Shown here one piece after another: positions 1 through 64,000 of a stretch of DNA of 64,000 nucleotides. The first letter of the stretch is position 1. Each line of letters opens with the position of its first letter. The stretch is from Tridacna crocea (taxonomy: Eukaryota; Mollusca; Bivalvia; Cardiida; Cardiidae): contig OX031062.1 of assembly GCA_943736015.1 (NCBI GenBank), positions 3,392,501 through 3,456,500 of the forward strand, read 5' to 3'. A program made the translations under genes and the position numbers. Under the pieces are notes generated by a model. That model saw nothing but the letters and a program-made list of their open reading frames with translations, was not told the DNA's origin and did not search any database.

Positions 1-1200
1 TTTGTTTACTTTTTACCAGTTTTTAAAATTCATTTTGCTGCCGGCGATGAACAGTTGGAAAACTGTATGATAACAGATTATCATCTTCAGAATGATTTCA
101 TACTTTAAGGTATGGTCTATATTCAGATGTACTTTAACACCCACATTGTATGCTTTTAGACACTATTGGGGCGTTCAGCCCTAGCAGCAGAATCAATCAT
201 ATTCCAAAAAACATTTTTTTGAAATGTAATGCCAAAACAAAATTGACAAAAATTAAAATCAGAAATTAATTCCATGAAAATGTCTGAAATGAGTTATATA
301 TATTGAATTCATTGCTGTCGAAACAAAACAAAAAAGGTAAAAAAACAGAGTTATATCTGCCTTTAATTTCAAAAATATTTCAGGAGGAAAACAATCGGGG
401 AAAGAAATGCATGCAATGATTTAGACATTAGAGACTAAGTAATATAAAAGCACCATCTGATTGATTTTTGAAGTTCACCTGTTTGAAATTTAAAAAAAAT
501 TGTGATGTGAGTTGCGGGTTAAAAACAGTAAAAAATTTATCAAGGGCAAATTTAAATTGAAGTAGTAAAGTACCGAGATGACTCAAACTACTTTGCAGAC
601 TTTGTTTAGAGAGGAAAAAATGTAGAAGTAAAAAAAATAACTGTAACTCTGATAAAATAATGTTTAAAAAAATGAGTAAAGTAAAGGGAAGATAACTCAA
701 AAACTGTTTGCTATAGAAAATTTTCGTCATAATTTTACAATTACCATTTAATATACTGTACATATGCAAAATATAATTGGAATCCCTTCATATATAAAAC
801 AATGTTGTGGTTTTTCGTAAAGTTGGAGAATTGAAAAAAGCTAAAATTTAGGCATGTCCGTTAATTGTCAAAAAACACATTTATTAAAAGAATTTTACAA
901 AAGTTTTAGCATAAGCTGTTATATCTGATATTGTCTAAGAAAGCATGAAATTGTTAACTTTCAGCTCTGAATAACAATAAAAATATTACCAATTTCCTAA
1001 CAGACTCCTCTTTGGGTCACAATTACCCCACCCACTTTGAACCTGCATACGTCCTTCAAACCTTTACTAATTGATTCAATATTGCATAATATTACAGCCA
1101 ATATGTATAGGTTTCAGTGTACAAAATTTTAAAAAAATCGGTAGTGGCCATGAAAAGGGCCTTATGGACACCCCTCCTTTACTGATTCATGTGGTACATT
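1..1200. other. AT-rich sequence without recognised feature
   Basis: Likely CEP41 intron. The 113-codon minus open frame at 428-769 is low-complexity Phe/Leu/Ser and is not credible. Confidence 0.4.
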
Positions 1201-1202
1201 GA

Positions 1203-1433
1203 TTAACCCTTTACCCCATAAGGCATTCCTATGGTATCTCTAATTGACCCTAAATAACAGCAAGGATGAAGCCATATTTTTATGTGAAAATGACACCTGT
1301 TGATAGCATAGAAAACATTGTGACAAAAGGTGAAATTGCTCGTCACGAGCAATTTCACCTTTTGCCACAATGTTTTTCCAAAGGCTCATACAAGCAATGT
1401 GTAGAAATGAGTATCTATGGAGTAAAGAGTTAA
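1203..1433. mobile_element. Fold-back MITE, alternative core subfamily
   Basis: TTAA at both ends. The core palindrome is GTGAAATTGCTCGTCACGAG rather than the AATGCTGGTAACCAG core; shared with the 18032 copy. Confidence 0.65.
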
Positions 1434-1741
1434 TGGCGATGCAGAACATTGATCTATTGCAAAAAGTTTTGATCCAGGTCAGCCTGCTCTGTCTACACAG
1501 GCTGACCTTAGTTGATACTTGTTTGCAGCTGCATTAAGCCCCCTTTTCACAGAGAATGGCAGACTTATCTTTAAGGTGTTTCACAACATTTTCAACATTT
1601 TTTCAGTTATATTACATTTACCAGTGTACCTTACCATAATTTCCATTTCTTTGAGAATGCTGGTGATCAACTTTTTGTCACAATGTTTCCAAAATCCTTA
1701 TTTCAGGATCATTCAAACTTAGGATTTTTTCTATAATCAGT

Positions 1742-1964
1742 TTAACTCTTTACCATACCACAAAATTTTAGACTTCTAAACAGAAAGTTATAATAATTTG
1801 CAGATGACAAAATAAACCTGAATCAAAAAGTGAAATTTGATTTGGGAAGGGTAGAAAACATTGTGGGAAAAGGAGAAAATGCTGGTTGGTAGCATTTTCT
1901 CCTTTTTCCCACGAAGTTTGTAAACGGCTTCTTTTGTTAGTCGGGATTGTCTGGTAATGGGTTA
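1742..1964. mobile_element. Fold-back MITE
   Basis: TTAA at 1742; the right end has decayed to TTAG. Confidence 0.6.
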
Positions 1965-2162
1965 GCCCTTTACAAGATGACAAAATTTTTGCCTTGTCCA
2001 ATTTGAAAGCGTTTGCAGACAGCAATTTCAATGTGGCTCAAATGGCACAATTTTTCTTTGATATTGGGGGAAACATGTGGGAAAAGGAGAAAATGCTGGT
2101 TACCAATAAAAGGCTTCTTTAAAGGGGTCATTAAAAGTTGTCATTGCGTTGTAAGGGGTGAA
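1962..2162. mobile_element. Fold-back MITE, decayed
   Basis: Abuts the previous copy. Left end CCCTTTACAAGATGAC and half of the core palindrome remain; the other half is deleted. Confidence 0.5.
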
Positions 2163-2219
2163 AGGGATGCATCATGACTCTAGTTGAGCTTCATAGAATG
2201 ATGTTTTACACCGACAGTA

Positions 2220-2920
2220 CTGTTCAACACTGTATGCCGAAGTTTATTATATTGGTAAGAAATTCTTGTGATTTGATTGGATAATATGCCCCGAACATCT
2301 ATATCATGTATACACTGGCAAAACCAACTCAACCCATTACCACACAATCCCTACTTTTGACGCCCCTTAGAAAGAAGCCCTTTGAAAACACTGTAGGAAA
2401 AGGAGAAAATGCTGGTAACCAGCATTTTCTCCTTTTCCCACAGTGTTTTCTACCCTTCCCAGAACAAATTTCAATTTTTCAGTTACCTTTATTTTGTCGT
2501 CTGCAAATGCTTTCAATTTGAACCAGTCTAAAATTTTGTCGTGTGGTAAAGGGTTAAGAACAGTTTCAGTTTTGGGTACCCTGTATAGTTACAATCATGA
2601 CTACACTTCAAACACAACATCCAAAATGGCTGCATCCATCATTTTTAAAAAGTTTCAGTGACGTAAGTTCCCAGTGATGTTGACAGTTTTCAGTAAACTG
2701 GGGCAATGAAAAGGGAAATTCTACTTCGTCAGCATACCCCGTTTTGGAACCCAGACACGGGTAAATTTTGCTTAACACACATTGGAATGGAAAAACTTTG
2801 CAGTAAAATAAATTTATTGTACGGTCAGGTGGCAGGGGACTTGGAAACTTGTTCACTTCTGTGGTGAATCATGTCGCCCGAAGCCGAAGGCAGTTCCCTG
2901 CCACCTGACTGTACCACAAA
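2220..2920. mobile_element. Truncated copy of the large fold-back element, split by a MITE
   Basis: 2220-2328 and 2560-2920 match parts of the left half of the 58.6-60.4 kb element (ATATCATGTATACACTGGCA; CAGTGACGTAAGTTCCCAGT; the GGTGGCAGGG palindrome). The fold-back MITE at 2329-2557 sits inside it, so the MITE is younger. Confidence 0.6.
2329..2557. mobile_element. Fold-back MITE
   Basis: Well-preserved copy nested in the truncated large element. Right TTAA intact, left end TCAA. Confidence 0.65.
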
Positions 2921-3501
2921 TGTTCCAGTCCACTGTGCCACTTTGTAGAAAAAATGATGTCTGTGTTGCTAAGATGTATACAAGCAGAAAAATACTATAA
3001 TGTTCATATTCATTAAAACAAAAAATGCAGCAAAAGTCCCTTAAAGATTAGAAAATTGCAAAAATAGCTTGACTTGCCCCTAATACCCCCTGCACGCCAA
3101 ACTCATTCTCTGTCTGTTTCGAAAATTTTTGTCAAACAGACTAAAACTGTTTTCAGACAGGGTGGACGAAGAAGCAACCTTTTATCATCTGTTCATGAAC
3201 TTAAGGGACAGGTCAGGACGGATAGGGTGCTCCAGAACTTTGAGCTTGCTCAAAATATTTTGTCCTACATTCCGTCCTGTAATTAGACAGAGTGATAACA
3301 TACTTAAAACAAGATGTATGTTCTATAAACGGAACTGCCGTACTTCGATCCTAATAGAGACACAATGCAATCTGGCATCAATTGGTAGTGTGTTTGCATT
3401 TTACAAACCAAAATTACACATCTTATCATGATCACAGCCCGTTCTATGATTTTGTTGACAGGGGTATGATTTTCCAAGAACAGGTTTGGTGAGATGCAGA
3501 C

Positions 3502-3730
3502 TTAACCCATTACCACACAATCCCTACTTTTGAAAACCCTGAGAGAGAAGCCTTTTGAAAACATTGTGAGAAAAGGAGAAAATGCTGGTAACCAGCATTT
3601 TCTCCTTTTCCCACAATGTTTTCTACTCTATCAAGGGCAATTTCTGCCATTTGAGCCATCTTTAATTTGTCGTCTGCAAATGCTTTTAATTTGGACCAGT
3701 CTATAATTTTGTCGTTTGGTAAAGGGTTAA
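3502..3730. mobile_element. Fold-back MITE
   Basis: TTAA at both ends and an intact core palindrome. Confidence 0.65.
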
Positions 3731-4076
3731 GACATTATCAGGCCAAAATTACATGTCCTATCCCAACCGAAATCTGTTTTCCAATTATGTCAGGATGGGT
3801 TCAAAAGTAATAAGAATTAGTTTGGTGTTACGAGTACTTTAGTTAAACTGTTTTCATTCTGCTGTCCATGTACAGTTTATAGAGCTAATATATCTTCTTG
3901 TGAATGAACACATTTCATACTGAGCTACATCTGTAAACATTGACCCATGAATGGTTCATGGGTTGAAAGTGATGATGGACAATACATATTTGTCTTTCAT
4001 CTGTTTAATCTGATAGATAAAATCTGATGAATGGATTTGTATTATGAGGCTCACCAAGGCTTGGGTCATATAATTT

Positions 4077-4285
4077 TTAACTTGTTACTGCACAAACTTG
4101 ACTTTTGAAAACATAGTGGGAAAAGGAGAAAATGCTGGTAACCAGCACTTTCTCCTTTTCCTACAATATTCTCTACTCTATCAAAGACAAATTCCATTTT
4201 TTGATCTACTTTTAAATTGTCATCTGCAAATACTTTCAATTTGGACTACCTAAATCTATCATTTGCTTGTGTGGTAAAGAGTTAA
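4077..4285. mobile_element. Fold-back MITE
   Basis: TTAA at both ends, with a shortened left arm. A decayed core from another copy follows at about 4530-4640. Confidence 0.6.
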
Positions 4286-5112
4286 CTTGTTCGATAAAAA
4301 TGATTACATGTACCTGAACACTCATGTACGATCCTCTATGAACAGCGATGACAAGGTATTAGTTTTTCCACATTATATTGCATGTTTTATTTATGAAAAT
4401 TAAAGTACATCCCATATCAATGAAGCAGACCATAACTAATGACTTGAAAAATGATCTATCAATCCTTTACAAAAAAAATTCCATATTTTCACAACTATAA
4501 AGAGAAATCCATATTTTCCCAACTACAAAGAAAACATTTCAGGGAAAAGACGAAACTGGAGGTAACTGGCATATTTTCCTTTTCCCACAATGCTATCTCG
4601 GCTAAATTCTATCATATTTGACTCTTAATATTGTAAATGCTCTTAAAGGTGGCCTTCAGATTTTGGGACAAAAATTTTACAAAAAATAATCTTTATACTC
4701 CCAAAGCCTTATATTTTTCATTCATAAAACCCCAGTAGTCGAAAACCATCCAACAACAAGAGAAATTAGAGATTTACTACAGCCCAGGTCCACGCCGACG
4801 GGAAACACTGTCTATTTCTACATGAGCAACTTTCTCATTTACATACTGGAAATACACAGACAAAGCTTCAAACATATCGTCCAAAGAAGACATTATGGAA
4901 AATAATTACATATTTGTTATTTTATGAAATTTAAGTGTCACTAGTCACGTGCCAGTCACTTGGCATTCCCACAATGCTTGTTTTGATTTTGGCGCGAAAT
5001 CTAAAAATAGCTTGACTGAAGGTGATGATGGACAATACGTATGTGTCTTTCATTCGTTAAAAGTCGAGATTGTGTGGAAAAGACTTAAATTGTTAGTTGA
5101 GAAAAGACTTAA

Positions 5113-5525
5113 ATTGTTAGTTGAGACCCAGGAGCTCAGTCGGTGCAGGCTTTGAGAACACTGGGTCATGGGTTTGATCATTGGCTTGGCCAATTTCTTT
5201 TCAAGGATCAATGAAAGTCATTGAGATAGGATTCATTCCTCTCCCACCACTGACCATTGTTTCAGCGATGGTTATGTCAAAAACAGCCACGGCCTTTCTT
5301 TCTTTGAATGGTGTTTTACACCACTTTTAACATTACTTCAGTCATATCACTGCAGCAGCTCACATATTCATGTTTTCCTAGGTTTCACCAATACAAGGCT
5401 GGGCTCTGGAGTGTCTTGCTCAAGGACATCCCTGTAAAATAACCAGTGGAGCCAGTGAGGCTAGAACCCGGGACCTCCAGGTCTCACATCATTACCACTG
5501 GGCCACACAGGACCCAGCTAGGAAT
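5113..5525. repeat. Pair of tRNA-derived SINE fragments, head-out
   Basis: On the plus strand GCTCAGTCGGTGCAGGC (A-box-like) and GGGTTTGATC. On the minus strand from 5520, GGCCCAGTGGTAATGATG and GGGTTCTAGCC (A and B boxes), followed by a body ending in ACTGAAGTAATGTTAAAAGT. The last motif resembles the tail of common molluscan SINEs. Confidence 0.5.
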
Positions 5526-5884
5526 GAAAAAGTGTGCAGAGTAATGGTAAAAGAGACTCCAGGAAAGCATGGATAGATCAACTGGCTGCAACGACATACC
5601 TGAAATAATGTTGAAAACAGCATGTAATCTATCAATTTAATCTGCGTTAAGCTGTTTTCATCAATATTTTAGTGATATACCTGTAGCTAGTGCACCCAAG
5701 CTTGCATCCCTACTTTTTTGTTTTATCCAGCACTGTACTCAGTAGACTTTCAAAGCAACTGGCTGCCTACATACCTTTATCCAGCTTTGAGTGAAGGGGA
5801 GCGGAAAGTCCTATTGCAGTGACCATAATCAATCTTCAGTCCTCAAAAAAAGTAAGAAGTTACTAAAAGAAGCATCAAACTGAT

Positions 5885-6090
5885 CACCTGGGTTTTACGC
5901 CATTTTCAAATTATTTTAGTCATATCCCAACAACAGTTTGCAGATTCATGTATGTCCTGGATTTTAGCTGTACTAGGTAAAGGCTCTGAAATGTCTTGAC
6001 CAAGGATACTATGACAAAAAAAAAAAAACATGCGAAGCTCAAACCTGTAGCCTCCATTTTACCACAGAGCCAAGCAGCACCACAGGTGAA
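5885..6090 (-). repeat. SINE fragment
   Basis: The minus strand shows an A-box-like GGCTCTGTGGTAAAATGGAG and a body like the 5.3-5.5 kb SINE (GTCAAGACATTTCAGAGCC), interrupted by an A-rich run at 6017. Confidence 0.4.
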
Positions 6091-6299
6091 TCAAAATATG
6101 GACAATTACGTATCAAAAGTAAGGGATGGACTTATCACAATATTAAACACAATAAAATATTCAACAAATCAATGAATCAATTCAGTCGTGCATGAAATAT
6201 TTCCTGTTTTGTTTTTGATAATTAACATCATGATGGATCAACCCTGCAACCCTGCATAGAAAACAAATGTTTGACATGACAATTTTGAAAGCAAACTAT

Positions 6300-6530
6300 T
6301 TAACTCTTTACCACACGAGGGTTAGGGTTTGACTGGTCCAAATTGAAAGTATTTGCAGACGACAAAATAAAGGTGACTGAAAAATTGAAATTTGTTCTGG
6401 GAAGGGTAGAAAACACTGTGGGAAAAGGAGAAAATGCTGGTTACCAGCATTTTCTCCTTTTCCCACAGTGTTTTCAAAAGGCTTCTTTCTCAGGGGTGTC
6501 AAAAGTAGGGATTGTGTGGTAATGGGTTAA
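6300..6530. mobile_element. TTAA-flanked fold-back MITE (reference copy of the family)
   Basis: Best-preserved copy of the commonest repeat here. It lies between two TTAA tetramers, with ends CTCTTTACCACAC and GTGTGGTAATGG, and has a near-perfect ~100-bp internal palindrome whose core reads GGAGAAAATGCTGGTTACCA and then its complement. TTAA target sites and CCC-like ends suggest a piggyBac-mobilised non-autonomous element; this is inference. It encodes nothing. Confidence 0.7.
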
Positions 6531-6705
6531 TGCTCCTATGATTAAAATTGTCTTAGAACAGAATGAATTGGGGAAAATAAAGAAGTGGTAAGTACCATTT
6601 CAAAGGTGTTTTTCTTCAGAATAAGTAAAATGTGGATTGTTTTGGTCTGGGTTGCTATGGGTTGATTGGCCCAAAGGTAGGGTTGTTAGGTACATTATTA
6701 TTGGC

Positions 6706-6934
6706 TTAACTCTTTACCACACGACAACATTTTAGACTGGTTCAAAATGAAAGCATTTGCAGACGACAATATAAAGGTGACTGAAAAATTGAAATTGGTT
6801 CTGGGAAGGGTAGAAAACACTGTGGGAAAAGGAGAAAATGCTGGTTACCAGCATTTTCTCCTTTTCCTACAGTGTTTTCAAAAGGCTTCCTTTTCAGGGG
6901 CGTCAAAAGTAGGGATTGTGTGGTGATGGGTTAA
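6706..6934. mobile_element. Fold-back MITE
   Basis: TTAA at both ends; close to the 6300 copy in sequence. Confidence 0.65.
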
Positions 6935-6966
6935 ACACCAACAATCAGGTGGTCACTATCAGACAA

Positions 6967-7195
6967 TTAACTCTTTACCAAACGACAAAATTTTGGACTA
7001 GTCCAAATTGAAAGCATTTGCAGAGGACAAAATAATTGTGAATAAAAAATTGAAATTCGATTTAGTAAGAGTAGCAAACATAGTGTGAAAAGGAGAAAAT
7101 GGTGGTTACCAGCATTTTCTCTTTCTCCAACAATGTTTTGAAAGGCTCTCTTTCTCAGGGTTGTTAAAAGTCGGGATTGAGTGGTAAGGACTTAA
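6967..7195. mobile_element. Fold-back MITE, older copy
   Basis: TTAA at both ends, with several mismatches in the core. Three copies lie within 900 bases here. Confidence 0.6.
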
Positions 7196-7551
7196 AGGCC
7201 GACTAGTTGTCGAATGGTAACAATTAGAAGATCAAATTGCAGACATTTTTTAATTCATACCATTTCAAAGTATTGATATTATGAAGAATCTGATAATTTG
7301 TTACAGTGCATTCTGTCAAAGTTCAAATTGCTGGCAAAACATAAAAAAAATATGTAAACTGGCGACTTTTGTTTTAGTTTAAGGACATTTTTCTGCCAGT
7401 GACATGAACATTGATGGGATATGGAGAGGAACAATAATTATGTACCATCAAGACAAAATCCATAATAGTATGGATTAAATTTGTATGTTTATTCCTGAAT
7501 TGTTTACTTTTAAATTTTTAAAAATGCTGAAAATGTAATAGCCAAAAATAC

Positions 7552-7779
7552 TTAACCCTTTCCCAAAAAAGCCCTGGTTTTTACGTGTCTGCAGAAAAAC
7601 TCTTTTGAAAACACTGTGGGAAAAGGAGAAATTGCTCGTAACGAACAATTTCTCCTTTTCCCACAGTGTTTTCTACCCTTTTAGAGAACTTTCTGCCATT
7701 TTCACCAAATCTGAAATTGTCTTCTGCAAACTCTTTTGGTCAGGAAGGGTCCAAAATTTATCGTTTGGGAAAGGGTTAA
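7552..7779. mobile_element. Fold-back MITE, hybrid core
   Basis: TTAA at both ends. The core is GAGAAATTGCTCGTAACGAA, intermediate between the two core types. It lies 49 bases downstream (transcript sense) of CEP41 exon 3. Confidence 0.6.
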
Positions 7780-7827
7780 AAGGACTGTGACAATAATAAA
7801 GGGAAGGGTAAAGACAAAAATGCTTAC

Positions 7828-7875
7828 TAGACTTGATGTCTTCTAACTTTTCCATGTACTTTGTGATACTTGCAC
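7828..7875 (-). CDS. CEP41: CEP41 coding exon 3 (ASITKYMEKLEDIKS)
   Basis: Acceptor GATTTCAG|GTGCAAG and donor TCTA|GTAAGC; 48 bases. After the split Gly it reads ASITKYMEKLEDIKS, matching the TKY-x-EKLE-x-IK stretch of CEP41. The intron before it is about 4.2 kb and full of MITEs and a large palindrome. I could not find the next exon (expected KYKKDE-like) in 1-7800, nor the rhodanese domain, so the rest should lie left of the window. Confidence 0.85.
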
Positions 7876-7899
7876 CTGAAATCATAGAATAAGTCTTGA

Positions 7900-8196
7900 T
7901 ATATGGCTAATATACACAGGATTGGAACTATTTTACGCAGCTCACAATAATCACACATAATTCTGCAACCTATAGCTAACATTTGCAATTTGTGTTTAAA
8001 GAAGATCAGACCCTAGTTCAAAATATGCTATTTAACCTTTAAACTGCTAAGCGTGACTCACTGACCTTTTGCAGACAGTGTAGATCAAGATTAACCTGCA
8101 CAGAAAGAGCAGTCTGATCTTGGATTTACATTGTTCAATAAGGAGATACCATTCGCCAAAATATGACTTTTAAATAACAACATTTTTAACAACAAG

Positions 8197-8228
<32 letters not shown>

Positions 8229-9690
8229 AATTGAAAATTTCAATTCAGTTATTTAGCAGGATAAGGGTTAATCTCCAACCAAAGAATCCTGAGTTTTAAC
8301 AATCCAATAGAGAACTTTAAAAAAAAAAAAAATGGGGGAAATTGACAAAAGCTGGCTACCAGCTTTGTGTCCTATTCCTGCAATGCCGTGTTCTCATCCA
8401 AGACAGTTTCACTGTTTGAATCACATGTATGTAACCTTCTGTAATTGCTTTGGATTTGGACAAGTTTAAAATCTGGTCTATGGATAACAGTGGTCTCAAC
8501 AACGAGACGTTACAGTAGATTTTTTATGCTTGGACATAATTGTAGAACATTCTATCTCAAGTCCATTATAGATTTTCTTGTAGCAAAGATAGAGGGCTAT
8601 ACTGAATTTCTGTTCTGTCAGTTTAATATGTATTGAAGCGAAATGCAATTACTTTTCAGTAACAAACATGATCAAAATGCAATTACTTTTTAGTAACAAA
8701 CATGATCAAAGACAAAATAAACCCTTTATCACATGAACAGTTTGTACAGGTCATTTTATAACATGTAAATCTCATAAAAAATCACGGACAAAATTTATCA
8801 TGTGTGGCAGTCATTTTGTCTGTTTTCAGGAAGGTAAACAACTCAAGTAAGAGACGAAACACACTGTTTTCTCTTATGTTTTGCTCTTAAATATTTTTCA
8901 AGATTTCAAATGAAGGGTTATTAAATATGCAAGGAACAAGTAGAGTAAGTGCTCTTCCCACAGAGCAGCCCGTACTGCTTGACATGAATGCTATACTAGA
9001 TTGGCATTACCGATTAAATCTTATTGCTGCCAACTAAAAACAAAGAAAGTGCCGATATTGGCGATTGTAAAAAATGTGATCAGAGAAAATGGACGACTGT
9101 CAAATTGTTATCAGGTTTGTATACTGAACACTTTCCAAACTGTGAAATCGGCCTATGCCAACTTGATTATCATATATCTCCTTGTACCTCCCTTAACTAT
9201 CCGATAGATGAAGACCTGATAACAGTCACGCTCTGCCAGTTACTGAGTACGCCTGTTCTATAAATAGAATACATTCATGAACAATCACAATTTTTTGGAC
9301 ACTGTGGTGCTGAATGAATTATGTACATGAAAGTGAAGTTTTACTTTCGTTTATCGAGTAAATTTGACAGCATCAATGGCGATTTTTCTCAAATACTTGA
9401 CCTTTTAAGGTTTGTGTGGCCTTATAAGATTCTTTTCTTATGAAGTTCCTTTTGTAATAATGAATGCTGGGTCTATATTTCGCCAAATGAGTTACAGATG
9501 TACAGTATTGTCTGATAAGTTTCGGAGATTTTCGTCTTCAAGAAAGGCAAAGTGTGAAAGGGTATTTCTTAGATCATTTGCAAGACAAAACAGATATTTT
9601 GCATTGCATTTAATCAAAATCATATCATAAATATCTCTTGCAATGCATGAATTAATGACTGGTACGCAGAAATTGAAATAGCTGTTGAGC
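7900..9690. other. Intronic sequence of CEP41 with only repeat debris
   Basis: 8045-8140 is part of the hairpin family seen at 41960. Poly-T lies at 8200-8222 and poly-A at 8319. A 33-base direct repeat occurs at 8641 and 8674. An unassigned open frame of 79 codons lies at 9024-9263. No exon could be supported. Confidence 0.5.
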
Positions 9691-9699
9691 TACCTTTTC

Positions 9700-9828
9700 A
9701 AAGGTAGAAAACATTGTTGGAAAAAGAAAAAAATGCTGGTTTCCACCTTTTTCCTAGAATTAATAATAGCCTTCTTCAGGATTGTTCAAACTGAGGATAT
9801 ACGATCCCTGGTGTGGTGAAAGCTTAAG
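9700..9828. mobile_element. Fold-back MITE remnant
   Basis: Keeps AGAAAACATTGTTGGAAAAA and half of the core; ends are degraded. Confidence 0.4.
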
Positions 9829-10404
9829 CCTGATTAAAATACACATTTTATTTTTATGAAACTTTTTGATCATTTACCAGCCTACATGTATAAGCACAGG
9901 AATTTGTAGCTGACTTTCAATACTTGGCTCTCTCATGTATGTAATGAGACCATTAAAAATATCTTTAAAGAACAATGACTTAAAAATTATATCAGCGATG
10001 CAAAGCTGTAGATCTAGATTTATATTTACCATACAGGATTCATTGCCATTAAATACTCAGAAATTGAGACTAAGACCAAGTCAAAGTGATTAGGCTCACA
10101 GACTGATCCCAGGTTTTGACAGACCACAGGAATTTGACGTTCTATAATCAAAATAAATGATAAAAATATGAAAAAAAAATCTGCCCTATATAATATAAAC
10201 ACAAGGAATGGAACGTCTCGATTGCTGGCGCTAGCACCCGACAGCCTTTCCCAACCAAAATCACCCACGAAACAAACATTGATCATAATCTCCTTTAGCC
10301 TAGCGATAGACAACAAATTAAAGTACCTGCGACATCCGGCGATACCTCAGTAGACACCTTTCAACCGGAGATATCCGTCATGTTTTACAACTCTATCAGT
10401 AAAT

Positions 10405-10706
10405 TTTGATTAGTCTGAGACACCATTCACTGACGTCACAAGAAGAGCCAGGAATTGTATTTTTGTATTACTTATTACTATTATTTTTTTCGTTTTTAAG
10501 GTATTTATGGACATCACATGATACTAAAAATTTTTCTAGAAGTAACTAACAAAAGTATTTGAGCACATGCCTTTTTAAAGAAAAGATATTTGACTGTTGC
10601 GAATAAGGAAATCCCCCATCAAGCGAGGAAACTCTATAAACTGAAGCCGTATTGGACCGCTCATGGGAATCATGTGACGTCAGCGAATGGTGTCTCAGGC
10701 AAATCA
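10405..10706. mobile_element. Small inverted-repeat element
   Basis: Begins TGATTAGTCTGAGACACCAT and ends with the near-complement (GCGAATGGTGTCTCAGGCAA), each arm including a TGACGTCA-like site. About 230 bp of AT-rich DNA lies between the arms. Confidence 0.5.
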
Positions 10707-10708
10707 AA

Positions 10709-11620
10709 AGTAGTATCTCTGACAGGCTACAGGACGGTTTAGTTGCGAATTTCGCTTATGATAGAGGAACCGTGAGCGAAAATCTTTGTTTGGGTTAGGG
10801 AACCAGACTGTTCAAAATTCAAATTCCGTTGAGTGCGCATGCCTGTTTAACGGAAGTCACTGTGTTAGTTGTTTACAAATTACACTGGATTTATTTACGT
10901 TGGGAAAAAAGGTAAATTTCTATTGATTTAATTGGTATTTCGTAGCACAGATTGTGTGATGGTAAAGATTAATCATTTATCTAACGATCCATGCCCATTT
11001 TATAAGCTGTTATTGGAAATTATGTCACATAGAGCCATTCGAAAAGATGCAGGTAAAATCGTATTTTTTCCAGACATATTTAATGATGGTTGGCCTGAAG
11101 GCGTATGCGAAGAACAGTAACAAAAATAGCATCGGAGCAGACACCTTCAGACTGAAGGTAGCGCCAACCTACCTTCAGTCTGAAGGTGTCTGCTCCGATG
11201 CTATTGTTGTGACTGGTCTTTGCTAACACCTTCAGGCCAGCCATTCATTAAACCCTTCTGGAAAAAATACGATGTTACCCGCATCTTTTCGAACGGCTCA
11301 ATGCGACAAAATTTCCAATGACAGCTAATAAAATAGGTATGGACCATTAGATAAATGATTAATCTTTAAGAGCACACGAAATATGCTGCAAAATACCAAT
11401 TAAATCAATGGAAATTGACCTTTTTTCCAACGTATATAAATCCAGCATAATTTGTAAACAACTAACACGGCGACTTCCGTTAGTCAGGCATGCGCACTCA
11501 ACGGAATTTGAAATTTGTACAGTCTGGTTCCCTAACCATATACAGCCAAGTTCGATCAAGGTGTGTTTGTTTACAGCAAAATTCGCAACTAAACCATCCT
11601 GTAGCGTGTCAGAGATACTG
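10709..11620. repeat. Large palindrome with ~450-bp arms
   Basis: The arms pair from AGTAGTATCTCTGACAGGCT on the left to AGAGATACTG on the right around a 9-base spacer (GCGCCAACC, 11161-11169). The inner 50 bp of each arm are perfect (ACACCTTCAGACTGAAGGTA) and pairing weakens outward with indels. A third, partial direct copy follows. It lies in the CEP41 intron. Confidence 0.75.
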
Positions 11621-11639
11621 CGATTTCTGCCGAGACATG

Positions 11640-11970
11640 CACATTGAAAAGATCACCATGTTTTGATTTCTGGTGAAGTAGGTCAACGATTATTTACGTT
11701 GAAAAATACAGATTTGAACAAAGGTAAGAGTTGGATATTAACTAACATCATTTTTTTTGTAAAGATTAATCATTTATCTAACAATCCATGCCCATTTTAT
11801 TAGTTGTCATTTGAATTTCTGTCGCATAGAGCCGTTCGAAAAGCTGCGGGTAAAATCATATTTTTTCCATACGGGTTCAATGAATGGCTGGCCTGAAGGT
11901 GTTAGCAAAGACCAGTCACAAAAATAGCATCGGAGCAGACACCTTCAGACTGAAGGTAGCGCCAACCTAG
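11640..11970 (+). repeat. Partial direct copy of the palindrome's left arm
   Basis: TTATTTACGTTG, AGATTAATCATTTATCTAAC and GACACCTTCAGACTGAAGGT recur in left-arm order, with a deletion between. It ends at AGCGCCAACCT, the palindrome's centre. Confidence 0.6.
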
Positions 11971-12093
11971 CTTTAGATTGTCACTGCATTAATGACTACC
12001 ACAAGGGTTTCAGAGCTTCAATCTGAGAACTGAGTGTGCTTAGCTTTAACACAAGATTTCCAAAGCTAAAACAGATGAAAAATCAAATCTTAC

Positions 12094-12157
12094 CGGTATC
12101 CACAGTTGGTCGAACATGTTTGTACTTCGGATTCTCTGGAATTTTCTTGTTCAAAAT
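12094..12157 (-). CDS. CEP41: CEP41 coding exon 2 (ILNKKIPENPKYKHVRPTVDTG)
   Basis: Acceptor TTTTTTAG|ATTTTG and donor ACCG|GTAAGA; 64 bases. It encodes LNKKIPENPKYKHV, then RPTVDTG split at the Gly codon. The pattern K-x-I-P-x-N-P-x-Y-x-H-V and the following DTG are the hallmark of the CEP41 N-terminus as I remember it from vertebrates. Phase 1 at its 3' end is matched by exon 3. Confidence 0.85.
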
Positions 12158-12278
12158 CTAAAAAAATAGTAGTAGAACAATTTTAAATCCTCAGCCTAAC
12201 CACAATAGATTTAGCAATCGTGTTCAAAATATCTTATCCAACAACTGCATTTATTTCAAGATAGAAATTCAAACTTAC

Positions 12279-12317
12279 ATCAACTTTTTTTAGTCGAGAC
12301 GTGCTTACGGCAGACAT
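12279..12317 (-). CDS. CEP41: CEP41 coding exon 1 (13 aa)
   Basis: ATG at 12317, MSAVSTSRLKKVD, then the donor GAT|GTAAGT. CEP41 is a ciliary/centrosomal protein needed for tubulin glutamylation in cilia; its N-terminus is short and basic before an IP-NP-Y motif. The start is supported by the splice to exon 2, whose residues match CEP41, and by a GC-rich motif just upstream. The first residues themselves are weakly conserved. Confidence 0.75.
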
Positions 12318-12344
12318 CTTTGTATATATTCGCAACTATGCAGC

Positions 12345-12355
12345 TGCGCATGCGT
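12345..12355. promoter_or_regulatory. NRF-1-like site upstream of CEP41
   Basis: TGCGCATGCGT, 28 bases upstream of the CEP41 ATG, matches the palindromic NRF-1 motif except for its last base. Such sites are common in ubiquitously expressed and ciliary promoters; function here is inferred. Confidence 0.45.
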
Positions 12356-12799
12356 GCAGGGCTTCTTGATATTATGCGGAATCAACGGACCGTTTGCGGA
12401 GATTTTGCCATTTGACAGTTATGTGACGGATATGAGCAAATGATGCTCGTTGGAATTTATCAATACTCTCGGGTGATGAAAAAGTCCTTTTGTATATTTT
12501 GTATATATCTTGAATATTTCGGCAAACGGAGACGAGATATCATTGCAAAAAAAAAAATGTACAGAAATACCAAAAGTCATCTATATTTATGCTACCCTGA
12601 ACATTGATCGAAATCATTGTACCATAATGAACTAACGAACCAGTAATTGTTTCGAATTACCACGTATTTAATTCATTGAAATGGATATAAAGAGCACCAC
12701 GCACACTAGAGTGCGGATCAAGATCAGACTGATGCCCCCACGGCCTGATCCTAGTCCGACACATGTTAAAGTTATATCAGTTTTTTTTCCCGTATTGAA

Positions 12800-13020
12800 A
12801 GCTTTTGCAAACGAAAAATTAGTTGTGGTTCATAAGACAAATTAGTGTCTGAAAGGATAGAAAAAACTGAGTCAAAAGCAGAAAATGCTGGTTAACAGCA
12901 TTTTCTCCTTTTTTCCATAATGTTTTCAAAAAACGTGTTTTCTCAGGGCCGTTAAAACTCTGGTTGTTTGGAACGCCTGAAACAATGTTAAAAACGACGT
13001 TAAATAACAAACAAAACCCT
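12800..13020. mobile_element. Fold-back MITE remnant with a SINE tail
   Basis: A degraded core (AGAAAATGCTGGTTAACAGC) is followed by CTGAAACAATGTTAAAAACG and GACGTTAAATAACAAACAAA, the tail of a SINE also present at 17380. Confidence 0.45.
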
Positions 13021-13299
13021 CATAGTTGAATGTAGTTTCGACTATATTGGAAAGAGCTCTACAGGCGTCTTGGGATTGGTATTCTGCATTGTTTTATTAA
13101 CCCATGACCACCCAATCCTGCCTTTTATCGACCCTAAGAAAGACCGCGAAATGATATATCATGGTTACCAAAATAGCATCTACCATTCAGAAATTGTCAG
13201 CGGTAGCCCTCAATTCCTTCCTTATCCCAGGAAATCCTTGCTTCTGTACCTGATCCTCATCGTGGCGCTTTGCGCCTCAGCTTATACCTTACGTATTCC

Positions 13300-13515
13300 T
13301 TAACTCATTATTATGGCTTGTCCAAATCGAAAGCATTTGCAGATAACAAAATAGAGGTGACTGAAAATTTGAAATTTATTTTGTGACGGGTATAAAACGT
13401 TGTGGAAAAAAAGAGAAAATGGTAGTTACCAGCATTTTCTCCTTTTCCCGCAGTGCTTTCTAAAAGCTTCTTTCATAGGGTCGTCAAAAGTAGGGATTGT
13501 GTGTTAATGGGTTAA
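13300..13515. mobile_element. Fold-back MITE
   Basis: TTAA at both ends; the core has several mismatches. It lies 225 bases left of the gypsy remnant. Confidence 0.6.
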
Positions 13516-13740
13516 AATTGCGAACACTTTCTTTTGGGCCAACTACGCGAATGTGTGTTTGTAAAAAGTTTATTTCAATGTATCAAAAGGTGCAAGCAGT
13601 GTCCCAGTAATAAGTATATCACTTATTGGCCCGAGGTCGTTGCACCAAATGACTTGCTTGCATGCACGATTCATTTCTTGCTTATTGGTTGATTGACTGA
13701 TTGACTGTGTGCTGTTTAACACTGATTCTTACACAGTTTT

Positions 13741-14024
13741 TCTGTAAGTTGGTATTACTTATTTTTTGTACGGGTTGCTCATATCAATGTGCAAGATAAA
13801 ACTACTGTTAATTTAGGTTCTAGGAACTAGAAATTCCGTTCTTTTTGTAGTCTACACATAATTCTTAATTTTTAGGGACTTCCTTTATTTCTTGTTCTAA
13901 GATTAAAAATTGTCATCCAAACTTAACTCTTATTGTGCTCTTTTGTCTTTGTTCATTAATAAATATTGTTAACAGTTAAAGGCTTGTTGCTGGTTTTCTT
14001 TCTCGTTACGCTTAGCTCGTAACA
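13741..14024 (+). mobile_element. 5' LTR remnant of a Ty3/gypsy retrotransposon
   Basis: Matches the last half of the intact 3' LTR at 16380-16665 with moderate divergence and ends in the same CTCGTAACA. The first ~280 bases of the LTR are missing, so the element is truncated at its left end. Confidence 0.75.
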
Positions 14025-14029
14025 GAAAT

Positions 14030-14047
14030 TGGGGGCTCGTCTGGGAT
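14030..14047 (+). other. Primer binding site, tRNA-Pro type
   Basis: TGGGGGCTCGTCTGGGAT begins five bases after the LTR. It is the known tRNA-Pro primer complement with one change, and sits exactly where reverse transcription should start. Confidence 0.75.
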
Positions 14048-14183
14048 TGATCATCTAGTCATTTTTGATATTCTTTGAATTTATTTTGAACTTGTTACAG
14101 TATTAAATTTTATTATAATAAAAAAAAAAAAAAAAAAAAATAGAATTAGGATTTTTATTCTACTAAACCAGTAAAAAGCAATC

Positions 14184-14450
14184 ATGTCTTTAGATCTTAA
14201 AAAAAATTATTGCTGAGCCGTCACAGGAGTTGTTAAATTTGGCTAGAAAGTCTGATTTGTTAGATCTTGCTTCTCATTATAAACAGACTGCCATTAAATG
14301 TAGTGTGTTAAAGCACGAAATTAAGAATTCTATTGTTCAGTGTTTAGTTGATGAAGAAATACTTGACTCGTCTGCTCAGTCTGTTATTCTTGTATTTCAG
14401 ACAGACATTAAAAGTAATATTGAGTTAAAAAAATCAAAATTACTAAAAAA
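14184..14450 (+). pseudogene. gag remnant of the gypsy element
   Basis: An ATG opens a frame that hits a stop after ten codons. A shifted frame then stays open and encodes a Leu/Asp-rich stretch (LLNLARKSDLLDLASHY) like the N-terminal part of gypsy Gag. A fold-back MITE core interrupts it at about 14450. No nucleocapsid zinc knuckle or protease was seen, so most of gag is deleted. Confidence 0.5.
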
Positions 14451-14550
14451 ATGTGGGAAAAGGAGAAAGAACTGGTTACCAGCATTTTATCTTTTTCCCT
14501 CAGAAGGCTTTTTCTTCTGGGTCGTAAAAACCAGGGGTTGTTTGGTAAAA
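14448..14550. mobile_element. Fold-back MITE fragment inside the gypsy gag remnant
   Basis: GTGGGAAAAGGAGAAAGAAC and CTGGGTCGTAAAAACCAGGG from the MITE interrupt the retroelement, showing that it inserted after the retroelement. Confidence 0.5.
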
Positions 14551-14767
14551 GATAAAGAAATTTAGAAAAAAAAAAAAACGTTTCACATCTAGATAATAAC
14601 CAAAAAGAAGAGTTAGAAAAATTAATTTCTGAATATGAGCACCTCTTCGCTGATATTCCAACACAGACAGATACAATATACCATAATGTGGACATTGAAC
14701 ATTCATAACCAGTGAAAAACAGCCATATCACATGAATCCCAAGAAATTGGGGGTATTTTAGAGAGTA

Positions 14768-15325
14768 AATAAAGTATCTGTTGGAAAATAACGTTATTGA
14801 ACCTAGTCAAAGTAAATGGAGTTCTCCCTGTATTCTTGTATCAAAGTCATATGGAAATTTTCATATGTGCACTGACTGTAGAAAAATTAATATTGTGACC
14901 AAAAATGATTTCTTTATAGTCCCAAGAGTAGATGACTGCATTGACAATAGTGGTAATGCAAAATATGTTATCAAATTTGACCTTCTGAAAGTTTTTTCGC
15001 AAATTCCTCTCACTTAGACAGCTAAAGAGATTTCGCATTTGTAACTCCTGATGGACTCTATCAATACAAAGTTATGCCTTTTGGAATGAAAAACTGGCCG
15101 GCAACATTTCAACGTCCTATCAACATGATCATATCTGGATTGGATGACCGTAGAGCCCACATCAATGATGTCATCATTAACAGCGATGATTGGGACAAAC
15201 ATCTAAAGACTATCAGAAATTTTTTTGACAGACTGAGTAAAGCCAAATTAACAATTAATCTTGTTAAAAGCGAATTTTGTCATGCTAGTTTAACATTCAT
15301 GAGCCATGTTGTTGGATAAGAACAG
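14768..15325 (+). pseudogene. Reverse transcriptase remnant (Ty3/gypsy)
   Basis: Pieces of an RT domain in different frames: VIEPSQSKWSSPCILV and DCRKIN, then KFDLLKVFSQIPLT ending in a stop, then MPFGMKNWPATFQRPI. The catalytic Y/F-x-DD motif is changed to HINDV, so it cannot be active. Several stops separate the pieces. Confidence 0.8.
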
Positions 15326-15594
15326 GTAAAACCCGTAGTTCTAAGCTTAAGTGAAAGCTATTCCTGATTTTCTTGTACCTACATGCAAAAGACGATTTAT
15401 TGAATTTCTTAGTATGGCTGGTCATTAAAGGAAATTCTGTAGTAATTTTTCTGTCATTGTTGAGCCACTGACAAGTCTTTTCAACAAACGCTAAAACTTT
15501 ATATAAATTATGACTGTCAAAAAGCTTTCGATAAACTAAAAGCCATCCTGAAAAACGAACCAGTTCATTTAGCTCCTAATTTTGGAAAAGAATT

Positions 15595-15965
15595 TTTAAA
15601 AGCTTGCAGTAGATGCTAGTGATATTTGTGCAGGTGGTGTTTTACTTCAAGGAGATTGTAATGGTGACGATCATACAGTTAGTTATTTTTCTAAAAAGTT
15701 TAGAAAACACCAGAAAAACTACTCAACAATAAAAAAAGAGTGTTTATCTCTTATTCCTGTTCTTCAGCATTTCAAAATATATTTGTCGTCTTCTCCTGTA
15801 CCCATCATTGTATATAGCGATCATAATCCTCTGATTTTTATCCATAAAATTGAAAAACAAGAATCAACATTTACTCCGGTGTTGTCTGTTTTTATAAGAA
15901 TATGACATGGATATCAGACACATAAAAGGTAGGGATAATATTATCCGTGATGCTTTGTGTAGAAA
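15595..15965 (+). pseudogene. RNase H remnant of the gypsy element
   Basis: Encodes VDASDICAGGVLLQGD, VSYFSKKFRKHQKNYST and KKECLSLI, then VYSDHNPLIF: the usual gypsy RNase H order, ending in stops. Integrase is absent; the sequence goes on through about 130 bases to the polypurine tract. Confidence 0.75.
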
Positions 15966-16086
15966 TTTACAAATAGCATTTGTCTTTATGTATAATGTAT
16001 TTTCATATACAGTTAAGTGTAAATTGTTATGTTTTGTATTCTAACAACAGCAGAAAGTTTGAATTCTTAGAACTTTCATTTCCTCT

Positions 16087-16097
16087 AGGAGGGGAAG
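16087..16097 (+). other. Polypurine tract
   Basis: AGGAGGGGAAG directly before the 3' LTR, the plus-strand primer of the retroelement. Confidence 0.65.
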
Positions 16098-16665
16098 TGT
16101 TATGTACATGTAGATAGGGTATACAGTTACCTGTTTTCAGAATATTCTAGAAACATGAGGAACATTTATTGGTTTTTCTTTCCATTGTGGTTATTATAAG
16201 AAACAGGTTGTAAGTAAACAAGCTGTTTACTAATCCATGATTTCATCTTTCTAATAAAAGACTAATCTAGAATTTTCCAAGCCGATTTAAATAGGAGTGA
16301 CTTACTTGGTGATTTTAGACTTGAACTTTGACTTGTGGTTTGGAGGATACAAAGTGTTGGATTTAACTTGAGATATAGATCTGTAAGTTGGAATCACTTA
16401 ATTTTTGTACAGGTTGCTCATAATTATCTATGTGCACATTAAAACTATTGTTAATTCAAGTTTAGGGAGCCAGAAATTTCATACTTTTTTGTAGTCTAAA
16501 CATAATTCTTAATTTTGAGGGACTTATTTCATTTCTTGCTCCAAGATTAAAAATTGTCAAAATTTCATTCAAACCGAACTCTTTTGTCTTAGTTCATTAA
16601 TAAATATCGTTATTTGTCAAAGGCTTGTCGCTGGTTTTCTTTCTCGTTATGCTTAGCTCGTAACA
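16098..16665 (+). mobile_element. 3' LTR of the gypsy element (568 bp)
   Basis: Starts TGTTATG and ends CGTAACA, giving the TGTTA/TAACA ends expected of an LTR. Its second half matches the truncated 5' LTR. Contains TTAATAAATA as a possible polyadenylation region. Confidence 0.75.
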
Positions 16666-16676
16666 GGCATCATACT

Positions 16677-16940
16677 TGGCCTGCAACACGCGAAAAGGGG
16701 CATTCGGACATTTGCGTAAAGTGTCGTCTCGGATCAGCCTGCGCAGTCTGCGCAGGCTGATCCGAGACGGCACTTTACGACTACATTTGATTTTGTCCTA
16801 CACTAGACTTGTACAAAACAGAAAAATACATAAGAACGGAAAATTGTAGTCTCGGATTAGCCTGCAGGGGCTGTGCAGGCTGATCCGAGACGACACTTTA
16901 CGTAAATGTTCCAATGTCCCTTCTCGTGTGTTGCAAGCCA
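16677..16940. mobile_element. GTGTCG/CGACAC MITE (reference copy)
   Basis: Terminal inverted repeats CTGCAACACGCGAAAAGGGG and GTGTGTTGCAAG. Inside are two hairpins built on AAGTGTCGTCTCGGATCAGC and its complement. Non-coding. Confidence 0.65.
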
Positions 16941-16944
16941 TACA

Positions 16945-17420
16945 TGATTTGAACTAGGGGTCACTGGTTCAAATCCACAGTTTGCCATTTTTTTCATGAA
17001 GATTGATGACAATCATTGTTACAGGATTCATTTCTCTCTCATCGCTCCCATGAAATTCTCCTTCTCTTCTTCTTTTCTTCCCCTTTTTCCCCCCACCTTA
17101 TTCTTCTCATATTCGATCATGGATCCCTTTTCCTCTACTATTTTATTATAAATCTATTCTGTTTTTATACCAGACTGATAATTTTGTGTATTTTTTACCG
17201 CATGTATAATGTTTATCTCTATTGGTTGAAATAAAGTGAATATCATTTTATGTTATTGTTTCGTCGATAGTTATGTGGGAAAGAAGCCGGTAGCTTCGGA
17301 ATAATAATGTGCGGAGAACTGGTAAAAATACTCAAGAAAATCATGGATAGGTGCAGTGGCCGCCGCGATACAACTGAAATAATGTTAAAAATGACGTTAA
17401 ATAACAAACAAAACTCTCAT
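16945..17420 (+). repeat. tRNA-derived SINE with inserted DNA
   Basis: B-box-like GGTTCAAATCC at 16966, and at the far end ACTGAAATAATGTTAAAAAT plus GACGTTAAATAACAAACAAA. The pyrimidine-rich stretch at 17035-17170 between them looks foreign. Confidence 0.45.
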
Positions 17421-17493
17421 AGTTGAATTTAATTTCGACTATATTGGAAAGAGCTCTACAAGCGGCTTGGGATTGGTATTCTGCATTGTTTAA

Positions 17494-17722
17494 TTAACCC
17501 ATGACCACACAATCCCGCCTTTTATCGACGCTAAGAGAGATGACTTTTGAAAACATTATGGGAAAAGGAGAAAATGCTGTAAACCAGCATTTTTTCCTTT
17601 TCCCACAATGTTTTCTTCCCTTCCTAGAACAACTTTCAATTCTTTAGTCACATTTATTTTGTCGTCTGCAAATGCTTTCAGTTTGGACCAGTCTTAAATT
17701 TTGTTGTTTGGTAAAGAGTTGG
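17494..17722. mobile_element. Fold-back MITE
   Basis: Left TTAA present; right end GAGTTGGA has lost it because a second copy abuts. Confidence 0.6.
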
Positions 17723-18000
17723 ACTTGTCCAAATTGAAAGCATTTGCAGACGTCAAATGTAGCTAAAATCGGAGAAGTTGTGAGAGAAATAGTAGAAAAC
17801 AATATGAGAAATGGAGAAAATGCTGATCAAAAGCCTACTGCCTAAGGGTCGTTAAAACTCAGAACTGTGCGGCGAAGGTTTACCTTACTGTCCTGTGTTA
17901 TAAAGACGTCGAAGAACGCTTTTGAAATCATTGGAAAAAGGGAGAAAATACTTGTATCCGGGATTTCTTCTTTATTCACAATATTTTTCAACCCTTCTGA
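17720..18000. mobile_element. Two fold-back MITE remnants
   Basis: 17720-17880 keeps AAATTGAAAGCATTTGCAGA and part of the core; 17880-18000 keeps another degraded core. Confidence 0.4.
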
Positions 18001-18031
18001 CTAGTACATGACGGTGTTTGAGACGTATTAA

Positions 18032-18252
18032 TTAACCCTTTATCCCGATAAGACATTTCTCTAAATGACCCTAAATAACAGCAAGTATGAAGCAGTTTCT
18101 TATGCGTATATGACACTTTTTGATAGCATAGAAAACATTGTGGCAAAAGGTGAAATTGCTCGCCACGAGCAATTTCACCTTTTGCCACAATGTTTTCCAA
18201 AAGCTCCTACAAGCAATGCGTAGAAATGAGTATCTATGGAGTAAAGGGTTAA
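18032..18252. mobile_element. Fold-back MITE, alternative core subfamily
   Basis: TTAA at both ends, with a perfect ~34-bp half-core GGTGAAATTGCTCGCCACGA. Very similar to the copy at 1203, 17 kb away. Confidence 0.65.
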
Positions 18253-19188
18253 GTCATTAGACTTATAGTGTTGACCAGTCTAAATCTGTATGTATATGAA
18301 AAGTGTTGGGAAATAATGAAAGCAGCTGGCACCTGTAATAGCTCCTATACTTTTTTAAAATGGTGTGAACCACCAAACGCTCACCTGCCCTCCCCCCCAT
18401 ACACACACACGTATTTACACACATGCATGGAATGCACTCGTCCCAACTCTGCCGATTCCGTACCGACATCTTCCATCATCCGTGATGTGCCGAATGCACC
18501 TGAGGTATGCCCAATGTCGAAGAAGGATAAAGAAAATTAAAAGACAACAACAATATTTTTTCGGATGCTTTATCTACAAAATTAAAAAAAAATGTAATAA
18601 CAATTTTAACACTATATAACATTTAACATCGTATATCGTTGGACCGTTCAGTATGTATTCAATGGCAGCTTAATGAAAGGAACGTGGCATGTGCAAGGTA
18701 ATTTTACACCTAAAATGCTAAATGAATCTAATCATCATATTCAGTCATTAACAAACAAGAAATATAGAGAAAAAAAGACAGACGGCGTTAATTTACCCGC
18801 AAATAGCCAGGGGTCCTTAAGATAAACATGTCTACATTTTTTACCAATCACAAACTTCTATTTATTCATTTGTTATCAATATCAAAAAAGTAGATCAAAA
18901 GTATAAACTTTCATCTACGCCGAAAAAAGAAAACCACAAACAATATGAGTTTCAATGTTCATTTTTTGACGGGAAAAATTATCGTTCCGGACGTTGTAAA
19001 ATCAAGATAAGATTACACGTTCTGTGCAGTCTGATCTCGATCTACACTGTCTGCTTAAGTGCATGTAGTTGAGTTTAGCAGTCTAATGGTTAACCACAAC
19101 ATAGTTGGGTTGAAACAGCCTTGAAGTTCCTCTCTCTACTGCCGTATTGTGCCGTTTTCCGTGTTTTCGTCCGTTGTGGAGAAGTGAG
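18253..19188 (-). other. Probable 3' UTR and flank of the repeat gene
   Basis: No coding signal. 18780-18905 repeats a segment of intron 1 (see 52360). 19005-19080 holds a piece of the hairpin family seen at 41960. Confidence 0.35.
18861..18866 (-). promoter_or_regulatory. Candidate polyadenylation signal for the repeat gene
   Basis: AATAAA on the minus strand about 320 bases after the predicted stop. It lies within a segment that also occurs near the promoter, so it may be repeat sequence only. Confidence 0.25.
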
Positions 19189-19215
19189 TTACCATCGCCG
19201 TCTTTCAGGCTTTTT
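19189..19215 (-). CDS. Probable last coding exon (KKPERRRW, stop)
   Basis: T-rich tract and TATACAG acceptor, then an open frame of KKPERRRW and TAA in the phase expected after A1. The KKxP start resembles the C linker. This is the only candidate stop exon I found between A1 and the retroelement. Its shortness makes the call tentative. Confidence 0.55.
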   Translation of the reverse strand, partial: KKPERRRW

Positions 19216-22200
19216 CTGTATAAACAAAATAATATAATACCACAAGGTTAAGTCTACAAGCTACAAAATTTTGATCTGTGCGAAATGAAAGCAGTTACAG
19301 GCGTCACAAGTATCAAATGGAAGTCAAACAAGAGTACCAAATCCTGGTGCCAACTCCCGAGTGCAAGTCCTTGGATTTTTAATGAAAAGCTTAAGATGTT
19401 TGAGATGTAACTGTGTCAAAAATATTTCGATGGTTTAAATGCCCTTGTTTTTATGACTTTCCATTTTATTAGTTAGTGACTTGTATAAGTTTTCAGTTTT
19501 TATCTACTGTAATAACAAAGATATTGCAAAATATAAAAAGAAATCGGTTTCCTGGTCACTAGCAGTACCTCCTTTCTCCCTTAATGATTTCCAGCCTATT
19601 ACCAACGTGTCCAAGAATTGATAGTATTGCCCCTTTTCTGCAAGTTATATCACTAATGAATAAAAGATGTTTAAATATGATACAAATCCCAAAATAGATT
19701 AGTTTCCCTGAATTTGTCATCGAGAAATACTTTCAATATCTTTAACAGTAGACAAATATCAGTTACTTCCCTTGATACTTCTCTGCTACTTCATAGATCA
19801 CGAATGAGGTATTACTTAGTTTCATCTTTGATATCCTTTGCACTATATGAATGTCTACATTTAAATAATTCCTTCATCATTTGCCAAACTACAAATTTGA
19901 TCAACTTAACCGTCTAACATTTCGATGTCGATAGTGTGTAAAGTTCAATTTGCAAACGTTATTAAGATCTAATTTATGCATCACAAGTCGAAATAAATGA
20001 TCGCAACATCTAGTAATGTAAGAATAAAAAACAAGAGGGCCATTGGCCCTGGAACGCTCACCTTAGACTATAGCTTATGAGTGAAATTCAATTATTTGAG
20101 CAACTTTGGTAAAGCTTCACCCAAGGAACATCCCTGCCAAGTTGCATCAAGATTGGCCCAGTGGGTTAGGAGAAGAAGATGTTTAAAGAAATTGTTGACG
20201 GGCGACAGACGCCGGACATAGGGCAATCAAATATCATAAAGCTCTACACCTTCCAGTTTCAAAGAAGCATTTTACATTTTCCTTTTTTGTCCTATGTTCG
20301 AACTTGTGGTCCCCGGGGCTGGGTCAGTTTTAACCAAAGCAGCATCCTTGGAACAAACTTGGTAGAGGTCCACTCAAAGATGCTACATACCAAGTATCAA
20401 GGCTCTACACCTTCCCATTTAAGACAAAAAAACATTTAAAATTTTCCTTCTTTGTTCCTATGTTCGAACCTGTGACCTCCGGGGCAGGGCCGGTTTAAAC
20501 GCCAGGGACATCATATGACCAAACTTGGTAGAGGTCCACTAGAAGATTCTGCATACCAAACATCAAAGCTCTTCACCTTCAAGCTTCAGAGAAGATTTCT
20601 AAAGTTTTCCTTCTTTGTTGCTATGTTCGAACCTGTGACCTCCCGAGGCAGGGCCAGTTTTGACCCCAAGGGCACAATATGAACAAACTTGGTAGAGATC
20701 CACTAGGAATTGCTACATGCCAAATATCATAGCTCTATGCCTTCTAGTTATAGAGAAAAAGAATCTTAAAATTTTCTTTCATTGTTCCTATGTTCGAACT
20801 TGTGACCCCCGGGGCAGGGCCAGTTTTGACCCTACGGGCATGATTTGAACAAACTTGGTAGAGGTCCACTAGGAGATGCCACAAATCGAATATCAAAGCT
20901 CTATGCCATCTAGTTTCAGAGAAGAAGAAATTTAAAGTTTTCCTTCTTTGTTCCTATGTTTAAACTAGTGACCCCCGGGGTGGGGCCAGATTTGACCCCA
21001 GGGACATTATTTGAATAACCTTGGTTGAGGTCCACTAGGAGATACAACAGACCAAATATCAAAGCTCTATGCTTTCTAGTTTCTGAGGAAAAGAATTTTA
21101 CAGTTTTCCTTCTTTGTTCCAATGCTCAAACTTGTGATCCCCGGGGTGGGGCCAGTTTTGACCCCAGGGACATAATTTGAACAAACTTGGTAGAGGTCCA
21201 CTAGGAGATACAACAGACCAAATATCAAAGCTCTACGCCTTCAAGTTTCAGAGGAGAAGATTTTTAAAGTTTTCCTTCTTTGTTCCTATGCTCAAACTTG
21301 TGACCCCTGGGGTGGGGCCAGTTTTGACCCCAGGGACATAATTTGAACAAACTTGGTAGAGGTCCACTAGGAGATGCTACATACCAAATATCAAAGCTCT
21401 ACCCCTTCAGGTTTCAGAGGAGAAGATTTTTAAAATTTTCCTTCTTTGTTCCTATGCTCAAACGCGCTAAAACGCGTTATCCCCCGGGGCGGGGCCAGTT
21501 TTGACCCTATGGGCATAATTTGAACAAACTTGGTAGAGGTCCATTGGGAGATGCTACATACCAAATATCAAACCTCTACCCCTTCTACTTTCAGAGGAGA
21601 AGATTTTCAAAGATTTCGTTTTTTTTTTTTTTCGTTTTGTTGCCATGGCAATCAGAGTTATGGGTGGAATTAAATTCTTTGAACAATTTTGGTAGAGCTT
21701 CACCCAAGGAACATTCCTGCCAAGTTTCATGACGATTGGCCCAGTGGTTTAGGAGGAGAAGATGTTTAAAGAAATTGTTGACGGACGACGGACGCCGGAC
21801 ATTGGGCGATCACAATAGCTCACCTTTAGCACTTTGTGCTAAGGTGAGCTAAAAAACAAAGGAAACCAACTAAAAGGACCTAGTTGAAAGTTGGTATCCA
21901 TGGTATTGATCTTACAAGGGAGATAGTATGGTTCTCACTCCCCCACCCCCTCCTTCCCCTAAGTTTGTTTTTTACGCAATTTCAAAAGGATACTAAATGT
22001 AAAACTAAACCAAACTGCGCATTTAGATGTCTGACTTGATAGCAATTGAATCTAACCACTTACGAGCATTTTAGCCAATTCTCTGCACACATCTTCAAGA
22101 TCATCTTCATCAAAATCATCGTCTCTCTTCTCGTCATCATCCAAAGCTTCACAGAGAGCGATCAGTTCTTCTACTTCTTCTTTTGTTGGCATATCATCCT

Positions 22201-25200
22201 GGAAAGTAGTGAAGTAAAATGTTTTTTAGCACATGTATGTAAGTCATCCTGTCGCAAAAAAGGCTTAATGTATCTCCGTGATGCATGATACCTGTCGAGC
22301 ATCAAGACGTCCCACCTTTTAGAAAATTATTAGTTTTGTTACGGAGGAGAGTGCAATGTGCAGGGCGAAAGCCATGCAAATTTTAGCCTGCTACTTTTAG
22401 TTACTCAGTGTATTAACTCATCAGACAACACCTATGTTTAAAGTCAGCTCCGAGATGAATCTATTCATTTTATTTACTCAACTATAGGGCTCGTTTTCAG
22501 GCCTTTAAAAGATTCAAGAATTGGTTTCCACTTGAGCTGTGCGGGCTGATTGATGCATGTAATGAATGATTTTGCTTTCATTACATCCCCTAAGATTTTG
22601 TTTCGAAGAACGGTGCAAGATTTCAAGTCATTTAAAGTTATGTCCGATTCTCTATTCTGTCACTGTACCACACCATCACAGAGGACGTCGGGTTTAACCC
22701 TGTACCACACAATGACGACTTTTAACGCCCCTGAAAGAGAGGGCTTTTGAAAACATTGTAGGAAAAGGAGAACTGGTGGTAACCAGCATTTCCTCCTTTT
22801 CCCACAATGTTTCTACCATCAAAGAATAATAATTTCATATGAGCCACATTGAAACTGTTATCAGCAAATGCCTTTCACTCGGACAGGTCTAAAATCTTGT
22901 CATGTGGTAAAAGGTTAACAAGCATCTGTAAGTTATGTAACAGCCTCCGCTGAGACACCTCCAACAGTTTGGCATGTTTATCTAACTTGCACTTATCAAA
23001 TGGAGTGCAACACGCGAAAAGGTGCATTCGGACATTTGCGTAAAGTGTCGTCCCGGATTAGCCTGCGCAGTCCGCGCAGGCTAATCCGAGACGACACTTT
23101 ACGACTACATTAGATTTTGTGCAACAGTAGACTTGCGTTAAACAGAAAATCACATAAAATCGGAAAGTGTCGTTTCGGATTAGCCAGTGCGGACTGCAAA
23201 ACCCTGATGCGAGACGACACTTTACGCAAATTTCCGAATGATCCTTTTCGCGTGTTGCAAGCCAAATGGGGATAATAATGCGAACCATTACATTTAAGCC
23301 TCAGCAAAGCCAAACAATTGGTATTTTTTACTGTTTATTACTCGAAAAGATAACGAATTACCCACAACACATTTATAAATATTAAAAGATCGGAGTAAAC
23401 CCGAATATGCCAGTTACTGCATTGGATGACATGATATACGCGAGCCAAAATGCATGGAGAAGCCCATCGATTTCAGGGTCGCCATTGATCAAAATAACCT
23501 TCGGTATCGTTCATGTTATATTCGAACTCTAGAGGTCTTCGAGAACGTCACCTGATAACATTGCATCTCATTAGTGCTCATTAACTAGTGCTAGGCTGTA
23601 GTTATACAGGACTACTGTTTACATTTCCAATATAATGCAAGATTGCTCATTCTGAACCTGTTTTCTTATTTCGATGTAGGAAACTCTACCTGTAGTGATG
23701 ATAAACAAATAAGTGACCTGCCTTCGTTATTTCCGTTTACAGTGTAGATGAACATGGTTTTTGAGGCCTAGTTGGGGACAAAATGATCAAGTGAATGAAA
23801 GTTTTATTTCGACACACTGAATTATCACATGTTGTTTAAGTCACCATTAAGTCACTGCAGAGATTTACAAAGAAAAGACGGCTAGCCCTAATCGTTGGAG
23901 ATCATCGATGTAAACAAACAGATAATTCGGCATGGTAGGATCTGTTTTGGTTTCAAAATTCTTTTTTCTGCCTATTGACTAGAACTTTTACGACTGTACT
24001 TTTACATATCGTTAAATTCATAAAAGTTGCCATATTTTCATATGGTACGAATGAAATTTTACATTTATTTTATAAATAGGCCATTTTGCATATAGACGTT
24101 ACTGAGACTAAATTTTCTTTTATAAACATCTATGGAAAATTTACTTGATAAAAAAATGAAAAGCATTCAATTAAACTAGAGAGGTTAAGAAAATAGAATC
24201 CAACAATTTACGGATTCGTGAACAGAATGCATCTTATGTGCTCATTGGACTTGATCTACACTTTTGCACAAGGTGCAATTAACCATGCTTAGCGGCCAAA
24301 AGGTTATTTTTTTGTCAAGCGTGCTTACCTTGCTTGGTGGGGGAAGAGTGTTTCCATCAGCATCAGTCTTTGGAGGTCTTGGTCCTTTAACCTGTTCAAA
24401 GTATAGCGAAATTAGTTTTACCTATCTGGGAAGTCAATCCTTATCCTGGTAAATAAGTAAAATGAAACATTCAAACCGATAGTATGAACCAAATATCATA
24501 ACTTTTCAAAGGTATGGGGGAGTATCTGCTTAACGGACAGTGTAAAGCCAAGATCAGGTTGCACGTTTTGTGCAGTCTGCCCTTCATCCACGATGTCCGC
24601 AAAAGGTCCTTGAGTCATGCTAAGTAGTCTAAAAAGTAGGTTAAAAAAAATGGCATATTTTGTTGTAAGGTATTTTGTCAGATTTGATTTTTAGAAATGA
24701 AAATATTGCACAACGTTTAATTTTTATCATATATTTCAATGTAATGTGCCTGTCTCTCTCTCTCTCTCTCTCTCACTATCTGTGTATGTCACACACACCT
24801 ACACACATAACCGTCTTTTTCAACTGGCTCAGCCTTGGGTAAAAATCTTTTACTCAAATAAGAAAATAGATATTTACCCTTTTGCTGGCTTCTGTTGGTT
24901 TTGGTCCTTTTTTCTGAAAAGAGAAAAAAGAGTTTACCGCCCAGCCAGTATAAGTGGTTATTTCTATGGAACAGTTGCCCATGCTAGAAAATCATTTTAG
25001 CTAGTTCACAAATGGGCTTTGGGTGAAAACCAGTTTTGATAAGAGATCTTTATTGTTTCTTCCCTTGACTGGCTACTGTACACAGCTTCTGCTGTACGAC
25101 TGAATAGCCACCAAAAGTTTCTTCCCTTGACTGGCTGCTGTAGACAGTTATAACTGTGCGACTGAAGCTGTCTTTAATAGCCACCACAGGAGAAAGAAGG

Positions 25201-28200
25201 ACATTACCTCTTTTGGCAAGAAAAAATGCGTAAATCCTATACCAAGTTTACTGTATGAGACCTTGAGAAAAAAAAAAACGACTAAAAAACGTACTGCAAA
25301 AATAAAGAATGCACCTAAACTTTTCCCTTTTTTTCCAAAATATCTCTCTTTTCATACGCATAGGTCTGTCATTCACACTTAGCCGTCAGTCGATGGCAAA
25401 TTCTTTTACTTTGAACAAATCTAAGGCTTACTGTCTGGTGAGGAGTTATGTCTTGTTATCTTATTTTTCACCAAACTATCCACTGTTTTTTGTAATCTTC
25501 AGGAATAAGGTTTTGAAAACACTATTGCGAAGGGAAAAAAGGACAAACTAGATCAACTGGTAACCCAACATCATTCCAAGTATGAACGACCATGGAGAAG
25601 ACGGCTTTTAAAACCTTTTAGAAATCGGAGAAAATGATTAACTCATTACCAAACGACAATATTATAGACTTGGCCAAATTGAAAGTATATGCAGATGACA
25701 AAATAAAAGTGATAGAAAATTTGAAATTTGTTTTGTGAAGGGTAGAAAACATTGAGGGAAAAGCAGACAATGCTGATTTCCAGCATTTTCTCCTTTTCCC
25801 ACAATGTTTTCTGAAGGCTTCTTTCTCTGGGGGGGTCAAAAGTAGGGATTGTGTGGTAATGGGTTAAAGACAGAAATCATATTTTGAGCTGAATTATACT
25901 TCTTGTCTGCAAATACTTCCAATTTGGCTGAGTCCAAAGTTTTGTCGTTTGGTATAAAGGTAAGCACTGTAATCACGTTACATTTATCACACTGCTTCTT
26001 CAAAAGCCGTCTCCCTTGATGTCAGTAAAACATTAGAGGATATTTGATTTTTGTGGGTGAAAGATAGAAATTTATTTCATCTTGTGAACATCATCGGTAA
26101 TATTTATAAGAGTCGCACATCTTTCATTAGAAATAGAATTTTTTTATTTATTTCATACATCTATCGCCATTTTGTGTTGGGACTTTCATGAAAATTCAGT
26201 ACCATTGTTTTCGGTAATTCCCCACGGTGTACCTCCCTAAACATAAGGCAGTGTACTATTACGTAAAGCACGTAGGGTAAGTGTATGTAAATTACGTCCT
26301 TTAAAGGTAAACATTCAAAACGCATTGCACGATTACGTAAAGCATGATAAATGTAGGTTTATGTGTGTAAATTAGGTCATATTTCAGTGTAATTGAATGA
26401 CACGCAATGTTTGCCGAAATAACTAGAGAACTATCTCTGATTGAAATGTTACAAAACAATTAATGATAAATTTCACTGGTCGTAGTCATGAATTATCAAA
26501 TCCTGTAATGCACAATTCTTTTGCGAGAAAAATAATGAAAAGGTTAAAAAACTTACGAGCATCTTAGCCAATTCTCTGCACACATCTTCAAGATCATCTT
26601 CATCCAAGTCATCGTCTCTCTTCTCGTCATCAGCCAAAGCTTCACAGAGAGCGATCAGTTCTTCTACTTCTTCTTTTGTTGGCATATCATCCTAGAAAGT
26701 AGTGAATTATATGATTTTTTAAGCACTTGTATGAGAGTCATCCTGTCGCAAAAAGGTTTTAATGCATCTCTGAGATGCATGATATGTAGCGAGTATTAAG
26801 ACGTCCCACCTTTTTGAAGGTTGTTAGTTTATTACGGGGTATATAGTGCAATGTGCAGGGCGAAAGCCATGAAAATTTACGCCTGCTACTCAAACGTACT
26901 CGATCCATTACATCAGAAAACACCTATGTTTAACGTCAGCTCCGAGATAAATCTATTCATCTTACTTAGTCAACTGTGGGGCTCGATCTCACGCCCTTAA
27001 AAGACCTAAGGCTTGGTTTTTACCAGAGCTATGCGGGCTGGTCGATGCATGTTATGATTGATTCTGCTCTCAGTTATCGTGGCTATCGGTGGCTCAAATG
27101 GACAGCACTCTCTGAGATTTTGTTACGAAGGATAAAACAAGATTTCAAGTCATTTAAAGTTATGCCTAATTCTCTATTCTGTCGGTATACAGCACCATCA
27201 CACGGGACACAGTTTTAAGAAGCATCCGAAAGTTGTGTAACACCCTCCGCTGATTTACCTACACAGATACCTTCAACAGTTTGGCATGTTTATCTAATTA
27301 GCATTTATCAAATGGGGATAATAATGCAAACCATTACATTGAAGCTTTTGTAAAGCCAAAGAATAGGTATTTTTTACTATTTATAACTCGAGAATTTAAC
27401 GGATGACCCATCCAAACACACATATATTTAAGATTGAAGAAAGTCCACACGTGTCAGTTACTGCATCTTCTGTGCTCGTTGAGCTTGATCTACACTTTTG
27501 CACGATGTGCAATGAACCATGCTTAGCAGCCAAATGGTTAATTGTTTGGTAAGTGTGCTTACCTTGCTTGGTGGGGGAAGAGTGTTTCCATCAGCATCAG
27601 TCTTTGGAGGTCTTGGTCCTTTACCCTGTTCAAAGAAAAGTATAGCGAAATTAGTTATATCTATCTGGGAAGTCAATCCTTATCCTGCTAAATAAGTAAA
27701 ATGAAACTTTCAAGCCGATAGTATGAACCAAATACCATAACTTTTCAAAGGTATAGGGGAGTATCTGCTTATCGGACAGTGTAGAGGCAAAATCAGGCTG
27801 CACGTTCTGTGCAGTCTGCCCTTCATCCACGATGTCCGTAAAAGGTTCTTGAGTTGTCTAAGGGTAAAAAAATAAAAATAATGGCATATTTTGTTAAACG
27901 TACTTTATCAGATTTTATTTTTTATGTATGAAAATATTGCATAACTGATTTTTCATCATATATTTAAATGTAAAGTAAGTCTCACTCGCCATCTCTCTCT
28001 CTCTCTCTCTCACCCCGTCTTTCTCAACTAACTCAGTATGTGGGTGAAAAATCATTTACTTAAATAGGAAATAGATATTTACCCTTTTGCTGGCTTCTGT
28101 TGGTTTTGGTCCTTTTTTCTGAAGAGGGAGAAAAAAATTACATCCACACCAATATAAGTGATCAATTTTATGGAAAAGTCATCCATCCTAGCAAATCATT

Positions 28201-31200
28201 TTACCTAGTTCACAAATTTTGGCTTTCGATGACAACCAGTTTTCATAAGAGGTCTTTATTGTTTCTTCCCTTGACTGACTGCTGTACACAGCTTCTGCTG
28301 TACGACTGAAATTGTCTATAATAACCTCCAAAGGTGTTAAAAGGACGTGACTTCTTTCGGCAAGTAAATCTGTAATCCTTAACCAAGTTTACTGTTTGAG
28401 ATCTTGGAAAAAAACGACTTAAAAACGTACTGCAAAAGAGAAAATGCATCTAACATTCTCTGTTTTTTCCACAATATTATCTATCTTTACAAACCCATCT
28501 GTCAATCACATTTAGCAGTCAATCGTTGTCAAATTCTTTAATTTTGAATAAATCTAAAGTTCATTGTCTGGTGAGGCGTTTTATTTTGTTAACATTTTTT
28601 TCCAAATTATCCACTGTTTTTGTTATCTTGAGGAATAAGGTTTTGAAAACACTGTTGCAAAGGGAAAAACTAAAACAAATGTTAACCCAACATCATCCCA
28701 GTTTGAACGACCAGGAGGAAGACGGTTTTTAAAAAAGTCATGGAAATCGAACAAAATGCTTGTCGCAAGTTTTCTATCCCATCAAAAACAGAAGTAATAT
28801 TTTCAGCTTAATTTTACTTCTAGTCTGCAAGTGCTTCCTGTTTAGTCGAGTCCATAGTTTTGTCGTTTGGTATAAAGGTATACGTAGGCACTGTAATCGC
28901 GTTACATTAATCACAGTGCTTTTTTAAAAGCCGTCTTCTTTGATGTCGGTAAAACATTAAATAGAGGATATTTGATTTTTATAGGTGAGAGATAGAGGTT
29001 TATTTCATGTAGTGAAAATCATCGGTAATATTTACACGGGTCGCACATCTTTTACTGAAAGAACAAATATTCTTTTTATATCATACATCCATCCCTTTTT
29101 CTGTTGAAACTTTCAAAAAAAAAATTCAGTACCGTTGTTTTCGGTAATTCCTCATGGTGTACCTTCCTAAACATAACAACGCATTGCACTATTACATAAA
29201 GCATGATAAATGTAGGTATGTGTGTGTAAATTACATCATATTTCAGTCTAGTTTAATGACAAGCACTGTTTGCTTTGGTAACTAGTACAACTATCTCTGA
29301 TTGAAGGGTTACAAAACTATTAATGATTAATTTCACTGGTCGTAGTCATTAATTATAAAATATCATAATTCACTATTTTTTGGGGAGTAAAATAACGAAA
29401 CAACATGAAATAACGCTATGTAGAGGCTTAAGAGTAAATAGTTTAAAAACTTACGAGCATTTTAGCCAGTTCTCTGCACACATCTTCAAGATCATCTTCA
29501 TCCAAGTCATCGTCTCTCTTCTCGTCATCAGCCAAAGTTTCACAGAGAGCGATCAGTTCTTCTACTTCGTCTTTTGTTGGCATATCATCCTGGAAAGAAG
29601 CGAAGTAATATGATTTTTCTTCATCACATGTTTGTGGGTCATCCTGTCGCAAAAAGGGCTAAATGCATCTCTGTGATGCATGATACCTGGCGAACATCAT
29701 GACGCGCACCCTTTTGAAGGTTGTAAGTTTTATTGCGGCGGATAGTGCAATGTGCAGGGCGAAAGCCATGCAATTTTATGCCTGCTACTTAATCGGTGTA
29801 TTACAACATCAGACAACAACTTTGTTTAACGTCAGCTCCGAGATAAATCTATTTATTTAACATAATCAACTACGGGGCTCGATCTCACGCCCTTAAAAGA
29901 GCTAAGGCTTGGTTTCCACTTGAGCTTTGCGGGCTGGTCGATGCATGTAATGATTGATTTTGCATTCAGTTGTAATGCCCATCAGTGGCTCAAATGGTCA
30001 GCATTCCCTGAGGTTTTGTTACGAAGGATGGTGCTAGATTCAAGTCATTTAAAGCTATGCTTGATTTTCTATTCTGTCGGTATACAGCACCGTAACTCGG
30101 GACGTCAGTTTTAAGAAGCACACGGAAGTTGTGTTACAGCCTCCGCTTAGAAACTTACATAAGTACCTCAAGCAGTTTGGCATGTCTATCTAATTTGCAA
30201 TTATTAAATAGGGATAATTATGCGAATCATTACATTAAAGCCTCCAATAAAGCCAATAAATTACGGAATCCTGTTTCCGCCATCCACTTTTCGACCTACG
30301 AGGAACTCGAAAAGTAGAAATTAGGCACACTAACTTCCACTTTTCTAGCAAAAAAGTTACCTCGAAAAGTCGAAAAGTTGAAGTTTTTGACCTGACAATT
30401 GTCATAAAACTTTCCACTTTTCGACCTCACGTTTGTCTAGAAAAGTAGAAATTAGGAAGCACTAACTTCCACTTTTCGCCTTAAAATGCTAGGTCGAAAA
30501 GTAGAAAAGTGGAAGTTTTTCAGATGACAATTGTCAATAAAACTTCCACTTTTCGACCTAGAAAAGACAAAGTCGAAAAGTCGAAAAGTAGAAGTTAGTG
30601 TTAAAACTTCTACTTTTCTAGTTAGGACTGATTATCACGGGATGTTTGTTTATCAGCACCGAATAATGTTGGAGCCGGTGTAGGGGTAAAAATTCCTGTG
30701 TCACCGGTCCTTCGTATTTGGACCCGGTGAAAGTTAAACCTCCACCGAATAAGTATACATGTACACTGTTTAAGTCTGACGTCTATCTTTATCCGATACC
30801 GCCTATGGGCTGAGTTTATAGTTACACAAATCTAGTCAGGAACTGCGCATAAAGCGTGCGCCCAATTTGACATTTTCAAACTACGTTTAACCCATTACGA
30901 GATGACAAAAAATAAAAGACCGTCCAAATTTAAAGAAACTGAAGACGACATTTCAAAGTGTGCATGGAAATCTAAGTGTAATATAGAGTAGACGACATTG
31001 TGAGAGAAATACAGTCAGGCCGCGATACACCGACCGTCGTTATACCGGCAAACTCAGTTAACGACAAAAAAACATTGGGAACAAACCTCACCTAACGTAA
31101 TTTTGACCCGTTTGAACGGCATATTCAAGTACCGACACCGACGGACATTTGTCGGAACAAATCTTAGAAATTTAATGAATTTTGCTTCAGTTTATCGGAA

Positions 31201-34200
31201 TTTTCTCAGCCCGTGTTTTACGGTTGTTGACATGCCGTAATGGGTGTCGTAAAATCCTTTATCCGCAGTTGTCGTAAACAATATAGGTTACACAATAGAC
31301 TCGATTTTTTACACCTTCTGATAAATATTGTCTTTAATGTAAATAAAATGCCTTTGGCAGGTTTTTCACACTTAAATTTAACTATGTATCGGTGTTGTAT
31401 GTTTAATTGAATTCGGTTGTCTTTATTTGAGATGTTTGAGCAATTTGAGAAGTTTGAGAACTGTCCTAAATAAATGCGAGAAACAATTTTCTTCGTCATT
31501 TTTATTATCATTACCAAAATGCACATGTTAATAAATATTTATTTTCAATTGTGTTTTTATCGCAAAAATTGCCGACTTGTCCCAATCCGTAACGTAATAC
31601 GTAAACTTCCCAGCTTTTAGCCTGTTCCTGTTTACAACTTTCACTTCCTGTCTAGTCCGTCATTTCTCGTCGACATCCCGAAAAATCTCCTGCTCCATTA
31701 CAACGACTGACTCAGTTACCGACAGGAATTGTGTGGGGACAAAGTATGTCGTTATAACGGGGTTTGACTGTAGTTTGTAAAAAGTTATTTCTCCTTTTCT
31801 AACAATGTTTTCCTAAATAATATTTTGCAAAGGTGTCAAAAACAGGAATCGTGTGGTAATGGGTTAAAATGTGTGACTTGTCAACATCTGGGTCGCTGGT
31901 TCGAATACCGGCTTGGCGTGGGCACCGGGATCCTTCATAATCTTTACAAGGTTAATAAAAATGTCGATGTAGGCCTATCTATGATGCTGATCGGAGTCGA
32001 TTATGGATTTATGTCCTCCGAACTCGATTACGGATTTCTGTCCTCGGAACTCGATATTTTCCCCATTGTTACATTAACATCAATATGACCTCCCTGAATC
32101 TGCCGCGTTGGTATTTCGGTTGAGTAATGTCTAGTAGTGTCATTTCATGATATGCAACCCGTCGCATGAAAAGGGACCATCTCGATCTGATCAGACTGCA
32201 GGAATTGTGCCATGTTGAAACTTTTCGCCTATAGCAGGTTTTCTCAAAGTAAATCCGAGTTGGATAAGATCCCTTAAAAAGTGGTTTAACGGATGATCTT
32301 TCGGCAATCTATCTGCGATTTTCCAGATCGCACAGGTCGCAGCTTAGTTTTTTGACATGTCAAAAATCTAGTTTCGATCTTTTTTTTGGGGGAATGCTTT
32401 CCCTCGACCTTGTGCGACTACAGAAGACCAAGGTGCGTTCAACCGCCGATTAAAATGAAACTTTCAAGCCGATAGTATGAACCAAATACCGTAAGTTTTC
32501 AAATTTATGGGGGAGTATATGCTTATCGGACAGTGTAGAAGCAAGATCAGGCTGCACGTTCTGTGCAGTCTGCCCTTCATCTACGATGTCCGCAAAAGGT
32601 CTTTGAGTTATGCTAAGTAGTCTAAAGTTAAAAAAGAAATAATGGCATATTTTGTTGAGCGGTACTTTGTCAAGATTTGATTTTTTACATATGAAAATAT
32701 TGCATAACTGAATTTTTATCATGTATTTCAATGTAATGTGACTCTCTCTCTCTCTCTCTCTCTCATCCCGTCTTTCTCAACTTGCTCAGTCTGTGGGGGA
32801 AATATTTTACCTAAATAAGAAATAGATAGTTACCCTTTTGCTGGCTTCTGTTGGTTTTGGTCCTTTTTTCTGAAGAGAGAGAGAGAGAAAAAAACGGAGT
32901 TTACAGCCAAGCCAGTATAAGTGCTCACTTCTATGGAACAGTCGCTCATCCTAGCAAATCAGTTTACCTAGTTCACAAATTTGGACTTTGAGTGAAAACC
33001 AGTTTTCATAAGAGGTCTTTCTTGTTTCTTCCATCGACTGGCTGCTGTAGACAGCCTCTGCTGAACGACTGAAGTTGCCCTTAATAGCCACTAAGGGTAA
33101 TAGAAGGACATGACCTCTTTTGGCAAGTAAATGTGTAATCCTTTACCAAGTTTATTATATGATATCTTGAAAAAATACGAATTAAGAACGTACTGCAAAA
33201 AGAGAAATTGCACCTAACGTTTTCTTTTTTTTTTCCACAATATTATCTATCTTTCAGACGCATCTGTCGAGGTTTTGAAAACACTGATGCAAAACGAAAA
33301 ATTAAAATAATTGGTAACCGCTAATCATCCCCAGTTTGAATAAACGTGAAGAAGACGACTTTTAAAACCATTGTTGAAATAGAAGAAAATGCTGGTCACA
33401 AGTTTTTTATCCCATCATACACAGAAGTAATATTTTGAGCTTAATTTTACTTCTCGTCTGCAAATGCTCAAAAATTTGATAGAGTACAGAGTTTTGTCGT
33501 TTGGTATAAAGGTAAGCACTGTAATCGCGTTACATTAATCACAGTGCTTCTTAAAAAGCTGTCTTTCTTGATGTCGATAAATCATTTAACAGAGGATATG
33601 TGTGAAAGATAGAAATTTATCTCATCTTGAGAACATCACCGGTAATATTTTCATGATTGTACATCTTTCGTAGAAACATAAATATTCTATTCATTTCATA
33701 CATCTATCCCCTTTTGTATTGGGACTTTCATTAAAATTCAGAACCGTTGTGTTCGGTAATTCCCCGTGGTGTACCTTCCAAAACATGACAAGGCATTGCA
33801 CTATCACGTAAAACACGATAAATGTAAGGTTTATGTGTGTAAATTACGTAATATTTCAGTCTAGTTGAATGAAACGCACTGCTTCCGAGGTAACTAGTGC
33901 AACTGTTTCTGGTTGTATTAATTGTATCAATTGTATTAATGGTAAATTTGACTGGCCGTAGTCATGAATTATCAAATTCTGTAACGCACAATTAATTTAC
34001 GAGACATAATGGAAAAGCAGGGAATAATGCTGTGTATATCTTCATCGTAAAAGGTTACAAAACTTACGAGCATCTTAGCCAATTCTCTGCACACATCTTC
34101 AAGATCATCTTCATCCAAATCATCGTCTCTCTTCTCGTCATCAGCCAAAGCTTCACAGAGAGCGATCAGTTCTTCTACTTCTTCTTTTGTTGGCATATCA

Positions 34201-37200
34201 TCCTAGAAAGTGGTGAAGTTATATGAATTTTTTTCAGCACATGTATGTAAGTCATCCGGTCACAAAAAGGGCTTAATACATCTCCATGATGCATGATACC
34301 TGGCGAGTATCAAGACGCTCATCCTTTTGAAGGTTGTTAGTTTTATTGCGGAGGATAGTGCAATGTGCAGGGCGAAAGCCATGTAAATTTTAGCCTGCTA
34401 CTTTATTGTACTCGGTATAGTACATCAACACCTATGTTTACGTCAGCTCCGAGATAAACTTATTTATTTTACATAATTAACTACGGGGGTCGATATCACA
34501 CCCTTAGAAGAGCTAAGGCTTGGTTTCCACTTGAACTATGCGGACGCGTCGATGCATATTATGATTGATTTTGTTCAGTTATCATGGCTATCGGTGGCTC
34601 AAATGGGCGAAATTCCCCGAGGTTTTGTTTATGATTTATGATGAAAAGTCCGCTAATCGTCAGTGACCATCAATGTAAACAAACAGATAATTCGGCATGG
34701 TAGAATATGTTCTAGTCTCAAAAATCCTTTTTCTGCCATTGACTGGAACTTTTAGGAACTGCACCTTTACATATCGTTAAAGTCATAAAATATGATCTAG
34801 TCTCAAAAATCCTCTTTTTGCCATTGACTGAAACTTTTGAGAATTGCACCTTTACATATCGTTAAAGTCATAAAATTCGTCATATTTACAAAGGCAGAAA
34901 ATTAAACTTAAAAAATTTACTTTTTTCCTACACACAGTCCATTTTGCATTTGGACTTTATTGAAACTTTAAATTCTCTTTAAAGAGCATGTATGAAAAAT
35001 TTACTTGATAAAAAATGAAAGCGTTCAAGTAAACTTGAGAGGTTAAGAAAATAGAATCGAATGATTAAGATTCGTGAACAAACTGCCTCTTCTGTGCTCG
35101 TTGAGCTTGATCTACACTTTTGCGCGATGTGCAATGAACCATGCTTAGTGGCCAAATGGTTATTTTTTGTCAAGTGTGCTTACTTTGCTTGGTGGGGGAA
35201 GAGTGTTTCCATCAGCATCAGTCTTTGGAGGTCTTGGTCCTTTACCCTGTTCAAAGAAAAGTATAGCGAAATTAGTTATATCTATCTGGGAAGTCAATCT
35301 TTATCCTGCTATATAAGTAAAATGAAACTTTCAAGCCGATAGTATGAACTAAATACCAGAACTTTTCAAAGGTATGGGGGAGTATCTGCATATCGGACAG
35401 TGTTGAGGCAAGATCAGACTGCACCTTCTGTGCAATCTGCCCTTCATCTGCGTGTCCGCAAAAGGTTCTTGAGTCACGCTATGTAGCCTAAAGGTTAAAA
35501 TACATTAATGGGTTAAAATTCATTGATGGATTATTTTGTTGTACGGTATTTTATTAGATTTGTTTTTTTCATCATATCTATTTCAATGTGACGGTGACAC
35601 TCTCTGTCTATATCTCTCATCCCGTCTTTCTCAACTGGCTCAGTCTGAGGGGAAAACGTTTCTTTTACTTAAATATGAAAATAGATATTTACCCTTTTGC
35701 TGGCTTCTGTTGGTTTTGGTCCTTTTTCCTGAAGAGAGAAAGAAAAAAATTGCATACACGCCAGTATAAATGGTCAACAGTCACCCTAGCAAATCATTTT
35801 ACGTAGTTCACAAATTTGGACTTTGGGTGATAACCAGTTTCATAAGAGGTCTTTATTGTTTCTTCCCTTGACTGTCTGCTTTAGACAGCATCTGCTGAAC
35901 GACTGAATTTGTCCTTAATAGCCACCAAGGGTGATAAAAGGACATTACCTCTTTTGGCAAGTAAATGTTTAAACCCTTTACCAAGTTTACTGTATGAGAT
36001 CATGAAAGCAAAAGGACTTAAAACGTACTGCAAAAAGAGAAATGCACCTAACGTTTTCTGTGTTTTCCACAATGTTATCTATCTTTACAAACGCATCTGT
36101 CAATCTCACTTAGCAGTCGCGTCAGTCGTTGGCAAATTCTTTTATTTTGAACAAATCGAAGATTTATTGTCTGGTGAGGAGTAAGGTTTAAGTTATCGTT
36201 TTTTACCAAACTATCCACTGTTTTTATGATCTTTAGGGATAAGGTTTTGAAAGCATTGTTGCAAAAAGAAAAACTAAAACAACTGGTAACTCCACATCAT
36301 CCTCAGTTTGAACGAGCATGAAGAAGATGGCTTTTAAAAACATTGTGGAAATCGGAGAAAATGCTGGTCGCAATTTTTCTATCAGATCAAAAACAGAAGT
36401 CATATTTTGAGCTTAATTTTACTTCTCGTCTGTAAATGCTTCCTATTTAGTCGAGTCCAAAGTTTTGTCGTTTGGTATAAAGGTAAGCACTGTAATAGCG
36501 TTACATCAGTCACATTGCTATTTCAAAAGCCCTCTCCCTCGATGTCGGTAGAACATTAAACAGAGGATATTTGATGTTTGTAGAAGTAAGATAGAAATTT
36601 ATTTCATATTGTGAACATCATCGATAATATTTTCACGAGTTGCACATCTTTTATTGAAAACACTCTATATTCTAACTATATCATCCATCCATCCCTTTTT
36701 GTGTTGAAACTTCCAAAAACACTTAGGTATCGTTGTTGTTTTTGGTAATTCCACTGGTGTACCTCCCTAAACATAACAACGCATTGCACTAATAGGTAAA
36801 GCATGATAAAGATAGGGTTTATGTGTGTTAATTACGAGAGATTTTAGTTGAGTTGAAGGACACCCACTATTGGCCCAGGTAACTAGTGCAGCTGTTTCTG
36901 AATGAAGAGTTACGAAAATATTAATGATAAATTTCACAGGTCATAGTCATGAATTATCAAATCTTATAATGCACATTTTTTTTTTTTTTTTTTTTTGCGA
37001 GAAATAATGGAAAAACACGGAATAATGCTCTATATACCTTTTAAAATGGTTAAAGGTTAAAAAACTTACCAGCATTTTAGCCAATTCTCTGCACACGTCT
37101 TCAAGATCATCTTCGTCAAAATCATCGTCTCTCTTCTCGTCATCAGCCAAAGCTTCACAGAGAGCGATCAATTCTTCTACTTCTTCCTTGGTTGGCATAT

Positions 37201-38092
37201 CATCCTGGAAAGTGGTGAAGTGATAGGATTTTTTTAGCACATATATGCGAGTCATCCTGTCGCAAAAAAGGCTTAATGCATTACGGTGATGCTTGATACC
37301 TTGCGAGTATCAAGACGTCCACCCTTTTGAAGGTTGTTAGCTTATTACGGGTGATAGTGCAATGTACAGGGCGTAAGCTATGCTAATTCACGCACTCTAT
37401 TTATCCGTAATCAGAAAACATGTATGTTTAACGCCAGATCCGAGATAAATCTATTGCTTTTACTTAGTCATAATAAGGCTCGATATCACACCCATAAGTA
37501 AACTGGAGAGGTTAAGAAAATAGAATCGAATGATTAAGATTCGTGAACAAACTGCCTCTTCTGTGCTCGTTGAGCTTGATCTACACTTTCGCACGATGTG
37601 CAATGAACCATGCTTAGCAGCCAAATGGTTAATTTTTTGGTAAGCGTGCTTACCTTGCTGGGTGGGGGAAGAGTGTTTCCATCAGCATCAGTCTTTGGAG
37701 GTCTTGGTCCTTTACCCTGTTCAAAGAAAAGTATAGCGAAATTAGTTATATATATCTGGGAAGTCAATCTTTATCCTGCTATATAAGTAAAATGAAACTT
37801 TCAAGCCGATAGTATGAACCAAATACCGTAAATTTTCAAATTTATGGGGGAGTATATGCTTATCGGACAGTGTAGAGGCAAAATCAGGCTGCACGTTCTA
37901 TGCAGTCTGCCCTTCATCTACGATGTCCGCAAAAGAGACTTTGAGTCATGCTAAATAGTCCAAGAGTTGAATATATTAATGGTATATTTTGTTGTACGGT
38001 ATTTTGTCAGATGTGATTTTTTTGAAATGAAAAAATTGTATAACTTTTATTTTTCATCCTTTATATTTCAATGTGAGATGACTCTCTCTGTA

Positions 38093-38129
<37 letters not shown>

Positions 38130-39390
38130 CGGTCTTTCTCAACTGGCTCAGTCTGTAGGGAAAAAAATCTCTTACTCAAATATGAAAATAGATATTTACC
38201 CTTTTGCTGGCTTCTGTTGGTTTCGGTCCTTTTTTCTGAAGAGAGAGAAAAAGATTTTACAGCCCAGCCAGTATAAGTGATCACTTTTATAGAATAGTCA
38301 ATCATTTTACCTAGTTCACAAATTATTAAAACTAGTTTTTATAAGAGGTCTTTATTGTTTCTTCCCTTGACTGGCTGCTGTAGACAGCTTCTGATGTACG
38401 ACTGAAGTTGTCCTAAATACCAACCGAAGGTGAAAAAAGGACTTGACCTCTTTTGGCAAGTAAATGTGTAATCCCTTTACCAAGTTTACTGTATGAGGCA
38501 TTGAGAAAAGAAAAAGACTTAAAAACTTATTGCAAAAAGAGAAAATGCACCACCTAACCTTTTCTCTTTTTTCCACATAATTATGTTTTATATATATTTT
38601 TTAGTAAACAAGAAATGTTTGCCATGTAATTCCTCTGAAAATTCCTACCAGCATTTTTGCCAATTCCATGCAAACTTCTTCCAGGCTGGGCTCATCGTCT
38701 CTCTTGTCGCCGTTTTTCAAGGCCTCACATTGAGCAATAAGTGCTTCTACTTCCTCTTTTGATGGTTTTGGCTGGTCGCCCTGGTAACCAAATAAATGGG
38801 AGTCAACAAAAAGTTCTTGTCAGAAAACATTTAGCACTGATAATAAAACAGAAATAGCAAAAAATATATATTCTGTTTATACCACATCTTGATAAATACC
38901 ACATTTCGCTTGAGATAAAGCTCATAATTGACATTTCTTCTGTAACTTTGAAAAAAATTCTAGGCTAGATTATTTACAATATTTAATAGAAAATCCAAGA
39001 ATTCATGTGATCAGAACAGGATCATTTACAGAGAGTAATCCTTTCTATGTGATATTGTTAAAAAAAACTCTAAATGAATGATTCAAAGAGGGACAGATAC
39101 AAAGATATATTTCTCGGGAAGTATTGTAGACTTTAATTGACGATCTTAAACGGGGTGATTTTTTTTAGAGGCACTTTGGATAATTCATGCATTGCGAAAA
39201 TGGGAACATTTCGCTTGTCACCTTGGGACTTCGAATTATCGAGGTTTTACTGAAGATATTTCATATATGAAATGGTTTTTAAACGTTATCATTAAAATAT
39301 TGCAAATATTGCAAAACCTTTCTTTTTATCATATATATTTCAATGTAAAGTGACTCTTTCTCTCTCGCTCTAGCTGGCTCTGTCTCTCTA

Positions 39391-39434
<44 letters not shown>

Positions 39435-42400
39435 ATCCCGTCTTTCTCAACTGGCTCAGTCTGTAGGGAAAACAATCTCTTACTCAAATATAAAAATAGA
39501 TATTTACCCTTTTGCTGGCTTCTGTTGGTTTTGGTCCTTTTTTCTGAAGAGAGACAAAAAGATTTTACAGCCAAACCAGTATAAGCGTCCACTTCTATGG
39601 AACAGTCACCCATGCTAGCAAATCATTTTACCTAGTTAATAAATTTGGGCTTTAGGTGAAAACCAGTTTTTATAAGAGGTCTTTATTGTTTCTTCCCTTG
39701 ACTGGCTGCTGTAGACAGCTTCTGCTGCACGACTGAAGTTGTCCTTAATAGCCACCAAAAGTGAAAAAAAGGACTTGATTTCTTTTGGCAAGTAAATGTG
39801 TAAACCCTTTACCATGTTTACTGTGTGAGACATTGAGAAAAGAAAAAGACTTAAAAACTTACTGCAAAAAGAGAAAATGCACCACCTAACCTTTTCTCTT
39901 TTTTTCTCATAATTATGTATAAATGTATTATATATATATTTTTAGTATACAAGAAACTTTTGCCATGTAATTCCGCTGAAAATGCCTACCAGCATTTTTG
40001 CCAATTCCATGCAAACTTCTTCCAGGCTGGGATCATCGTCTCTCTTGTCGCCGTTTTTCAAGGCCTCACATTGAGCAATAAGTGCTTCTACTTCTTCTTT
40101 TGATGGTTTTGGCTGGTCGCCCTGGTAACCAAATGAGAAAACAATTCAGAAAGCATTAACCCTTATCCGGCTATATAACTAATTTTTTAATTCGATATTG
40201 ACAACCCAATCATTGCTGCTTCAAAGTTATGTTTTGGGGAATAATTTCTCCTTATCGGATAGTGTAGATCAAAGATCAGACTACACGTTCTATTATCGTG
40301 TTGTTAAGCACTGATAATAAAACAGAAATAGCAGAAAATATATATTCTATTTATACCACATCTTGATAAATACCACATTTCGCTTGAAATAAAGCTCATA
40401 ATTGACATTCATTCTGTAAATTTGAAAAAAAAATCTAGGCTAGATTATTTAAAATATTTAATAGAAAATCCAAGAATTCATGTGATCAGAATAGGAACAT
40501 TTACAGGAAATAATCCTTTCTATGTGATATTGTTCAAAAACGATAAATAAATCAAATAGGGACAGATACAAAGATAATTTCTCAGGAGGTACTTTAGACT
40601 TTGATCGACGATCTTGAACGGGGTGATTTTTTTGTCATGGACACTTTGGATAACGCATGCATCGCAAAAATTGAAACATTTTGCTTGTCACCTTGAGACT
40701 TCGAACTTCGAATTATCGAGGTTTTACCGTAGATATTTCATATCTAAGACGGTTTTCAAACGTTATCATTAAAATATTGCAAATATTGCAAAACTTTTGG
40801 TTTTTTTTAATCATATATTTTTCAATGTAAAGTGACTCTCTCTCTCACCATGTCTTTATCAACTTGCTCAGTCTGTGGAGAAAAAAATCATTTATTCAAG
40901 TTAGAAAATAGATATTTACCCTTTTGCTTGCTTCTGTTGGTTTTGGTCCTTTTTTCTGAAGAGAGAGAGAAAGATTTTACAGCTCAGCCAGTATAAGTGT
41001 TCTATGGAACAGTCACCCATGCTAGCAGATCAGTTTACCTAGTTCCAAATTTGTACTTTGGGTGAAAACCAATTTTTATAACGGGGCTTTATTGTTTCTT
41101 CCCTTGACTGACTGCTGTAGACAGGTTGTGCTGTACGATTGAAGCTGTCTTAAATAGCCACCAAAGGCGATAAAAGAACATGACTTCTTTTTTTTTTTTT
41201 TTTTTTTTTAAGTAGATGTGTAATCCTTTTCTGAAGAGAGAGAGAAAGATTTTACAGCTCAGCCAGTATAAGTGTCCACTTCTATGGAACAGTCACCCAT
41301 GCTAGCAGATCATTGTACCTAGTTCACAAAGTTGGGCTTTGGGTGAAAACCATTTTTTATAAGAGGTCTTTATTGTTTCTTCCCTTCACTGACTGCCATA
41401 GACAGCTTCCGCTGTACGACTGAAGCTGTCTTAAATAGCCACTAAAAGTGATAAAAGAACATGATTCTTTCGGCAAGTAAATGTGTTATCCTTTACCAAG
41501 TTTACTGTATGAGATCTGAGGAGAATGAAAAAAAGACTTAGAATCGAACTGCAAAAAGCGAAAATGCCCTAACCTTTTCTCTTTTTTCCACATAATTATG
41601 TATATAAGTATTATATATTTTTTTTAGGTATACAAAAAACTTTTGCCATGTAATTCCTCTGAAAATTCCTACCAGCATTTTTGCCAATTCCATGCAAACT
41701 TCTTCCAGGCTGGGATCATCGTCTCTCTTGTCGCTGTTTTTCAAGGCCTCACACTCAGCAATCAGAGCTTCTACTTCCTCTTTTGATGGTTTTGGCTGGT
41801 CGCCCTGGTAACCAAATGAATAACAACCAACAATTAATTCGTGTCAAAAGACATTAACTCTTATCTTAAAATATAACTAAAAGTAAATTTTCAATTCTAT
41901 ATTAGTAATTCAAATTTGCTCCTTCAAAAGTTATGTTTCGGGAAATAGTATCTCCTTATCGGACAATGTAGATCAAAGATCAGACTGCACGTTCTGTGCA
42001 GTCTGATCTTGATCTACACTGTCTGCAAAAGGTCAGCTGGTCGCGTTTAGCAATCAAAGGGTTAACCACTAATAATAAATTAGAAATAGCATAACATAGA
42101 TCTATATTCTATTTATACCATATCATGATAGATACCACATTTTGCTTGAAATAAAGCTTATAATTGACATTTTTCTATAACTTTGAAAAAAAAATTCTAG
42201 GCTAGATTATTTAAAATATTTAATAGAAAATCCAAGAATTCATGTGATCGAAACAGTAACATTTACAGAAAATAATCCTTTCTATATGATATTGTTCAAA
42301 AACTATAAATAAATAAATCAAATAGGGACAGATACATAGATGTATTTCTCGGAAAGTACTGTAGACTTTAATCGATGATCTTGAACGGGGTGATTTTTTT

Positions 42401-45400
42401 AAAGACACTTTTGATAATTCATCCATCGCGAAATTAGAACATTTTGCTTGTCAGCTTGGGACTTCGAATTATCGAGGTTTTACTGTAGATATTTCATATA
42501 TAAGATGGTTTTCAAACGTTATAATCAAAATATTGCAAATATTGCAAAACCTTTCTTTTTTACCATATATTTCAATGTAAAGTGTCTCTCTCTCTCTCTC
42601 TCTCTCTCTCCCACCCCGTCTTTCTCTACTGGCTCAACCTGTGTGAAAAAAATATTTTACTCAAATAAGAAAAAACGTATTTACCCTTTTGCTGGCTTCT
42701 GTTGGTTTCGGTCCTTTTTTCTGAAGAGAGAGAAAAAGATTGTACAGCCTAACCAGAATAAGTGGTCACTTCTATGGAACAGTCATCCATGCTAGCTAAT
42801 CATTTTACCTAGTTAATAAATTTGGGCTTTGGGTGAAAACCAGTTTTAATAATAGGTCTTTATTGTTTCCTCCCTTGACTGGCTGCTGTAGATACGTTCG
42901 GCTATACGACTGGAGTTGTCCTTAATACCCGCCAAAAGTGAAAAAAAGACATGACCTTTTTAGGCGAGTAAATGTTTAAACCCTTGACCAAGTTTACTGT
43001 ACGAGACATTGAGAAAAAAAAAAAGAAACGTACTGGAAAAAGAGAAAATGCACCTAAAATTTTCTCTTTTTTTCCACAGATGTATAAAAGTATTATGTAT
43101 ATTTTTAATATACAAGAAACTGCTGCCACGCATGTATTACTCTCAGATGCTATCAGTGTCTTTTTACCGTCGATTGACCTCATAATAGTAGGGGAAACAG
43201 GTAGTCTGTTCTGCTGAAATGTCCGCTGTACTATGTAATGAAGCGATGTATTTTACCTGTTTTACCTTTTATGTGTTTGTTTTGGTATGTCATGTATGTC
43301 AACAAAGGCTAAAATTATCATCTGAGAGTAATAATTCCTCTGAAAATTCCTACCAGCATTTTTGCCAATTCCATGCAAACTTCTTCCAGGCTGGGATCAT
43401 CGTCTCTCTTGTCGCCGTTTTTCAAGGCCTCACACTCAGCAATCAGTGCTTCTACTTCCTCTTTTGATGGTTTTGGCTGGTCGCCCTGGTAACCAAATGA
43501 ATGGGAGTGAACAAATAATTCTTGTCAGAACACATTAAGCACTGATAATAAAACAGAAATAGCAGAAAATATATATTCTATTTATACCACATCTTAATAA
43601 ATACCACATTTCGATTGAAATAAAACTCATAATTGACATTCATTCTGTAAATTTGAAAAAAAGTCTAGGCTAGATTGTTTAAAATATTCATTAGAAATTC
43701 CAAGAACTCGTGTGATCAGAATAGGAACATTTACAGGAAATAATCCTTTCTATGTGATATTGTTCAAAAACTATAAATAAATAAATCAAATAGGGACAGA
43801 TACAAAGATAAATTTCTCGGGAGGTACTTTAGACTTTGATCGACGATCTTGAACAGTGTTATTTTTTTTACATGGACACTTTGGATAATGCATGCATCGC
43901 AAAGAATGGAACATTTTGCTTGTCACCTTGGGACTTCGAATTATCGAGGTTTTACTGTAGCTATTTCATATCTAAGACGGTTTTCAAACGTTATCATTAA
44001 AATATTGCAAATATTGCAAAACTTTTTTTTTTTTATCATATATATTTCAACGTAAAGTGACTATCTCTCTCTCTCTCTCTCTCTCTCACCATGTCTATAT
44101 CAACTTGCTCAGTCTGTGGAGATAAAAAATCATTTACTCAAGTTAGAAAATAGATATTTACCCTTTTGCTGGCTTCTGTTGGTTTTGGTCCTTTTTTCTG
44201 AAGAGAGAGAGAAAGATTTTACAGCTCAGCCAGTATAAGTGTTCTATGGAACAGTCACCCATGCTAGCAGATCATTTTACCTAGTTCACAAATTTGTACT
44301 TTGGGTGAAAACCAATTTTTATAACGGGGCTTTATTGTTTCTTCCCTGGACTGACTGCTGTAGACAGGTTGTGCTGTACGATTGAAGCTGTCTTAAATAG
44401 CCACCAAAGGCGATAAAAGAACATGACTTTTTTTTTTTTTAAGTAAATGTGTAATCCTTCACCAACTTTACTGCATGAGATCTGAGTAGGATAAAAAAAA
44501 AAGACTTAGAATCGTACTGCAAAAAGAGAAATGCCCTAACCTTTTCTCTTTTTTCCACATATGTATGCATTATGTATATTTTTAGTAAACAAGTACTTTT
44601 TGCCATGCAATTCCTCTGAAAATTCCTACCAGCATTTTTGCCAATTCCATGCAAACTTCTTCCAGGCTGGGATCATCGTCTCTCTTGTCGCCGTTTTTCA
44701 AGGCCTCACACTCAGCAATCAGAGCTTCTACTTCCTCTTTTGATGGTTTTGGCTGGTCGCCCTGGTAACCAAATGAATAACAGCCAACAATTAATTCGTG
44801 TCAAAAGACATTAACCCTTATCCTAAAATATAACTTAAAGTAAATTTTCAATTCTATATTAGTAATTCAAATATTGCTACTTCAAAAGTTATGTTTCGGG
44901 AAATAGTATCTCCTTATCGGACAGTGTAGATCAAAGATCAGACTGCACGTTCTGTGCAGTCTGATCTTGATCTACACTGTCTGCAAAAGGTCAGCTGTTC
45001 ATGCTTAGCAACCAAACCAAAAAATTAAGAACTAAAAATAAAATAGAAATAGCAGAAAACAGATATTCTATTTATTCCATATCATGATAGCTACCTCATG
45101 TCGCTTGAAATGAAGCTGATAATTGACATTCTTCCGTAACTTTTAACTCTTTAACACACAATCCCGATCTTTAACAACCCTGAGAAAGAAGCCTTTTGAA
45201 AACATTGTGGGAAAAGGAAAAAAGGCTGGTAACCAGCATTTTCTCCTTTTCCCACAATGTTTTCTATCCTTGTCAACCCAAACTGCAATTGTTCAGTCTC
45301 TTTCATTTTGACAGCTGCAAATACTCTCAATTTGGACCAGTCTAAAATTTTCTCGTGTGGTAAAGAGTTAAATAAAATTAAAATATTTAATGGAAAATCA

Positions 45401-45767
45401 TGTGATCGAAACAGAAACATTTGCAGAAAATAATCCTTTCTATATGATATTGTTCAAAAATTATAGATAAATAAATCAAATGGAGACAGATACAGCTATA
45501 TGACTCGGGAAGCACAGTAGACTTTGATCGACGATCTTAAACGGGGTAATTTTTTTTCATGGACACTTTGGATAATTCATGCATCGCGGAAAATGGAACA
45601 TTTTGCTTGTCACCTTGGGACTTCGAATTATCGAGGTTTTACTGTAGATATTTCACATATAAGATGGTTTTCAAACGTTATCATTAAAATATTGCAAATA
45701 TTGCAAACTTTTCTTTTTTATCATGTATAATTCTATGTAAAGTGACTCTTTCTCTCTCGCTCTCGCT

Positions 45768-45822
<55 letters not shown>

Positions 45823-48800
45823 CCACCCCATCTTTCTCTACTGGATCAACTTATGTGAAAAAAAATATTTTACTTAAATAAGAAGATAGATATTTACCCT
45901 TTTGCTGGCTTCTGTTGGTTTCGGTCCTTTTTTCTGAAGAGAGAGAGAGAAAATGAGTTAACAGCCCAACCCAGTATAAGTGGTCACTTCTTTGGAACAG
46001 TCACCCATGCTAGCAAATCATTTTACCTAGTTAATAAATTTGGGCTTTAGGTGAAAACCAGTTTTCATAAGAGGTCTTTATTGTTTCTTCCCTTGACTGG
46101 CTGCTGTAGACACGTTCTGCTGTACGACTGAAGTTGTCTTAAATAGCCACCAAAAGTAATAAAAGAACATGACTTCTTTTGGCAAGTAAATGTTTTATCC
46201 TTCACCAAGTTTACTGCATGAGACCTGATGAGGAAAAATAAAGACTTAGAAACCTATTGCAAAAAAAGTGAATGCACCTAACCTTTTCTCTTTTTTTTTC
46301 ACATATGTATGCATATATGTATTATGTATATCTTTAGTGAACAAGAATTTTTTGCCATGCAATTCCACTGAAAATTCCTACCAGCATTTTTGCCAATTCC
46401 ATGCAAACTTCTTCCAGGCTGGGATCATCGTCTCTCTTGTCACCGTTTTTCAAGGCCTCACATTGAGCAATAAGTGCTTCTACTTCCTCTTTTGATGGTT
46501 TTGGCTGGTCGCCCTGGTAACCAAATAAATGGGAGTCAACAAAAAGTTCTTGTAAGAAAACATTAAGCACTGATACTAAAATAGAAATAGCAAATGTAAA
46601 ATAATAAATGTTCCTGTTTTGATAACATGAATTCTTGGATTTTCTATTAGATATTTTAAAAAATCTAGTCTAGATTTTTTTTTCAAAGTTACAGAAGAAT
46701 GTCAATTATAAGCTTTATTTCAAGCGAAATTTGGTATCTATCATGATATGGTATGAATAGAATATCTATGTTATGCTATTTCTATTTTATTGTTAGTGCT
46801 TAACCCTTTGTTTTCTTATTTGAGTAAAATATTTTTTTCACACAGGTTGAGCCAGTAAAGAAAGACGGGGTGGGAGAGAGATAAAGAGAGAGAAGGAGAG
46901 AAGAGAGAGATAGAGAGAGCCAGCGAAAGAGAAAGAGTCACTTTACATTGAAATATATATATGATAAAAAAGAAAGGTTTTGCAATATTTTCAATATTTT
47001 AATGATAACGTTTGAAAACCATCTTATATATGAAATATCTACAATAAAACCTCGATAATTCGAAGTCCCAAGGTGACAAGCAAAATGTTCCAATTTTCGC
47101 GATGCATGAATTATCCAAAGTATCCATGAAAAAAAATTACCCCGTTCAAGATCGTCAATTAAAGTCTACTGTGCTTCCCGAGCGAAATAACTGTATCTGT
47201 CCCTATTTGATTTATTTATTTATAGTTTTTGAACAATATCATATAGAAAGGATTATTCTCTGTAAATGATCCGGTTTTGATCACATGAATTCTTGGATTT
47301 TCTATAAAATATTTTAAATAATCTAGCCTAGAATTTGTTTCAAACTTACAGAAGAAAATGTCAATTATAACCTTCATTTCAAGCGAAATGTGGTATTTAT
47401 CAAGATGTGGTATAAATAGTTTTGTGCATGTCTACTGTAGCACAAAATCTAATGTAGTCGTAAAGTGTCGTCTTGGATTAGCCTGCGCAGACTAATCCGA
47501 GACGACACTTTACGCAGATGTCCGAATGTCCCTTTTCGCCTGTTGCACACCATATCAAAAGGCCATATTACTTTAGAATCCAGTCTGTTATTATAAAACG
47601 TTCTCGAAAAAAGGTGAAAATGCTGGACAGCAGCATTTTCTCCTTTTCCGACATTGTTTTAAATAGTGCTATTCCGTTGGGGGGGAAGTATTTACATGTA
47701 ACTCATTATCAAACGACAAAATTTTAGGTTGGTCCAAATCGAAAGCATTTACAGACGACAAAACAAAAGTGACTGGAATTTTGAAATTTGTTTTGTGAAG
47801 GGTAGAAAACATATTGGGAAAAGGAGAAAATGCTGGTTACCAGCATTTTCTCCTTTTCCCAATATGTTTTCTAAAGGCTTCTTTCTCAGGGTCGTCAAAA
47901 GTAGGAATTGTGTGGTAATGGGTTAAATTGAGGATTGTGTAGCTAAGAGTTAAATTACAAATACGTGCCTTTTGCCTCTTCTCTCCCATTTCAGCCATGA
48001 TAGCTGTTTGTAAATCCAAGCAGACGCCGCCAAGGCCCATAAAGACATCGTCCCATGAACGCTTATCACCATTGTATAGTTTGCTAAGCTCTTCCATGGC
48101 CTTGCATAGATCGGCGAGGGATGACATCAGAACGGCAGAAGCATCATCGAGTTCTTGCTGTGATCATTAAATATCAATTTGCACTCCATTATAAGACATC
48201 GCAGGGGAAAAAAAATAATTATTTTTTTTTCTTCTGTTCTACAAAAACTGTCGGAAAAACAGAAAATGTTGATAGCTAGCATTTTCTCTTTTCCAATGTT
48301 AATAATTGCCTAGATCTTCATACTGGCCGTAAACTCGCTTACAGCGCTTTCGCAAGATGATTTGTCCTTTATAGACAGTATGGATGAAGATAAGACAACA
48401 CATTTGTGCAGACTGACCTTGATCTTCACTCCCCGCGAAAGACCTCCGATGCGAGGCAATAATTACTATAAAAAATATTCTTCAAGTTCACCATTTTTTT
48501 TCGAATCGAAAACGTTAGGTCATGAAGGTCGTCACATAGGGGTCTGAACTTCTATAAGCACGGCTTTCCAAAATCGTGCATGTGTGCAGACTGATCATAA
48601 TCTACACTCTCGTAAAAGACATTCGGTACAAAATATAAGTATGACCCATCACACAAAAAGGGACCATCTAGGAATTCTGTACATCAATTAGATGAAAACG
48701 GATCAAGGGTAATGCAGGTCAATTTAAGCTGATAGTTCAAAAACGATTGTATAACAAGATACAATGCCCACTTTTCATACAGAAAATGTCATCAAAGCGA

Positions 48801-51126
48801 AAAGTGTCAACCTGATCAGCCTGCGCAGTTCTGGCGAGGGTTGACACTTTTCACAGTTCACAAAAGGTCCCTTTTTTGCGTGATGGGTCACAATTGTAAA
48901 AAAAAATGTCACAAACCGTGATGTCTGTCCTGGTGGGGGGGGGGAAGAGTGTGAACCAAGATTAGACTCCATCATTATGTTTGAAGGCTGATCTTAGTCT
49001 ACACTCTTGCCAGACATTCGATACGAGTGAACTAGTGTAAAAAAAAATACAAAGCTCTTCAACGTCACCATTTTCGTTCAGTTCGAGAGCTTTCGTGCTA
49101 GCATCACCAAGATCATCACACATTTCTATGAGCTCTTAAAGTGCAGCTTCCCAAAGTTGTTTGTCCTTCTCGTAGAGTGCCTCTCAAAATCAGTCTGCAA
49201 GTTATCAGATACATGTACGATATGATAATAGCCAAACAAAAAGCACAAACCTGTTCAAGTTCACCATTTCCATTAGCATCAAGGGCTTCCATCTTAGCGT
49301 CACCAAGATCGTCACAGACTTCCTTAAGTCCTGCCAAGACGGCTTCCCAGGATCGTTTGTCCTCGCTATCGTCCAATTCTTGATAAGCTTCCACTAAATT
49401 ACCGAAACCTTCACAAACTGCGTTTAAACCCAACACAAGACCCTTTCCGGCCCTTTGCAGATCATCCTGTAATATAGAGAAACCTGAGCTGAGCAGCCAC
49501 TCTTAGCAGAAACAATGCTTCCTCATAGAACTTAACACGGCTAAGTGCTTAACATAGAAGCATTCTGTGTTAAGTATTTGGCATAGCACAGAATGCTCAA
49601 CACAGAAGCATTCTAAAAACATTATTCAATTGACCTCTTCAGCTTCTCTGGCCTTCTCCAGATCTTTCAGTAATACAGTCAAATCTATGTTAAGAAGCCA
49701 CCAAGGGGAAATACAAATATTATCTTTATAAAAACAAGTGTCAGCTCAATACAGAAGCATCCACAAACTGCATTTAGAACACCATTTAAGCGTCTCCAGT
49801 TTCCTGCAAGTCATGCCTGATACTGTCCAACCATTCTCGATCGGCTATTTAATGGAACAAGCAATAATGAAAGCTGCTAGAAATGATACTATCTGATACT
49901 GATGCATATGTGTGCTCTCTTCATTATCTCAATGTATCGAAAGAGTTTTATACATGTAGCATAGTACAGTTGTTGAAAGGTAGATAGCATTCTAAACATA
50001 CTTTTGCGTTGGTTTATAATTGAAACACAGCTGGCTAAAATGTGCTAGTTTTACTAAAACAATATTAGGTGGCTAAGTTTTGTTGGATTCTCTAAAATGA
50101 AATTACGTCATTGCGGGTCGTGCTAAATTCAATGCAGTGAAATTAAATCGGCTAGATTTTCTTGGTTTAACTTGGATGATATTAAATCCTATCGGTTTTT
50201 TACTTGATTGAAATTAAATCATCTAAGTTATGCTGGTTTTACTGAAATGAAATTAAACCGGCTAAATTGTATTGGTTTTAATGAAGTGAAATTAAACCAG
50301 CTAGAGGTAATTTTAAGGTAGTTTAAAAATTAAATTACCTGACTAGGACCCTTTCTACGAAAGTGCTGAAAGTAAAAAAATTGAAATTTATATCATAAAA
50401 GTATTCCATCTTTTACTTTTACCACGCATTACCTGGTTTTAAAGCCCTTGACTAACATGGCTTTTACAAACATTGTGGGAAAGGGGTTGCTAGAATTACC
50501 TAATTTTCCCACCATTTTTTCTGCACATAAAAAAAGTCCATAAGTAGGCCTACTCCTGTTGTTTAATTAGTTGGGAATTAGCTTCTAATTTATAACCTAA
50601 AGAAATTTAATCTTCTACCATTCCAGCTAGAACTTTGGTAGTTTCTTGGTTTTAATGCCGTTTTCAACATAATTCCAGTTGCCGGTGCACCTATCCATTC
50701 TATCCAGTTTATTTTACCAATGCTTCTTTCAATATTCTTTCCGAGTAGCTGACTGCTTTCCGACATAAGGTTCCATCGAAGAATTAATAATCAGCAATGA
50801 GAGAAAAATGGATCTTATTGCAATGACTATCGCCAATCCTCGGAAAGAAATCAGGCGAGCTGGATATTCAAACGGGTGATCTAAATATGTTTTTCTTTTA
50901 TAGAATGAAACAAATTTATACATGTTTAAGTGCTGCTTACTTCGTCATGCAGAAAAATAACACTATGGTCACAGAAAAATGACAACTACATCTTGAAAAA
51001 AAGTTGGTTGTGATGATAAACATACAAATGAAAAAGAAAACATCTTAGAAATCACATAAAGACAGTACTTACAGGGGCAGCGAAGGCGACTGCCAGAATA
51101 CAGGCGGCGAGGATGAACGATCTCAT
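19189..51126 (-). CDS. Secreted tandem-hairpin precursor (EF-hand founder plus 13 two-Cys modules), 29 coding exons
   Basis: Predicted spliced gene read from 51126 down to 19189. Every internal exon begins after AG, ends before GT (one before GC), and has a length divisible by three, so all junctions are phase 0. Transcript order: signal exon, founder 1 (72 aa), founder 2 (63 aa), D6 C10 D5 C9 D4 C8 D3 C7 D2 C6 D1 C5, B4 A5 C4 B3 A4 C3 A3 C2 B2 A2 C1 B1 A1, stop exon; about 854 residues. Each hairpin has a helix with one Cys, a D/E-rich loop holding Lys-Arg, and a second helix with V-C-x-E/D-L. C and B are Lys/Pro linkers. Secretion is inferred from the signal peptide; a calcium link is inferred from an EF-hand loop at the founder 1/2 junction and from acidity. 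I do not recognise the family. Roles as a peptide precursor or an acidic matrix protein are both open. Exon-level confidence is higher than confidence in the exact full transcript. Confidence 0.8.
20035..21852. mobile_element. Non-coding element with internal 166-bp tandem repeats
   Basis: Starts GAGGGCCATTGGCCCTGGAA and ends with a hairpin GCTCACCTTTAGCAC...GTGCTAAGGTGAGC. Between near-identical flank pieces (AGCTTCACCCAAGGAACATC; AAGAAATTGTTGACGG) lie eight 166-bp units, recognised by TTCCTTCTTTGTTCCTATG at 20277, 20442, 20605, 20772, 20938, 21104, 21270 and 21436. Each unit has GTGACCCCCGGGG and AACTTGGTAGAGGTCCACTA. It lies in the last intron of the repeat gene. Confidence 0.7.
22064..22198 (-). 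CDS. Hairpin exon A1 (45 aa), last hairpin
   Basis: Reads LDDDEKRDDDFDEDD in the loop (extra Asp for Ala). Donor CTC|GTAAGT shows that at least one more exon follows downstream. Confidence 0.83.
22694..22918. mobile_element. Fold-back MITE
   Basis: TTAA at both ends; in the intron between B1 and A1. Confidence 0.65.
23001..23268. mobile_element. GTGTCG/CGACAC MITE
   Basis: GTGCAACACGCGAAAAGGTG to CGCGTGTTGCAAGCC, with both inner hairpins. Confidence 0.65.
23270..24328. other. Intron segment shared between A units
   Basis: Parts such as AAACAAACAGATAATTCGGC recur at 34680 in another A unit, so this is duplicated intron. No other feature seen. Confidence 0.4.
24329..24391 (-). CDS. Linker exon B1 (21 aa)
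   Basis: Differs from the other B exons by VKGP in place of GKGP at its first residue. Splice sites are kept. Confidence 0.8.
24878..24913 (-). CDS. Linker exon C1 (KKGPKPTEASKR)
   Basis: 36-base phase 0 micro-exon, followed in transcript direction by a (GA)n and (GT)n tract. Confidence 0.8.
25638..25867. mobile_element. Fold-back MITE
   Basis: TTAA at both ends. It is absent from the matching place in the other A units, so it inserted after duplication. Confidence 0.6.
26557..26691 (-). CDS. Hairpin exon A2 (45 aa)
   Basis: Reads EALADDEKRDDDLDEDDLED around the loop. Acceptor TTCTAG, donor CTC|GTAAGT. 135 bases, phase 0-0. Confidence 0.85.
27563..27625 (-). CDS. Linker exon B2 (21 aa)
   Basis: GKGPRPPKTDADGNTLPPPS plus Lys, with the same acceptor and donor as B4. 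Confidence 0.8.
28083..28118 (-). CDS. Linker exon C2 (KKGPKPTEASKR)
   Basis: 36-base phase 0 micro-exon between A3 and B2. Confidence 0.8.
29455..29589 (-). CDS. Hairpin exon A3 (45 aa)
   Basis: Carries two private changes, MPTKDEVEEL (Asp for Glu) and LCETLADDEKR (Thr for Ala). Cys, KR and splice sites are intact, so this unit is probably still used although its B linker is missing. Confidence 0.85.
30275..30628. repeat. Inverted-repeat array of TTCCACTTTTCGACC units
   Basis: CTTCCACTTTTCGACCT and its complement alternate about eight times, separated by GACAATTGTCAT-like palindromes. Could fold into several hairpins. Confidence 0.6.
30887..31867. mobile_element. Fold-back MITE split by a TA-inserted element
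   Basis: Left half 30887-31010 and right half 31772-31867 are the two ends of the TTAA MITE family. Its core is interrupted by the element at 31012-31770. Confidence 0.65.
31012..31770. mobile_element. Tc1/mariner-pogo-like non-autonomous element (759 bp)
   Basis: Flanked by TA on both sides. Ends CAGTCAGGCCGCGATA and, reversed, CAGTCAAACCCCGTTATAAC; further inside, ACTCAGTTAACGAC and ACTGAGTCAGTCG pair again. The CAGTCA...CGTTATA end style resembles pogo/Tigger elements. No transposase frame. Confidence 0.6.
31862..31960 (+). repeat. SINE head fragment
   Basis: TGGGTCGCTGGTTCGAATAC contains a B-box-like GGTTCGAATACC; no convincing A box. Confidence 0.3.
32834..32869 (-). CDS. Linker exon C3 (KKGPKPTEASKR)
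   Basis: 36-base micro-exon. No B exon follows it: the expected B position is lost in unrelated DNA (30.26-32.45 kb), so C3 would splice straight to A3. Confidence 0.8.
34068..34202 (-). CDS. Hairpin exon A4 (45 aa)
   Basis: Reads LIALCEALADDEKRDDDLDE then DDLEDVCRELAKML. Acceptor CTAG, donor CTC|GTAAGT. Intact. Confidence 0.85.
35184..35246 (-). CDS. Linker exon B3 (21 aa)
   Basis: Same as B4, but the last codon is AAA, so the donor is AGCAAA|GTAAGC. Frame and length (63 bases) are kept. Confidence 0.8.
35693..35728 (-). CDS. Linker exon C4 (EKGPKPTEASKR)
   Basis: The only C exon with a protein change: the first Lys codon is GAA, giving Glu. Splice sites and the terminal KR are kept. Confidence 0.8.
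37070..37204 (-). CDS. Hairpin exon A5 (45 aa)
   Basis: Acceptor CCAG|GATGATATG and donor ATGCTG|GTAAGT. It reads DDMPTKEEVEELIALCEALA, then DDEKRDDDFDEDDLEDVC and RELAKML. The two Cys are 21 residues apart, with a loop of about ten acidic residues and KR. Its donor has CTG where the other A exons have CTC. Confidence 0.85.
37654..37716 (-). CDS. Linker exon B4 (21 aa)
   Basis: Acceptor TTGAACAG|GGTAAA and donor AGCAAG|GTAAGC. It encodes GKGPRPPKTDADGNTLPPPS plus Lys. The GP-x-P start matches the C linker, while TDADGN resembles the first half of a calcium loop without its later ligands. 63 bases, phase 0-0. Confidence 0.8.
38200..38235 (-). CDS. Linker exon C5 (KKGPKPTEASKR)
   Basis: 36-base micro-exon at the boundary between the two sub-arrays: D1 is upstream, B4 and A5 downstream. 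Confidence 0.8.
38649..38780 (-). CDS. Hairpin exon D1 (44 aa), last of the D series
   Basis: Reads NGDKRDDEPSLEEVC, with Glu replacing the third Asp after KR. It ends the D-C part of the protein; the following hairpins are all A type. Confidence 0.85.
39121..39255. mobile_element. Small pogo-like MITE in D-unit intron (also 40590, 42358, 43824, 45513)
   Basis: Minus-strand ends CAGTAAAACCTCGATAATTC and CCCGTTCAAGATCG...CTACTGT form loose inverted repeats. Present at the same place in five D-unit introns and, inverted, at 47039-47176, so it predates the D duplications. Confidence 0.5.
39355..39432 (-). repeat. (GA)n tract downstream of C exons (example)
   Basis: Plus-strand CT repeat. Comparable tracts follow C1 (24752), C2 (27990), C3 (32743), C5 (38080), C8 (42583), C9 (44062) and C10 (45748-45820), with shorter ones at C4 and C7. 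In transcript sense it is a purine repeat about 80-120 bases after the C donor. Confidence 0.7.
39508..39543 (-). CDS. Linker exon C6 (KKGPKPTEASKR)
   Basis: 36-base micro-exon between D2 and D1, followed in transcript direction by a long (GA)n tract (plus-strand CT repeat 39355-39432). Confidence 0.8.
39990..40121 (-). CDS. Hairpin exon D2 (44 aa)
   Basis: Reads IAQCEALKNGDKRDDDPSL. Donor CTG|GTAGGC. 132 bases, phase 0-0. Confidence 0.85.
40920..40955 (-). CDS. Linker exon C7 (KKGPKPTEASKR)
   Basis: 36-base micro-exon with one silent change in the Ala codon. The sequence downstream of it in the window (41226-41340) repeats the region flanking its acceptor, a small local duplication. Confidence 0.8.
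41673..41804 (-). CDS. Hairpin exon D3 (44 aa)
   Basis: Carries AECEALKNSDKR, Ser in place of the Gly that precedes DKR in the other D exons. Cys positions, KR and both splice sites are kept. Confidence 0.85.
41955..42030. repeat. Hairpin repeat around CAGTGTAGATCAAGATCAGAC
   Basis: GTAGATCAAAGATCAGACTG and its complement flank ACGTTC. Full copy again at 44920-44995; partial copies at 8060, 19030, 24535, 27780, 32520, 35395, 37865 and 40265. Confidence 0.6.
42685..42720 (-). CDS. Linker exon C8 (KKGPKPTEASKR)
   Basis: 36-base micro-exon. Silent change in the Pro-Lys codons (GGACCGAAACC) shared with C5 and C10. Confidence 0.8.
43354..43485 (-). CDS. Hairpin exon D4 (44 aa)
   Basis: Reads IAECEALKNGDKRDDDPSL then EEVCMELAKML. 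The flanking intron on the downstream side is partly replaced (about 43125-43335) compared with other D units, but the exon is intact. Confidence 0.85.
44162..44197 (-). CDS. Linker exon C9 (KKGPKPTEASKR)
   Basis: 36-base phase 0 micro-exon, identical in protein to C10, between D5 and D4. Confidence 0.8.
44630..44761 (-). CDS. Hairpin exon D5 (44 aa)
   Basis: Same splice sites and length as D6. Reads IAECEAL (Glu for Gln before the first Cys), NGDKRDDDPSLEEVC. Phase 0-0. Confidence 0.85.
45143..45371. mobile_element. Fold-back MITE
   Basis: TTAA at both ends, inserted in the D5-C10 intron and absent from the same place in other D units. Confidence 0.65.
45898..45933 (-). CDS. Linker exon C10 (KKGPKPTEASKR)
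   Basis: 36-base micro-exon, acceptor CTTCAG|AAA and donor AGG|GTAAAT. It encodes 12 residues ending in Lys-Arg, a possible proprotein convertase site before the next hairpin. A (GA)n tract lies just downstream in the intron. Confidence 0.8.
46382..46513 (-). CDS. Hairpin exon D6 (44 aa)
   Basis: First D-type hairpin in transcript order. Acceptor GGTTACCAG|GGCGACC and donor ATGCTG|GTAGGA. It reads GDQPKPSKEEVEALIAQCEA, then LKNGDKRDDDPSLEEVCM and ELAKML. The two Cys are 18 residues apart with KR in the loop. The seven hydrophobic positions of the first helix (V, L, I, C, L) fit an amphipathic helix. Confidence 0.85.
46610..47420 (-). repeat. Inverted copies of D-unit intron
   Basis: 46615-46805 and 46815-47420 are reverse complements of intron DNA such as 42060-42665, including the GA/CT tract and the pogo-like MITE. 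The inverted block stops exactly beside where a C exon would stand, so no extra exon is carried. Confidence 0.65.
47426..47553. mobile_element. Half of a GTGTCG/CGACAC MITE
   Basis: Keeps one hairpin (AAGTGTCGTCTTGGATTAGC) and the right end CTTTTCGCCTGTTGCA. Confidence 0.55.
47580..47936. mobile_element. Two adjacent fold-back MITEs
   Basis: 47580-47698 is a partial core; 47699-47936 is a nearly complete copy with TTAA at its right end. The second ends 33 bases past the unusual GC donor of founder exon 2. Confidence 0.6.
47969..48157 (-). CDS. Founder module exon 2 (63 aa), EF-hand exit helix and hairpin
   Basis: Acceptor TGATCACAG|CAAGAACTC. The frame runs 63 codons: QELDDASAVL..., Cys in ADLCKAM, NGDKRSWDDVF, then GGVCLDL, ending in GEKRQK. 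The spacing between the two Cys is 27. A GT donor four bases further on (GCAC|GTATTT) would break the frame into the next exon, whereas AAG|GCACGT as a GC donor ends the exon at 189 bases in phase 0. The shared DKRSW-x2-V/V-C-x-D-L core shows homology to founder 1 and to the shorter A and D hairpins. It is the only coding exon here without a GT donor. Confidence 0.75.
48643..48892. mobile_element. MITE with GACCCATCACACAAAAAGGG ends
   Basis: Terminal inverted repeats GACCCATCACACAAAAAGGG and CCCTTTTTTGCGTGATGGGTC. An inner hairpin AAAGTGTCAACCTGATCAGC surrounds CTGCGCAG. Confidence 0.6.
49055..49175 (-). pseudogene. Decayed founder-type module exon
   Basis: Aligns codon by codon with the 3' half of founder exon 1 (DKxxWEA, then CDDLGDA, then NENG) but has an in-frame TAA at 49138-49136 and CTTTGT where the living copy has the GTTTGT donor. 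It is a dead duplicate lying in the intron between founders 1 and 2. Confidence 0.65.
49251..49466 (-). CDS. Founder module exon 1 (72 aa), hairpin plus first part of an EF-hand
   Basis: Acceptor ATTACAG|GATGAT and donor GAACAG|GTTTGT; 216 bases, phase 0-0. The two Cys (in NAVCEGF and KEVCDDL) are 32 residues apart, with EDKRSW between them. The exon ends in DANGNGELEQ. Joined to the first residues of the next exon (QE), this makes a complete 12-residue EF-hand loop with acidic or amide ligands at positions 1, 3, 5, 9 and 12, Gly at 6 and Leu at 8. It is the longest module and is the closest thing here to a recognised domain. Three decayed relatives lie beside it. Confidence 0.82.
49500..49625. 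repeat. Local repeat of AGAAGCATTCTGTGTTAAG-like units
   Basis: ACATAGAAGCATTCTG, AGCACAGAATGCTCAACACA and GAAGCATTCTAAAA repeat in direct and inverted order. Confidence 0.4.
49630..49695 (-). pseudogene. Remnant of a founder-type exon start
   Basis: Minus-strand ATTACTGAAAGATCTGGAGA parallels the acceptor and first codons of founder 1 (ATTACAGGATGATCTGCAAA), but the acceptor AG has been lost. It is followed by a short LEKAREAEE-like open frame. Confidence 0.4.
49756..49835 (-). pseudogene. Second remnant of a founder-type exon start
   Basis: Plus-strand CCACAAACTGCATTTAGAAC and TGCAAGTCATGCCTGATA match the 5' part of founder exon 1 (CACAAACTGCGTTTAAACCC, TGCAGATCATCCTG) with many changes and no usable frame. 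Confidence 0.4.
49840..51060. other. Intron between signal exon and founder 1
   Basis: 50090-50340 holds a loose tandem motif GAAATTAAATCGGCTA repeated about six times. 50640-50890 is SINE-like and shared with 56755-56990. No exon seen. Confidence 0.4.
51073..51126 (-). CDS. Signal-peptide exon (18 aa)
   Basis: Acceptor TTTCAG lies directly before ATG at 51126, and donor CCT|GTAAGT follows. It encodes MRSFILAACILAVAFAAP: a basic start, a hydrophobic core and a small-residue cleavage region, so a classical secretory signal peptide is almost the whole exon. Phase 0 at its 3' end matches every downstream exon. Confidence 0.85.
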
Positions 51127-51273
51127 CTGAAATATAAGATAAAGAGTGAATCCCCAATATGCTATTTATAGTAAAGCCAATGTGCTATCTATAGTAACGG
51201 TGTCCGTTTAATGAAAATTTCGTAATTCCGTAATAGACCATTAGACTTTCAGAGGCCTATGGTTTAAAACATC

Positions 51274-51342
51274 TGCAAAATGTATCGACCCATGTCAGCC
51301 TGCGCAAACTGCGCAGGCTGACATGGGTCGATACATTTTGCC
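51274..51342. repeat. Perfect hairpin
   Basis: AAAATGTATCGACCCATGTC and its complement, each continuing into AGCCTGCGCA, around a short AACT loop. In intron 1, about 150 bases upstream of the signal exon. Confidence 0.65.
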
Positions 51343-51421
51343 CTTGGTCAATTTTCTGCCAGTCCAAGGACACTTTTCTCCTTGTTATTCAGTTGGTTAT
51401 CAGACAAAAAGGATTTTAAGG

Positions 51422-51663
51422 GCCGGTGTAATGCAGAGAAATGACCCTCCCCTACAAAATGGCCCGGATCATTTTACTACGTAGAGGAATGACCCGGGTC
51501 ATTATTCTACGTAGAGAAATGAAGAGGGTCATTTCTCTACGCAGAATAATGACCCGGGTCATTCCTCTACGTAGGGAAATGACTTCTGGGGTCATTTCTC
51601 TACGTAGAATAATGACCGGTGCCATTTTGTAAGGGAGGGTCATTTCTTTGCATTACACCGGGC
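51422..51663. mobile_element. Fold-back element of TACGTAGA palindromes
   Basis: Ends GCCGGTGTAATGCAGAGAAA and TTTCTTTGCATTACACCGGGC. Inside, AATGACCCGGGTCATT and TCTACGTAGA palindromes alternate about every 24 bases, so the whole unit reads much alike on both strands. Confidence 0.65.
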
Positions 51664-52359
51664 ATATTTTCACGAAAATATATATTTGAAATCTCAAAAT
51701 TTTTGTTTTACTATCGCATTAAAAAGTTCACTTTTTAGCAGCATAATGGTTTAATTGGGGATGGCAGGGTTAATTGCTGCACAAATCTAAAATTTCTCGC
51801 TTATATTATCATGATCTTCATAATCATCATCATCATTATCAACATCATCATCATCATCAACATCATTATCATTATAATTAGTACAATTTTCATTACAATG
51901 ATCTTTTGAGTTATTCGTATTGGCATCAAATGCACTGACATTAACATAACGTAATTGCAGTCGTTAATAAAAAACTTGATCTTACCGTTCATTTCGGTCG
52001 CAAAATTCAAATTTAGACTTCATTCGTAAATTCGGACCTTATTAATTTGTAAATTCAACATATTTAAGCAACATAATCAATTACTTTCACTAAATACAAA
52101 GTTCTTTTTTAAGTTAAGAATACCTAAATCTAAAGTAGAGAAATATGGTATCACAAATCACATGGAAATAAGGATTTTTTTCTATTTAGTTGGCCTCTGT
52201 TACATAAATGCTGCATCGGCGGTCTTTGTATGTTTAGAAAATTATCCGTATGTCGTTACCTATCATTTATTTAAAATTTTATCGTTTCCTACACTTCTCT
52301 TTATTTTAGGATGAAAACAGATAAGATGAAAAAGAAATATCTTTAAAAAACGGATAGAC

Positions 52360-52480
52360 AGCATAAATTTATCCGCAAATAGCCAGGGGCCCTTAAAATA
52401 AACATGTCTATACTTTTGACCAATCACAAATTTATACTTATTCATTTGTTATCAGTACCAAAAAGTAGGTATAAAGCCAG
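52360..52480. repeat. Segment duplicated near both ends of the repeat gene
   Basis: CGCAAATAGCCAGGGGCCCT, AATAAACATGTCTA, TTGACCAATCACAAA and TTATTCATTTGTTATCA recur in the same order and orientation at 18785-18905. Here it lies in intron 1, about 60 bases from exon 1. Confidence 0.6.
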
Positions 52481-52538
52481 CACAATCAGCTGTACAGAAA
52501 CAGATAATACAAATTAAGTAAATAAGAAGCTATGTTAC

Positions 52539-52564
52539 CTTTACGTCGGTGTCTGTCGTTACCT
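52539..52564 (-). other. Non-coding exon 1 (5' UTR) of the secreted repeat gene
   Basis: The 3' end is set by the donor AAAG|GTAACA (GT at 52538-52537). The 5' end is only estimated, at about 30 bases from the TATA box. Exon 2 begins exactly at the ATG, so this exon would supply the whole 5' UTR of roughly 26 bases. Confidence 0.45.
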
Positions 52565-52587
52565 AGCACAATGCTTCCAGCTCCACC

Positions 52588-52594
52588 TTTTATA
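52588..52594 (-). promoter_or_regulatory. TATA box of the secreted repeat gene
   Basis: The minus strand reads GTATAAAAGG here, about 30 bases before the expected start of a short exon that ends in a good donor. A strong TATA box fits a highly or tissue-specifically expressed secreted product. This is inference from position and motif only. Confidence 0.6.
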
Positions 52595-52904
52595 CTGGAT
52601 AGTGACGACGGTATGTTAGTATCTGGTCACGATCGTCCCATTTTAGACTAAATCGCCATTGTCCTAGCCTTTAATACAAAACAAATATTTACTCCTAAGT
52701 AATTCTTTGCCAATTTACATGGGTACTTATTACGTTTATCCCTTTTTATGTGACCACGGCATTTAGAAAAGAGAATCTTTAAAAATAATGCTATTCGTGG
52801 GAAAATCATTCTCCTTGGACCGATTTTGCGAAAAAAGCTTTTAAGTCGTTTGTTTTTTTCTTAAATCCGCTAACGGACTTATTCTTTAGGCTGCTAAGAG
52901 TGAC

Positions 52905-53127
52905 CCAAGCACTTTTTTTGAGTCTGGGTACGTATTCACCGACCATTCTTAAGAACGTTCTTAGTTTTATTCTTCAGAATTTCGTTCATGTGAAAGTAAT
53001 ACAACTTCTGATTGGCTAAACCATTTGGTTTAGCCAATCAGAGGTTCTGTTACTTTCACAATCAGAAAATCTTGTAGAATAAGACTAAGAACGTTCTTAA
53101 AAATGGTTTGTGAATACGGACCCTGAT
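52905..53127. mobile_element. MITE with GGGTACGTATTCACCGACCA ends
   Basis: Near-perfect inverted repeat about 215 bp long, with AAGAACGTTCTTAG in each arm and a central GATTGGCTAAACCA / TGGTTTAGCCAATC hairpin. It lies about 300 bp upstream of the TATA box. Confidence 0.65.
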
Positions 53128-53308
53128 TTTGCATCTGCACGGTCCGATTAAGAGATATTTGTCCTCCAACAATACATGTGAAATAGTTGAAAATACATTT
53201 GAAATACTATCACTTCCTGCGCTATAAATATAACATATTTACAACTTATATATTTTTACTGATTATAGATTTCTATACACAAAAATATATTTCATACGCA
53301 ATATTTAT

Positions 53309-53491
53309 ATATTTTAGGCCCACTCAACATATTTTACTTCATGAATATTTTAATACACAATATAAGGAAATATTTTAGGCCCACTCAATATATTTTACTT
53401 CATATATATTTTGATAAACAATATAAGAAGATATTTTAGGCCTACTCAATATATTTTACACCATATATATTTTAATACACAATATAAGGAA
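53309..53491. repeat. 61-bp tandem repeat, three copies
   Basis: ATATTTTAGGCCCACTCAA starts units at 53309, 53370 and 53431, and ATATTTTAT at 53492. AT-rich, non-coding. Confidence 0.7.
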
Positions 53492-53609
53492 ATATTTTAT
53501 AGACAATAAATATATTAATATAGACTTTTTTTCTCATATGGAAAATATATATTACCAGATACAATATTTTTACAACCTATTTCAATTTTACCTGTTTTTT
53601 TCTTTTTGT

Positions 53610-53930
53610 TTCAACAATTGAGTATGCTAACGAAGTAGGATTTCCCTTCTGAGTGCCTCAGTTCAATGAAACTTACATCACTGGTAACTGATGTCAATGA
53701 AACCTTTATAATGTGTGCTAAAATGTGCAGTTTGGCGCATAATCTTGATGTTAATCTTGATCGATGCCACCATTTTGGATGTTGTATTGATAATGTAGTT
53801 ATGTGTATGGGGCTCTCGAAAGGGAGACTGATTTTACGTTCGTTTTGCCGGTGTACATGATATATATGTTCGGAGCATATTATCCAATCCGATCACGAGG
53901 AATTTCTTCGCAGTATAATAAAGACTTTAG
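53610..53930. mobile_element. Solo right half of the large fold-back element
   Basis: Matches the right part of the 58.6-60.4 kb element (ATTTCCCTTCTGAGTGCC; GTACATGATATATATGTTCG; TTTCTTCGCAGTATAATAA). Confidence 0.55.
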
Positions 53931-53949
53931 TTTCAACATTTCTTTAGTC

Positions 53950-54540
53950 ACAGGTCGACCCCTGGTATCGCAGTCGGTAGTGTACAGGACTTGTGAATAG
54001 GGAGTTGTTGGTTCGGATGCCTTGTTTTGCAAATTCCTTCATAGGATTGATGATAGTCATTTCAGCAGGATTCATTCCTCTCCCACCACTGATCATTGTT
54101 TCGACGATGGTTCCGTGGGATAGCATCCAACAGTGTGGAAAGAATATTCTGTGCAGCAGCGGTAAAGAAACTCGAGAAACGTTGTCTGCGCATGTCATAT
54201 TCTTCGAAGATTTGACCTGTCTGCTATGACATATTACCCATCCCCAAATACCTGGGAAAAGTAGGCCTTAAACCAAAGCTACTAGCCTTCCCGATGCATA
54301 GTTTACATGCTAGCCGATTATAGCTGAATGAATCGCACCAAGTAGCGTTTTATTGAGTAAACGTTTATTTCAGTTTGAAATTCAAAATAACGATTATTGT
54401 AATGAAAAATTAGTCCGCCTCTGTCCCAAATTAGATAGATGTGTATTTGTAGAATGCCATCTAGCGGGAGATAATGATTCGAGAAAAGCATTGCCAGGTG
54501 CACTGGCGGCCGGAACATAACCAATGTAATGTTGAATTCG
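53950..54540. repeat. tRNA-derived SINE fragments
   Basis: GTATCGCAGTCGGTAGTGTA and GGTTCGGATGCC look like A and B boxes; the body (GGATTCATTCCTCTCCCACC) is shared with 5230. 54300-54540 is an inverted body fragment shared with 57000-57140. Confidence 0.45.
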
Positions 54541-54729
54541 GTATTTTATTATATGCTCTCCGGTAGGATATCGAGAATTAGCAGTGAAAATATTTTTCGA
54601 TATACACGGGTACGACCAGTGAAAATACCCATTTTCATGTTCTTGTTGCCTAGGTAAATTGCGCGTGCCTCACAACCAGATAGAAATATGACGCTATTTA
54701 CCTAACATTTCTTGCGCTTGACTTAATAT

Positions 54730-54915
54730 TGTAATGTGTTGCACCATCGGTAATATTTTCACTCGTGGCTGCGCCACTCGTAAAAATATTACCGATGGTG
54801 TTCACTCGATGAAATAAATTTCGATCTTTCATCAAATAAAGCAAATATCCTCGTTTTATTTCATCTCGTGAACACCACCGGTAATAATTTCACGAGTGGT
54901 TCGTGAAAATATTAC
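54730..54915. repeat. Inverted repeats of AATATTACCGATGGTGTTCAC
   Basis: CGTAAAAATATTACCGATGG and its complement recur, with ATTTCATC(T/A)CGTGAACACC. Related pieces occur in A-unit introns at 26070, 29000, 33620 and 36610. Confidence 0.5.
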
Positions 54916-55205
54916 CGATTGTGTTCACAAGAAGAAACAGATTTCGGTCTTTCACCGAAAAAAAAAGAATATCCCCTATAAATACCATATAATCAATCAA
55001 TAAATCAAAGTACTATCTCAGTGCAAATTTGCAATTTCTTTTCGAGCTATATAGTTATTTCTTCGTCTGCAATTGCTTTCAAAATGGACAGGTCTAAATT
55101 TTTGCCATCTTGAAAAGACATACATATCAATAAAAAAGATTACGAGCTCATGTATGTATGTCCTATATACTGGCATTTATTCGAAGAGGCAATGTACTCA
55201 TATAA

Positions 55206-55467
55206 TTGGCTTGCAACATGCAAAAAGGGGCATTCTGACATTTGCGTTAAATGTCGTCTCAAATCAGCCTGCGCAGTCCGCGCATGCTAATCCGAGACGA
55301 CAATTTACGACTGCATTAGATTTTGTACCACAGTATACTTGTACAAAACGGCTAATTACAATGAAACAGAAAGTGTCGTTTCGGATTCGCCTGTACGGTC
55401 TGTGCAGGCTGATCCGAGACGACACTTTACTCATATGTCCGAATGCCACTTTTCACGTGTTTCAGTT
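55206..55467. mobile_element. GTGTCG/CGACAC MITE
   Basis: GGCTTGCAACATGCAAAAAG to TTTTCACGTGTTTCAG, with two hairpins; more diverged than the 16677 copy. Confidence 0.6.
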
Positions 55468-55621
55468 CATATGTACCTAAGCTGGTTAAAACTTTTTATT
55501 GTGTCAAATCCATGGGAAAATGTGGCAAAAAATCGTTTATTTTTTTTTTAATAAAAACAGAAAGGGATAACGGCAGACAACCTATATATTGACCAATACA
55601 TCTTATCCTTTTGTATACGTT

Positions 55622-55845
55622 TTAACCTTTACCGAAATATCACGGCTTTTACCAACAAAGAAAAAAGAAAATGCTTTAAAAACATTGTGGGAAAAGGAGA
55701 AAATGCTGGTAACCAGCATTTTCTCCTTTTTCCACAATGTTTTCTAATCTTTCAGGCTAATATCAATAATTGGTCATCGTTCAACTTAGCGACTGTAACT
55801 GCTTTCAAAGCGGTCAAGTCTGAAATTTGTTGTCTTGCAAGGGTA
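55622..55845. mobile_element. Fold-back MITE
   Basis: Left TTAA and a perfect core. The right end runs into a palindrome CGTCGGTTTACTTCGAAAAC / GTTTTGAAGTAAACCGACGG at 55848-55926. Confidence 0.6.
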
Positions 55846-56446
55846 TATCGTCGGTTTACTTCGAAAAACTCGTAACTACAGATTGTAACAAGCTGTAGTT
55901 ACGAGGGTTTTGAAGTAAACCGACGGTATAATGAGAATAACGGTGTTCTGTAAATGCAAAAATCATTTTTATCTGCTGCTATATTTTTGCAATACGCGCT
56001 TGCGTTATTATAAGTCACTTGGCGGGGGCCGGGGTTGGGGGCGTAGGGGGGCAAGGGAAGGATAAGGGGTCTCAAATATGACAAAATCAAATTGAACCGA
56101 GTATTAACATGTGAGATAAGTGGAAAAGAAGTATTTGTTCTAATTTTATCTATTGAATTAAAGGTTTAATTAAAGGGGAAAAAATCAAATTTCTCATCTT
56201 TTGATATGTCTGAAAAGCTTTTTGTTCAATGTGCTAACATTTCATAGAGTAAGGGATAGATTGTTTGAAAGGAGTTTTGCGCCAATTTTAACATTATTTC
56301 GGCCATGTAACGGCAACAGCTCACTTCTTCGTGTATTCCTTGGTCTCACCAGTACTAGGTTAGGGTTCTGAAATGCGTTGCCTAAGGAAATTGCTTCGAA
56401 AAAATCAAATGTTCTGCGTGAAAACCGCATCCAAATTCTCGAGGGT

Positions 56447-56682
56447 TTAACTCTTTTACCACACAATCCCGACTTTTAACGACCCCGGAGAGAAAGACAG
56501 CCATTGAAAAAACATTGTCGGAAAAGGAGAAAATGCTGGTAACCAGCATTTTCTCCTTTTCCCACAATGTTTTCTACCCTTCCAAAATCGAATTTCAATT
56601 TTTCATTCACGTTTATTTTGTCGTCTGTAAATGCTTTCAATTTCGACTAGTCTAAAATTTTGTCGTTTGGTGATGAGTAAAA
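56447..56682. mobile_element. Fold-back MITE
   Basis: Left TTAA and an intact core; right end decayed to GATGAGTAA. Confidence 0.6.
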
Positions 56683-56689
56683 TAGTGCG

Positions 56690-57415
56690 ACCAAAGGGCT
56701 CTGGAGGCTCGTGCCCCTGGACGCTCCCACGCAAAATTCATTGCATCCAACCCAGCCGTTTTCAACATACTTGGTGGCCTTTGCACCTATACATGCTTTG
56801 CTGGGCTTTCTTTTATCAGTAAGTATACTTCCCAAAATATCCTTCCCAAGCAACTGGCTGCTTTCCGAAATACCCATCGTAGAAACAAAGATCGGCCATG
56901 AGACATGAATGAATATCCTGTCGAGCTGACTATCATCAGTCCACGGAAAGAAATTTGCCGAGCTGGGGCATTACCTCCAGCTGGATTGGCATTCTACAAA
57001 TACACATGTATGATATATGGGCATCCTGGGTACAGAAGCGGACTACTTTTCTACGCGACAACCGTTACTTTGAATTTCAAGCTGAAATAAATGTTTACTC
57101 AATAAAACTCTACGTGGTGCGATTCAGTCAGCTATGTTCAGCAGTTCAGAGAAATCTGGAGCTAAATCAGGCCTGTTTGCTCCTCAAACGTATTGATAAA
57201 AGCCATTTTCTCCATTGCTACTTTATAGCGCGTATTACTACAATCCATCCCAATAGAGGGAGGGGGGGATAGTGCGTCATATAAGACAGATCGAATCTTC
57301 GAAGAATATGACATGCGCAGAAAACGGAGCTGGGATTTGAACCAGCCGATGGCTCTGTTCAGAAGTCCTGTGCACTTCCGAATGCGCCAGTGGGGCTCGG
57401 CCCAGAGCGAAGGAA
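56690..57415. repeat. SINE body and inverted SINE head
   Basis: 56755-56990 matches 50660-50890. 57330-57400 on the minus strand has GGCGCATTCGGAAGTGCACA and GGTTCAAATCC, A- and B-box-like, followed by ATGACATGCGCAG as at 61620. Confidence 0.45.
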
Positions 57416-57699
57416 TATCAAAGACAAAACTTTATGGGTCATTTGGTCGTTAATATATTTGTAGTGGGAGTTTAGTTATATTTGTACAAGAACCTTTTCA
57501 GTTCTAAGTTCAAGACCATTATTACTTCATAACAATAGTTAATTCCCTTATATAAAACGAATTATTTACATATCTAATTAAATATTTTCGTTAGATTTAG
57601 GCTTAAATTTGAATTTTCATAACTAAAAAACTATAAAAAAAAGTTCTCTCTTTCGACTCGACCCCACAGTGTAGTGTTTGAATGACTTCGGGAAAAAAA

Positions 57700-58345
57700 G
57701 GAATAATTTGAAAACATTGTGGGAAAAGGAGAACGTGCTGATACTGGCAATTTCTCATTTTTCTATAATATTTTGTATCTGTTCTTCAACTTACTTCAAA
57801 ATCTTTGCAATATTTATTTTCTTATCCGTGTTGACGACCCTAAGCCAAAGAGCATTTGCAAACATGGTGGAAAAAGGAGAAAATGCTGGTTACAAGTATT
57901 TTCCCCATGACGTTTTCCACCCCATTTAAGGCAAATATCACCATTTAAGTCATAGTTTATTTGTCGTCTGCATATTTTTTTTCAATTTGGACAGGTCTAA
58001 AACTTTTTTCGTCCGGTAAATAGTTATCTTATAATCGACTGAAACCAGTCAATTAGCTATAAGGGAATTTACTATTCATGACGTTTATTGGCATTTAATT
58101 GAGATAATATTATTAGATTCGAATCCTTCACCCAGCATTCCTGCGTTTGAACGGCCTTGGGGAAAACTTTTAAAAATATTGTGGGAAAAGGAGAAAATGC
58201 TGGTAACAAGCATTTTCTCCTTTTACCACAATATTTTCCTATTTTTTCGAAGACAAATGACGTCATTTTAAGCTATATTTAATTTGACGTCTGCAAATGC
58301 TTTCGATTTCTACTGGTTTAAAGTTTTCTCGTCTGTAATAAGAAA
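57700..58345. mobile_element. Three fold-back MITE copies
   Basis: 57700-57795 degraded; 57826-58030 degraded; 58133-58345 with an intact core GGAGAAAATGCTGGTAACAA. Further debris at 58380-58500. Confidence 0.5.
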
Positions 58346-58599
58346 TGTCTTACTTAAACGACGAAGGACCTATCTTAATCTAAAGCATTAGCAGACAACA
58401 AAATAAATGTGATCGCTCTAAATTGAAGGCCTTGGCAGAAAACAAAATGGATATTACCAGCAAATGCTCCTTTTCCCATAATGTTTTCTTTCATTTTCGC
58501 CGACTTTAAAAGTTTCATTTAATGTATTCAGCAGTATAAGCGCTAATATCAGATTGTTGGCTATTGCCAAGTTCGAAACATCCAGAGTAAGAAAACACA

Positions 58600-60445
58600 A
58601 TTGAATGGACTTTATCATACTGCAATTAAATTTCTCGCAATCTGATTGGATAATACATTCCGAATATAGAAACAGTATATATCATGTATACTGGCAAAAC
58701 CAACGTAACAGTAGTCTCCCTTTCAGGGGCCCCGTATACAAGAGGTGTCACACCACTGGTTTTGGGCCATATTGAAAAGAGAGTGAAATTGGCGATCTTT
58801 GAAGCCTCACAGATCGCTTAATGGCAAAAATTTTGCTTTCCCGTCTCTTGCTGTCTAAAGTACATCCATAGTCCTTCAAAAAATGCATTAAAAACAACAT
58901 GTCAACCGATTGCGTTTTTTTTCTCAAAAACAACGGGCACCCTAGAATTTTCCCTCTCAAAAACACCTGTTCACCGCCATGACCCAAATTTTTGGTTCCT
59001 CTAGTGACACAAAATAGTCCACTCAATATACAATAAAAACACATAGATCTAAGATCTAAGTGGTCCCCCAATGCAATGCCTGAATTTGGAGCAAATCTAA
59101 ATTATATACCACCAAGCCTTCTTAGCTCCATACAACAGTGCAACAAAGGTGCTGCTGCAAATTTTCACTTGGGACTACTTTTGACTACTACGAACCGGAA
59201 GCAGTCTCGCAGTGGTGCGACGCCATGGCTACACTATCAACACTATCAACACGACATCCAAAATAACGGCGTCGATCAAGAATAACATCATGATTAAGCG
59301 CCAAACTGCACGTTTTAGCACGTATTACTAAGATTTCAGTGACGTCAGTTCCCAGTGACGTCAATTTTCATTGAATTGGGGCACTCAGAAGGGAAATTCT
59401 ACTTCGTCAGCGTTCTCATTTTTTTTTAACAAAAAATCAGGTAAATTCACTCAATAAACATTGGAATAGTAAAATTTTGCAGTATGATAAATTCGTTGTA
59501 CGGTCAAGTGGCAGGGGACTTGGAAACTTGCTCACGGATGTGGTGAATCATGTCGCCATCTTGCCTTCGGCTAGGGCGACATGAATCGCCACGGCCGTGG
59601 ACAAGTTTCCAAGTCCCATGCCACCTGACCGTACAACTAATACTGTTTTAGCGACCTCCCCAGTCCTATTTGCAACTGTTGCAATGTTTTTACTCTAAAG
59701 AAAACAAGAAAACTGTTTTTTTTTTTTGTTTTTTAAAGATCTGCCCTTTGCAATGTTCTGATCTAGTAACCACTAATTTAAACTTGATGACAGCTTGGCA
59801 GTAAAAGGTACTTCGTTAGACATGTGCATTCATGACGGACCTCAATTTTGAATCTAATGAAAGTGTATTGGACTAATGCACAGCCTTATCATTCGGTATG
59901 AGCTCCAGACATCATTAGTTGTATGGTCAGGTGGTTGGAGACCTGGAAACTTGTTCACGGCTGTGGTGAGTCATGTCGATCGGAGCCTCTTCGGCACTGA
60001 GCGACATGATTCACCACAGCTTTAAACAAGTGTCCAAGTCTGCTATCACGTGACCGTACAACGAATTTGTTATACTGCAAAGTTTGACCATTCAAACAAA
60101 TTTTAAGCGATTTTTGTCAGTTTTTCGTTTTAAAAATTGAGTAGCTGAGAAAGTAGAATTTCCCTTCTGAGTGCCCCAAATTCAATGAAAACTGACGTCA
60201 CAGGGAACTGACGTCACTGAAACCTTGGTAATACGTGCTAAAACGTGCAGCTAGACGTATAATCTTGATGATAATCTTGATCAACGCATCCATCTTTAAT
60301 GTTGTATTGATAGTGTAGTAATGTATGTACAAGAGGTCCCGAAAGGGAAACTGCTTTTACGTTGGTTTTGTCAGTGTACATGATATATATATTCGGGGCA
60401 TATTACCCAATCAGATCAAGAGAAATTTCTTTGCAGTATAATAAT
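58600..60445. mobile_element. Large fold-back element (~1.85 kb)
   Basis: The two halves are inverted copies: TATACTGGCAAAACCAACGT at 58689 against GTTGGTTTTGTCAGTGTACA at 60362, and CAGTGACGTCAGTTCCCAGT near 59337 against its complement near 60200. Each half also carries its own palindrome on GTGGCAGGGGACTTGGAAAC (59503-59633) or GGTGGTTGGAGACCTGGAAA (59925-60062). No transposase frame seen. Half-elements occur at 2220 and 53610. Confidence 0.65.
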
Positions 60446-60449
60446 AAGC

Positions 60450-62520
60450 TATCATATCCAACAAAATCATTTATATGTTGGGTATACTGCTCTCATTACA
60501 AGACCGAAACGGCCCTCGTTTTTGGACAGGATACTTTGTTTTGTTTATTATATTTAAGCCTAGTATAAAGCCTAGATGGAATGAGAGATCTAGAATCTTT
60601 GTCCCCTTTTCTCAAAGCAACAGTCTTCTTATTGTTGACTGATAACCAGTCGACCAGATAGTGGCCAAACCGTTTTGTTTTACTTGTTTTGTATGTATAA
60701 ATGCATTCTATGTAAGAATTTGTAAACAATGACAAAATAAAATGTGTTTAAACAAGACCAGATAGCTTGCAAGATGAACATTGTGTTTACTAGGATAGTA
60801 AGCTATTACTATCGGAACGGCCGGAACAAAGGGCCTGGAAATGATATTCCACTCCCTGAAAATCGAAGCCAAGATATTGATGATGACTTCTGAAAATCTT
60901 GATACGGATCCTGATATGCATCCACTAAATCTATTGTAATTGCCCAATCTCCATTTTGAATTAAGTTTAGAACTTTGGACATTTTATCAATCTTTCATTT
61001 TTTTTTTTTCAGAGATACTTGGAGAGTGATTTTAGACCCATGACAGGGTGCCATTTCCTTATTCTTATTCTGAAGAAGGAGCAATTTACTGTAGAAGCCA
61101 TGGTGAATTTCCAGTCGGATTTACTTTTTCGGTGCCTTTTTTCTTTAGAAGCTTCTTTGCATTTTTCTTCGGTCTTTCAAAGGACAATTTGTTGGATTTG
61201 CACCTAGATGGCACAAACGTCAGCTTGTATTATTTTACAGTAATTTCTAGAACCCCCTGCTTCCAAACAGAAGAAAATGAAAATAAATATTCCCCCTGAC
61301 AAGTATCTCTGGATACTTTGCTATTGTACTCATGAGTCACTCGATATCTGCTGTATCAGATTTTTTTTCTAAAGTTCACCTTGAACTCCGGCGTCTAGAA
61401 TACTCACGGCAGCTTGCTTTTGAACGACAATACATGTATTTCAAAATGAAATAAATGTAAAACGCTATCTGGTGTGTTTCATTCAGCTATGATCAGATAG
61501 AATGTAACCTATGCACCGGCCATTTATCAAAACGTTCACCCACAGGCTCCAGTAAAAGCCCTACTTTTCCCTAATACATGGGGTCGGTGATGTGTCATAG
61601 CAGACAGGTCGAGTCTTCGAAGACTATGGCACGTGCAGACCAAGAAATGAAAATTAAAGGGAGGTAAGTTTTGACATTGTTGCTAACATCAGGAATAGTT
61701 ATCTCCCTTGTACATGGAAAAAGAGTTTTGTAAAGGTAACCTCGAGTGAGCACTGAACTCTTTTAGTGACAAAGGCGAAAGTAGGGCCAGTATTTACCAA
61801 CTTTTTCTTGCTTCACTCTCAGTCTTTTGCTTGAATTAGAAAGTAACGCAACTTCTGAAGTTGGGATAGTTTCCGATTCAGAAAATACTTGATACTAAAA
61901 TACTAAAACTGTTCTAGAGACATTTTAGGAATATTCATAGGAAATATTTGTTAATACAGAGCAAGTGATTTTACGGTATGGTTCTAGATCACACTGTGTA
62001 GATGTAATTCATTTGAGTGGTCATTTCCAACAGTGGTGAGTTTAAAATGCAGACTGCTACAGAATTTGCGGTCTTAAATTTGTTTTTCTTGCGAAATTGT
62101 TCTCATACACAGTCTGTTTCGCTAAGGTTTTGTAAATAAACCGAAATAAAAAAAAAACGAAACAGAAAATAGACATGGTTTATTTTTATATTACGCGTTT
62201 CAGAAAAAATGTTATATTTAATTTGCTATGGTTGCAAATGACCCCTCAAATAATTGTTATTTTTTATAAAGTAAATAAATCTAAGCAGCAAGAAAAATAA
62301 GAAGAAATTAGTTTAAAAAGAGAAAGGAGACAAGATCATGCGACTTTAAATCGTGGAAAGAGGTCACATGACTGTCATGTAAAGCATTTATAGGTTTCTA
62401 CAGGGCTGCTCCCCTCCACGCCCATTTAATACCTTACTTGTTTGTTTATATGTGCCAAAATATACTGATATCAAAAGCCTATAAATTTTTTGAAAACATT
62501 GATACAAACCCTTCTTTGCT
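60450..62520. other. Intergenic sequence with little recognisable content
   Basis: Apart from the SINE piece at 61430-61640, only AT-rich DNA with short open frames. Nothing supports a gene. Confidence 0.4.
61430..61640. repeat. SINE fragment
   Basis: GAAATAAATGTAAAACGCTA, ATTCAGCTATGATCAG and GTCGAGTCTTCGAAGACTAT match pieces at 57080-57300 and 54210. Confidence 0.4.
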
Positions 62521-62529
62521 TATTGCCAA

Positions 62530-63095
62530 CTTGCGTTTTTACGAACAAGGTCCTTAACAAGGAAACAAATGAACAAATGCAAAGCCAAAATACAAACCGC
62601 ATCTATCGGGATTCGAACCCATGATGGGTAAATATTATCATTTTTAGAGGTTTAAAAGACCAATACCATACCTCTTTGGCTCAGTGGTTATGGTATTGGT
62701 CTTTTAAACCTCGAAAAACGAGATCTCTGGCTCAGTGGTTATGGTATTGGTCTTTTAAGCCTCGAAAAACGAGATCTCTGGCTCAGTGGATATGGTATTG
62801 GTCTTTTAAACCTCAAAAAAAGAGATCTCTTTGGCTCAGTGGTTATGGTATTGGTCTTTTAAACCTCGAAAAACGAGATCTCTTTGGATCAGTGGTTATG
62901 GTATTGAGCTTTTAAAACTCGAAAAACGAGATCTCTTTGGCTCAGTGGTTATGGTATTGGTCTTTTAAACCTCGAAAAACGAGAATATTTGTTTGCAGTA
63001 GGTTCGAATCCCGCCAGATGTAGTTTGTATTTCAGCTATGCATTTTTTTTTCAATCTATTTCTTCGTTACGGACTTTGTTCGTAAGACTATGATC
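62530..63095. mobile_element. Inverted tRNA-Lys-like SINE with arrayed heads
   Basis: Both flanks are inverted copies: TTTTACGAACAAGGTCCTTA on the left pairs with GGACTTTGTTCGTAAGA on the right, and each side has GATTCGAACC / GGTTCGAATCC. The middle holds the tandem tRNA-like heads. The two half-elements meet near 62660. Confidence 0.65.
62665..63012 (+). repeat. Six tandem tRNA-like 5' halves followed by one B box
   Basis: TGGCTCAGTGGTTATGGTAT (A-box-like) then TGGTCTTTTAAACCT, whose 7-base loop CTTTTAA would carry anticodon UUU, repeats with CTCAGTGG-type starts at 62680, 62731, 62782, 62835, 62888 and 62941 (51-53 bp spacing). Only the last is followed by GGTTCGAATCC at 63001. The acceptor stem does not pair well, so this is a tRNA-derived repeat and not a tRNA gene. 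Confidence 0.7.
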
Positions 63096-63214
63096 TTGAA
63101 TCTGGTTCATTCATTCGTTTAGTCTTGTCTTTAAAAATATTTCTAAATGTCAGTGGATATAATATTTTAGCCATCGAAGGAAACCGAACTTTTATGCTCA
63201 AAATGTGTATATGG

Positions 63215-63448
63215 CTTTCCGACATTTGTGTAAAGTGTTGTCTCGGATCAGCCATCGCAGTCCGGGCAGGCTAAATCGGGATGGCACTCAGTAGGTCAAC
63301 ATTTGATTTGTCCTACAGTGGATTTGCGTGAAATAGAAAATAGCACAAGATCTGAAAGTGTTGTCTTGGATCAGCTTCCGCTGGCTGATCATTGACGACA
63401 CTTCACACAAATATCTGGATGCCCCCTTTCGCGTGCTGCAGGCCATTA
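63215..63448. mobile_element. GTGTCG/CGACAC MITE, degraded
   Basis: AAGTGTTGTCTCGGATCAGC and TTTCGCGTGCTGCAGGCC remain; inner hairpins have mismatches. Confidence 0.55.
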
Positions 63449-64000
63449 TAGCCGAGAGTTAACAAAAACAAGCTCGCTTACCGTTTTAAGTCCATCTGGT
63501 ATGTAATCAAATTGTACATAATAGAATCCATTACATTTTGAAAAATTACTTTTTTTTATCGCCTAAGTCTCCCTCATTAAAAAATGTCATGTTAAATCCT
63601 AGTCCAAATATTTAGACGTACACATGCTTGTTTGCCGTTCAACATTTATTTTTTGGACATTTCACATTTTACTTTTCTTTTGCATGTTACGTCTAAACGG
63701 GCCCTACTTAGTTCTATGTAGCAAATTTGATTTCCTAAAATCCGGGATAATGGTGAAAAAGCACGCAAGTAAACATGATAGATAACTTAACTGGATACAA
63801 ATTTACTTTTCTGACTCTGAAAAAGGGCCACATTCATGATATATTCATCTTGAGTTCAATCGTGTAACTTTTTCAACACAAAAGCCGCCATGTTTACAAG
63901 CATATTTCGGGTTAAATAAAAAAACGAATTTCCGAACGATTTTTTAACGAAATCCGATTAGGCCCCCCCTCCCCGCACGGATTGTAACCTTAGATTTGGC
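63449..64000. other. Unassigned right end
   Basis: AT-rich; no frame, repeat or motif recognised. Confidence 0.4.

Follow-up and report, generated by a model that had tools for sequence, protein, structure and literature searches.

Precursors that carry tandem copies of small helical units have been described in plants and in nematodes. Plant alpha-hairpinin precursors contain up to 12 tandem motifs, and buckwheat BWI-2 has its reactive site directly after an arginine placed between two CXXXC motifs (both from the available parts of PMC7191063). The nematode polyprotein allergen ABA-1, as portrayed in the accessible portion of PMC3079579, is built from tandem helical units with a conserved disulfide and is cut after its synthesis. 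Neuropeptide and insulin-like prohormones of molluscs combine a signal peptide, dibasic sites and multiple copies, according to sections of PMC4200219.

Here we describe an exon array of Tridacna crocea, found in a 64,000-nucleotide stretch of DNA (the window), whose predicted product resembles each of these systems in part. With alpha-hairpinin precursors, as represented by the available description of Tk-AMP-X, it would share a signal peptide, modules in tandem with linkers between them and a predicted helix-loop-helix form, a precursor that would be cut into small products, and an arginine in the loop, which is functional in some plant members. The described plant modules, however, carry four cysteines in two CX3C motifs, whereas those of the array carry two, and the Tk-AMP-X genes are intronless, while the array has one exon per module. 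With exactly two cysteines each, all 13 modules lack the CX3C-Xn-CX3C pattern that defines the plant alpha-hairpinins. The array would also have the tandemly repetitive polyprotein plan of ABA-1. In that portion of PMC3079579, the ABA-1A unit is larger, with seven helices, and the repeats have very small introns or none; an array module has two predicted helices and the introns measure about 0.4-3.2 kb. Unlike molluscan prohormones, the array shows no amidation signal, as glycine precedes none of its 24 Lys-Arg (KR) pairs, and its modules are predicted hairpins with one cysteine pair. In the family and protein searches described below, no similarity to these prohormones turned up. The two cysteines per module do not form the insulin-type pattern expected of members of the insulin family. 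Judged from sequence, the array would belong to the general kind of tandemly repetitive secreted polyproteins, a signal-like exon (assigned by eye) and tandem homologous units both being present, with one hairpin per exon as its putative novelty.

Structure of the array

The gene model runs on the minus strand from an ATG at 51126 to a stop codon ending at 19189, in agreement with the limits and strand given in the initial annotation, and comprises 30 coding exons for 863 residues with one stop (Table 1). All 30 exon lengths are divisible by three, every exon is in phase 0 and the frame is unbroken; the annotation had listed 29 in-phase coding exons, so the phase stands and the count does not. 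The 29 introns all end with AG. Twenty-eight start with GT and one, after hairpin exon Y, with GC. The next GT downstream of Y lies four bases on, and its use would shift the frame. The end of exon Y is supported because P0003, a Y-like protein described below, has valine (GTN) directly after the corresponding position; the GC after Y probably marks a GC-AG intron.

The exons are ordered as signal, e2, X, Y, six B-C pairs, A-D-C, A-D-C, D-C, A-D-C, A-D and terminal. Thirteen of them (X, Y, six B of 44 residues and five D of 45 residues) encode predicted hairpins on one plan, as had been claimed, with exactly two cysteines each, Lys-Arg in the loop and a V-C-x-x-L motif. Nearly invariant 12-residue linker exons and a leading signal-peptide exon (recognised by eye) had been claimed too and are present: nine of the ten C exons encode the same sequence. 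The four A exons encode 21 residues, identical in three of them, and two exons, e2 and the terminal one, are very small. As to the regular order proposed earlier, the repeating units are there, but full regularity is broken by the third D unit, which has no A exon. Chance would hardly account for the array, since open frames, matching phase and splice sites are found in every listed copy, and since third-position bias, low pN/pS and the relatives of X and Y encoded on other contigs (see below) point the same way.

Several other elements were observed. Within the last intron, at 20228-21616, about eight units of 166 bp are repeated in tandem, and frames at 15026-15902 (plus strand) resemble, by eye, the reverse transcriptase and RNase H of LTR retrotransposons. 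Frames containing NIVGKGENAGYQHFLLFPQCF-like text mark a dispersed repeat in the window and its flanks, at 45154-45453 (minus) and 55555-55872 (plus), among others (L009, L010, L011, L016). A block lying 60-200 nt ahead of every C exon (for example 46041-46132 and 44295-44386) is 82-92% identical among the 10 copies in 20-column bins, is better kept than most of the rest of that intron and is possibly related to splicing; as a candidate exon it was discarded, since stops occur in several copies. In unit 3, the resemblance to sequence that precedes exon A elsewhere stops, by eye, at about 32150-32450, and the break near these positions resembles an insertion or deletion.

Table 1. Exons of the array and a decayed copy, in window positions.
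Feature	Positions	Strand	Remarks
Exon 1, signal peptide MRSFILAACILAVAFAAP	51073..51126	-	ATG directly after CAG; donor GTAAGT
Exon 2 (e2), 9-residue microexon HFRRKGPSQ	50339..50365	-	CAG acceptor, GTAATT donor, phase 0
Hairpin exon X, 72 aa, loop EDKRSW, tail DANGNGELEQ	49251..49466	-	
Hairpin exon Y, 63 aa, loop GDKRSW	47969..48157	-	GC donor GCACGT
Hairpin exon B1	46382..46513	-	
Linker exon C1, KKGPKPTEASKR (shared by nine of ten C exons)	45898..45933	-	
Hairpin exon B2	44630..44761	-	
Linker exon C2	44162..44197	-	
Hairpin exon B3	43354..43485	-	
Linker exon C3	42685..42720	-	
Hairpin exon B4	41673..41804	-	
Linker exon C4	40920..40955	-	
Hairpin exon B5	39990..40121	-	
Linker exon C5	39508..39543	-	
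Hairpin exon B6	38649..38780	-	
Linker exon C6	38200..38235	-	
Exon A1, GKGPRPPKTDADGNTLPPPSK	37654..37716	-	
Hairpin exon D1	37070..37204	-	
Linker exon C7, EKGPKPTEASKR	35693..35728	-	
Exon A2	35184..35246	-	
Hairpin exon D2	34068..34202	-	
Linker exon C8	32834..32869	-	
Hairpin exon D3, unit without A exon	29455..29589	-	
Linker exon C9	28083..28118	-	
Exon A3	27563..27625	-	
Hairpin exon D4	26557..26691	-	
Linker exon C10	24878..24913	-	
Exon A4, VKGPRPPKTDADGNTLPPPSK	24329..24391	-	
Hairpin exon D5	22064..22198	-	
Terminal exon, KKPERRRW and stop	19189..19215	-	CAG acceptor
Decayed X copy, outside the model	49055..49201	-	3 internal stops; KDKQ replaces EDKR

Conservation of modules and copies

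All 26 cysteines outside the signal peptide lie inside modules, two in each with 18 to 32 residues intervening, and the linkers have none. An alignment of the 13 modules has ten columns without any variation (L, C, K, R, L, V, C, L, A, M), while D2, K8, V11, A16, E19 and K58 are nearly invariant. Lysine and arginine of the KR pair are the sole invariant charged residues, a count that represents fewer than 13 independent cases, as the modules form four classes (X, Y, B, D). The pair lies between the two cysteines in each of the 13 modules and in all three relatives described below; it is followed by Asp-Asp in 11 modules and by Ser in X and Y. The whole protein contains 24 KR pairs, encoded by five codon pairs: 13 in hairpin loops, 10 at the ends of C linkers and one near the end of Y. 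Shuffled sequences contained 5 on average and 12 at most (2000 shuffles, which ignored the repeat structure and so overstate the case). The protein is acidic (pI 4.55), with module net charges of -7 (B), -15 (D), -12 (X) and -5 (Y). Its linkers contain proline and are of opposite sign: C (+4), which ends with Ser-Lys-Arg, and A (+2).

Structure prediction suggests that the modules are helix-loop-helix units, the models being of middling confidence. AF2 placed helices at residues 6-21 and 31-44 of D5 from the single sequence (mean pLDDT 69) and at 2-31 and 37-64 of X when 13 paralogues were supplied (mean pLDDT 74). The amphipathicity of helix 1 was reached by 131 of 1000 shuffles for D, 364 of 1000 for B and 2 of 1000 for X. 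In helix 2, D and B exceeded their own shuffles (3 and 9 of 1000, respectively), and X was not clearly above them (52 of 1000).

The repeated exons are under purifying selection, the initial annotation having already argued for selection. Ratios of pN/pS among copies are 0.13 for B (n=6), 0.10 for D (n=5), 0.08 for C (n=10) and 0.17 for A (n=4), the last from as few as 6 synonymous differences and 3 others in the sum over pairs. Mean p-distances among copies are 0.024-0.043 in exons against 0.126-0.361 in the 300-base flanks, that is, 2-4% divergence of exons against 13-36% of flanking introns. Variation in the four repeated classes affects 27 columns (B 8, D 13, C 3, A 3), and 19 of these fall at third codon positions (binomial P 9e-5, columns treated as independent). 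At synonymous sites B has diverged less (0.09) than in its flanks (0.165 and 0.285), which could reflect some homogenisation of exons or another constraint.

The X copy at 49055-49201 has acquired stops and lost its KR, which implies that an unconstrained copy has decayed at this locus. Two scraps like the end of X occur at 48478-48545 (minus strand), with an E of 3.5 each, and may be due to chance. The X tail (49251-49290) and the DADGNTLPPP of exon A have a motif DA[ND]GN in common; between this tail and the A exons a 15-base DNA match was also seen (E 0.39), from which a shared origin can only be guessed.

Relatives and known families

Searches of the 1.05-Gb genome of T. crocea with the B and X modules found the locus as a single one, all match counts being lower bounds. 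B had at least 11 matches, all of them in this array (six B and five D exons), and the matches listed for X were X itself and its decayed copy. No further hairpin exon was found by tblastn in the 50-kb flanks on each side. A query with the first 162 residues retrieved, among 267 candidates, three ENA proteins without name or Pfam domain. P0001 and P0002 are X-like (82% and 81% identical to X) and come from different contigs; P0003 is Y-like (87% identical to Y). The longest contig is 2,582,106 bases for both P0001 and P0003, which suggests that the two share one contig. All three relatives keep the loop KR. The residues preceding DKRSW differ from those of X in P0001 and P0002, and in P0003 they are unchanged. 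With queries of 352 and 863 residues no match reached E 10 in the capped sets of candidates that were scored (7994 and 7991, respectively), and the length limits of the search probably put B- and D-like exon fragments beyond the reach of such queries.

None of three Pfam queries (X and Y together, two B-C units, two A-D-C units) reached a cutoff, the third as far as the best 25 of its 27 matches are concerned. EF-hand membership was discarded, with no match above the curated cutoff: EF-hand_1 scored 12.9 of 25.4 bits on X and Y, EF-hand_14 14.4 of 23.7 bits, and EF-hand_7 18.2 of 30 bits on two A-D-C units. NCBIfam returned only weak matches to the 13 modules, the best being the XXXCH domain (E 0.0077, 5 of 13 modules); this match and those to GAGE and GemA were put down to chance or composition. 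X, Y and the three relatives hit no Pfam family at E 0.1. The best E in PDB searches by sequence was no lower than 0.3, and Foldseek against PDB, run with the X model, gave a best E of 0.79 and none at 0.001. Module strings searched as literature text retrieved no paper; sequences rarely stand in running text. The available parts of the zebra mussel genome paper (PMC9210306) contain no link to the array. The statement of the initial annotation that no described family has this architecture accords with the family searches and needs qualification with regard to overall plan, which is comparable in alpha-hairpinin precursors and nematode polyprotein allergens as far as the available descriptions go.

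Proposed processing of the predicted polyprotein

The occurrence of KR in every hairpin loop and at the end of every C linker suggests a processed polyprotein. We favour, with only slightly less than an even chance, a secreted, tandemly repetitive polyprotein whose KR sites are cleaved by an enzyme of the prohormone-convertase kind, yielding helical peptides of two chains linked by a disulfide. Each module would adopt a helical-hairpin fold that its single disulfide closes. In the secretory pathway, this protease would cut after the linker-end KR and free the units, and a cut at the loop KR would open each hairpin, leaving two helices joined by the disulfide in an insulin-like manner. A single transcript would thereby supply as many as 13 two-chain peptides, which would be small and acidic and, in most cases, have basic tails. 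The cleavage preferences of PC1/3, PC2 and furin are distinct, and a PC1/3- or PC2-like enzyme rather than a furin-like one is proposed because the 863-residue protein has no RX[KR]R site. The locus had initially been read as encoding one secreted protein of 13 hairpins. A single in-phase, selected and signal-bearing model agrees with that reading, but the KR pattern points to a precursor for processing more than to a finished protein.

Conserved charge is not limited to KR, given the nearly invariant D2, K8, E19 and K58, which counts against cutting as the favoured explanation. So do the lack of an amidation signal before any KR, the middling confidence of the models, and the amphipathicity of helix 1 in D and B, which does not exceed that of their shuffles. 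The Asp-Asp after KR in 11 of the 13 loops may also make a poor cutting site, and it weakens both this reading and that of an inhibitor (below). Some prohormones with an acidic residue after the dibasic site are cut.

The main rival, possible yet clearly short of probable, is an uncut, multi-domain acidic extracellular protein of the matrix of shell, mucus, byssus or egg coat. Acidic hairpins and basic linkers would then let chains be joined by charge, disulfides or calcium, and KR would serve loop structure or charge balance. Such a protein is in keeping with the low pI, with acidic modules that alternate with linkers of basic charge and proline content, and with the weak EF-hand matches, none of which reaches its cutoff. 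On its own, however, it leaves unexplained why every C linker ends with SKR and why the loop KR is invariant. The main text of a paper on quagga mussel foot proteins (PMC6474901) does not contain the three short module strings searched, which weighs weakly against it.

Three further readings are less likely. The array could encode a multi-headed inhibitor of serine proteases in which the loop Lys-Arg is the reactive site, similarly to plant helical-hairpin trypsin inhibitors. The predicted helix-loop-helix with a cysteine in each helix and arginine in the loop, as well as the Ser after KR in X and Y, are in line with this. We nevertheless consider it unlikely: a lone cysteine pair, its members separated by 18 to 32 residues, would brace the loop less well than two pairs do, and aspartate, which is unfavourable for trypsin after arginine, holds that position in 11 of 13 loops. 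Equally improbable is a polyprotein cut only at its linkers into small helical units that carry lipids or other ligands, the loop KR remaining uncut. Its overall plan recalls the nematode polyprotein allergens, as the accessible portion of PMC3079579 presents them, but units of 44-72 residues would be small for a ligand cavity and the reading does not need an invariant loop KR. Several short separate genes, or a partly dead array, are very improbable, because the decayed X copy, the missing A exon of unit 3 and the GC donor of Y, which speak for them, are opposed by uniform phase 0 of the internal exons, low pN/pS in the four repeated classes and the lack of a second signal-like or terminal-like exon in the window and its two 50-kb flanks, where signal exons of unrelated sequence would escape.

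Returning to the polyprotein cut at KR, we tentatively raise the broader possibility, itself more doubtful than probable, of a new polyprotein family in which every hairpin is cut in its loop, and in which a single gene, with each hairpin on its own exon, supplies a set of disulfide-linked, two-chain peptide hormones or defence peptides, exon duplication and loss changing their dose and mixture. The 13 live copies keep KR and frame and the neighbouring dead X copy lost both. If the proposal is true, the array would be a convergent counterpart of plant tandem helical-hairpin precursors, built through exon duplication where the plants have a repeat without introns, and carrying a processing site within each unit, and it would present a clear case of a peptide family growing by addition of exons.
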